A DNA stretch of 64,000 nt from Centroberyx gerrardi (taxonomy: Eukaryota > Chordata > Actinopteri > Beryciformes > Berycidae). Shown in pieces: positions 1 through 64,000 of the stretch. The stretch spans positions 10,700,621 to 10,764,620 of the forward strand of contig NC_136012.1 in the NCBI RefSeq assembly GCF_048128805.1. Direction: 5' to 3'. Positions within the stretch are counted from its first letter, which is position 1; every line of letters starts with the position of its first letter. The translations under genes and the position numbers were made by a program. Below the pieces are notes generated by a model. It saw only the letters and a program-made list of their open reading frames with translations. It had not been told where the DNA came from and ran no database searches.

Positions 1-1737
1 ATAGGGAATGTTCTCACTGTTAACGGAGCCGTGCTCAGAATAGGGCGCGAGAATCCCAGGACTGTTGTCATTCTCATCCAGGATTAAAACGTTCACAGTC
101 ACGTTGCTGCTGAGCGGAGGAACACCAGAGTCTGTGGCCTGAACTTTAAACTGGAACGTTTTCAACTCCTCATAGTTAAAAGACTGCAGACTGACTATAT
201 CTCCAGTCTCTGAGTTGATGTTTACCATTGTAGACAGCGTTAGTGAGTTACTATTACTGTCTAAAAATGAATAGCTCACCTGGCCATTTTGATCGACGTC
301 AGCATCAACTGCGGAAACTGTTTTAATAACAACTCCTATTGGATTATTCTCTTTCACATAAACATTGATTACGGGTTCTGGGAATCGAGGTTTGTTGTCA
401 TTTACATCTGAGACGTGTACAGCAATAACGCTGGTGCTGGAGAGAGGCAGGTTCCCTTCATCAGTAGCAGTGATGGTGACATTGTACTGAGATACACTCT
501 CTCTGTCCAGAAGACCGTCAACCACCAATGAATAATAGTTTTTATAATTTGAATCTAATTTGAAAGGGACGTTGTTGTTAATTTTACAATTTACCATTCC
601 ATTTTTGCCTCCATCTTTATCGAGAACTGAAACAAGCGCAATGGCAGTGCCTGTCGGGGCATCCTCTTTCACTGTGTGTAATAGTGACGTAACTGAGATC
701 GCAGGGGAATTGTCATTAACGTCTAAAACTTCTATCAATAATTTGGCATGTGAGGTCATCGGAGAAGAAGCCTCATCATTGGCTTGGACTCGAATCTCAA
801 AAGCATTATTTACTTCAAAGTCGATATTTCTTTTATTTGTTACAGTTCCTGTTTTTGCATCTATAGAAAACAGATCTGCATTTTTCCCCCGGCCAATTTC
901 ACTGAACGAATAAAATATTTCTCCATTTCGGCCTTCATCTAAATCAGTAGCATTCAAACTTATTATCGATGTGCCAATTGGTGCATTCTCATGAACACTG
1001 GCTTTATACAACGTTTTACTGAAAACAGGAGGGTTATCGTTGATGTCTAATACATTAACTATAACAGTCATACTGCCAGATTTAGCAGGACTTCCTCCAT
1101 CAATGGCAGTCAGTGTGAGTCTAATCACAGGTTGTATTTCTCTGTCTAAAACTTTCTGAAGCACCAATTCAGCAGAAACACCTTCTCCTTTATGTGCAAC
1201 GAGAGAGAAGTATTCATTTTGACTAAGCTTATAAGTATTCACAGTATTTTTTCCAACATCTGCATCGTTAACAGGTTGCAGGGGAAATTTCGCGCCTGTT
1301 ATGGTGTTCTCTGTGATGTTAATTATCTGCGATGTGCTGACAAATGATGGGGAATTGTCATTTACATCCAAGATGATAATTTCAATGCGGTACAGATTTA
1401 ATGGATCATTAATAACTGCTTCTACACTGAGAGAACATTTGGGTTCATCGGCGCAGAGTTCCTCTCTGTCTATTCTCTCATTAACGTAGAGAACACCAGT
1501 CTTTAGATTTACCTCGAAATATTTTCTCTTTGATCCGGTAACAATCTGAAACATCCGGGACTCCAAATCCTGAACATTGAGGTTAAGATCCTTCGCGATA
1601 TTTCCAACAGAAGTCCCCGGGTTCACCTCTTCTGATACGGAATAAGAGAGCTGCCCTGACACCGTTTCCCAGTAACAATCCAGTAGCAAAACCACTAGAT
1701 ATATTCCAACAGAGCTCGTTCCACTCGGTAAATGCAT
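1..1737 (-). CDS. Clustered protocadherin, alpha-like, variable exon A1 (3' end outside window)
   Basis: Codes for the first 579 residues of a single-pass neuronal adhesion protein that acts by homophilic contact between cells. A signal peptide (about residues 1-28, ending VSG before [10 protein letters not shown]) is followed by EC1 to EC5, each closed by a calcium-binding DxNDN linker; the reading frame leaves the window at the start of EC6 (ENIPY). EC1 has the CX5C loop typical of clustered Pcdhs. The ATG at 1737 is well supported: an in-frame TAA lies only two codons upstream, and the same Met (here MHLPSG) is conserved in A2-A7. EC2-EC4 differ clearly from the other group A copies, whereas EC5 onward is nearly identical to them. 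Tail and splice donor are not visible. Alpha-like assignment comes from the EC4 pattern [12 protein letters not shown] and from its siblings. Confidence 0.93.
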
Positions 1738-1999
1738 AATTCCTTATAATGACAACACAGCATAGGTCCAAATCTGACCACTTCCGTCAAATAATCCAGG
1801 TTGCGAGAGGAATACACAAATTCAATTTCTATGCATTTTAACAGCCAACAGGAAAATGGTTGTCGCACCGTTCGGTCTCGCCCTGCGTCTCTTTGTAACA
1901 AAGCCCTGAGAAACATCATCATGCCCTGAATCTGGGAGGAGTCTCAAGCAACAAAACAGAACGTCCAAATGTGATGGTCTACAATGTCCCCACGTGGTC
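1738..1999 (-). promoter_or_regulatory. Promoter region of A1 with CSE-like element
   Basis: The CSE-like 23-mer is at 1977-1999 (+ strand core CTACAATGTCCCCACGTGG), centred about 251 bp before the ATG, and contains a CACGTG E-box. A GGGAGGAG box is at 1934-1941 and the inverted repeat CTTTGTAACAAAG at 1891-1903, followed by a CGCAGGGCGAGA block on the sense strand. All three recur upstream of the other group A exons. The role as promoter is inferred from position and conservation; no TATA box was seen. Confidence 0.65.
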
Positions 2000-2642
2000 A
2001 TTTGAAAGAACTACAATCAACATCAAACAACTACAATGGAATTATCTTCACTGGAGGGTTAAATCCTCCGTTAAAATCAATGTAACCAATGGCAAACTAC
2101 AACCCCCCCCCCCAAAAAAAAAACCCTGAATAAATAAATAAATAAATAAATCGGGGAACATTAAAGTGTATTTTATCCCACGGATCATTTAGCCTAAGTT
2201 AACATAATATGATCGACTTGTTTTTTCAGCAGTATGATTAGAGTCTTGCATATTTCTGTTAAAAGCTAATGGAACATTCAAGCAAAAAGCGTGAGGAGAC
2301 ATAGAATGACTTCGGTTCCGTTGTAACGGGTAAAAAAATAAAAAAATAAATAAAAACAAAACATACAGAGAGGAGGCTTAAAAATTGACAAGGACATGAA
2401 AACAAGAATACGTTTTCTCATTTTTTAACAAATCGGAGAGCAAATTGGGGCAAAAATGTTATCCATAGTGATACTTTACCTAAAATGATGAAATAGGTAT
2501 AACATCACACGGCAATTATTAACATTTATGTTTATAAATTAACTAATGTGCTTGGTGAAACATTGCTTTTCATTACCAATGAACGTATTGTTTCGTCCTT
2601 CCACAGTAGAGATTGAATACGACATACATTCAGACGCTTGGA

Positions 2643-2663
2643 TTCAGCACCATGGACAGCGAT
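2643..2663 (+). promoter_or_regulatory. RE1/NRSE (REST site) upstream of A1
   Basis: The + strand reads TTCAGCACCATGGACAGCG, differing from the RE1 consensus (TTCAGCACCACGGACAGCG) at one central position. It lies 906 bp upstream of the A1 ATG and about 280 bp beyond the end of exon A2. REST binding would repress the gene outside neurons. The rest of this interval (2000-2944) holds a C11/A10 run near 2103-2123 and TAAA repeats near 2129-2150, and nothing else recognised. Confidence 0.8.
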
Positions 2664-2944
2664 ATACACTAAAATGACGAGCCTGGACCAAAAGATGACT
2701 GAGGAGATAGCTAACAAACAAGAGATGTACAGCAGGCCTATGTCACATCACCACAACGTCTTAAATTATATCTTACTTACATATTTGAATAAAAACGCAA
2801 TATCCATTAAAATGACATTTTATTGTCCACTACAAAACCCTTTGAGGTCAAGAAATAAATGGAAAGGGGCATCTTTTCACACTCAATTCAAGACATTAAA
2901 ATAGGAAACCATGGAGAAATATTTCTATGTTGTCATGTTCTTAC

Positions 2945-5326
2945 CTTTTCTTTGTTGGGTAAAGTCTGAGTCCGGCTAAAAGTGTCTCCTCCGTTAATAC
3001 TGATCAGTTCCGCATCTACAGGCGGAAACGGCGCGGGGAAAACCACTACGTCACTCTTCAGTGTGTCTGAGCTGAAACACACGTCATACTGCTGAGTAGA
3101 TTTAGAGTAAGACCAGCTCCCGTCAGGGTGGGTGGTGATCATTGGGGCGCTGTACCTGCTGAAACTGCCGTCTGTCCTGTGGCATTTGACAGCTATTAAA
3201 CTGATGAGGCTCAGTAGAAAGATCACTGACACCGACACAATGGCGATCAGCAAATACAGGTTTAAATCAGAGAAGCTCTCCTCCTTTATCGGCACGTGTC
3301 TGAATTGAGTCTGGATGTCAGCTGTGCTTTCAACCACCACGAGATCAATAGACACAGTAGCTGACAGGGAGGGTTCTCCGTTATCACAAACCAACACCAC
3401 TAACGGGTGAGTTTTCACGTCATTGTCACTCATTCGCCTCTTAGTCCTGATTTCCCCGGTGCTGGTTCCGATTCGGAAGAGGTTGGTTCCCTTGGGCTCA
3501 GAGATGTGATAAGAAAGCAGCGCATTGTAGCCAGAGTCTGCGTCTACAGCCCGGATCTTGGCCACAAAGTAGCCCGCTTCAGCAGAATAGGGAATGTTCT
3601 CACTGTTAACGGAGCCGTGCTCAGAATAGGGCGCGAGAATCCCAGGACTGTTGTCATTCTCATCCAGGATTAAAACGTTCACAGTAACGTTGGTGCTGAG
3701 CGGAGGAACACCAGAGTCTGTGGCCTGAACTTTAAACTGGAACGTTTTTAACTCCTCAAAGTTAAACGACTGCAGGCTGATTATATCTCCAGTCTCTGAG
3801 TTGATGTTTACCATTGTAGACAGAGGCAATGAGTTACTATTACTGTCTAAAAATGAATAGCTCACCTGGCCATTTTGATCGACGTCAGCATCAAGTGCAG
3901 ATACTGTTTTGAGAACTGCTCCTACTGGACTGTTCTCTTTTACGTAAATATTAATCACAGGCTCTGAGAAGCGAGGCGCGTTGTCATTGACATCAGAAAC
4001 GTGAACAGTAATAACACTGGTGTTCGAAAGAGGGGGAGTCCCTTCATCTGTAGCTATGATGGTGACGTCATAGTGAGAGGCATTCTCTCTGTCTAGGGGG
4101 GCATCAACTACCAAAGAGTAATAGTTCTTATAGTTTGTTTCCAATTTAAAGGGGGTCTTGTTATCTATTTTACAATGTACGTCTCCATTTTTGCCACCGT
4201 CCTTATCAAGCACTGACACAAGTGCAATAGCAGTACCTACTTTAGCGTCCTCCTTCACTGTGTTCAGTAGTGACGTCACAGTGATCTCAGGAGCGTTGTC
4301 ATTTACATCGACTACTTCTACCAGTACTTTACAATGAGCAGACATCGGAGGTTGTCCTTTGTCACTGGCCTGTGCACGAATTTCAAATGCAGGGTGTTGT
4401 TCAAAATCCACATTTCCTTCAACTGTTAATGTGCCTGTGTTTTGGTCGATTTTAAAAATCTCCAGTATATGGTCCTGCTCTTTTGTGCTGAGTGTATATA
4501 CGATTTCTTTGTTTGCTCCTTCGTCTGGGTCTGTAGCATTTAAAGTCAACAAAGTGGTTCCGGTAGGCACATTTTCAAACACACGAGTTTTATACAATGA
4601 CTTTGTAAACACTGGCGTATTATCGTTATTGTCTAAAACGTGTATTATGATATCTGAATTCCCCGACTTTGGTGGAGTTCCTCCGTCTAACGCCATCAGA
4701 GTAAGTGTGATCACAGGCTCTTTTTCTCGGTCTAAAGCTTTCTGCAATACTAACTCAGTGGATATACTCTCCCCTGCTTTGCTAACTGCTAATGAAAAAT
4801 GCTCATTAGAACTGAGCTTGTATGTGTTTATCCCATTCTTTCCTACGTCTGCATCGTAGGCTGACAATAGAGGGAACCGTATTCCGGGTAACGTGCTTTC
4901 AGCAATGTCTATGCTTTGCGACTTTTCAATGAAAGACGGAAAATTATCATTAACATCCAGTATGTTGATGTCGATCCGGTGAAGTTTAAGGGGATCATTT
5001 ATTACAGCCTCGACATTTACAGTACATGTTGCAGCTTTCGCACAGAGCTCCTCTCTATCTATTATCTCATTGACGTAGAGAATACCAGTCTCCATATTTA
5101 CCTCGAAATATTTTCTCTTTGATCCGGCAACAATCCTAAACATACGGGACTCCAAATCCTGTACATTGAGGTTTAGATCCTTAGCGATATTTCCAACAAA
5201 AGTCCCCGGGTTTACCTCCTCGGAGACGGAGTAAGAGAGCTGCCCGGACACCGTTTCCCAGTAACAACCCAGCACCACAAGCACTAGATATATCCCAGCG
5301 GAGCTCCTGCTATTCGGTAAAGACAT
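2945..5326 (-). CDS. Clustered protocadherin, alpha-like, variable exon A2
   Basis: The exon gives 794 residues. Signal peptide 1-28; EC1 29-128 with the CX5C loop at Cys95/Cys101; EC2 to about 236; EC3 to 344; EC4 to 449; EC5 to 559; EC6 to about 675; membrane segment about 690-713 ([20 protein letters not shown]); cytoplasmic stub 714-794. The stub contains [17 protein letters not shown] followed by [11 protein letters not shown], which resembles the GSWSYSQ and DLMAFSPSLP parts of mammalian PCDHA tails. The exon ends LPNKEK in phase 0 at the donor AAAAG/GTAAGA (intron begins 2944); reading on would add only three residues. An ATG at 5347 is in frame, but the one at 5326 (MSLPNS) is the position conserved in the family. 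EC1-EC4 are distinct from A3-A6; EC5-EC6 share the variants DII and PPLSTN with A3. Confidence 0.94.
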
Positions 5327-5594
5327 AATTCCATCCGACGTGAACATAGCATGGATTCAAATCCAATCGTTCCTTTAAAATAATCCAGACAAAGAGAATA
5401 TATATCGACTATTTAATAGGTGTTTTTTTTTCGTATCAGTAGCAACCAGAAAGCTGGCTGTCGCATGTACTCTCCCGTCCTGCGTCTCTTTGGAACAAAG
5501 CCCCGAGAAACGTTAACATCTCCTGACTCTGGGAGGGGCTTCAGCCCCAAAAGATAAATCTCAATGCTACGGTCTACACTGTCGCCGTGTGGTC
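5327..5594 (-). promoter_or_regulatory. Promoter region of A2 with CSE-like element
   Basis: CSE-like 23-mer at 5572-5594 (+ strand core CTACACTGTCGCCGTGTGG); GGGAGGGGC at 5531-5539; inverted repeat variant CTTTGGAACAAAG at 5488-5500. Spacing to the ATG matches A1. This copy is the most divergent in group A apart from A7, so the parts it keeps are the best guide to what matters. Confidence 0.65.
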
Positions 5595-5765
5595 ATGTGA
5601 AACAACTACATTTATAATAAAACGTTTTTAAATCATATCACGTCTTATGATCCACGTTACTGAAAACTGTTCAATTCCAAAAGAATAGATACACCAGAAA
5701 ACTAAAGGGCGCATTGTATATCACAAGGCTCATTCAAGTGAACGTTGTAACTTTTTGACAACTAT

Positions 5766-5786
5766 TTCAGGACCATGGAGAGAACC
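5766..5786 (+). promoter_or_regulatory. RE1/NRSE-like site upstream of A2
   Basis: Reads TTCAGGACCATGGAGAG, a weaker RE1 match (changes at positions 6, 11, 15, 18 and 19 of the 21-mer). It sits 440 bp upstream of the A2 ATG and in the same orientation as the others. The remaining interval to exon A3 (5787-6492) contains a perfect 10-bp inverted repeat at 6023-6045 and a T/TTA-rich run near 6121-6170, and nothing else recognised. Confidence 0.6.
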
Positions 5787-6492
5787 TCGTGCCTCACTAT
5801 TAGGCTACAGTATGTAAGGTTGAAGCAACACAGCTGACAAAAGTTGATGTGCAGCAAGTTGTACAAATCCTATGACAATGTGGCAGGCAGAAAAGATGAA
5901 CGGAAACGGTAAAGAAAGGTATCTGTTTCTATTTTAAAACAAAACAGGCAAAGAGAGACTGACGTCAATTTCCAGAGTGGTACCTATCCTAAAACTTGAT
6001 GCTACTAATGACAATTGATGAAGCCTGTGGACTGGGTCCACAGGCCCCATGCCAGCAACGCTCGTGTGTACAACGCTCTTATGTAAAGATTAGAATCAAA
6101 TCATTTATTTGTGTTAACATCTTTTTTTTTATTTTATTATTATTTTATTATTATTATTATTTTTTTTTTATAACGACAGAAAACAATAATCCGTTTTATA
6201 AATTTTAAATAATAAGTGAAAACTTCAAAGGGGATAACGTTTTCGCTATAAGGTTTGATCGAAATTGTTTCCAACCAAAAGGATATACGAGAGTATTATA
6301 CAAAACTAAAAGTAAATCCACTGGAGAGTGTTAGAGGTCACTTTGACACAAAGGCAAAGGTTTCCGAAATGTGATGTATCTTTTTCCCCCCTAAGAGGTA
6401 TTAGAAGGCTACAAACATTGTGTTCAAGGACAAATAGCATGAAAAACGAATAGATGTATAAACAATGGATAGCATTTGTTTATTGGACTTAC

Positions 6493-8874
6493 CTTTTCTG
6501 TATTCGGTAAAGTCTGAGTCCGGTTAAAAGTGTCCCCTCCGTTAATACTGATCAGCTCCGCATCTACAGGCGGAAACGGCGCGGGGAAAACCACTACGTC
6601 ACTCTTCAGTGTGTCTGAGCTGAAACACACGTCATACTGCTGAGTAGATTTAGAGTAAGACCAGCTCCCGTCAGGGTGGGTGGTGATCATTGGGGCGCTG
6701 TACCTGCTGAAACTGCCGTCTGTCCTGTGGCATTTGACAGCTATTAAACTGATGAGGCTCAGTAGAAAGATCACTGACACCGACACAATGGCGATCAGCA
6801 AATACAGGTTTAAATCAGAGAAGTTCTCCTCCTTTATCGGCACGTGTCTGAACTGAGTCTGGATGTCAGCTGTGCTTTCAACCACCACTACATCAATAGA
6901 CACAGTAGCTGACAGGGAGGGTTCTCCGTTATCACAAACCAACACCATCAACGGGTGAGTTTTCACGTCATTGTCACTCATTCGCCTCTTAGTCCTGATT
7001 TCCCCGGTGCTGGTTCCGATTCGGAAGAGGTTGGTTCCCTTGGGATCAGAGATGTGATAAGAAAGCAGCGCATTGTAGCCAGAGTCTGCGTCTACAGCCC
7101 GGATCTTGGCCACAAAGTAGCCCGCTTCAGCAGAATAGGGAATGTTCTCACTGTTAACGGAGCCGTGCTCAGAATAGGGCGCGAGAATCCCGGGACTGTT
7201 GTCATTTTCATCGAGGATTAAAACGTTCACAGTAACGTTGGTGCTGAGCGGAGGAACACCAGAGTCTGTGGCCTGAACTTTAAACTGGAACGTTTTTAAC
7301 TCCTCAAAGTTAAAAGACTGCAGGCTGATTATATCTCCAGTCTCTGAGTTGATGTTTACCATTGTAGACAGAGGCAATGAGTTACTATTACTGTCTAAAA
7401 ATGAATAGCTCACCTGGCCATTTTGATCGACATCAGCATCAACTGCTGATACTGTTTTAATGGTTGCTCCCACTTTACTGTTCTCTTTCAAGTAAACATT
7501 AATCACAGGCTCTGAGAAGCGAGGCGCGTTGTCATTGACATCAGAAACGTGAACAGTAATGATGCTGGTGCTGGAGAGAGGTGGGGTCCCTTCATCAGTT
7601 GCTACGATAGTGACATTGTACTGGGCCTTACTTTCTCTGTCAAGTCTCCCGTTGACAATTAAAGAATAATAATTTTTGTAGTTTGTTTCCAATTTAAAGG
7701 GAGGTTCATTTGCGATAACAGCCTGCACTTCACCGTTTTTCCCACCATCTTTATCCAGCACAGAGACAAGTGCAATAGCAGTACCTACTTCAGCGTCCTC
7801 CTTCACTGTGTTCAGTAGTGACGTCACAGTGATCTCAGGAGCGTTGTCATTCACATCTATTACTTCTACCAGCACTTTACAATGAGCAGACATCGGGGGT
7901 TGTCCTTTGTCACTGGCCTGTGCGTGAATCTCAAACGCAGGATTTTCTTCATAGTCGATCTCACCTTTCACTAAGATTGCACCAGTTTTAGGATCAATTT
8001 GAAATACATCTAATACGTGATCCTGACCTTTACTTCTTAAAGAGTATTCTATTTCACTGTTTAAACCTTCATCTGCGTCTGTTGCGTTCAAAATTAACAC
8101 TGTTGTCCCCGTTGTCAAGTTCTCCAAAATTTGGGTTTTATACAAAGAACTACTAAACACTGGAGGGTTGTCGTTAATATCTAAAACGTTGATAATGATT
8201 TGTGATGTTCCCGACTTGGGTGGAGTTCCTCCGTCGAGTGCAGTTAATGTGAGTTTTATAATAGGTTGTTTCTCGCGGTCTAAAGATTTCTGCAGCACTA
8301 ACTCGGCAGATACACTCTCTCCCCCTTTGTGTACTTCTAAAGAAAAATAATCATTCGTATTGAGCTTGTATGTATTTACATTGTTCTTACCAACATCCAC
8401 ATCTGATGCCTCTATCAGTCCAAATTTCACTCCTGGTAAAGTACTTTCGGCAATGTTAAGAGACTGTAAATGCTCAGAGAAAAAAGGTGCATTATCATTT
8501 ATATCTAATACGTTTATCACTAAACGATAAAGCTTCAAAGGATTATTGATTACGGCCTCTATATTTACAGTACATTTTGTAGCCTTCGCACAAAGCTCCT
8601 CCCGGTCTATTTTCTCATTGACATAAAGAACACCAGTCTTTAGATTTACATCGAAATATTTTCTCTTTGATCCGGTAACAATCTGAAACATCCGGGACTC
8701 CAAATCCTGGACATTAAGATTAAGATCCTTAGCGATATTTCCAACAGAAGTCCCCGGGTTTACCTCTTCTGATACGGAGTAAGAGAGCTGCCCAGACACC
8801 GCTTCCCAGTAACAATCCAGCAGCAAAACCACTAGATATATCCCAAAAGGGCTCCTTCTGCTCGAGAACAACAT
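6493..8874 (-). CDS. Clustered protocadherin, alpha-like, variable exon A3
   Basis: 794 residues with the same plan as A2: signal peptide ([11 protein letters not shown] start), six EC repeats, membrane segment, alpha-like stub. The ATG at 8874 is the only good start; the open frame continues upstream but without an in-frame ATG in the conserved place. The exon ends LPNTEK in phase 0 at AAAAG/GTAAGT; the frame would continue 22 residues into the intron before a stop. EC1 to EC4 are almost identical to A4 (a handful of substitutions in EC2-EC3, for example VGKNN/VGTNN and LDINDN/LDNNDN). EC6 variants HISDPKG are shared with A4 and PLMVLV with A7. Unlike its neighbours, A3 lacks the conserved block just downstream of the donor. 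Confidence 0.94.
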
Positions 8875-9136
8875 AATTATATCCAACGTGGACAAAGCAT
8901 AGATCCAAATCCGAACAATCTCGACAAAAAATCAAATTAAGAGTAAAAAACAAGAATCCCTTCTCTATGCATTTTGAACAGCCAACAGGAAAATGGTTGT
9001 CGCACCGTTCACTCTCGCCCTGCGTCTCTTTGTAACAAAGCCCTGAGAAACATCATCAAGCCCTGAATCTGGGAGGAGCCTCAAGCCACCAAAGAGAACG
9101 TCCAAATGTGATGGTCTACAATGTCCCCATGTGGTC
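8875..9136 (-). promoter_or_regulatory. Promoter region of A3 with CSE-like element
   Basis: CSE-like 23-mer at 9114-9136 (+ strand core CTACAATGTCCCCATGTGG); GGGAGGAGCC from 9071; inverted repeat CTTTGTAACAAAG at 9028-9040 next to the GTCGCACCGTTC and CTCGCCCTGCGTC blocks also present at A1, A5 and A6. Confidence 0.65.
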
Positions 9137-9682
9137 ATTTGAAATAACTACATTCAGCATCAAATAACTGCAATGGAATGACTTGTATTCTGCTGAACAC
9201 CGTTTTTTTTTGTTTTTTTGTTTATGCAAACGAACCAATTTCATACTACAAAGTAGAGAACACGAATGTGTAATTTATCACACGGCTCATTCAACTTAAC
9301 ACAATATGACCGAGATACACCTATATGATATACAGGATACCGAAGCAAAAAGCTAGACCCTAATTGAAATGAGGCAACGTACACGGAAACGCATTAAACA
9401 TACAAAAAAGTACAGGAAGAAGGCAGAAAATGTATGACAAAAACATTAATATATTTCGCTATTTTCCAACAACACAAGTAACAAACTGAGGGTAATAATT
9501 TTATCCAAATAGACATATTGCCTAAAAATGATGAAATTGGTGACATACAACACTTTATAACAAGCATTTCAATAAATCTCTAATAGAAGTGCCGGCCAGT
9601 GAAACATTGCTTTTCGTTTGGAAGAAGATTAATTTTCCTCTTTCTCCCCTGGAGATCGTACACAACACATTCAGACGCTTGT

Positions 9683-9703
9683 TGCAGCACCATGGACAGC
9701 GGT
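9683..9703 (+). promoter_or_regulatory. RE1/NRSE upstream of A3
   Basis: Reads TGCAGCACCATGGACAGCGG; against consensus it changes only the second base and the central C. It lies 809 bp upstream of the A3 ATG and 261 bp beyond the end of exon A4. The adjoining CATTCAGACGCTT is also conserved next to the A1, A4 and A5 sites. The remainder of 9137-9963 is AT-rich and shows no other feature. Confidence 0.78.
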
Positions 9704-9963
9704 ATACTTCACAAATAATAGTGGCTGAGAAGAAAAACTGACAAAGAAGAGAAGTGTCAAGCCACCAGATTGTCTTAAATTTAGTGCTCTCTTTTAACAA
9801 AAAGGCAAAGTCCATTAAAAATGCCTTTTTTTAATTCTTAGCATAAAATCATTTAAGTTAAAAGTAAAGCATAACAAATGGAGGGATATCTTTTTCACAC
9901 TTGGCTCTCGACAGTAAAGTAGGGAAACGATGGAGAAATATTTCTGTCTCGTCATGCTCTTAC

Positions 9964-12345
9964 CTTTTCTTTGCTGGGTAAAGTCTGAGTCCGGTTAAAA
10001 GTGTCTCCTCCGTTAATACTGATCAGCTCCGCATCTACAGGCGGAAACGGCGCGGGAAAAACCACTACGTCACTCTTCAGTGTGTCTGAGCTGAAACACA
10101 CGTCATACTGCTGAGTAGATTTAGAGTAAGACCAGCTCCCGTCAGGGTGGGTGGTGATCATTGGGGCGTTGTACCTGCTGAAACTGCCGTCTGTCCTGTG
10201 GCATTTGACAGCTATTAAACTGATGAGGCTCAGTAGAAAGATCACTGACACCGACACAATGGCGATCAGCAAATACAGGTTTAAATCAGAGAAGCTCTCC
10301 TCCTTTATCGGCACGTGTCTGAATTGAGTCTGGATGTCAGCTGTGCTTTCAACCACCACTACATCAATAGACACAGTAGCTGACAGGGAGGGTTCTCCGT
10401 TATCACAAACCAACACCACCAACGGGTGAGATTTCACGTCATTGTCACTCATTCGCCTCTTAGTCCTGATTTCCCCGGTGCTGGTTCCGATTCGGAAGAG
10501 GTTGGTTCCCTTGGGATCAGAGATGTGATAAGAAAGCAGCGCATTGTAGCCAGAGTCTGCGTCTACAGCCCGGATCTTGGCCACAAAGTAGCCCGCTTCA
10601 GCAGAATAGGGAATGTTCTCACTGTTAACGGAGCCGTGCTCAGAATAGGGCGCGAGAATCCCGGGACTGTTGTCATTCTCATCCAGGATTAAAACGTTCA
10701 CAGTCACGTTGCTGCTGAGCGGGGGAACACCAGAGTCTGTGGCCTGAACTTTAAACTGGAACGTTTTTAACTCCTCAAAGTTAAAAGACTGCAGGGTGAC
10801 TATATCTCCAGTCTCTGAGTTGATGTTTACCATTGTAGACAGCGGCAGTGAGTTACTATTACTGTCTAAAAATGAATAGCTCACCTGGCCATTTTGATCG
10901 ACATCAGCATCAACTGCTGATACTGTTTTAATGGTTGCTCCCACTTTACTGTTCTCTTTCAAGTAAACATTAATCATCGGCTCTGAGAAGCGAGGCGCGT
11001 TGTCATTGACATCAGAAACGTGAACAGTAATGATACTGGTGCTGGAGAGAGGTGGGGTGCCTTCATCAGTTGCAACGATAGTGACATTGTACTGGGCCTT
11101 ACTTTCTCTGTCAAGCTTCCCATTGACTACTAACGAATAATATTTTTTGTAGTTTGTTTCCAATTTAAAGGGAGGTTCATTTACGATAACAGCCTTGACT
11201 TCACCGTTTTTCCCACCATCTTTATCCAGCACAGAGACAAGTGCAATAGCAGTACCTACTTTAGCGTCCTCCTTCACTGTGTTCAGTAGTGACGTCACAG
11301 TGATCTCAGGAGCATTGTCATTTAGATCAATTACTTCTACCAGCACTTTACAATGAGCAGACATCGGGGGTTGTCCTTTGTCACTGGCCTGTGCGTGAAT
11401 CTCAAACGCAGGATTTTCTTCATAGTCGATCTCACCTTTCACTAAGATTACACCGGTTTTAGGATCAATTTGAAATACATCTAATACGTGATCCTGACCT
11501 TTACTTCTTAAAGAGTATTCTATTTCACTATTTAAACCTTCATCTGCGTCTGTTGCGTTCAAAATTAACACTGTTGTCCCCGTTGTCAAGTTCTCCAAAA
11601 TTTGAGTTTTATACAAAGAACTACTAAACACTGGAGGGTTGTCGTTATTATCTAAAACATTGATTATGATTTGTGATGTTCCCGACTTGGGAGGAGTTCC
11701 TCCGTCTACTGCCGTCAATGTGAGTTTTATACTAGGCTGTTTCTCGCGGTCTAAAGATTTCTGCAGCACTAGCTCGGCAGATACACTCTCTCCCCCTTTG
11801 TGTATTTCTAAAGAAAAATAATCATTCGTATTGAGCTTGTATGTATTTACATTGTTCGTACCAACATCCACATCTGATGCCTCTATCAGTCCAAATTTCA
11901 CTCCTGGTAAAGTACTTTCAGCAATGTTAAGAGACTGTAAATGCTCAGAGAAAAAAGGTGCATTATCATTTATATCTAAGACGTTTATCTCTAAACCATA
12001 AAGCTTCAATGGATCATTGATTACGGCCTCTATATTCACAGTACATTTTGTAGCCTTCGCACAAAGCTCCTCACGGTCTATTCTTTCATTGACATAAAGA
12101 AGACCAGTCTTTAGATTTACGTCGAAATATTTTCTCTTTGATCCGGTAACAATCTGAAACATCCGGGACTCCAAATCCTGGACATTAAGATTAAGATCCT
12201 TAGCGATATTTCCAACAGAAGTCCCCGGGTTCACCTCTTCTGATACGGAGTAAGAGAGCTGCCCAGACACCGCTTCCCAGTAACAATCCAGCAGCAAAAC
12301 CACTAGATATATCTCAAAAGGGCTCCTTCTGCTCGAGAACAACAT
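9964..12345 (-). CDS. Clustered protocadherin, alpha-like, variable exon A4
   Basis: 794 residues, start [11 protein letters not shown] at the conserved ATG (12345). Six EC repeats with intact DxNDN linkers, CX5C in EC1 (CAKATKC), membrane segment and alpha-like stub. The exon ends LPSKEK in phase 0 at AAAAG/GTAAGA. The protein is nearly the same as A3 through EC1-EC4, and carries its own private changes in the common half (YNAPM in the tail, DVKSHPL in EC6, DIVTLQ in EC5). It is flanked by A3 and A5 at a unit spacing of about 3.5 kb, consistent with tandem duplication. Confidence 0.94.
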
Positions 12346-12597
12346 AATTATATTCAACGTGAACAAAGCATAGATCCAAATCTGACCAATATCGTATAAA
12401 AATCAAATTAAGAGCGAAATACACTAATCCACTCTGTTTAATGCCAACAGGAAAATGGTTGTCGCACCGTTCTCTCTCGCCTGCATTTCTTTGTAACAAA
12501 GCCCTGAGAAACATCATCCTCCTCTGATTCTGGGAGGAGCCTCAAACCTCCAAACAGAACGTCCAAATGTGATGGTCTACAATGTCCCCATGTGGTC
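12346..12597 (-). promoter_or_regulatory. Promoter region of A4 with CSE-like element
   Basis: CSE-like 23-mer at 12575-12597, identical in core to A3; GGGAGGAGC at 12532-12540; inverted repeat at 12489-12501. A short deletion between promoter and ATG brings the CSE to about 241 bp, ten bases nearer than in A3. Confidence 0.63.
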
Positions 12598-13188
12598 ATT
12601 TGAAATAACTACATTCAGGAGCAAACAACTACAATGGAATGACTTGTATTCTGCTGAACACCAATGTTTTTTGCATACGAACCAATCTCATACTACAAAG
12701 TAGAGAACATAAATGTGTTATTTATCACACGGCTCATTCAACTTACCAAAATATGACTGCGATACAGCCTACCTAAATATAGGCTTTGTTTTGTTCTTTC
12801 TTTCAGAAAAGATAGATCCTCAACTCTTTCTGATATACAGGATATTGAAACAGAAAGATAGACCATAATTGAAATGAGGCAATGTACACGGTAACGCATT
12901 AAAGCAAATAAAAAAGTACAGGAAGAAGGCAGAAAATGTATGACAAAAAAAATAATATATTTCGTTATTTTCCAACAAAACAAGTAACAAACTGAGGGTA
13001 ATGATTTTATCCAAATAGACATATTGCCTAAAAATGATGAAATTGGTGACATGCAACACTGTATAACAAACATTTCAATAAATCTCTAATAGACGTGGCG
13101 ATCAGTGAAACATTGCTTCTCGTTTGTAAGAAGACTAATTTTCATCTTTGTCCCCTGGAGATCGCACACAACACATTCAGACGCTTAT

Positions 13189-13209
13189 TTCAGCAACATG
13201 GACAGCGGC
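13189..13209 (+). promoter_or_regulatory. RE1/NRSE upstream of A4
   Basis: Reads TTCAGCAACATGGACAGCGG; compared with consensus, one change in the left half (AAC for ACC) and the usual central T. It lies 844 bp upstream of the A4 ATG. The rest of the interval 12598-13473 is AT-rich, matches the A3 and A5 intervals in stretches, and shows no other feature. Confidence 0.72.
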
Positions 13210-13473
13210 CAACACATATAATGGTGACAGAATAACGGGCAAAGAAGAGATGTATGTCAAGCCACCACACTGTCTTCAGTTATATATTAGTGCTCTCTTT
13301 TAACAAAAAGGCAAAGTCCATTAAAAAATACATTTGTTGTTGACTTCTTAGCATAAAATCATTTAAGTTCAAAGTAAAGCAAAACAAATGGAGGGATATC
13401 TTTTTCACACTTGGCTCTCGACAGTAAAGTAGGGAACCGATGGAGAAATATTTCTATCTCGTCATGCTCTTAC

Positions 13474-15855
13474 CTTTTCTTTGCTGGGTAAAGTCTGAGT
13501 CCGGCTAAAAGTGTCCCCTCCGTTAATACTGATCAGTTCCGCATCTACAGGCGGAAACGGCGCGGGGAAAACCACTACGTCACTCTTCAGTGTGTCTGAG
13601 CTGAAACACACGTCATACTGTTGAGTAGATTTAGAGTAAGACCAGCTCCCGTCAGGGTGGGTGGTGATCATTGGGGCGCTGTACCTGCTGAAACTGCCGT
13701 CTGTCCTGTGGCATTTGACAGCTATTAAACTGATGAGGCTCAGTAGAAAGATCACTGACACCGACACAATGGCGATCAGCAAATACAGGTTTAAATCAGA
13801 GAAGCTCTCCTCCTTTACCGGCACGTGTCTGAACTGAGTCTGGATGTCAGCAGTGCTTTCAACCACCACTACATCAATAGACACAGTAGCTGACAGGGAG
13901 GGTTCTCCGTTATCACAAACCAACACCACCAACGGGTGAGTTTTCACGTCATTGTCACTCATTCGCCTCTTAGTCCTGATTTCCCCGGTGCTGGTTCCGA
14001 TTCGGAAGAGGTTGGTTCCCTTGGGCTCAGAGATGTGATAAGAAAGCAGCGCATTGTAGCCAGAGTCTGCGTCTACAGCCCGGATCTTGGCCACAAAGTA
14101 GCCCGCTTCAGCAGAATAGGGAATGTTCTCACTGTTAACGGAGCCGTGCTCAGAATAGGGCGCGAGAATCCCGGGACTGTTGTCATTCTCATCCAGGATT
14201 AAAACATTCACAGTCACGTTGCTGCTGAGCGGAGGAACACCAGAGTCTGTGGCCTGAACTGTAAACTGGAACGTGTTTAACTCCTCAAAGTTAAAAGACT
14301 GCAGGCTGACTATATCTCCAGTCTCTGAGTTGATGTTTACCATTGTAGACAGCGGCAGTGAGTTACTATTACTGTCTAAAAATGAATAGCTCACCTGGCC
14401 ATTTTGATCGACATCAGCATCAACTGCTGATACTGTTTTAATGGTTGCTCCCACTTTACTGTTCTCTTTCAAGTAAACATTAATCACAGGCTCTGAGAAG
14501 CGAGGCACGTTGTCATTGACATCAAAAACGTGAACAGTAATGATGCTGGTGCTGGAGAGAGGTGGGGTCCCTTCATCAGTTGCTACGATAGTGACATTGT
14601 ACTGGGCCTTACTTTCTCTGTCAAGCGGCCCATTAACTACTAACGAATAATAGTTTTTGTAGTTTGTTTCCAATTTAAAGGGAGGTTCATTTGCAATAAC
14701 AGCCTGGACTACACCGTTTTCCCCACCATCTTTATCCAGCACAGAGACAAGTGCAATAGCAGTACCTACTTTAGCGTCCTCCTTCACTGTGTTCAGTAGT
14801 GACGTCACAGTGATCTCAGGAGCGTTGTCATTTACATCAATTACTTCTACCAGCACTTTACAATGAGCAGACATCGGAGGTTGTCCTTTGTCACTGGCCT
14901 GTGCGTGAATCTCAAACGCAGGATTTTCTTCATGGTCGATCTCACCTTTCACTAAGATTGCACCGGTTTTAGGATCAATTTGAAAAACATCTAATACGTG
15001 ATCCTGACCTTTACGTCGTAAAGAGTATTCTATTTCACTATTTAAACCTTCATCTGCGTCTGTTGCGTTCAAAATTAACACTGTTGTCCCCGTTGTCAAA
15101 TTCTCTAAAATTTGAGCTTTATACAAAGAACTACTGAAAACGGGAGCGTTGTCGTTATTATCTAAAACATTGATAATGATTTGTGATGTTCCCGACTTGG
15201 GTGGATTTCCTCCGTCTACTGCAGTTAATATTAGTTTTATACTAGCCTGTTTCTCTCGGTCTAAAGATTTCTGCAGCACTAGCTCGACCCCCACACTCTC
15301 TCCCCCTTTGTGTATTTCTAAAGAAAAATAATCATTCGTATTGAGCTTGTATGTATTAACATTGTTCTTACCAACATCCAAATCCGATGCCCCTATCAGT
15401 CCAAATTTCCCTCCTGGCTCAGTACTTTCAGCAATGTTAAGAGACTGTAAATGCTCAAAGAAAAAAGGTGCATTATCATTTATATCTAATACGTTTATCA
15501 CTAAACGATAAAGCTTCAAAGGATCATTGATTACGGCCTCTATGTTTACAGTACATTTTGTAGCCTTCGCACACAGCTCCTCCCGGTCTATTTTCTCACT
15601 GACATAAAGAACGCCAGTCTTGAGATTTACGTCGAAATATTTTCTCTTTGATCCGGTAACAATCTGAAACATCCGGGACTCCAAATCCTGGACATTAAGG
15701 TTAAGATCCTTAGCGATATTTCCAACAGAGGTCCCCGGGTTCACCTCTTCTGATACGGAGTAAGAGAGCTGTCCAAACACTGCTTCCCAGTAACAATCCA
15801 GCAGCAAAACCACTAGATACATCCCAAAAGGGCTCCTTCTGATCGGGAACAACAT
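13474..15855 (-). CDS. Clustered protocadherin, alpha-like, variable exon A5
   Basis: 794 residues, start [11 protein letters not shown] at the conserved ATG (15855); the open frame upstream lacks a conserved Met. Plan as in A2. The signal peptide ends AVFG rather than AVSG before QLSYSV, which leaves the small residue at -1 unchanged. EC2-EC3 are close to A3/A4/A6, with private changes such as [15 protein letters not shown] and LRRKGQDH. The EC4-EC5 linker is DVNDNVP. EC5 has LNTFQFTVQ where the siblings have LKTFQFKVQ. Ends LPSKEK in phase 0 at AAAAG/GTAAGA. Confidence 0.94.
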
Positions 15856-16117
15856 AATTATATCCAACGTGGATAAAACATAGATCCAAATCAGACCAAT
15901 CCCGTCAAAAATCAACGTAAGAGCGAAATACAACAATCCATTCTCTGTGCATTTGTAACGGCCAACGGGGAAATGGTTGTCGCACCGTTCTCTCTCGCCC
16001 TGCGTCTCTTTGTAACAAAGCCCTGAGAAATATCTTCATCCTCTGAATCTGGGAGGAGCTTCAAACCTCCAGAAACAATCGTCCAAATGTGATAGTCTAC
16101 AATGTCCCCATGTGGCC
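15856..16117 (-). promoter_or_regulatory. Promoter region of A5 with CSE-like element
   Basis: CSE-like 23-mer at 16095-16117 (+ strand core CTACAATGTCCCCATGTGG, then CC where A3 has TC); GGGAGGAGC at 16051-16059; inverted repeat CTTTGTAACAAAG at 16008-16020. The whole region is close to identical to that of A6. Confidence 0.65.
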
Positions 16118-16703
16118 ATTTGAAATAACTGCATTCTACAACTACATTCAACATTAAACAGCTACAATGGAATAACTTGTATTCTGATGAACACCCATTT
16201 TTTGCAAACTAATTTCATACCAAAAGACAGAGAACATAGATGTGTAATTTATCACACGGATCATTTAACTCAACGCAATATGATCGCGATGTGTTTTATT
16301 TATTTATTGTTGGTTTTTGTTTTTCAGAATTAAGGATATACCCTCACTTATTTCTGATATACAGGATAATGAAACAGAAAGCTTGGCCCTACGTGAAATT
16401 AGCAGGTTACGTGGTAACGCAGTAAAACATGTTAAAAGAAAATGTATAATGACAAATAAACATGAAAATATTTCCCTATTTCCCAACAAAACAAGGAACA
16501 AACTGAGTGTAATGATTTTATCCAAAAGGCATCTTGCCTAAAAGCGATGAAATTGGGAATTCACCATTCACCAGTTAATACCAAGGATATTTAGAAATGC
16601 CTAATAAGCGTACCGGTCAGTGAAAGATTGCTTTTCGATTGTAAGGAGACAAATTTTCCTCTTTCACCCCGAGAGATCGCACACAACACATTCAGACGCT
16701 TAT

Positions 16704-16724
16704 TTCAGAACCATGGACAGCGGT
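16704..16724 (+). promoter_or_regulatory. RE1/NRSE upstream of A5
   Basis: Reads TTCAGAACCATGGACAGCGG; one change in the left half plus the central T. 849 bp upstream of the A5 ATG. Between promoter and site, about 16166-16365 is nearly identical to 19680-19880 in the next interval, marking a recent duplication. Confidence 0.75.
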
Positions 16725-16988
16725 ATACACATGTAATAGTGACTGAGAAGAAAAAGCTGAAAAAGAAAGGTGTATGTCAAGCCACCAGATTGTCTTCAGT
16801 TATATTAGTGCTCTCTTTTAACAAAGAGGCAAAGTCCATTAAAAAACGACATTTTTTGTTGACTTGTTAGCAAAAAATCATTCAAAGTAAAGCAAAACAA
16901 ATGGAGGAGCATCTTTTTCACACTTGCGACTCACGACAGTAAAATAGGGGACCAATGGAGAAATATTTATTTGTTGTCATATTCTTAC

Positions 16989-19370
16989 CTTTTCTTTATT
17001 CGGTAAAGTCTGAGTCCGGTTAAAAGTGTCTCCTCCGTTAATACTGATCAGTTCCGCATCTACAGGCGGGAACGGCGCGGGAAAAACCACTACGTCACTC
17101 TTCAGTGTGTCTGAGCTGAAACACACGTCATACTGCTGAGTAGATTTAGAGTAAGACCAGCTCCCATCAGGGTGGGTGGTGATCATTGGGGCGCTGTACC
17201 TGCTGAAACTGCCGTCTGTCCTGTGGCATTTGACAGCTATTAAACTGATGAGGCTCAGTAGAAAGATCACTGACACCGACACAATGGCGATCAGCAAATA
17301 CAGGTTTAAATCAGAGAAGCTCTCCTCCTTTGTCGTCACGTGTCTGAACTGAGTCTGGATGTCAGCTGTGCTTTCAACCACCACTACATCAATAGACACA
17401 GTAGCTGACAGGGAGGGTTCTCCGTTATCACAAACCAACACCACCAACGGGTGAGTCTTCACGTCATTGTCACTCATTCGCCTCTTAGTCCTGATTTCCC
17501 CGGTGCTGGTTCCGATTCGGAAGAGGTTGGTTCCCTTGGGCTCAGAGATGTGATAAGAAAGCAGCGCATTGTAGCCAGAGTCTGCGTCTACAGCCCGGAT
17601 CTTGGCCACAAAGTAGCCCGCTTCAGCAGAATAGGGAATGTTCTCACTGTTAACGGAGCCGTGCTCAGAATAGGGCGCGAGAATCCCGGGACTGTTGTCA
17701 TTCTCATCCAGGATTAAAACGTTCACAGTCACGTTGCTGCTGAGCGGAGGCACACCAGAGTCTGTGGCCTGAACTTTAAACTGGAACGTTTTTATCTCCT
17801 CAAAGTTAAAAGACTGCAGGCTGACTATATCTCCAGTCTCTGAGTTGATGTTTACCATTGTAGACAGCGGCATTGAGTTACTGTTACTGTCTAAAAATGA
17901 ATAGCTCACCTGGCCATTTTGATCGACATCAGCATCAACTGCTGATACTGTGTTAATGGTTGCACCCACTTTACTGTTCTCTTTCAAGTAAACATTAATC
18001 ACAGGCTCTGAGAAGCGAGGCGCGTTGTCATTTACATCAGAAACGTGAACAGTAATGATGCCGGTGCTGGAGAGAGGTGGGGTCCCTTCATCAGTTGCTA
18101 CGATAGTGACGTTGTATCGGGCATTACGTTCTCTGTCAAGCGGTCCATTAACTACTAACGAATAATAGTTTTTGTAATTAGTTTCCAATTTAAAGGGAGG
18201 TTCATTTACGATTACAGCCTGTACTAAACCGTTTTTCCCACCATCTTTATCCAGCACAGAGACAAGTGCAATAGCAGTACCTACTTTAGCATCCTCCTTC
18301 ACTGTGTTCAGTAGTGACGTCACAGTGATCTCAGGAGCATTGTCATTCACATCAATTACTTCTACCAGCACTTTACAATGAGCAGACATCGGGGGTTGGG
18401 CTTTGTCACTGGCCTGTGCGTGAATCTCAAACGCAGGATTTTCTTCATAGTCGATCTCACCTTTCACTAAGATTGCACCAGTTTTAGGATCAATTTGAAA
18501 AACATCTAATACGTGATCCTGACCTTTACTTCTTAAAGAATATTCTATTTCACTGTTTAAACCTTCATCTGCGTCTGTTGCGTTCAGAATTAACACTGTT
18601 ATCCCCGTTGTCGAATTCTCCAAAATTTGAGTTTTGTATAAAGAACTACTGAAAACGGGAGCATTATCGTTAATATCTAAAACGTTGACGGTGATCTGTG
18701 ATGTTCCCGATTTTGGAGGATTTCCTCCGTCTACTGCAGTTAATGTGAGTTTTAGAGTATGTTGTTTCTCTCGGTCTAAAGCTTTCTGAAGTACTAGATC
18801 GACCCCCACACTCTCTCCGCCTTTGTGTATTTCTAAAGAAAAAAAATCATTTGGACTGAGCTTGTATGTATTAACATTGTTCTTTTCAACATCCGAATCC
18901 GATGCACCTATGAGTCCAAATTTCCCTCCTGGCACAGTATTTTCAGCAATGTTAAGAGACTGTAAATGCTCAGAGAAAAAGGGTGCATTATCATTTATAT
19001 CTAATACGTTTATCACTAAACGATAAAGCTTCAAAGGATCATTGATTACGGCCTCTATGTTTACAGTACATTTTGTAGCCTTCGCACAAAGCTCCTCCCG
19101 GTCTATTTTCTCATTGACATAAAGAACGCCAGTCTTGAGATTTACGTCGAAATATTTTCTCTTTGATCCGGTAACAATCTGAAACATCCGGGACTCCAAA
19201 TCCTGGACATTAAGGTTAAGATCCTTAGCGATATTTCCAACAGAGGTCCCCGGGTTTACCTCTTCTGATACGGAGTAAGAGAGCTGCCCAGACACCGCTT
19301 CCCAGTAACAATCCAGCAGCAAAACCACTAGATATATCCCAAAAGGACTCCTTCTGCTCGAGAACAACAT
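16989..19370 (-). CDS. Clustered protocadherin, alpha-like, variable exon A6
   Basis: 794 residues, start [11 protein letters not shown] at 19370. Six EC repeats, membrane segment and alpha-like stub as in its siblings. EC2 departs most from the A3-A5 set ([23 protein letters not shown] written in parts: [23 protein letters not shown]), yet EC3 is almost unchanged. The juxtamembrane stretch reads HVTTKEE where the others have HVPIKEE or HVPVKEE. Ends LPNKEK in phase 0 at AAAAG/GTAAGA. Confidence 0.94.
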
Positions 19371-19632
19371 AATTCTATCCAACGTGGACAAAACATAGAT
19401 CCAAATCAGACCAATCCCGTCAAAACTTCAAATTAAGAGCGAAATACAATAATCCATTCTCTATGCATTTGTAACAGCCAACGGGAAATGGTTGTCGCAC
19501 CGTTCTCTCTCGCCCTGCGTCTCTTTGTAACAAAGCCCTGAGAAATATCTTCATCCTCTGAATCTGGGAGGAGCCTCAAACCTCCAGAAACAACCGTCCA
19601 AATGTGATGGTCTACAATGTCCCCATGTGGCC
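19371..19632 (-). promoter_or_regulatory. Promoter region of A6 with CSE-like element
   Basis: CSE-like 23-mer at 19610-19632, core as in A5; GGGAGGAGC at 19566-19574; inverted repeat at 19523-19535. Near-identical to the A5 promoter, so A5 and A6 are expected to respond to the same factors. Confidence 0.65.
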
Positions 19633-20205
19633 ATTCGAAATAATTGCATTCTACAACTACATTCAACATTAAACAGCTACAACGGAATGACTTGTATTCT
19701 GATGAACACCCATTTTTTGCAAACTAATTTCATACCAAAAGACAGAGAACATAGATGTGTAATTTATCACACGGATCATTTAACTCAACGCAATATGATC
19801 GCGATGTGTTTTATTTATTTATTGTTGGTTTTTGTTTTTCAGAATTAAGGATATACCCTCACTTATTTCTGATATAGAGGATATTGAAGCAGAAAGCTTG
19901 GCCCTGTGAAATTAGCAGGTTACGTGGTAACGCAGTAAAACATGTTAAAAGAAAATCGATAATGACAAATAAACATGAAAATATTTACCTATTTCCCAAC
20001 AAAACAAGGAACAAACGTAATGTATGATTTTATCCAAAAGGTATCTTGCCTAAAAGCGATGGAATTGGGTACTCACCATTCACCAATACAAAGCAATTTT
20101 AGAAATTCCTAACAAGCGTGCGTGAAACATTGTTTTTCGATTGTAAGAAGACTAATTTCCCTCTTTGTCCCCTGGAGATCGCACACAACACATTCAAACG
20201 CTTGT

Positions 20206-20226
20206 TTCAGCACCATGGACAGCGGC
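20206..20226 (+). promoter_or_regulatory. RE1/NRSE upstream of A6
   Basis: Reads TTCAGCACCATGGACAGCGG, one of the best matches in the window (central C to T only in the first 19 bases). 836 bp upstream of the A6 ATG. The rest of 19633-20362 duplicates the A5 interval, with small deletions, and has no other recognised feature. Confidence 0.82.
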
Positions 20227-20362
20227 ATACATATATAATAATGACTGAGAAGAAAAGAGGTGTGTGAGAACTTACCAGATTGTCTTTAATTATATACTAT
20301 TACTCTCTATTAACAAAAAGGCAAATAGTTGGAGAAATATTTCTATGTTGTCATGTTCTTAC

Positions 20363-22747
20363 CTTTTCTTTGCTGGGTAAAGTCTGAGTCCGGCTAAAAG
20401 TGTCTCCTCCGTTAATACTGATCAGTTCCGCATCTACAGGCGGGAACGGCGCGGGGAAAACCACTACGTCACTCTTCAGTGTGTCTGAGCTGAAACACAC
20501 GTCATACTGCTGAGTAGATTTAGAGTAAGACCAGCTCCCGTCAGGGTGGGTGGTGATCATTGGGGCGCTGTACCTGCTGAAACTGCCGTCTGTCCTGTGG
20601 CATTTGACAGCTATTAAACTGATGAGGCTCAGTAGAAAGATCACTGACACCGACACAATGGCGATCAGCAAATACAGGTTTAAATCAGAGAAGCTCTCCT
20701 CCTTTATCGGCACGTGTCTGAACTGAGTCTGGATGTCAGCTGTGCTTTCAACCACCACTACATCAATAGACACAGTAGCTGAAAGGGAGGGTTCTCCGTT
20801 ATCACAAACCAACACCATCAACGGGTGAGTCTTCACGTCATTGTCACTCATTCGCCTCTTAGTCCTGATTTCCCCGGTGCTGGTTCCGATCCGGAAGAGG
20901 TTGGTTCCCTTGGGCTCAGAGATGTGATAAGAAAGCAGCGCACTGTAGCCAGAGTCAGCGTCTACAGCCCGGATCTTGGCCACAAAGTAGCCCGCTTCAG
21001 CAGAATAGGGAATGTTCTCACTGTTAACGGAGCCGTGCTCAGAATAGGGCGCGAGAATCCCGGGACTGTTGTCATTCTCATCCAGGATAAAAACGTTCAC
21101 AGTCACGTTGCTGCTCAGCGGAGGAACACCAGAGTCTGTGGCCTTAACTTTAAACTGGAACGTTTTTAACTCCTCAAAGTTAAAAGACTGCAGGCTGACT
21201 ATATCTCCAGTCTCTGAGTTGATGTTTACCATTGTAGACAGAGGCAATGAGTTACTGTTACTGTCTAAAAATGAATAGCTCACCTGGCCATTCTGGTCAA
21301 CGTCAGCATCAATTGCAGACACCGTTTTAATAATTACTCCTACTGGACTGTTCTCTTTCACATAAACATTAATCATGGGCTCTACAAAAATGGGTGCGTT
21401 GTCATTGACATCAGAAATGTGTACAGTAATAACGCTGGTGCTGGAGAGAGGGGGAGTTCCTTCATCAGTAGCTGTGATGGTCACGTTGTGCTGAGAGACA
21501 CTCTCTCTGTCTAGGGGCCCATCAACAACCAATGAATAATAGTTTTTGTAATTTGTTTCGAGTTTGAATGGAACGTTATTATTTGTGATCTGACATTTTA
21601 CTTCACCATTTTTGCCACCATCTTTATCGAGAACTGACACAAGAGCAATAGCAGTGCCTACATTAGCGTCCTCTTTCACCGTGTTACGTAGTGACGTCAC
21701 AGTGATCTCAGGAGCATTGTCATTTAAGTCCACCACCTCTACGAGTACTTTACAATGAGAAGACATCGGTGGCTGGCCTTTGTCACTGGCCTCTACACGA
21801 ATCTCAAAGGCCTTTCTTTCTTCAAAGTCTATATTGCCTTTTACCGTAATGGTACCCGTTTGATGTTCAATTTCGAATATATCAAGTATGTGGTCTTGAT
21901 CTTTGCTTCTCAGAGAATACACAATCTCACTGTTTAGGCCTTCATCTGCATCGGTGGCGTTCACAGAGACTACTGTTGTGCCTGGTGGTGTGTTTTCGGG
22001 AATTTGAGTCTTATACAAAGATTTGCTGAATACTGGAAGGTTATCGTTATTGTCTAAAACATGAATAACAAGCTGTGAGCTACCAGACTTCGGAGGATTC
22101 CCTCCATCTACAGCGGTCAGTGTCAGTCTAATCACAGGCTGTTTCTCTCGGTCTACAGCTTTCTGCAGCACTAACTCGGCAGACACACACTCCCCTGTTT
22201 TGTGCACTGCCAAAGAGAAATGTTCATTCTGGCTTAATTTGTATGTGTTGACTCCATTTTTTCCCACATCTGCATCAGTTGCCTCAGATAAAGCGAATTT
22301 CACACCTGGTAAAGTACTTTCTGCAATGTCTAAATTTTGTGATTTAGCTGTAAACAATGGAGCATTATCATTTACATCTAAAATGTCTACTTCGACACGA
22401 TAAAGCTTCAATGGGTTATTTATCACGGCCTCTACACTTACTGTACATTTGGGTTCCTCTGCGCAGAGCTCCTCTCTGTCTATTTTCGCATTGACGTAGA
22501 GAACCCCAGTCTTAAGATTAACCTCGAAAAATTTTCTTTTTGATCCGGTAACAATCTGAAACATACGGGACTCCAAATCTTGTACATTTAGGTTAAGGTC
22601 TTTAGCGATATTTCCAACAGAAGTCCCCGGGTTCACCTCCTCTGAGACGGAGTAGGAGAGCTGCCCAGACACCGCTTCCCAGTAAAGATCAAGCAGAACA
22701 AGCACTAGATGTATCCCAGTAGAGCTCCATCTACACGGCAAAGACAT
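20363..22747 (-). CDS. Clustered protocadherin, alpha-like, variable exon A7
   Basis: 795 residues, start [11 protein letters not shown] at 22747. This is the first group A exon in transcription order. It has the standard plan, with EC1 CX5C as CAEEPKC, and one extra residue in EC4 (TNNNVPFKL). EC2-EC4 are distinct from A3-A6 (for example [14 protein letters not shown] and ITNNNVPF). In the shared half it carries YSALLSY for YNALLSY and PLMVLV as in A3. Ends LPSKEK in phase 0 at AAAAG/GTAAGA. Upstream lies the 20 kb spacer. Confidence 0.94.
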
Positions 22748-22998
22748 AGTTCTATCCAGCCTGAACAAAGCATAAATCCAAATTGCCAATCCAGGTCAAA
22801 TATTTCAGACAGTAAGGAAGATATCAGTCGAAGTGAGCTTTAAATACAGACGGTATAGACGAATCTGTTCTTCCCTCGTCCGTCGTCTCTTTATAACAAA
22901 GCCTTCAGAAATGTCCCTGCCATCTGAAAACGGGAGGGGCCTAGATATGCCAGAGAGTAGCGCTCACTCCGATGGATCAACAGTGGCGCCACGTGGTA
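22748..22998 (-). promoter_or_regulatory. Promoter region of A7 with the most CTCF-like CSE
   Basis: CSE-like 23-mer at 22976-22998 (+ strand core CAACAGTGGCGCCACGTGG), which by eye is the closest in the window to the reverse form of the CTCF consensus (GCGCCAC..TGG). GGGAGGGGC at 22932-22940; inverted repeat variant CTTTATAACAAAG at 22889-22901. Confidence 0.65.
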
Positions 22999-23191
22999 AA
23001 AGAGGTGATGTGCAGAGAGCATTCAAAAAGCGATGTAGCCTCCTGAGGTTCTATTAAATCATATCAAGCATATTATTTAGTGTCTGGACACGAAAATAAT
23101 ATCATACGTTATCCAAACAACATAATATTAAGGTACTTTATTCCCATTAGAGAATATATGGTTTGTGTTTATATATGGCTGAACAAGAAAT

Positions 23192-23212
23192 TTCAGCACC
23201 ATGGACAGCACA
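23192..23212 (+). promoter_or_regulatory. RE1/NRSE upstream of A7
   Basis: Reads TTCAGCACCATGGACAGCA; perfect left half and GGACAGC right half, losing the G after it. 445 bp upstream of the A7 ATG, at the edge of the spacer. Nothing else was recognised between 22999 and 23327. Confidence 0.78.
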
Positions 23213-23323
23213 CTAGAGCATGTCATGAATGGAGAGCACTTTCTGTCTGGATGTGTGTGACATTGCCAAAACCGTCCTTCAAATATTAAGTATGTGGTCT
23301 TGACCCCCCCCTTCCCGACCCCA

Positions 23324-23327
<4 letters not shown>

Positions 23328-23399
<72 letters not shown>

Positions 23400-23424
23400 A
23401 CACACACACTTACACACACACACA
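23328..23424. repeat. (CA)n microsatellite
   Basis: About 70 bp of pure CA followed by interrupted copies. Very likely polymorphic. The short open frames of repeated Thr-His or Cys-Val it creates are not genes. Confidence 0.95.
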
Positions 23425-24297
23425 GCATCTCTCTACCTCCTTCTCCCTCTCTACCCCACTCCTTTTCCATTTTACATCTATTAATTCAGACATGAACTTA
23501 CATAATCGACTAAGCAAAGAAAGTAAAGGACTTGGTCTCGCAACATGAACATGACATGACAACAACCAGGTTTCCATAGATCAAGCCTTATATGTGGCTT
23601 GACATCAAATTTGTGTGATTCTTTTTTTTTTGGTTTATATCCTGCTGTCCTGGAGAAAATTTCTGAGTAATAATACAAGTCAATCAACCCTTTCATTATA
23701 ATGTCAAACTTGAAATGAGTAGAAAGACTAGAAACTTGTATAAATAATGAATGAATTCATAACACACAGTGTATTTTGTATATTGGCATTAGTAAACATT
23801 GACCAAAACGTTTTGAAATTAATAAGCCTTTCCATCTCACTGCACCCACATATCTCCCTCTCTTTTATCTCTTTCTCTTCATAATATAGCCTTTAAGGCA
23901 ATACATAGATTCATAGGGCCTTCCTATTCTACTCCACTCATGGACACAGGAGGGACATTTGTCTGCTGTGGGGTATTTTTGTGAATTCTGGTGTTTACCC
24001 ACATCTCCACAGAGACAGTAGTCATGAGCTTATGAACGTTCCCTCGTTTGTAATCCCAGGATTAAGCCCTGGATGCAGAAACTCCTGTCCTATTTCCATT
24101 CCCTAGGAAACATGATTTGATTTGAAAATATTAATAATCATCACATACTGAGTCACAGTCGTCTCTTCCCCAAAACGCAATAACAATAATAGCTCACAAA
24201 GGATGACCTGTGCACATAATTTTCATAATGTATGGCAAAATAAAAACTCTCTGCATACAAGGACACTGAGCAAAATGCACATGTAGGCTATGTATAT

Positions 24298-24298
<1 letters not shown>
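23425..24298. other. Spacer, no gene seen
   Basis: Single-copy-looking AT-rich DNA between two CA repeats. No open frame resembles a known protein, no Pcdh constant exon and no RE1 were seen. Confidence 0.6.
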
Positions 24299-24356
<58 letters not shown>

Positions 24357-24374
24357 CACACACACACACACACA
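24299..24374. repeat. (CA)n microsatellite
   Basis: CA run with one AAAA interruption near 24352. Confidence 0.95.
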
Positions 24375-25504
24375 AAGAGCCATATATGCAAACCACCTGG
24401 TCTTCCAGACCTAGACAGCCTATGATGGAACTAAGTGATTCATAGTTTATTTGTAGGTCACCGTCTACTGTCTATACTGTATTGTGCTGACCTTACAGGA
24501 CTGCTGCAGCCCAAGCTAATCTGACAGGACATAACTTTCTCACACAGAAAACACTACACACAAGATTTTATACTTGGCGGTGCAAAGATAATTTATTTTT
24601 TAAAAAGGTGATGTGGATGCAGCTTTCCACGGATGCTGCTTTGTGGCCTGCTGACCCCGTTACCCTATTTTGTAGGGCAAATGTACAAGCCAGTTAAATG
24701 TGTGATAAACGTCTGCACTATCCTCCCATTACAGCTCTCCAAGAAATAATAACGAAAAAGCTATGGTGATGTTTCGATTTACAACCCACGAGTATAGTAA
24801 GCACTGCATGACCCACATTTATGGGTGACATTGGAGGCTGTAGCATTGACCCCACCCTGAGAACACAGCCAGGCCCTCTTACTGAGCATGCCCACTAGGC
24901 CATGTGGAGGAAGCATTGATCATGCCACGGAAGTGTGAAAGATGCTGATGACACAGAGCCATCACATCATCTCCTCTTCCACTGACAGATACAGCTGGGC
25001 TGGCCTACTCCACTGGGAAGCATCCGCAGAGGGGGTCAATGAATCAATTAGCAACTATATGTACTACTGCAGAGATAATGGATGATACTGTACAAACACA
25101 AACACACACACAGACAATTTGTGTGTGCTATTGCCATATTACAGTGCATTAGTTGGTAAAATCAACCATGCCCTTATTGAGGCAATTTTTCAGTCCCATT
25201 TTCACTTATGAATTCCGTATGCATTGATGAAAGTCACATTTCCTGAGGATATGATAATTGAATGCGCTGAATAATTAATAGTGAATAAATGGTGGTTAAA
25301 TAAAGATGCACAATATTTGGTCCCTGAACAGATAAGTAGTGCACGATGAATCCAGTGGTTAACTACGTGTGTGCATGTTAGTCTGCCTGCCAGTCTGTGG
25401 TTTACCTCTCGTGAGTGAGTTTCAAGAAGAAATGGTAGGGGAGAGACCAAGAGCGTTGTGGTATGATGGGGCGGGGGAGCAGTGAAAAGTAGGTGATGGA
25501 GAGG

Positions 25505-25507
<3 letters not shown>
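24375..25507. other. Spacer, no gene seen
   Basis: Mixed-composition DNA without a recognisable coding exon, RNA gene or mobile element. Some stretches, such as 24840-25030, have even base composition and no repeats and could be conserved non-coding DNA; this cannot be judged without an alignment. Confidence 0.5.
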
Positions 25508-25575
<68 letters not shown>

Positions 25576-25576
25576 G
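25508..25576. repeat. (GA)n microsatellite
   Basis: About 69 bp of GA with a single AAA interruption near the end. Confidence 0.95.
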
Positions 25577-27170
25577 TAGGTTTTTGGGTGTGTTCACTGC
25601 ATTGTTAAAGGGCTGCCAATCAGTAGATCACAAATACATATATTTTACATGATATTATAAAATATATATAATATAATGATATTCTCATAATCCTTTGAAT
25701 GTAGCCATCAGTATGTGTTTGTGCCTGTGAGTAAGTGCGTGTTTAGGGGCGTGTACCGTACTGTGCATCTGTGTGAGTGCATTGAGTAGATGGGGGAAGG
25801 GTGTTGTCGGAACATGCTCTAAGGCGAGTCTCCCCCCCGCCTCTTTTCTCCTCTCTCCTTCTGCACAGCTCTCTCGTCTCCATGGCAACGACATCTCATG
25901 GGCTGACATGATGCATGTGTGCACGCACAAACACACACACACACAGGAGAAACACACTAATACACCAGGCTATGGGCTCAAAAGGCAGTGGATAGTGTGA
26001 AAGGTAACACAATTCCTTCTGGATTTCCTACCCATTTATATAGTGCTCTTCTATTCAGACTGAGTTCTTATCTGTTACTGTTCCCAGTCACGCTGCAGTG
26101 TCTCACTGAACAAAGCAGATCACAGCATAATGACAGGCGGAAACATGCACACACTCACACTCACATACACAAACACACACATACACATACAGCAGGCCAG
26201 CCAGGGTTGCAGTTGGGCTGCTCATGCATTGGTAATGTAGCTCTGCAGCAGCATATTCACTATGACAGGTCCACTTTAGCAGCAGCGCCTGCTTCTCTTT
26301 CCACCCCCACACCCCCACAGAGAGGCTGACCTTCTCATTCAGCCATGCCCAGCCCCCTGTACCCTCTCTGGGCCAGGGCTCTGGAGACACCCCTACCCCC
26401 CCACCCCCCCCCCACCCCCTCTCCTCTGCAGTCCACAGACTACATCCTGCTTTGTGTGGACAGATACTGATGTCATACTGTGTTGTTTGTGTATGGGGAG
26501 TTCAGCTAATTAGGGCATGAGGGGGCAGCATACACCGTGTGGAGGTTTCCATCTTGATTCAATAACTAGCTTCCAGTGCAACACCTCCATTATGGAAAAC
26601 CAAACAGGCAGGGTTGATGCCTATTGTTCAGATCAATTCCTCCATACCTTGTCTGTGTGTGTCTGTCTGAGGTGTAGAACCATATTCACTTTTGTAATAT
26701 GGCTCACGCAGCACTGGATTGTAGAAACAGTGTGACTAGAACCACACCCTAATGCAGTAGTACACTAATGACTTAAGTACTCTGACACAGCAGAAGGGAT
26801 GGAGGGAGGGAAAGAGAAGGATAGGTGGGGAGAAAGACACTGGAATGTAATGTCATAGAGAGAGAAGAGTGAAATGAAAGAAGAGGAAGCAGGTTGTAGT
26901 AACGAGTGGAGGAGGAACAGATAAGCCTCTTGGAAGAAAAGGGAATGTAAAAATAGAAGGAAATGTAATCATCTTTTCATGAGATCAGAATTTCCAAAAT
27001 GTGAAAATTACATGCATATCTATCACATGGCATTTAGAATCACTGAGCAAATTGGATATTCCTGTAATTTATTTTTCACAACCAAAAATAATTACCATAA
27101 TTCAAAATTTGCATACATGCACAGACACACACCCAGAGATGTAGGTATACACACAAACGCACGCAAAGAT

Positions 27171-27174
<4 letters not shown>
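25577..27174. other. Spacer with scattered CA repeats and a purine-rich tract
   Basis: Holds short CA runs (around 25929-25945 and 26146-26190), a C-rich run near 26395-26418 and a purine-rich tract at about 26787-26960. No coding exon recognised on either strand. Confidence 0.55.

Positions 27175-27224
<50 letters not shown>
27175..27224. repeat. (AG)n microsatellite
   Basis: 50 bp of AG/GA repeat. Confidence 0.95.
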
Positions 27225-27227
<3 letters not shown>

Positions 27228-28130
27228 TTGCTCCTTGTATTTAATCCAACTACCACTTAATCATTTATTTCCAAATCTGCGCTCGCCTCCACTGGTTCCT
27301 GGAATAAGTAGGACAGGGGCGGGTCTGGGAAACATGAGCCGGAACAAGATGAAAACCAGGACACAGCAATATGGAATGTGCCCATGCACACACACACACT
27401 AGAGACAGACCAACACACTGTTCACTCATTTGGAAAGTAGTGGCACAATGCCCAAAAATCACATAATTAGTTACTCTACTGTAAAATAACAGGCAGAGAA
27501 AACAGCATGCCATTGTTGCCAAAGCTATTGCTCCATTTGACGGAGTGATGAGTTGTAACGGCTTAATTGGAGAGACATGACAGTAGTACTTTGGCTTTAA
27601 CATATTACATGTAGTCTTCCTACATATCCACTGTTCCTAATAAAGTATCTATGCCATGCTTTCTACTTTTCTGCACAATTTTCCAGACACATTCTAGCTG
27701 ATGTTTCAACCACTTTTTTTTCACCAACAGTGCACCCACACTCACACACATACCCACACATTGTTCTCATTTGATACAATGACACTGCCCACCCCATCAG
27801 TAGAATATGTCACTTTACAGAAGATACGTAGCCTGTGTAAAGGGCCCTCTGATTACTAATGTCAATGTAGTCTCAATACGCGGAAACTATGCTATCACTA
27901 CTCACGTCAAAACCAGACCAGTCATGCTACCATTACCTAAGTCAACAGAGCGTGATGTGTTATTGAAGCTGCAGTGTTGAATCCAATTGGTAGTCAACAG
28001 CAACAGCACGCATGCCAGTGTCTGGGTTTGGAGTTTAGCTGCAGGGAAAATGCATAGAGAGGATCTGACACACAAACAAGCTAACAAAAACCCTCCTTCT
28101 TTCTCAGAGATGTGGCCAAGTGTGGACTTG
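27225..28130. other. Spacer, no gene seen
   Basis: Open frames here (up to 112 codons on the minus strand) have no recognisable domain and no conserved neighbours. No repeat family recognised. Confidence 0.5.
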
Positions 28131-28199
28131 ATGTGTGTGTGTATGTGTGTTAGAGAGAGTGAGAGTAAGAGAGTGTGTGTGTGAGAGAGAAACAGAGAC

Positions 28200-28236
<37 letters not shown>
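28131..28236. repeat. Compound (TG)n/(AG)n microsatellite
   Basis: TG repeats pass into interrupted GA repeats, ending in about 30 bp of pure GA. Confidence 0.9.
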
Positions 28237-28239
<3 letters not shown>

Positions 28240-30230
28240 TGTGTTTGTATGCATGAATTTCACTCATATATAGCTCATTGAGAATGTCATGTGTGACTCA
28301 TTCTATTAAAAAACACTCTACCTAATCCAGCAAATAGATTGCAGTAGCTTACAAACAGTCATGGTGTCCTTTGCAACAGCAGACCAATCATTTTATCAAA
28401 GCTGTGAACATGATTGGTTGTTCAGTAAGGTTTGGTAACAGCAAAGGCAGCATGGAAATCTCTGATTGGTTGGCTAGAATGAATGTGACTGTAATGGACA
28501 CTCTGATTGGCTCTACATTGTGCCTAGCGACAAAGGCAGTGTCCGATAGATCTCTGCTTCCCCAGTGAACAGCTGCATCATAATTGATTCACTACCTCCC
28601 CTCCCTTGTATCCATGGTGACGCAGATGCAGCCCCCCTCAGAGTCCCTCCCTGCCCCCCACCTCTCCACCCCGTCTTTATGAGCACTCTGTCCATGTGCC
28701 AAGGACAGGGCATTGGCACACACACCCCAATCACACCCATACACACACCTTTGGTGAATCCCAGAAGATTTACGGTTAGATTTCACTTCATTATGCGCAT
28801 TCATGTATTTCACATATAATACATACATTTAGCATATAACAGCATATAAGACACACACACACACATACACACACACAGAAACAATCTCAACCAAACCATT
28901 TTTGTGGGATTAAAAATAAATCTAGCTTTATAGTCAGGCATGGATAACCTAGATTTGTCAATCAAACAGTTCACTGGGGGAGAGGGCATGGACCCGTGCT
29001 TGGTTTAAAGTAGACTGAGCAGAAAATGAGTTGGACCTGCTATTCATGGATCAATAAAGACACAGAAACCCATTAGCAATACCAGTCAATACAAAAACAC
29101 ACACAAAGTTGGAACAAGATAAATAATTGAATGTATCGACACACAGACACACATACAGTACAAGTGAAAAGGCTGGTATTTTCCGCTTTTTGCCACAAGG
29201 GGGAGACTTTCTTTTCTTTTTCTTTGTTCTCTAGAGCTGAAGGGAGCGGTTTCACACACACATACACACACACACATTGCAGTCAGAGGCAGGCAAAGCT
29301 ACATAATGTTATATTAGATTAGCACACTCACACACTCCACAAACCGTATCAATGGTACAGATACACTAGCTGCCTTGGTGTCTGCCACACATTTCTCTTG
29401 CCTGCGGAAATTAAAAAGCCAACTCTCCCAGATAGGGAAAGCAGATGTGGACGTATCTAATAATACCTGGCACACTCTCAGCCAGCCTGATACATATCAA
29501 AACAATGACTTGCAACAGAGAGAAAGACAGGGAGATAATTCCATCTTGCTACAGCTGAAGATATGCAGAGTAGATCACCCCTACAGATGCAGATAACAAG
29601 AACAAATACACAGCAACCACAAAGTATAAATACACAGCTCTTTACAAAACCTATTCTTTATTTCACAAATCTAGCCTGATCACAAACTTACTATAATACC
29701 TATAATGATTATCCACACTTTGGCTGTCTCTTATTTTCCATGGATCAGCACACAAGATATATCCATGTACCTTTAAAGCATTGTGTAATGCCTATTTTTG
29801 CTTTCTTATTAGTTATGCAGTATTGAGTATGCAGCATGCAGTGCTGCATATGAATTGCAGAGCAGTGCATTGCAGGTCCAGGCCTGCTGCATGAGGCCTT
29901 GGCCCATTTCTTTAAATAAGGGCCTGAATAATAGAGGAGAGTGCTGGTCTGCAGAGAATCAGACATTGGAAGCAGTTTGAAGTGGTTTTGTGAGACTGCT
30001 CCACTTTCCACAGAAAATGAAGATGATAACTATTTATAAAATAATGACTTGCCTGGCGATCATTCTTGCTGCAGCCCTGCAGCTCTTTTAGAATAGCAAA
30101 CACCATCTTCCACTCTCATCAGCATCAAAACTTAATCAGCTACATGGACATCACCTTAGCACATGTAGCAACAGAAGCTTCTGTTACTGTGGTGAGGATG
30201 TGCTTAGCCCTTAAGATCTAGGTGCAACAT
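28237..30230. other. Spacer with one CTCF-like motif
   Basis: No coding exon recognised. A CTCF-like sequence is listed separately at 29191-29206. Short CA runs occur near 28851-28876 and 29253-29277, and a 16-bp perfect palindrome (AACAGAAGCTTCTGTT) at 30170-30185. Confidence 0.5.
29191..29206 (+). promoter_or_regulatory. CTCF-like motif in spacer
   Basis: TGCCACAAGGGGGAGA resembles the CTCF core CCAC-AGGGGGC apart from one late position. Mammalian Pcdh enhancers carry CTCF sites that loop to the CSEs; a spacer site could act likewise, but a single motif by eye is weak evidence. Confidence 0.3.
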
Positions 30231-30273
30231 GCGTGTGTGTGTGTGTGTGTGTGTATGTGTATATATGTGTGTT
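30231..30273. repeat. (TG)n microsatellite
   Basis: TG run passing into TA/TG. Confidence 0.85.
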
Positions 30274-31833
30274 TGCTTCCTCTACTTTGTTCATCAGCAC
30301 TGAGGTTACATGAGCTAAGATGAAATGGCATGTATTACCACTGACAATAAACCATACAACAAATGCATCATAGAAAAGAACATACTGTAAATGCATCTGT
30401 GAGAGAGGAGAGGAGGATTAAAACTAATAACAGTAGAAAATAAAGTAGAAATAGTAATAGTAGAAATATAATACAATAGTAGAAATATAATACAAATATA
30501 ATAGACAAAATTCTTGAAGGAAGACTACAGACATGGAGAGAGATGGAGGCGAGTTAAACCCCTGTGATTTTAACAATATACACATTGCCATAAGGAGAGG
30601 AACAGTGAGTGAAAGGAATTTAATCTCCATGATCTGTCTCAAAATCTTCTTTGACAAGTATCGTCTTCAAGAATAAGTTAGCCTTAAGAATAACACCCAG
30701 TTTCCTCGCCCTGTTTATGTGTTTTCGATCATGCAACACTCTTTGCAACGAGCTTGCAACATTCTTTCTTGGCATACATTAACACGCTGGGAGATGAAGC
30801 CATAAAAATATTTTGCACACAGGCCTGAAAAGACCAAAAGATAAGACATTAGGGAGAATAATGGGACACATAGTACAAAATAAAGAATAATAACGGAAGT
30901 CTTCATTCACATTAATTCACATTCCAACAGGGGTAAAGCCAAAGGTGGTGCCAGATAAACCATCAAACTGAAGCAGATGAGGAGACAGAAGAGAGAAAAT
31001 AAAAGACGTCAACAGCAGCCTGGACTTCATCTTAGTTTGAGTGGCGTCCTAATTTATTCTCTCTGCTGCTGATTTTACAAAGCTACTCTTCATGGCATCA
31101 TTAAGACAATTCCTCCTAATCGCATTAGAAGAGCACATAGTAGAATTATCACTTTACACACAGTTAGCGGAAGACCTAATCCATGAAAACTGGGAATACT
31201 GAAAGCACTGGCAAAATGGGAAGATTGCTTTGAGATAGATTTCTAATTCAAAGCACCTGGAGGAAGAGGGAGAATTACTTGTGGGGTTTTTTGTGGGTGT
31301 CTGATAAGGCACAGTGGAAGCACTATGTGCACATTCCACTGCTTCACTACTACGTTAGAGGACAAGGCAAAGTGAATCGGGATTAGGAAGGACACTAGGC
31401 AGTAAACAAGGGCTTAGGGAACAATTCTATTCCAGTCTCATCACAAAGACCCCCATGTACAGGAGTCAATAAACAAGCAGACCAGACTCCTTGTTATTTC
31501 GGGGGTATGTTTTTCAATTGTCTTGTTTGTTTCTTCTCAGATCTGCTCCTCTAACATGCAACTCACATTAGATTCAGATTCTCACTTCATTATCTGGCAC
31601 GATGCATTGAAGATTTAGCTGATCTAGTCCATGCATCGTATGCTCAATGGCCTTGTTACTGGCTATGACACACTGCTGATATCTAAACCATCAGACTAGA
31701 CTCATCAGAACACAGCGACACGCTAAGAGTGATGCACACAGACCTGGACTGTTTACTCTTTGTTGGGGGGTAAGCTAGGCAGACGGACAGACAGACAGGC
31801 AGTCACACACACACACACACACGCACACACTAT
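30274..31833. other. Spacer, no gene seen
   Basis: AT-rich; 30990-31330 lacks simple repeats and has several TAAT-type homeodomain cores (CCTAATTTATT, CCTAATCGCATTAG), so it is a possible enhancer. No coding exon recognised. Confidence 0.45.
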
Positions 31834-32507
31834 GGCTGCACAATTAATCATAGCTAATGGTATATCACAATTTTATGTTTCCACATTAAGAACCATGTAA
31901 TTTGGTGAAAGTGAAAGTGATGGTGTGATATGTCAAGAGCTTCCATTACACACAACATGCACCCATGTGACCAAAACTAAAGAGAGAGAAATCTTACAGA
32001 GACCATCTTTGGAAAAATGTAGCGGCGAGCAAAGTAGTAAAGAACAGATAGGCCCAACAGAGAGGAAGACCAGAACCAGAGAGAAAAGTCCCAAGTTGAC
32101 ACTCCCAAGTGTGGACATAAAAATGTTGTTTAGTTCTTAAAAAAAGTATCATCCCCTGTCCTTTGGAGATACAATGGTTTTAAACCAGATGACGATAAAC
32201 AAGTGCAGATTCTGTTTGCCTTAAGGTTGTAGCAGTGGTCCAAAGTAATAAAGTAGTAATTATTTATTATTTCAAATATAAATATGGACCACAATAGGAG
32301 TAAGATGGTAAGAGTGAAAACAAGACCTGCTGCTGCTACTTAAAGAAATACTGCACTGAAAAAAAGTAAAAATATATGTTAAAGAGTAAAAGTGCAATAA
32401 AATAATTTTGTTTCCTTAAACAGACATAAATAATTGTGATTAATGATTGTGACTGCACTATTTAGCAAAATAATCGTGATCATCATTTTTGCCATAATCA
32501 TGCAGCC
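31834..32507. mobile_element. Non-autonomous hAT-like DNA transposon (miniature element), decayed
   Basis: Imperfect terminal inverted repeats: GGCTGCACAATTAAT at 31834 and its inverted partner ending ATTATGCAGCC-like at 32507 (inner strand GGCTGCATGATTATGG). This 'GGCTGCACGATTAAT' terminus is common in fish hAT-like miniature elements. About 674 bp, no transposase frame. CA repeats abut both ends (31804-31829 and from 32508), so it seems to sit inside a CA microsatellite, which hides any target-site duplication. Confidence 0.55.
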
Positions 32508-32575
<68 letters not shown>

Positions 32576-32594
32576 CACACACACACACACACAA
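32508..32594. repeat. (CA)n microsatellite
   Basis: About 87 bp, nearly pure, directly abutting the end of the miniature transposon. Confidence 0.95.
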
Positions 32595-32739
32595 ACTGAA
32601 GTAATGTCATTAGTGCCTCATGGCTATACCAAGCACTAGCAGAGCTTTGTACTCAAAAATGTCACTTGATCAGAATGACACGGTCAATAAAGTGTTAGTT
32701 GACAACGCAGAGATGTATCACATAATACTTAAGATGCTA

Positions 32740-32865
32740 GCGGTCCTCTGTGGCTCAACTGGTGGCATGGCACTAAAACAACAGGGTTAGGGGGCAGATT
32801 CCCATTGCAACCACCTATGCTAAGAATGTATGCACATATGGTGAGACATTAAAAGGATAAGTGTC
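32740..32865 (+). mobile_element. tRNA-derived SINE fragment, decayed
   Basis: An A-box-like TGGCTCAACTGG at 32751 and a degraded B-box region (GGTTAGGGGGCAGATTCCC) follow the order of a fish tRNA-derived SINE (TGGCTCAGTTGGTAGAGC...GGTTCGATTCCC), continued by AATGTATGCAC as in those elements. No target-site duplication identified. Confidence 0.55.
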
Positions 32866-33980
32866 AGTCTAACGGCATATGTGAGAATACTGCGGAATCT
32901 GAAACCATGCCATGTCAGTATAAGTCATGTTGAGTCAAACTTATTTCTCTAGCCCTTCATCACAAAGCATGTCTCAAAGGACTTTACAGATCCAGCAACA
33001 ATCCTTCCTTGATCTGACTAATCAACAATCAATCACAAAACAAAATGATGCAATACAGTATGAAAACAAAGCACAATATACAAAATAGCATGTCTGACAG
33101 TCCTCACACTGCAAATGAAGTAGCCATTTACAACCAAAAAACAACATCAGTTTAAGAAAGAATAGTCCAATCAGGCACTCTGGCTTCACATAGGACACAC
33201 ACAGTAACACAGGGAAGACTCAGATTCTTTTGTCTTTGGCTCCATGCCTAGGGCTGTAAAGGGTCAGACTGAGGTTTGGCAGTGCTTCCTATGTTGCTAC
33301 TTCTGCTTCAGTCATATGGGAGAGAGAAAAAGATTGCCGCTCTGAAAGGTGGGGAGCATGCTGGATGGAATACAGAATAAACTGCAAAAATATATATCCC
33401 AATAGCAATCAGCAACAAAATTAAGATTAAAAAATGTAAATGAAAAGAGAGGCAAGAGAGAAAGAACAAGCCAGCCTCTGAACCGAGTGCTGAGTGGGGA
33501 GAAAGAGAAAGGTGTCAGCCATTTTCTATCAGCCTGCACTCACGCAAAGCGACAGAGGGGGGCATAAGAGAGAGCACCAGCCAGAGGAAATCAGATTGTG
33601 TGGGAGGTGGACAGGAAAGAAGAAAACCGGAGAAAGAGATTCTTTGTGTGAGGAGGAGAGTGAAAAGAGGTTTGGAGAGAAAGAGAGGGATTGAAGAAAC
33701 GAGCAAGCAGGCAAAGGAAGGGAAACCGTTGCAGGGAGAAGATGAGAAGGAATGTACATCAGGCTGAAAACAAGAGGACAGGACAGTGATAAGGGGGATA
33801 AAGTAGGGAGAAGGGGGAAAGGTGGCTGGAGGGAGGAGAGAGTGGGATATGTCTGACTCATTCAGGCTTACAGCATAACACTCATCTTCCACACCCATAT
33901 CTCATTGTTTTATTCATACACTGCACCCACAAGATAAGATGGCGGGAGACATAAGAGAACATTGACTGACAGAACACAGA
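32866..33980. other. Spacer with unclassified repeat and purine-rich tract
   Basis: About 32940-33060 (AACTTATTTCTCTAGCCC..CAAAGGACTTTACAGA) resembles a widespread fish interspersed repeat of uncertain class. 33549-33846 is strongly purine-rich on the + strand. The resulting long minus-strand Ser/Pro/Leu-rich open frames are compositional artefacts. Confidence 0.4.
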
Positions 33981-33989
33981 ACACATACA

Positions 33990-34036
<47 letters not shown>
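33981..34036. repeat. (CA)n microsatellite
   Basis: CA run with two early TA interruptions. Confidence 0.93.
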
Positions 34037-34038
<2 letters not shown>

Positions 34039-37000
34039 GGGTGTGGCTAACGTGCATCACATAAGCAGGTCTCACAAATATCAAGCTAGAATAATAGCAT
34101 TAAAACTAAATGCCCAAATTTCTGATTCCACTTTTTATGACAGATGGTTCACCTAAAAATAAACACAGCAGACTCACTTTGGGAAATGAAAAGCTACATG
34201 TGGGCTGAGATGACTCACTCACTGTCCAGGCCTAAAACGCTACAGATTGTGGGATGATATTTTTACAAATACATGCATACCATACCATACATTTTTGAGT
34301 TTCACAAAAGCAAGGGTGGAAGATTTTTTCCAACCATAGAGGCACATGTTATACTTACACTGAAGTTAGTAACTGATGGAAAAGTATAAAAACTGTGACA
34401 TTTTGGTACCTGACATTTTTCTTCTAGTAATGTTTCATAAGCAGGCAGGTATAAGAGAGTGAGATTCTATAGTAGGCTACAAATCTATAGACAGATCACA
34501 GACAACAACCTATAGGATAATTCTCCTTTGGTAAAATTCTGCTCACACTCCAGGCTGACAACAGTGTAAGAAAAAACTGAAAGAAAGACAACAATATTGT
34601 GCTGTGGCAAAATTAAATGAGCCATTAATACAGACAAAGTCTCATGATACAGTCATTTGCTGTAAATACCTGAAGCGAGAACTTTCAGAGCAATAAGAAT
34701 ACTGTTGCTTGCACACAAAAATGAACTAACTCGAAGCAAGTCCAAGCATTTACCCAAGATGCTTAGCGGGAGCACTAGGAGGGGGCAAATAGCCACAGGG
34801 GGAAAGGAACCCTGCAGCTGGAGACTGGATCCCTCTAACAGCTAAGATCTTATCCCACCCATGGCTGGAAATAAACACAGCATAGTTTCATCAGTCAAGT
34901 GTATGGCAACTGTGGCCATATACCCTATCTACCCCACAGTGAGCAGTGCAAGGATACTGCTGGGAGGATACAATCCTCTTACCAAGGTTGCATTCAAGAT
35001 CCTAACAGCTGGCTCAGTGTTTCCCTCACCCATTCATACTTTCTTCAATCAGAGATTACAATCCAATCCACTAGAAAAGAGGACATTTCGCTGTCCTGCC
35101 TCTGTGTTGCAACAGGGCGAACTTCAAGTGGACATTCAACCAAGTGTGCCTTCCCTAGCTTTCCAATTCATGACCGGCTGCCTTGGATGCAGCTTCGTGC
35201 TGAACCCACAGTCAGTTCAATCCTCCGGGCACACAGTGATGACCTAAACACAGCAGCAGATGTTGGGGCTGGACGAGCACAGATGCTTAACAAGAGTCGT
35301 ATAGACCTACATCTGTACTCATCTCTGTTGATTCAGAAAAAAAGGAAATTTAAAAATAGCACACACCTAACAGCATTTTATAAAGCTATCAAGCATAGGT
35401 TATTACATCAGAAAGATATATAGGAAAAGTATTGTTTTATACAATCACAGTGCAACAGGGTTATTGTTCACGTATACAGACAGAGTAAAGTCTGTTGATT
35501 CAGGAAAATTGACAATTATAGACCCATATCGGCATGGTACAGGACCACAGAACTTAAATAGATAGAACAGTCCTTCCACTGTTTGCCATGGTAATTTGGC
35601 TAGTACAGCATAAAATGGCGATTATAGAATTTTAAGGGCTAGTTGCTATGGTGACAACACAAGTCTGGGCATTAAGGCCATAAAGTCTGTCACACTTGCT
35701 TGAGAACTGTGCAGATGAGTCTGTTAGCAAACTGTCAAAATTCAAATGAAAGCTAACATTAGCGACAAGGTTAACGTAGCTTTATCAAAGACTGTACTTC
35801 TCCCTCTAGCTCTTCTAGTCAACATTAGCATGTTAGCAATCCATGGCAGCAAGGAGACAGAGAAGCTGCTTTGGTTCTTGCTGGAAAACCTCTCACCTCA
35901 GCGACTTGCTGTAAATCGGTTTATACTGAAGATAGAGCAATGGTTCACATAAAAATGGCCGCCGCTCCGACCTTCCCGGAGTGTTGATTTGAATGAGAAT
36001 GACCGTTCTATCCATTCAAGGTCTGTGTACAGGACCCTGAGCTGTATAAGATCATTTCATCCAGCACGGGTTTAACACGAGACACACAGTGTGTACAATT
36101 TTCTTTTCCTCTGGGACATTCATAAGTGCAATGTTGTTATTACCCCTAGAAATAGACCAGGCTGACACCCTGGAGAGAGGCCTCTGTGCCTGACCCTGAT
36201 TCAGTTGCAGTGGAGTGAGTCTGAAGTAAGAGTGACAGGGCCCAACATACAGAATTCATCCACACAACCATGCAGCCAATGGACTAAGACATAATGAAAT
36301 TGAGGGCTTATATAACTCTGAGTGGTGGAGAGGAGAAAGGGTCAGAACTACTCACACACTACCAAGCATGAAGGAGATGCAGGGAGTGAGATAGAAAGAG
36401 AGACGCACAAAGATCTCAGAGAAATAGAAACAGGAGTCCTTTCAAACACATAATATATTAAACAGAGAGGTAATCCGGTATGGCTTGCTGGACCAATTCA
36501 CAAGTAAAACTGACGTGCCATCAACATGGCAGAACCAGGTCTGACTCTGACCCATATAGAGAGGAGCAGTGACTAGCCTGGGCCTACTCACATCAGAGAT
36601 ACACATGGCTCCGAACCAGTCTCGTAATGTTCCAGGACAAATGACAAGAGCAAAAGGATCTGCGCCAGAGACCTACACTGAGTCTTGGCCCACGGTTTAA
36701 TATGTGACCCAAAATGAAATTTTGGCCTTGTGACTGGCACGATGTGCTGTCCAGTGCTTGCAATCAGAATGACGGCAATACTGTTTGGGTGAAATCTGTG
36801 TCAATGTCGCACATAAGAAAACACCTGCAGTATCAATTCACAGAGGCACAGCACTTCAACCAATTTTGAACTTTTATATATCCGGTTGAAAGTCACAAAA
36901 TGAAAATGCCATACCAAAGAGAAATATCAAATTAAAATGTAATGCAGTGAGTCTAACTTTTGATATACAAAAGAGGTATTAGGCTACATTTCTGTGTGTC

Positions 37001-38330
37001 CAGCCCTTCTCTGCCACTCTGCGTCCACAGTAGAGCACTACACACAAATGTACACACAGAGCTTATGAGCCAATACCTAAACCGTACTGCCGCAGTGGCT
37101 GTACTTGCTGACATTCACAATAAGAACCTCCTGATTCACCGATACCAAATCACCTGGATGGTCTGGGGAGAGGAAGTGCTGACACACATACACACCCAGC
37201 GAGAGTACATCCAGCAAAGACAAACATCAGCAAGCATGTGGCTTATTTAGCACAATGCAACCAATCCATCAAAGGCAAGTGTTAATTTCACTTTGAAAGA
37301 GGATCTCATCAGCTCTATGAGTGAACAAACAACTCTCCAATCAACACCGTCAACTCCCAATAACTGGCACTGAAAAATCAACACTCATTAACACAGGAAA
37401 ATCTGCAGTGTACAGCTTTGAATTAACAGTGAATGGACTCTGACTATGTTAATAGGTAAGAAAGAGAGAGAAGGGCAGGCAAAGGTAGAGAGGCTGAAAG
37501 AGTGCAAAGCACACCAGTGTAGGGCAGGACATAGAACAATAAATGAGATGGACATCTTGGGCAGAATATCCCTGCAGAATTCACATGTAAGATACATAAT
37601 AAGAAAGAGAGAGTGAGAGAAGCAACTGTGGTCCCAGTATTGAGCAACGCTTCTCCCTGTGTAACTAGATACACTCTGAGACCCCCTCCATGCCCATGTA
37701 GAGGGTTCAAGCCAGAGGAAGAGGGAGACGTGGGGCAGTCGGTATTACTGTACTCTGTTTATGTGTTAATTTGGCGTGGGAGGGAACTGTGTAACTCTGT
37801 GTGTGTCTGTGTGTGGGTGTGTCATCTGTGGACAGTAGGGGGAGTATGGGCTGGGGTGGGGGATGGAATGTGCTGAGGTGGAAACTGAAAAGTAACCTAC
37901 TACACCTATAAACCTTGAAAACCCTATGAGTAATGTTCATGTGAAATTCTAAGAAATACTTAAAGCCTTGATTGATAGACATGTGACAAAAGCACAATAT
38001 CCTTGCCGATCCATTTATTTGGAGAGATATATATAGATTGCCAACAATCTACAAAGTGTTCATGAAGTGTAGTGTGCTTCCAAATCTTGTGGATTCTAAC
38101 ATTCTACCTAAACAACAGAATGTTTATATGAAAAGAGAGATATGCATGAACCTATTTTCTGTTGTTTCTAAGCAAAGGCCCTGTCATCAGTGTGATGGGA
38201 TCAATTGTGAGGAGAAAATAAGCTCTCTCTCTGCGTGTATGTGTATCTGTGTGTGTGTGTGTGTGTGTGTTTCAGAGTGGGTGTGTCTTTCTGTGAGTCA
38301 CTATATCACCAGGGGATGCTGCTGTCCTTA

Positions 38331-38331
<1 letters not shown>
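34037..38331. other. Spacer, no gene supported
   Basis: The longest frame (34899-35423, 174 codons, + strand) overlaps another at 34861-35247 and matches no family known to me. 35560-36060 has repeat-like sequence (GCTAACATTAGC, ATGGCCGCCGCTCC) that may be a decayed DNA transposon. A CTCF-like CAGTAGGGGGAG lies at 37833-37844. A short TG run is at 38247-38270. No Pcdh constant exon motif (NPDWRYS or NTDWRFS types) was found on the minus strand. Confidence 0.4.
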
Positions 38332-38379
<48 letters not shown>

Positions 38380-38403
38380 CCTCCCTCTCTCCTCTCCTCT
38401 CCT
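38332..38403. repeat. (CT)n microsatellite
   Basis: CT run with a TTT interruption, decaying to CTCC repeats. Confidence 0.9.
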
Positions 38404-39505
38404 TCTCCCTGTCTGCCTTCTGCCCCGTTTTCTCAGTGGAAGTGCCTTTCTATATAAAATGGATTAGGCAAACCATCGTAACTGAATTTGTGTGTGTATG
38501 TGTGTATAATTTTGCATGTGTGTGAGTGTGCACATCTGTGTGCACGTGTATGCCTGTGTGAACATACAGATAGTAGCTGTTTTGGCTGTGCACTACTGTG
38601 TGAGTAAATTAGATTACCATCACAGTGCTGACCTCGATGTGAGTGACGCCATCTTCCAACAAAGCCAAAGCAGCAGAGAGCATGTGCCCCACTGACACAC
38701 AACAGCATACAGCACATGCAGCATCCATAGCCACAACCCTACAGGCATTGGGCAGACCGACAGAGCAAAAGAGCATGCGGTTGAAAGACCGAGGAGATAG
38801 ACAGAAAAGGACAGGGAGACAGAGAAGGGTGGCATGTGAAAGAGGACACGAAAGACAGACATATAAGACAAATAAGAACGGAAAAACGGGGGCAAGAGAA
38901 TGATGGGGGAGGGGAGAGATGGAGAGAGGCAGGGGTGATAGAGAGGGAAAAAAGCCAGAACGATATCAAGACGGAGTGTAAGGGAGGGAGGAAAAGGGAG
39001 AGCGAAGAGAGAGAAAGAGAAACTACAAAAGAGGGAGGCAGGGAAAGCAGGGCACTGCATGAGATAGAACCGAGCAAGAATAGAACAGGGAATAGTGCAA
39101 GGAATCTAATAAAGTATCATTAACATTTCAGTAATTATCACAAAAGAACCATGCTAAAGACAGGGTAGCAAAGCACAATTAGGAGGGGGAGATGGAAAGG
39201 AAAAGCCAAAAAAGGGAGGTGATAGAGAAGAATAGACTTTGAGAGTTGCATATAAAATGAGGGCAAAAGCGAAATCAGGGGAGGGGTGGGTGCAGAAAAA
39301 CTGAGAGAAAGCAAAGGCAAGTGTTGGAGTGCAACACAGGGAGAAAAAAGGGAATATAGGAGCAGGTTTGCTTGGGTGTTTGTGTGTGTGTGAATGCATG
39401 AGAGCAGCCATGTAAAATAAGGCCAATTCTCTCAAGCTGCTGGTATTACATACACTCCTGCTTAAGAGCTTTAGTGTCTCTCTGTGACATTCAGCCTGTC
39501 CTCTT
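38404..39505. other. Spacer with long purine-rich tract
   Basis: 38750-39060 is mostly A and G on the + strand. Overlapping minus-strand frames of 112 and 146 codons rich in Ser, Leu, Pro and Phe come from that bias and are not called as genes. Confidence 0.55.
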
Positions 39506-39513
39506 ACTCTCTC

Positions 39514-39554
<41 letters not shown>
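39506..39554. repeat. (CT)n microsatellite
   Basis: About 49 bp of CT with a CACT interruption. Confidence 0.93.
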
Positions 39555-39556
<2 letters not shown>

Positions 39557-41392
39557 GACACTGAATACACTTTAATGGGGAAAATACTCTCACCCCACTT
39601 AACAAAGAAAACCTACACAGACACAAAATAACAAGGAGCACTGCAGTGTGAATGATTCTCAGTGCAGACACTCGGCATGCTAACACAATTGCACAGATCG
39701 GCTAAGGCAAGCAAGCAGACAGACAAAGCCAATGGAGCAAGCAGCCACACCCCCTCCTAAGACAGCATACAGAAGAATGAGAATATATTAGATACAGTGC
39801 ATCAGATACAGTTTTCAATCTCCTATATAACAATAATGTTTACAAGTCAAAATCAAGACTTGACCACCTAGCTTTAAAACAAACATCTCAAGCACATTTC
39901 AAAACTGCCTTTAGTTGCATTGGTGTTTCAATAATGCAATCTAAGCTCATGACCCTTGTTGCATTTCATTGCCTCTCCCCTTCATCTTGTCTATCTCTTC
40001 CCACTATGTAAGCAGAAATGGCACGAAAGAGTAATAAAACAAAACCCATAGAATGAGACAGAATTTAAATACAACCGTATTCTTTCTAAATACAACCGTA
40101 TTCTTCCTCACACACAAACACACACACACACAGACCCAGTGGGCAGAGGGTGTAACATGGAAAGAATCAATGTGACCCACTGAGGTCACCACAGCACTTG
40201 TCAGTTCTAATGAGATGTACTCATTTTTAATCACAACAGTAAATCTCATATGGGTATCTGCTGCCCAAGCACAGTTTGGCACTGCTGCTATATTACACAC
40301 ACATGCTGTCTCACACACAATCACATGCACATGCACATGCGCATGCATGCACGCAAGCACACAGACAGAGAGATCGCCACCTTGTAGGGTATTGAACAAC
40401 ATTGAACAGAGAAACTGCAGGGGGAGTGTGTCCAGTCTCTAGTTCATGAAGCAGTGCCGCTGCCTTGCTCTCAATCTGGCACAATACTGACTCCACTTAT
40501 CCTTTCCCTTCCTCCATTCATATTCCACTCTGGCTTTCTGCTTTAATTCACATGCTTCCCAGTAGGTCAAAATATGCCATCAGCCTTTAAACAAAGAATA
40601 AATTAAATACAATTTCAAATTCTTGTTCCTCTGCCTGTCATTTTCTAGGTACGAAATCTAAGGTTGACCCAGTTGTTTGAGAGAAAAGATTATCTCCATA
40701 CTATAAAATATCTAATTATAAGCTCAATATATTCCTGCCGTCACTATTGCTTCTGTGTCGGCACCATCTGTTGCCAGACTTAGATTGAGGATTTTGTTGA
40801 CATAATCCATGTGTTTCTATCTAAATAAACCCATTTTCATTAAATACTGTGAGATGGCCATAGAGGAGCCTTACAAAAGACAAATCCCCTCCCCCCTCCT
40901 CTACTGCTCTCTCCATCCATCCCGCCCTCCCTCGTTTTTCCTCCGCTGTTGCTAAGACCGCTGAACGCATGCAAGGCACGCTGTGGAAACCAGCAGATAC
41001 AGAGAGGCGGATCTGCCTGTGTGTTGCTAGGGGCAACACACAGTGTTTCATTGAGAATCCGCCTAGTACCATGCAGACTTTCATAGATGTGATAGAATAT
41101 GACCTATCTGTTGTTCAATTATGAGGTAAGTTTAAACACACAACCATTATCTAAACAGACGCTCATACTACATTATAATGCCTTTCACATCACTGAGTAA
41201 ACCACTGTAGAATATTTGACAAGACAAGATTCCACAACAGACTATTTAAAATCTTGCTTCTTTTAGCACATCATAAAGGTAATAAAAGGGGAGGGGGGAA
41301 ATGGAAAAAATATATTGCTTCCTGCTTTACAATCCTGCAATGAATGGAAGATCCCTGGTGAAGCAGAGTGTCTTGTACACTGTGAGTTACAG
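39555..41392. other. Spacer with one CTCF-like motif
   Basis: No coding exon recognised. Contains a duplicated TAAATACAACCGTATTCTT unit at about 40067-40105, an alternating purine-pyrimidine run near 40320-40355 and the CTCF-like motif at 40374-40387. Confidence 0.45.
40374..40387 (-). promoter_or_regulatory. CTCF-like motif in spacer
   Basis: The minus strand reads CTACAAGGTGGCGA, matching the CTCF core (CCA-YAGRKGGCR) at most positions. Orientation is the same as the genes. Function is inferred only. Confidence 0.3.
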
Positions 41393-41854
41393 CTAGGTCT
41401 GTGCTGATATGAAAGTTTCATAGTACGATTATCTTGGCCAAAATTATCTCAATATAACCTACAATATTATCTGGATAATTATTAATCAGATACAAATTTA
41501 GAAGGAGGATTTGACGGGGATGGTGACACTGATTTATCACTTGCAGCCTTATTATCCCCGGCTTCAGCCATGACTATGTTTATGTGTTTACCATGGGCAT
41601 TTCCTCTATGACACTGTTCACTTCCCAACTAGTTGCAGGGGATTAGAGGGCTCCCTATTTAGAGGAAAATAAGACATCAATGATGACAGACAAGAGAGAC
41701 ACGGGGCTGTGCTGTGTTTTTGCATTTGTTATTCAGCTTCCCAAGTCGCCAGTTATCATGGTGGTCACTGTAATAAAAATTAAGGGAAGTGTGATAATCA
41801 TTATTGTTTTTTTACAACAATATATAGTAATACTGGTTATGGTCCCATCCCTAC
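41393..41854. mobile_element. Possible miniature DNA transposon, decayed
   Basis: Ends CTAGGTCTGTGCTGATA and (inverted) GTAGGGATGGGACCATA are loosely similar to each other and to fish 'GGGCTGGGCGATA' miniature elements; the inside contains TTATCTTGGCCAAAATTATC, typical of those. No coding capacity. Boundaries uncertain. Confidence 0.35.
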
Positions 41855-43455
41855 TCACAGCACACCACCCGTGGGCAGCTCTCTCTCTCATAGCTCCAGC
41901 CATTCGTGGCCCACTTAATCACCTCAACTACATCACATCATGGAGCACAGACGAGTCACTCTGTTACTCACTCTCTTTACACACATGTAACAACCCACAT
42001 AGGCACACATCATACACATACATGCACAAAGTGTGCAAACACACACACATACATGTATACACACACATCATCATATTTGTCCTCTAAGAGTAAGACAGAT
42101 GCCCAAATGATCATTATTAGCAAGAGAATATCTGGATGAAAACAAGATCACTGTAAACAACCTGACTGACTGTTTACCCACTGAAAGCATATTTGACTTG
42201 GAGGACTGAATGCAGTAGCTCAAATGACAAAGATGCAGAGGGAATGCTAAACTAACACTCATCAGGAGGGCATGCGCTTCTATAAATACTCTTTGGAATC
42301 AAACATTTGGTTATTTGAAGGACAGGCTAACACAAAGAATAAATTACTACAGGAAGGCACTAAACATCATTTTCTGAGCTAAACAAAGTTGCATGGTTTA
42401 ACTACAGTTTGCTCTGAATGATGCACTTCTTATGTTTCAAAGCTTCTTTATAAACGAATGCGGCAGAACAGTACATGTCCTAAAATAAGACAAGTCAAAG
42501 TTGACAATGTACTGAATATTGAGTTCTCAAAAAGGCTAATATAAGTCAAACGCCATGGAATACAAAACGGAGACAGTGTAACAGAGGAGAGGAATTCACT
42601 CCTTCAGAAAAAAAGGATTTGGTTTGGATACACATGGATCTCTTGTGTTCAAAAAGTAATGTCTCATAGCGCCTGCAAATCTACAGAGGACGCAACAGTC
42701 TTCAGTCTCTCAAGAAGGTTTTCCATGTCATAATTTGACAAACCATCTACTTTATCATTTAAACTCTTTTTTACTATGAATAATTTTACAACAATCCTCA
42801 GCATCCAACATTACACAGCCAACCCAAAATTAATTTTTTGCATGTCCGATGACCTGATGTATTACATACCTTCCATGTTGAATAAGCAATCCAAGTATTC
42901 AGATTTCTTGGGATGAGTTTGATTTTGAAGTACATATGGACACCACAGCATGAAGGTACAATGGCAGCATAATCAGTGCAGTCCAGTGAGTATGAACCTG
43001 ATATTTGCTGATCAATCTACATGCTGGGCTGTCCGACGACATACTACCTATGGAATCTTGACCCAGCGATGGGACTCAACAGTGTGATGACAACATTCGA
43101 CCTCCTTGTTTCCCTCAAAGATATTTTGAGGACAAAAAGGTGTAATAGCAGGGGACTGATCATAGACTTACATTCAAAAATAGTAGGTAGGGACAAACTC
43201 TCAAAATCACAAACAAGGATTTAGTCTCACATGTACAAACATCAGAGAGGGATGCAGGTTCAATGTACCTTAATTCATATGGGACAAAATGATGAAAAGC
43301 AAATGATTGAGGCCCGTTTCTGTTCAGCTGTTCAAATTAGGAGTTCTGATAGTACCAGTGACAAGACTCTTAACATTGAAATCATTAAGATCTATATATC
43401 ATCCATTATTTGCTTTAATATCTTCATAGGCTTGATAAATAGTGGCCTTGCTTAC
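41855..43455. other. Spacer downstream of exon B1, no gene seen
   Basis: AT-rich; a short CA-containing stretch at 42030-42066. This is the likely start of the intron that follows the B1 splice donor. No branch-point or acceptor-linked coding exon was recognised. Confidence 0.45.
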
Positions 43456-45813
43456 CTCTCCAGATGCCCGCCTCCTATCAGGTACCACTAGAGTATTCCC
43501 ATTGCTTCCTGGCACTATAGTAGAACCTATACTCATTCTGGGTCCAACTAACATGTATCGTCTGTCTCCGGATCTGTACTGGATGCTGTGGCAGAGTGTC
43601 CCGTCATAATTTGTGTCTTGTAAATACTTGGACGAATAGTCTGTGGGTTTGGAGCACTGCATCACAATCAACACGATGATACTGATGAGGAAAAGTGCAG
43701 AAACTGAGCCCAAAGTTATCATGAGATAAAATGTAACATTGTTATCTTCCTCGTCTTTTGCTGCACTTTTAACATCAGAAGCTGCAAAAGCCTCTTTGGG
43801 CTCCACGGCCTTGATAATCACAGTAGCTGTTGCTGAGAGTGAAACGTTCCCATTGTCTTTTACCAGTATGACCAGTTTATGCTCAGCCTCGTCTGTCTCT
43901 GTGAATGACCGAAGTGTTCTTATCTGTCCTGTATAGCGGTCCAAAGCAAAAAGACTGTGGTCAGTCACTTCCTGCAGTGAAAATAATAACCAGCCGTTAT
44001 ATCCTATATCAGCGTCATAGGCTCTCACTTTAGTCACCAAATGTCCTGCGTTCACATTGCGGGGAATCTCCTCCACACCTTCAGCAGAACCGTTAGCGCT
44101 GACTGGATACAAGATGACTGGAGCGTTGTCGTTCTGATCCAGAATGAACACGTTCACTGTGACGTTGCTGCTTAGTGATGGAGTTCCAGAGTCTGAGGCA
44201 ACAACTTGGAAGAGGAATGCTTTCTGTGTTTCAAAATCAAAACTTTTAAGTGCCAATATATCTCCATTTTCAGAGTTGATACTCAGAAAGGAGGCAAGAT
44301 TGTTATCTTCACTTCTATCTCTCAGAATGTGATATGAAACAAAAGAATTATCACCTTCGTCAAAATCATAAGCTTTTACTGAAAATACAGAAGCTCCTGG
44401 AGCATTATTTTCAATAACATAGAAAGTATAGGGGCTCAGGGAAAACTGTGGACTATTATCATTCACATCTGATACAACCACGCTTATTGTCCTATGAGAT
44501 GACCGTGGTTGGTCACCAGCATCTTTAGCAACTATTGTTACATCATACTTAGATTGATGCTCTCTATCCAGCAGAGATTTGGTGACAACAGAGTACATAT
44601 TGTCTTGTAAAGATGGTGTTAATGTGAAAGGTACATCCTCACTTATAAAACAGATAATTTCCCCATTTAAACCAGAGTCAATATCATTTACACTTATCAA
44701 TGCTACTGTCGTTCCAGGTTTGGAGTCCTCAGGAATTGCATTTGAAAGGGATGTCACCTCAATCTCAGGAGCATTGTCGTTCAGGTCCACTATTTTTATT
44801 ATCACACTTTTATCTGTTGTCAATGGGACCGCCCCCTTATCAGAAGCTTTAATATCAATTTCATACCTGTCTTTTACTTCAAAATCGATCAATCCCTTAA
44901 CAATAATTTCACCAGTATTGGCATCTACCTCAAAAAGTTTACGTATTTTATTATTGACATTACTGCCAAACGAATAAACGACTTCCCCGTTTAAACCGTC
45001 ATCTAAATCTGTGGCATTTACTTGCATAACAGTTGTGCCAATCGGTGAATTCTCGTTGAGCGTTGCAGAATACGAGTCTTTGGTGAAAACAGGCATATTG
45101 TCATTTACATCCAAAACATCAACGATAATGTTTATGGTTCCTGACCGAGCAGGCTTTCCTCCATCAACGGCTGTCAGCAGTAATCTATGACTTCTTGCAG
45201 TTTCTTTGTCCAGCGGTTTATGTAAATGCAAAAAGGGGATTTTTCCATCCTCTCCTCTATCTTTAACCTCGAGACGAAAATGTTCATTGTGACTGAGTTT
45301 ATATTGTTGAATAGAATACATGTCACTGTCTGGGTCGCGGGCGCCTTGCAGTTGGAATCGTGCCCCTGGTAAAGCAGATTCAGATATCTCTAAGCGCGTC
45401 TCGTTCTCGGAGAAGCTAGGAGAGTGATCGTTTACATCTAAAACTTCCACTGTGACATAATGCACCTCTAACGGATTATCTAGCAGGGTCTTCAGGTTAA
45501 TCAGGCACGTACTGCTCCGTTCACATATCTCTTCTCTGTCTATTTTTCGGTTCACATGCAAGATGCCATCATTTTGATTCAGCTGAACCAGGGGCTCGGT
45601 CGATCCAGAAACGATACGAAATCCTCTACCTTTCAAAGCACTGAGATCCAGCCCTAAGTCTTTAGCTATATTTCCAACCACAGCACCCTCCATGAGCTCT
45701 TCGGGAATAGAATATCGTATCTGTGCCGAAGTACCATTCCAAGTAAGAACCAAAGAAACCATGAGGGCGGTCAGTCGCTCCAGCCATGCTCCGCATCCTC
45801 GTCGTCGTGCCAT
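43456..45813 (-). CDS. Clustered protocadherin, beta/gamma-like, variable exon B1
   Basis: 786 residues. Signal peptide about 1-31 ([10 protein letters not shown]...WNGTSA before QIRYSIPEE), six EC repeats, membrane segment ([20 protein letters not shown]) and a 68-residue stub with [15 protein letters not shown] and [15 protein letters not shown]1 has CX5C as CERSSTC and the EC1-EC2 linker is DVNDH, as in mammalian beta Pcdhs. The ATG at 45813 aligns with the conserved MEQRR start of B2-B6, although here the sequence is MARRR; the frame upstream has no ATG. Ends RRRASGE in phase 0 at GGAGAG/GTAAGC; the open frame runs 17 codons into the intron. B1 is the last group B exon before the spacer. 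Confidence 0.94.
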
Positions 45814-46058
45814 ATTGGATTTCAAAAACAACGAAAAAATTCCGTAGAATTTAAATAGTCAGTCTACACTGTAAAAGCGAGCTCAGGCATCATGAACAAA
45901 AATGAAAACTGTTAACCTTAAAAAATGACACTCGAGATATAGTTGGATCCATCCTCCTAAAGCACAAATGCGAAATAACCAATAACTGAGTGGCAGGCTG
46001 TTCTACTGAGGCCCTACTGAGGGGCGTTATTGTACATGTGCACTGACACCTTACGATC
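45814..46058 (-). promoter_or_regulatory. Promoter region of B1 with CSE-like element
   Basis: CSE-like 23-mer at 46036-46058 (+ strand core GCACTGACACCTTACGATC), centred about 235 bp before the ATG. Its right half is the most divergent of group B (CTTACG for CATGCG). The GGGTGGG box of other group B promoters is reduced to GGGGCG near 46021. Confidence 0.55.
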
Positions 46059-46185
46059 TGACGTTACAATGCAGATAAAAAATTCGACCACAAAATACCT
46101 ATCTACAGTACATTGGTTGAATCGTTTCTATTGTTTGACGAGGATGCATGCACAAAAGGAAAAGCGTTAGCTCTTTACCAAATTC

Positions 46186-46361
46186 TTTTGTTTTTAAGAT
46201 TTATTTTTGGCATTTTATGCTTTATTGACAGAGAGATAGTGTGAGAGAGACAGGAAGGTATGGGAGAGAGAGAGGGGAGGACATGCAGCAAATGACCGCG
46301 GGCTGGATTCGAACCCGGGTCGCTGCGGGAAGGACTGAGCCTTAAATGGTACGCAAACCAG
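46186..46361 (-). mobile_element. tRNA-derived SINE with target-site duplication
   Basis: On the minus strand a tRNA-like head carries a perfect B box (GGGTTCGAATCC), then GCCCGCGGTCATTTGCTGCATG, a CT-rich body, and an AATAAAGCATAAAATGCC tail ending in an A-rich run, all as in a family common in spiny-rayed fishes. Flanking 13-bp direct repeats CTTTACCAAATTC at 46173-46185 and 46362-46374 are the target-site duplication. It looks complete and fairly young, since the duplication is perfect. Confidence 0.85.
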
Positions 46362-46371
46362 CTTTACCAAA

Positions 46372-46398
46372 TTCAGCACTAGTGGATTGGACAGCGAC
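46372..46398 (+). promoter_or_regulatory. Split (expanded-spacing) RE1/NRSE upstream of B1
   Basis: Left half TTCAGCACT (46372-46380) and right half GGACAGCGAC (46389-46398) are separated by 8 bp instead of 2. REST is known to bind half-sites with such widened spacing. Same orientation as the other RE1s, 559 bp upstream of the B1 ATG. Its first three bases belong to the SINE target-site duplication. Confidence 0.6.
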
Positions 46399-46534
46399 CA
46401 CAACGGAATTAGATGCTGCACCATATGTGAATCTGGATCGACTACTTACAACCTAAAACTTTAACTAGTTCCATGGATTACCAGTTACTACAGACAATAC
46501 ACAGCATAGACACACATACCAGTAATGTCCTTAC

Positions 46535-48895
46535 CTCTCCAGATGCCCGCCTTCTGTCGGGGACCACGAGAGTATTTCCATTGCTGCCCGGAACTATAGT
46601 AGAACCTATACTCATTCTGGGTCCAACTAACATGTATCGTCTGTCTCCAGATCTGTACTGGATGCTGTGGCACAGTGTCCCATCATAATTTGTGTCTTGT
46701 AAATACTTGGACGAATAGTCGGTGGGTTTGGAGCACTGCATTACAATCAACACAATGATACTGATGAGAAAAAGTGCAGAAACTGAGCCCAAAGTTATCA
46801 TCAGAAAAAATGTCACATTGTTCTCCTCCTCGTCTTTTGCTGCACTTTTAACATCAGAAGCTGCAAAAGCCTCTTTGGGCTCCACAGCTTTGATAATTAC
46901 AGTAGCTGTTGCTGAGAGTGAAACGTTCCCATTGTCTTTTACCAGTATGACCAGTTTATGCTCAGCCTCGTCTGTCTCTGTGAATGACCGAAGTGTTCTT
47001 ATCTGTCCTGTATAGCGGTCCAAAGCAAAGAGACTGTGGTCAGTCACTTCCTGCAGCGAAAATAATAACCAGCCGTTATATCCTATATCAGCGTCATAGG
47101 CTCTCACTTTAGTCACCAAATGTCCTGCGTTCACATTGCGGGGAATCTCCTCCACACCTTCAGCAGAACCGTTAGCGCTGACTGGATACAAGATGACAGG
47201 AGCGTTGTCGTTCTGATCCAGAATGAACACGTTCACTGTGACGTTGCTGCTTAGTGATGGAGTTCCAGAGTCTGAGGCAACAACTTGGAAGTGGAATGTT
47301 TTCATTGTTTCAAAGTCAAAACTTTTTAGAGCCAAAATATCTCCACTTTCGGAGTTAATGTTTAAGAACGAAGCAAGAGTATTTTCTCCGCCACTATCTC
47401 TCAGAATGTGATATGAAATAAGAGCATTGTTACTCTCGTCATAATCGGTGGCTCTTACTGAAAACACTGAGGCTCCCAGCGCGTTATTCTCTGCAATATA
47501 GAACGTATAGGGGCTCAGAGAAAACTCTGGACTATTATCATTCACATCTGATACAGCAACACTTATTGTCTTTACACATGACAATGATGGCTCACCTGTG
47601 TCCTTAGCAACTATTGTAAGATCATATAGAGACTTTTGTTCTCTGTCTAATTGTGAATTGGTAACTATAGCGTACATGTTATCTTGTAATGATGGAGATA
47701 AAGTAAAAGGAACATCCTCACTTATAAAGCATGTAACTTTTCCATTGAGGCCTGAATCCAAATCACTGACACTGATCAGAGCTACAGTTGTTCCAATTCT
47801 AGAATTCTCGGGGACTGATTTTGAAAGTGATGTAACATCAATCTCGGGGACGTTATCGTTAAGGTCGATTACATTTATTATTACAGTTTTGTCTGTGGAC
47901 AAAGGAATAATGCCCTTATCTGAGGCCTGTATATCAATTTCATAGTTTTTATTTTCTTCGAAATCAATCACACCTGTAACTTTTATTTCGCCAGTCTTTG
48001 GGTCTATATTAAATAGTTTACGCAAATCTATATCTACTTCTTTACCAAATGAATAAACGATTTCGCCGTTTGCACCATCATCCAAATCTGTAGCATTAAC
48101 CCGAATCACTAATGTGCCAGGGGTTGCGTTTTCATTTAACATGGCAGTGTATATGTTATTTGTAAAAACTGGCGAATTGTCATTAACATCAAGCACCTCA
48201 ATCAGTATTTCGATCATTCCGGACTTCGCGGGCCGCCCACCATCAATAGCTGTAAGTAGAAGCTTGTGCTCTCTTATAGCTTCTCTGTCTAACTGCTTCT
48301 GTAAAATCAGAAAAGGCATCTTACGGTCTTCGCCTCTTTCCTTGACTTCCAAACGAAAGTGATCATTGTGGCTGAGTTTATACTGCTGAACAGAAAACTG
48401 ACCACCGTCTGGGTCACGTGCAGCCTGGAGCTGGAATCTTGCTCCTGGTAATGTTGATTCAAATATCTCTAGTCGTTTCTCTTTCTCCGGAAAGCTGGGG
48501 GAATGGTCGTTTACATCCAGCACCTCTATGGTCACATAATGGATTTCCAGAGGATTTTCTAGCACGGTTTTAAGGTTGATTATACACACGTTGCTTCGCT
48601 CACAAACCTCTTCCCTATCCACTTTCCTATTGACATACAAGATACCATCGTCCTGGTTCAACAGGAAAAGGGGCTCCCTTGAGCTGCCTACAATACGATA
48701 ATCTCTATCTTTCAATGTGGTCTTATCAAGCCCTAAATCTTTCGCAATGTATCCAACGACTGTTCCTTCTTTCACTTCTTCAGAGATGGAATATCTGATC
48801 TGAGCTGAAGCTCCGCTCCAAAGCGTAACCAAAGCGACCATGTAGGCGACACATCTGCATCGCTCTCTCCACGCCAGACGTCTTCTTTGTTCCAT
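46535..48895 (-). CDS. Clustered protocadherin, beta/gamma-like, variable exon B2
   Basis: 787 residues. Signal peptide 1-31 ([10 protein letters not shown] start; SGASA before QIRYS); EC1 32-131; EC2 to 240; EC3 to 348; EC4 to 454; EC5 to 564; EC6 to about 680; membrane segment about 696-719; stub 720-787. CX5C in EC1 is CERSNVC. EC4 contains an unusual lone Cys ([10 protein letters not shown]; siblings have SSKKTIS or SSEKTIS). Ends RRRASGE in phase 0 at GGAGAG/GTAAGG. Tail variant YLQDTNY is shared only with B1. Start chosen because MEQRR recurs in B3-B6. Confidence 0.95.
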
Positions 48896-49146
48896 GGTAT
48901 GCAGATAAAAATATAGTAGTCCCCAGATCTATAATTGTATATTCAAAAAAGCTTCCCCAGTCATATTCCTTTCCAAAATGCGCTCCTTCGCCAACAGAAC
49001 GTTAGAAATCATATGGAGTCTAGTCTCGGTTCAAGCCGTTAACACACACATGATTGTACCAATGCCGAAATATAAGGGATGGGCCTAACGACTATGACGA
49101 AAAGCTGTAGAAGCATTATTTGCCTTTTCACTGACACCATGCGATT
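48896..49146 (-). promoter_or_regulatory. Promoter region of B2 with CSE-like element
   Basis: CSE-like 23-mer at 49124-49146 (+ strand core TCACTGACACCATGCG); GGGATGGGCC at 49076-49085; CCAATGCCGAAATA, with a CCAAT box, at 49059-49072. The same order is seen at B3 and B6. Confidence 0.62.
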
Positions 49147-49420
49147 AGGATTATCATTACAGTGTATGTTTGACTTTGTAACAAATTATGGTAAAATAAA
49201 AAGTTTACACAACTATAACCATGCTTGGCATTGAAAAGACAAACTACCTGTTACTATAATGATAACGAGAGGGGAGCTGACGTAGGCTGGTTTACTAAGC
49301 AATGGACACGAGTCATAAGCACCTACCCCTTCAGTAGGCTATATTTGCATGAACTACACTACTTATCGTATTTCTGTCATACATCTGCGTTTTGCAAACA
49401 AGCCATTTGAACAAACAGGT

Positions 49421-49441
49421 GTCAGCACCAAGGAGAGCGAC
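49421..49441 (+). promoter_or_regulatory. RE1/NRSE-like site upstream of B2 (proximal)
   Basis: Reads GTCAGCACCAAGGAGAGCG: good left half, right half GGAGAGCG with C to G at a position where REST tolerates either base. 526 bp upstream of the B2 ATG. Confidence 0.65.
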
Positions 49442-49871
49442 AACTCTGCATTCAGAGGGTTTTCATAACAAATAGTCATACAGCGCACAATAACATGCAA
49501 ATCAAAGACTGTAACTTATTTTTTAAATAACTTTAGTCTGATAGAAAAAAGTGCATCAAGCCAAGGGACACCAGAGTCACCAGCGAGAGACTTACAAGCG
49601 ACGGCCACAATCCTTGAATAATGGATGAATCATAAAATGAGCATCTGACAACATGAAGCTGATACTCACTTCATACTGAACTTCAGTAATATGGATATCT
49701 CCAACTACCCATTGTGACACAAAGGACTAGCAACACATTGTGACCCGTAGACAAAAACAAAATGTGTAGGATGTTAAGAAGACAAGGTTAATGTTAGTGC
49801 TGGTCATATGAAATGCTATAGTATCTCCTTATTCCAATACAGTTTTGCCATAAAGCGACTTCATGGTTCTG

Positions 49872-49952
49872 AAGGGGGTCGCACACAGGACGAGAAGCAC
49901 CGCGTCGCGGTGTGTAGCAGATAGGACAAGGCGCCCGGCGTGCGACCCCCTT
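49872..49952. mobile_element. 81-bp miniature element with perfect terminal inverted repeats
   Basis: AAGGGGGTCGCAC at 49872-49884 is exactly inverted at 49940-49952. The inside is GC-rich and itself has a CACCGC/GCGGTG hairpin, standing out from AT-rich surroundings. Class unknown; no clear target-site duplication. It ends 5 bp before an RE1. Confidence 0.55.
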
Positions 49953-49957
49953 AAGAT

Positions 49958-49978
49958 GTCAGCACCCTGGACAGCAGT
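49958..49978 (+). promoter_or_regulatory. RE1/NRSE upstream of B2 (distal)
   Basis: Reads GTCAGCACCCTGGACAGCA, a strong match to both halves. 1063 bp upstream of the B2 ATG and 248 bp beyond exon B3's end, so this interval has two sites. The rest of 49147-50225 shows no gene. Confidence 0.7.
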
Positions 49979-50225
49979 TGAATAGATTCAGCAAATGTAT
50001 AGAAAGACGCCAGAAAAGTTTGAGATAAAACAACCCCCTGCAATTTAACAACATTGGATGAAATTGATATTCATCAACACCTAGTGTTCACGAGGCTCTC
50101 TGTGAACCACTTTCCGGAAAGCACAATATGGTAATCTGTGATTGTGGGAACCTAAATATGTAATAAAAAAAAATAAAAAAAACTACAGAGAGCGGTATTG
50201 CTGTTACACGATTAATTGTCCTTAC

Positions 50226-52583
<2,358 letters not shown>

Positions 52584-52851
52584 GGTTAAAAACGAGATTA
52601 ATAATCCTTCACGAGAACAATAACTGCGTTACAGAGACAGTATCCAACACATCCATTAATGCAAATGTTCATCCTCTTCCCAAAATGTTCGAAATGCAGG
52701 CACATTTAAAGTGTCAGCCGTAAAGTCACAAACGATTCTGCCAATGTCGAAGTAATAATAGCTACTGTCAAGGGGTGGAACCAAAATCCAATGACGAAAC
52801 GCTTATGTGAAGCCGTTATTTTTCAAGTAGCTACAATGACACCATGCGTTC
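52584..52851 (-). promoter_or_regulatory. Promoter region of B3 with CSE-like element
   Basis: CSE-like 23-mer at 52829-52851 (+ strand core CTACAATGACACCATGCG), intermediate between group A and group B forms since it keeps CTACAATG. GGGGTGGAAC at 52772-52781; CCAATGTCGAAGTAAT from 52741. Confidence 0.64.
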
Positions 52852-53332
52852 TGATTTTTCATTGCAGGAAATTCTAACGGCATAGCAGATTCGTTTAATG
52901 GTATTGTGTTTATCTTTCCCCATCTGTACCCAGAGATAGTCGAGTGGTCAAGTCCGCCATCTCTGTAGCCATATGTGTAACCCTGCTGGTCTATGATCCA
53001 ATCGCGCCAGAAGTCTCTCCTATGTCTCCCCTACTCTGCCCCTCTTTTTTTTCCAATTCCAAGTAAATAAAAAATACAGGTGAGTGCACTGCCCACTTTC
53101 CTTAAACAAACGAAAAACTCCAACCTAATCTTCTGAATGAAGATGGAAAAAAAGCCTATCACAATGTTTGAGCATCGTACAAAAACGTGTGAATATTGTC
53201 TATTTTGTTGTCTATTTCCTAAGATAAATTTGTATGAATGAAAACAGTGTGAGGTAACTGCATTTAATAAATTCGTTGTTTTACCATGTTTTACAATTAA
53301 TGAAAACGTAACGACAAATGACAGGAAAACAT

Positions 53333-53353
53333 TTCAGCACCATGGACAGCGAT
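53333..53353 (+). promoter_or_regulatory. RE1/NRSE upstream of B3
   Basis: TTCAGCACCATGGACAGCG followed by AT, identical over 21 bases to the A1 site although the genes belong to different groups. 750 bp upstream of the B3 ATG. Confidence 0.82.
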
Positions 53354-53449
53354 TACCACCAACTGCAAATCGGTCTAGCTCAATTTGGTGATGGCGTTAA
53401 CTTTCACATTTCAACTCAATGTGACTAAACAATGAACCACCAACTGAAA

Positions 53450-54100
53450 CACATCCTTTTCCCACTGCACTTCTGTGCCGTACTGTACCCGTACTGGCAC
53501 GGTACAGTATGTTTTTCCATTATATTTGATTCACTGTTCAGTGTGGTTCGGGTACAGTAAAAGCGTTCTGATACAGTACGCTTATGTATCGGTTACCAGC
53601 TCGCTCTCAAAGAGTGCTGGCAGGATTGTCGTCATCACGCAAGTGACGCTCCACCGATACACAGGGTCAACGGTCAGTTACAACCGCCATTTTTAAATAC
53701 CCAGTCGATGTAAACAAACGGAACTAAAGTGGAAAGTCAGGTAAAGTTGAGACAAAGACAAAACAAAGAGACAATGGAAAACGACGAAAAAACATTGCAG
53801 CCATGGAAAAAAGAACCACAAGCGCTTAATTTCAGCTGAGGGAAATGTGCAAAAAAGTTCACAGTGCGCAACAGAGAGGTGTTTTTGAAAATAAATCGAG
53901 ACGTCTGAAAGGTGATAGTAACAAATGGAAAAGACTACGGGAGCTGAAAAGGAAACTGGTGAGTCAATATATACGTCAACCTGGGCCAAGAGCTGCTGAC
54001 ATAGTTACACATGTGTGTTCTGAACAGGGACCCATGTGATCAAAATGGAAAACAAAAGGATATTGACCCTGTACCTTAAAGTACACTCCTACTTGTGCAG
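53450..54100. mobile_element. Possible non-autonomous DNA transposon, decayed
   Basis: TTTTCCCACTGCAC..CGTACTGTACCCGTACTGGCACGGTAC..TTTTTCCATTA resembles the start of a fish element family whose ends read TTTTCCACTGCA..GGTACGG..TTTCCACT. It lengthens the B3-B4 interval. No inverted partner end was found, so the right boundary is a guess. Confidence 0.3.
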
Positions 54101-54160
54101 TGGAAAAGTCACAAATCATCAAAGCAAGAACTATGCACTTTTAATCAAAACATCTCTTAC

Positions 54161-56521
54161 CTCTCCAGATGCCCGCCTTCGGTCGGGGACCACTAGAGTA
54201 TTCCCATTGCTGCCCGGGACTATAGTAGAACCTATACTCATTCTGGGTCCAACTAACATGTATCGTCTGTCTCCAGATCTGTACTGGATGCTGTGGCACA
54301 GTGTCCCGTCGTAATTTGCGTCTTGCAAATATTTAGAGGAATTGTCTGCGGTTTTGGAGCACTGCATCACAATCAAGACGATGATACTGATTAGGAAAAG
54401 CGCTGAAACTGAGCTTAAAGTTATGATCAGATAGAATGTCACATTGTTATCCTCGTCATCCTTTGCTGCACTTTTAACATCAGAAGCTGCAAAAGCCTCT
54501 TTCGGCTCCACAGCCTTGATAATCACAGTTGCTGTTGCTGAGAGTGGAACGTTCCCATTGTCTTTTACCAGTATGACCAGTTTATGCTCAGCCTCGTCTG
54601 TCTCTGTGAATGACCGAAGTGTTCTTATCTGTCCTGTATAGCGGTCCAAACCAAAGAGACTGTGGTCACTCACTTCCTGCAGCGAAAATAATAACCAGCC
54701 GTTATATCCTATATCAGCGTCATAGGCTCTCACTTTAGTCACCAAATGTCCTGCGTTCACATTGCGGGGAATCTCCTCCACACCTTCAGCAGAACCGTTA
54801 GCGCTGACTGGATACAAGATGACTGGAGCGTTGTCGTTCTGATCCAGAATGAACACGTTCACTGTGACGTTGCTGCTTAGTGATGGAGTTCCAGAGTCTG
54901 TGGCAACAACGTGGAAGTGGAATGTTTTCAGTGTTTCAAAGTCAAAACTTTTCAGCGCGAAAATATCTCCATTTTCGGAGTTAATGTTTACAAACGACGA
55001 TAGAGCATTTTCTGTTACACTATCCCTTAAAATATGATATGAAATAAGAGCATTATCACCCTCGTCACGATCAAAGGCTTTCACTGAGAAAACAGAGTCT
55101 CCTGGAACGTTATTCTCATAAATGTAGAAGGTATATGGGTACAGTGAAAACTCTGGACTGTTATCATTCACATCTGATACAACAATGCTTATTGTCTTTT
55201 CAGATGACAAGGATGGTGCACCTGCATCTTTAGCAACTATTGTTACATCATAATAAGATTGTTGTTCTCGATCCAAAGCCGATTTGGTGACTAGAGAGTA
55301 CATGTTATTCTGTAAAGATGGACTGAGCATAAAAGGAACATCTTGATTTATAAAACACATAACTTTTCCGTTGAGACCAGAGTCTGAGTCTTTTAAACTA
55401 ATCAACGCTACTGTGGTTCCTGGTTTGGAATCTTCCGGGAGAGCACGAGAAAAAGATGTCACCTCGATCTCGGGTGCATTGTCGTTTACATCAACGATAT
55501 TTATAATAACGCTTTTGTCTGTTGTCAGTGTAGCCGTACCCTTGTCGGATGCCTGGATGTCAATTTCATATCTGCCACTCTCTTCAAAATCTATGACTCC
55601 TGCCACAGTTATTTCTCCCGTCAGTGGGTTTAAATCAAAACGTGCACGTACCTTTGCATCCACGTCATTGCCTAATGAATATACAACTTCGCCATTTGAA
55701 CCTTCATCTAAATCTGTTGCATTGACTTGTATAATCGTCGTACCAAGGGGGGGATTTTCCTTTAGCTGCACAGTGTAGGAGTCCTTGGTGAAGACTGGAG
55801 GGTTATCATTGACATCAAAGACATCTACAATTATTCTCATGCTTCCAGACCTTGGAGGCTTACCTCCATCAACGGCTGTGAGAAGTAATATATGGGTCTT
55901 GACAGATTCTCTATCAAGTGGCTTTTGGAGAACTAGACTAGGAGTTTTACGGTCCTCACCACGATCTTTCACCTCCAAACGAAAATGTTCATTATGACTC
56001 AACTTATACTGCTGAACAGATAATGGGCCACTATCAGCGTCACGCGCAGCTTGTAACTGAAATCTTGCTCCTGATAATGCAGATTCAGGAATCTCTAGCA
56101 TCTTTTCATTTTCGGGGAAGCTTGGAGAGTGGTCGTTTACATCCAAAATCTCCACCGCTACATAATGGACTTCCAGTGGGTTTTCTAACACCGTTTTTAA
56201 GTCGATCAAACAAACCTTGCTTCGGTCGCACACTTCCTCTCTGTCAATTTTCCGGTTCACATACAAAATACCATCGTCCTGATTTACCCGGAAAGGAGGC
56301 TCTGTAGAGCCATACACAATACGATACGCTCTATCTTTCAGTGTGGTCTTATCGAGACCTAAATCCTTTGCAATGTTTCCAACATCAGTTCCTTCTTTCA
56401 CTTCTTCAGAGATGGAATATCTGATCTGAGCTGAAACTCCACTCCAAAACGTAACCAAAGCCACCATGTAGGCGGCCAACTGCCTCCGCTGTCTCCACGC
56501 CAGGCGTCCTCTTTGTTCCAT
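54161..56521 (-). CDS. Clustered protocadherin, beta/gamma-like, variable exon B4
   Basis: 787 residues, start [10 protein letters not shown] at 56521 (the frame opens further upstream only through a non-ATG codon). Signal end SGVSA before QIRYS. EC1 CX5C is CDRSKVC. The N-terminal 50 residues resemble B2, and so does the 5' flank, suggesting B2 and B4 are closest relatives. The stub begins [11 protein letters not shown] where all others have [13 protein letters not shown]6 reads [10 protein letters not shown] and NVPLSATAT. Ends RRRASGE in phase 0 at GGAGAG/GTAAGA. Confidence 0.95.
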
Positions 56522-56779
56522 GGCGTACAAATAAAAAAAAAAGGGATCCACAGATCTAAAATTGTATAACGACGCAAACTGTCCCCGTCATATTCGTTAT
56601 CAAAATGCGCTCCTTCATCAACAGAGCGTTAGAAATCACATGGAGGCTAGATTCTGTGTTCAAGCTGTTAACACGCACATGATTCTACCCATGACAAAAT
56701 AGACGAAAAGGATGGGTCTAATGGCTACGTTAAAAATTTGTAGAAGCATTATTTGCCATTACACTGACACCAAGTGACC
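56522..56779 (-). promoter_or_regulatory. Promoter region of B4 with CSE-like element
   Basis: CSE-like 23-mer at 56757-56779 (+ strand core ACACTGACACCAAGTGACC); GGATGGGTC at 56710-56718; CCCATGACAAAATA at 56688-56701. The CSE ends AAGTG like group A rather than ATGCG. Confidence 0.6.
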
Positions 56780-57021
56780 AAGAACAACATTACAGTACTG
56801 TGGTTGAAATGGTGACAAATTGCAGTTAAAAAAGAAGGCTTGGCACAAAAAAGACACAAACGACCTGTTATAATGATGATGAAAGGCGACCTGACATGGG
56901 CATACTTTTCAAGCACTGGAAAAGCAATAATGCTGCTTCCTCTTCATTCAGCAAATAGCGTTATTAACGACAGTAATTACTATAGATGACTTGCCATTAT
57001 ATTACCTCATATATACATATA

Positions 57022-57343
57022 TGGGCAGTGGTGGCCTAAAGGTTAGAGAAGCGAGCTTGTGACCGGAAGGTCGTCGGTTCAATCCCCCGAACCGGCAGGA
57101 TAAATCTGGGTGGGGAAAGTGAAAAGCAGCGCTTGCACCTCCCTCATTACCACCACTGAGGTGCCCTTGAGCAAGGCCCTTAACCCCAACCGCTCCAGTG
57201 GAGCTGCTCAGTGGCCAGCAGATTAGACTGTGGTTGTACTGATCAGCTTCCAGGTGTGAATGTGTGTGAATGTGATCAGGGCGTTCCTGAAAAAGAGAGC
57301 ATTGCTCTCAGTGAAAATCCCCTGAATAAATAAAGGATACAAA
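57022..57343 (+). mobile_element. tRNA-derived V-SINE-like element
   Basis: The tRNA head has an A box (TGGCCTAAAGG) and B box (GGTTCAATCCC). The central GAGGTGCCCTTGAGCAAGGC and CTTAACCCC are the hallmark of fish V-SINE-type cores. The 3' end runs into an (AT)n tail at 57345-57369. It looks whole; AT-rich flanks prevent naming a target-site duplication. Confidence 0.85.
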
Positions 57344-57344
57344 A

Positions 57345-57369
57345 TATATATATATATATATATATATAT
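57345..57369. repeat. (AT)n repeat at SINE tail
   Basis: Pure TA run directly following the SINE, probably its tail microsatellite. Confidence 0.85.
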
Positions 57370-57415
57370 CAAAGGAAAGTGTCGCGTTTTGCAAACTGCG
57401 TTTGATTAAGCAGGT

Positions 57416-57436
57416 TTCAACACCACGGATAGCGAC
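57416..57436 (+). promoter_or_regulatory. RE1/NRSE upstream of B4
   Basis: Reads TTCAACACCACGGATAGCG. It is the only site with the consensus CACGG centre; two changes elsewhere. 895 bp upstream of the B4 ATG, 47 bp past the SINE tail. Confidence 0.65.
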
Positions 57437-57520
57437 ATTTTTTATATGTACTACTAGTAACCCTACTCTTCCCCTTCATCCAATAGAGTTCTGCCATAAA
57501 GGCGCCTATAGCACTGAAGT

Positions 57521-57541
57521 TTCATAACCATGGACAATGAT
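57521..57541 (+). promoter_or_regulatory. Weak RE1-like site between B4 and B5
   Basis: Reads TTCATAACCATGGACAATG; core ACCATGGACA kept, flanks degraded. Probably a decayed duplicate of the neighbouring RE1. Confidence 0.4.
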
Positions 57542-57776
57542 AAACTTGATCCCGAAAATTTCTATAAGGAAGCCAGCACTTACGATGGAGGCCAACCCCT
57601 CAAACTCAAGAACATTGAATTAAATTTATATTAATTGTAACTCTTATAGTCTCTCCATAAACATTTTTTTGGAAAAGGAAATGTTGGTAACTTGTGGCGT
57701 GGACACACAGATATGTTGTAAAACTGAATTACAGTCAATAGAATCAGTATTATACTGTGTTATATATTGTCCTTAC

Positions 57777-60137
<2,361 letters not shown>

Positions 60138-60409
60138 GACTTGAAGGTAACAAAGAATAGTCCACTAAATTTGTCGTATTATGAAGGAGACGTTGTATGT
60201 CATGTTCCTGAACGTAATCCAAGGTATGCCTTCTGCAGATTGATGAAAAAAGAATGTAGATATTGCTCACGAATCGTAAGCTCACAAGCAACTATGCAGT
60301 TTGATAAAAATCGCAGTCACTATTAAGGGTGGGCCAGAATAAAGCCTGTGACGAAAGGCTCTGCGAGAGCCATACACTTACAACCAACCTACACTGACAC
60401 CATGCGTTC
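60138..60409 (-). promoter_or_regulatory. Promoter region of B5 with CSE-like element
   Basis: CSE-like 23-mer at 60387-60409 (+ strand core CTACACTGACACCATGCG), the most typical group B copy; GGGTGGGCC at 60327-60335. No CCAAT-type block was recognised. Confidence 0.63.
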
Positions 60410-60581
60410 AAGTGCTACACTAGTGAGTTTTCTCTCAGTCTGAAAAACTTTTCAACAAATCAAAGTTCGGCATACAATCTGTAGAGACAGTACAATCCTG
60501 CCTTGATTGGGATGGATATAAGAAATCCCATTGGGGATTTCGGTTTTGAAACGATGTGTTATACTAGCGCATAGCTTAAGA

Positions 60582-60602
60582 TTCAGCACCAGGGAGAGCA
60601 AC
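60582..60602 (+). promoter_or_regulatory. RE1/NRSE upstream of B5
   Basis: Reads TTCAGCACCAGGGAGAGCA; perfect left half, right half with the tolerated C to G. 445 bp upstream of the B5 ATG. Nothing else seen in the rest of 60410-61025. Confidence 0.68.
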
Positions 60603-61025
60603 AATATACAGAGTCAAAATTCCTTAAAGAGAAAGCAATAGAAATATCAACCACCCCTCCTGTCAATCAAGCAAGAAAAACTGCTGTGGAATATATCTTT
60701 ATAACATTGGAAACCTTAATAATAAACATGGCTTGAAAAAAATACGTACCTTGCGAAAAAAACAGAAAAAAAACTACATCTTTCCTAACGGAGAGGAGGA
60801 TCAAAAAAAGTAATTGCAGATTTTGTCAGGAAGTTATAATAAGTGCACTGACAGTGGTTAATGCGAAGTAAGCCTTCACGTGTACTCTCCGTGTTCTTCC
60901 AAGAAGGAAGTGGTACCATGACATGTATTACTCATATACAAACGGTCTCCCCAATAAATAGTTCTGCCAACAAGTCAGCTTGTAATGACGAGACATTATG
61001 CAATTCTTCAAGACATTACACTTAC

Positions 61026-63386
<2,361 letters not shown>

Positions 63387-63658
63387 GATTTTAGGATAAA
63401 ACAAATAATAGTATACAAGAACTATATGTGAATCACGACCGATATTTTGTCCAACATATTCCAAAAAGCATCCCCTCGTTGGCTCTCTCCAACCGATTGT
63501 TTAAAATAGAATGCAGTTTGTATGTGTTAGCCGTTCGTCCGCACGGAAAGGTTCCTGCCGATGCCGAAATAATATTCCCAGTAAGGGGTGGGACCAACTG
63601 AGATGACGGTGAGATCTTGAGAAGCATTTTTCTGCAAATACACTGACATCATGCGAGC
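63387..63658 (-). promoter_or_regulatory. Promoter region of B6 with CSE-like element
   Basis: CSE-like 23-mer at 63636-63658 (+ strand core ACACTGACATCATGCG); GGGTGGGACC at 63586-63595; GCCGATGCCGAAATAAT at 63557-63573. No RE1 was found between here and the window end at 64000; it may lie just beyond. Confidence 0.63.
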
Positions 63659-64000
63659 CAGTGTCACATTACACGACGGTAAACACAATCCTAAAATATT
63701 TTGAAACATAAAATCAAGACATACGACAGAGTGTAATTTTTTGTTTTTAAATGCTGGAAAGAGACAGTTTTTCTATTATTATATATTTACAAATTCACTT
63801 GTTCTGATCTAACTGTTCCTCGTGGTGTTGAACGGGGATGAGCGCGTATTGCTTGAGTGAGGAAAGGCGTGGGTGAAAGCAGATAAGGCACTGGCGCTAG
63901 TCACATCCACAGATGTTTCGTTGAATTTGTCCCACTACACATCCAGAAGGCTCAAGAGCACATTTTAGTGTCATCGAACCAGGCCTTTTCATCAACACAC

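Follow-up and report, generated by a model that had tools for sequence, protein, structure and literature searches.

RE1-type sites upstream of protocadherin variable exons in Centroberyx gerrardi and their orientation in the alpha and gamma arrays

The locus described here raises the question why an RE1 (NRSE), the type of site that is bound by REST, stands upstream of almost every one of its variable exons, and why these sites all face the same way in the stretch where they were noticed. This stretch, the window, comprises 64,000 nucleotides of the 779-Mb genome of Centroberyx gerrardi (C16:10700621-10764620). Its initial annotation suggested that REST silences each promoter through a site that had been duplicated together with the exon, and pointed out that silencing of Pcdh clusters through NRSEs is known in vertebrates. 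According to excerpts of a review, fugu Pcdh promoters carry NRSEs, and deletion of the NRSE from Pcdh constructs leads to ubiquitous expression in transgenic Xenopus (PMC3601302). The promoter arrangement is, therefore, mostly known in kind, with prior art in fugu protocadherins. As far as these excerpts go, the fugu system (Tan et al. 2010, Nucleic Acids Res 38:4985, via PMC3601302) resembles ours in being a teleost Pcdh locus with promoter NRSEs, whose REST-dependent neural restriction was tested in Xenopus, and the difference is possibly one of species.

The arrays and the sites of the window

The window holds 13 protocadherin frames, large, single and all on the minus strand, seven of which belong to group A and six to group B (Table 1). 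Four of the 13 were taken for a Pfam scan, and cadherin domains were found in all four; comparison with PDB sequences took two. In 250 kb of stitched neighbouring DNA there are 56 open frames of protocadherin type, and we count 52 of them as array exons (28 of group A and 24 of group B), keeping apart exon 0, which is nearest to the constant exons, and exons 53-55, which form a third group. A search with a human alpha constant protein gave two alpha constant exons, at C16:10608048-10608007 (E 0.001) and C16:10604284-10604147 (E 1.7e-5), for which a splice acceptor and a donor were read in the sequence; a third alpha constant exon was not found by this search. The two exons are downstream of both group A and group B, and the 20-kb spacer contains no credible constant exon, its sole match, obtained with a gamma query, having an E value no better than chance (7.4). 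For this reason groups A and B are, judged by the constant exons, two alpha subclusters, and both would be spliced to the alpha constant exons. The claim of about one same-facing site per alternative promoter in two subfamilies can, accordingly, be kept for both exon groups, but not the division into subfamilies.

Large single variable exons with shared alpha constants downstream are what characterises a teleost Pcdh2 alpha array, and the two alpha subclusters resemble the three alpha paralog subclusters of fugu Pcdh2 that are described in excerpts of PMC1852091. A gamma constant exon, the mark of gamma arrays, is located at C16:10239788-10239946 (E 3.2e-16), downstream of two further arrays; a second gamma constant match, at about C16:10246 kb, is weak (E 0.09).

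Table 1. Variable exons, RE1-type sites and CSE-like elements of the window (positions are those of the window)
Feature	Position	Strand	Remarks
Group A variable exon	1..1743	-	runs on past window start
Group A variable exon	2933..5347	-	cadherin domains (Pfam)
Group A variable exon	6424..8895	-	open frame
Group A variable exon	9952..12366	-	open frame
Group A variable exon	13462..15936	-	open frame
Group A variable exon	16977..19391	-	open frame
Group A variable exon	20351..22789	-	cadherin domains (Pfam)
Group B variable exon	43399..45831	-	cadherin domains (Pfam)
Group B variable exon	46478..48895	-	open frame
Group B variable exon	50088..52583	-	open frame
Group B variable exon	54131..56551	-	open frame
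Group B variable exon	57750..60137	-	open frame
Group B variable exon	61008..63464	-	cadherin domains (Pfam); sole window exon without upstream RE1
Canonical RE1	2643..2663	+	0 core mismatches; upstream of group A exon ending 1743
Weak RE1	5766..5783	+	3 core mismatches; upstream of exon 2936..5356
Canonical RE1	9683..9703	+	1 core mismatch; upstream of exon 6427..8931
Canonical RE1	13189..13209	+	1 core mismatch; upstream of exon 9955..12402
Canonical RE1	16704..16724	+	1 core mismatch; upstream of exon 13465..16035
Canonical RE1	20206..20226	+	0 core mismatches; upstream of exon 16980..19427
Canonical RE1	23192..23212	+	0 core mismatches; upstream of exon 20354..22795; at spacer edge
Noncanonical RE1	46372..46395	+	8-bp gap, both half-sites exact; upstream of exon 43402..45858
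RE1	49421..49441	+	2 core mismatches; upstream of exon 46481..48928
RE1	49958..49975	+	1 core mismatch; second in interval that also holds 49421
Canonical RE1	53333..53353	+	0 core mismatches; upstream of exon 50091..52628
RE1	57416..57436	+	2 core mismatches; upstream of exon 54134..56587
Very weak RE1-like	57521..57538	+	4 core mismatches; not significant alone
RE1	60582..60602	+	1 core mismatch; upstream of exon 57753..60164
CSE-like element	1982..1997	-	group A, gene-sense, 3 mismatches
CSE-like copies, group A	starts 5577, 9119, 12580, 16100, 19615, 22981	-	3 mismatches each
CSE-like element	49129..49144	-	group B, gene-sense, 1-3 mismatches
CSE-like copies, group B	starts 52834, 56762, 60392, 63641	-	1-3 mismatches

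The sites of the window agree with the definition of an RE1, namely the half-sites TTCAGCACC and GGACAGC separated by a 2-bp gap or, in the noncanonical class, by 7-9 bp. They were scored by mismatch counts, with shuffle, reversed-motif and permuted-motif controls. At up to three mismatches, the core TTCAGCACCNNGGACAGC is matched at 12 places of the window, while 100 dinucleotide shuffles gave a mean of 0.56 and a largest value of 4; for the longer RE1 pattern the figures are 10 in the window and 0.00 in shuffles. Together with the split site at 46372 there are 13 sites, all on the plus strand and antisense to the genes, and 12 of the 13 exons have one upstream, 0.40-0.90 kb from the open frame. 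For exon 61011..63500 an upstream site was not found, DNA past the window edge included, and the spacer interior contains just two canonical matches, each with four mismatches, one per strand. To this extent the initial annotation proved accurate: the 14 sites that it listed read as described, the comparison with shuffled sequence that it proposed, carried out by mismatch counting, separates the set from the background, and the upstream site of 12 exons, the common strand opposite to the genes (13 of 13), the spacer interior without RE1 and the identity of the sites at 2643 and 53333 (its A1 and B3) over 21 bases were all found again.

In human PCDH alpha and gamma, according to excerpts of PMC8096226, NRSEs lie within each alternate exon, as well as in HS5-1 and HS7; human REST binds directionally, and it also binds noncanonical sites with a 7-9 bp gap, whose ninth base, C, shows hardly any conservation. 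Our locus shares with the human one about one NRSE per alternate exon and the two classes of site, and the 46372 site, where the gap follows the ninth base and this base is T, corresponds by its gap to the noncanonical class bound by human REST in HS5-1 (PMC8096226, excerpts). The human sites lie inside variable exons, as the same excerpts describe, whereas 48 of the 50 canonical matches of the alpha region lie outside open frames.

RE1 sites and promoter layout across the alpha region

In the 250 kb there are 50 canonical matches with up to three mismatches on the plus strand and 0 on the minus strand, so that every one of them is antisense to the genes, compared with 0 for the reversed motif and a mean of 0.86 for permuted motifs. 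Open frames, outside which all but two of these matches are found, make up 55% of the DNA. At four mismatches the strand bias vanishes (27 on the plus strand and 31 on the minus strand), and 27 of the 31 minus-strand matches belong to a single homogenised coding stretch in group A. This stretch, ACCAGCACCGGGGAAATCAGG, which has four mismatches on the sense strand and is present in 27 of the 28 group A exons, was considered as a coding RE1 of the human kind and was not counted, because its right half is poor and it represents one homogenised coding stretch. It is invariant near EC6 codon 597 (for instance, at window positions 3449, 6997 and 10468) and is probably homogenised coding sequence.

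An upstream site was detected for 43 of the 52 array exons, canonical in 25 of 28 exons of group A and 16 of 24 of group B, with two noncanonical ones added in group B, and was not detected for the other 9. Beyond the window a canonical upstream site is present in 18 of 21 group A and 12 of 18 group B exons. When the gap was scanned in the alpha region at up to two mismatches, 44 matches were obtained at gap 2 and five at gap 8 on the plus strand, all other gaps, or the minus strand, giving at most one each; five of the eight noncanonical matches overlap canonical sites. For exon 0 and exons 53-55 there is no antisense site within 2.5 kb (less DNA was covered above exon 55), and exon 0 has two antisense canonical matches farther up, at 4.8 and 10.7 kb.

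Several single observations belong to the same region. Exon 0 (C16:10612172-10614859) has a sense noncanonical match with a 9-bp gap and one mismatch at C16:10615943, and at C16:10904139, toward the distal 5' end of the locus, the plus strand has an exact RE1 of the noncanonical class, its gap being 8 bp. Exons 17 and 18 (C16:10682505-10688654) are, by shared RE1 sequences and flanks, recent unit copies that include promoter DNA, as are exons 7, 9 and 12 of the 250-kb stretch.

The same promoters contain an element similar to the Pcdh conserved sequence element (CSE), which is a CTCF-type promoter site according to excerpts of PMC4978886 and PMC3601302. It resembles the CSE of these sources in its gene-sense orientation and in its distance from the start codon, some 0.2-0.3 kb on the upstream side; counted from the mature N-terminal codon, the distance here is about 0.3 kb. 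At up to three mismatches all 12 window matches are in the sense of the genes (1.83 expected), and the match is better on the sense strand in 51 of the 52 array exons, exon 52 being tied at five mismatches, with the reservation that the pattern was derived from group B itself and that several matches in group A, with 4-6 mismatches, are weak. The form of the element follows the group: 8 exons of group A have GTCGCTGGAG with CGCT, and in group B the form lacks CGCT, a difference also described for zebrafish alpha in the excerpts of PMC4978886 and PMC3601302. The RE1 lies beyond the CSE, 0.4-1.4 kb upstream of the mature N-terminal codon. A CTCF consensus scan of group A gave weak matches, some of them inside the signal-peptide coding region, and the CSE positions were used instead.

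Orientation in the gamma arrays

Upstream sites in the sense of the gene are present in 13 of the 18 gamma exons examined, and 9 of these 13 sites are noncanonical. In the array nearest to the gamma constants (C16:10255-10290 kb, 35 kb) such sites belong to six of nine exons, all noncanonical and all sense, with a gap of 8 or 9 and no more than one mismatch; a canonical match at up to three mismatches was not found in this array. The second array (C16:10363-10390 kb) has them in six of eight exons, at up to two mismatches; all are sense, and the canonical and the noncanonical class account for three each. A lone gamma exon at C16:10299-10303 kb has a sense canonical site with two mismatches. 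These counts are to be read with the short upstream DNA of the last exon of each gamma piece (1134 bp in the first and 214 bp in the second). An exact noncanonical site at C16:10290178 is the antisense exception. A sense match at 10363552 (three mismatches) falls on an exon end and was left out of the count, and an antisense match with a 10-bp gap and two mismatches is outside the accepted gaps. The gamma-type arrays in which most of the exons examined have a sense RE1 upstream were read at C16:10255954-10288866 and 10363553-10389786.

Fisher's test of 50 antisense and 0 sense sites in alpha (canonical) against 1 and 12 in gamma (canonical and noncanonical) gives 4.9e-12, a value that is descriptive only, since the sites are not independent, and that excludes the site at 10302135. 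In the exons examined, all or nearly all sites of one array share a polarity, and that of gamma is the reverse of that of alpha. The single orientation proposed initially holds for the canonical alpha sites (50 of 50) but not for the gamma arrays of the same locus; their sense-facing sites rule out a universal orientation rule, and a particular orientation relative to the gene is apparently not required. We met no earlier description of array-specific RE1 polarity in the sources cited here, the fugu system having been compared through excerpts of a review (PMC3601302).

Origin of the sites and rival explanations

The primary sites of 41 paralogous units have 0.86 identity over 16 motif positions and their flanks 0.27-0.28 (ungapped), which supports numerically the proposal that the sites are better conserved than the flanking DNA, but the figure is biased, as the sites were chosen by motif; it is supportive and not independent, and the counts are better evidence. 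Gapped local alignment, at the threshold used, divides the flanks of the 41 primary sites into 21 groups. The sites of all 21 face one way, although the units are related by descent and their orientations cannot be counted as independent. Flank pairs above the 99th percentile of shuffles amount to 15% for A-A, 9% for B-B and 1% for A-B. Flanks of group A could not be aligned with those of group B beyond shuffles, which leaves a common origin of the sites in the two groups unsupported. Duplicated units keep their RE1s, in line with the suggestion that the site was duplicated with the exon, and the orientation most resembles a relic left by the duplication of units.

The best reading, in our opinion, is that the RE1s are REST silencers which were passed on whenever an exon unit was duplicated and which selection has maintained, and we would assign a probability of about 0.88 to this model as a whole, including REST silencing outside neurons. 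Motifs in the number, position and orientation given above, the CSE-like element, constant exons and a REST-like zinc-finger gene are all present in this genome; the gene, at C16:28.07 Mb, was recognised by its similarity to a human REST query, with 74% and 72% identity in two pieces. Binding of REST, silencing and release in Centroberyx gerrardi would probably proceed as follows. Each alternative first exon would have its own promoter with two serial elements, a sense CSE and then, farther upstream, an antisense RE1. In non-neuronal cells and progenitors REST on the RE1 would recruit corepressors and the promoter would be closed, and in neurons the loss of REST would release the array, so that CTCF and the enhancer could choose among its promoters stochastically. 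Since the RE1 would belong to the duplicating unit, its copies in one array would share orientation, and selection would have retained the motif while the flanks diverged. Fugu genes without an NRSE of their own are reportedly controlled by the NRSEs of their neighbours (in the 2010 work of Tan et al.), which argues against a strictly separate silencing of units. Against the model itself count the 9 array exons for which a site was not detected, and exon 0 and exons 53-55, above which no antisense site was found within 2.5 kb.

The uniform orientation could also be functional in itself, if an antisense REST site upstream of a sense CTCF site were the required geometry, for example, for hindering CTCF/cohesin looping to the enhancer. 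Such a rule would agree with the antisense direction of 50 of 50 canonical alpha matches across the 21 flank groups, with the sense direction that the CSE-like element has in these promoters (all 12 window matches) and with the reduction of enhancer-promoter contacts by REST at HS5-1 in mammals (PMC8096226, excerpts). We consider it improbable, since gamma upstream sites face the other way (6 of 9, 6 of 8 and 1 of 1 exons, against the one at 10290178) and common descent alone could give the uniformity within an array. Spreading of the RE1s with no selection on the site, through a mobile element or a repeat that was homogenised recently, would fit the near-identical recent copies among the units, promoter DNA included, and the recurrence of the RE1-like 21-mer TTCAACACCATGGACAGCGCC among the genome matches listed; it appears very improbable in view of the flank pairs, most of which are unalignable, and of the 211 bases around 53333, for which a genome search (one flank searched) returned only the query locus, single-copy surroundings that rule out a mobile-element origin of this particular site. 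Hardly any weight goes to the view that the matches arose by chance, from base composition or through a coding repeat. The weakest sites, 57521 and 5766, would indeed not stand alone, and matches at four mismatches occur on both strands, but this view is refuted for the whole site set by the shuffle, reversed and permuted controls and by the location of nearly all canonical matches at up to three mismatches outside open frames.

With inherited REST silencers as the preferred reading, it may be further suggested, tentatively and as a rather doubtful extension, that RE1 polarity and class are both array-specific, mostly canonical and antisense in alpha and mostly noncanonical and sense in gamma, the gamma sites having been gained independently or inverted, and that the arrays may answer to different REST levels. 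If this is true, canonical versus noncanonical binding could cause one array to be released before the other as REST falls in neurogenesis. The observed contrast between alpha, with its 52 exons, and gamma, read in a long contiguous assembly, offers a natural comparison of whether RE1 orientation and class matter in the staged release of neuronal identity genes, and we see this polarity contrast as the part worth following.

On the scale of the genome, a pattern with 15 fixed bases gives 804 matches versus 0 for the reversed control, and the longer RE1 pattern at up to three mismatches gives 2,134 versus 22; the density of RE1s in the window is about 57 times that of the genome. On C11, the windows upstream of two protocadherin-like exons have canonical matches only at four mismatches, one per strand. 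The 21-mer mentioned above recurs many times on C1-C3 among the matches listed, all of which have 0-1 mismatches, and this suggests a repeat family that carries an RE1-like site, and at C2:38070969-38071162 five tandem RE1 matches are located within 200 bases.
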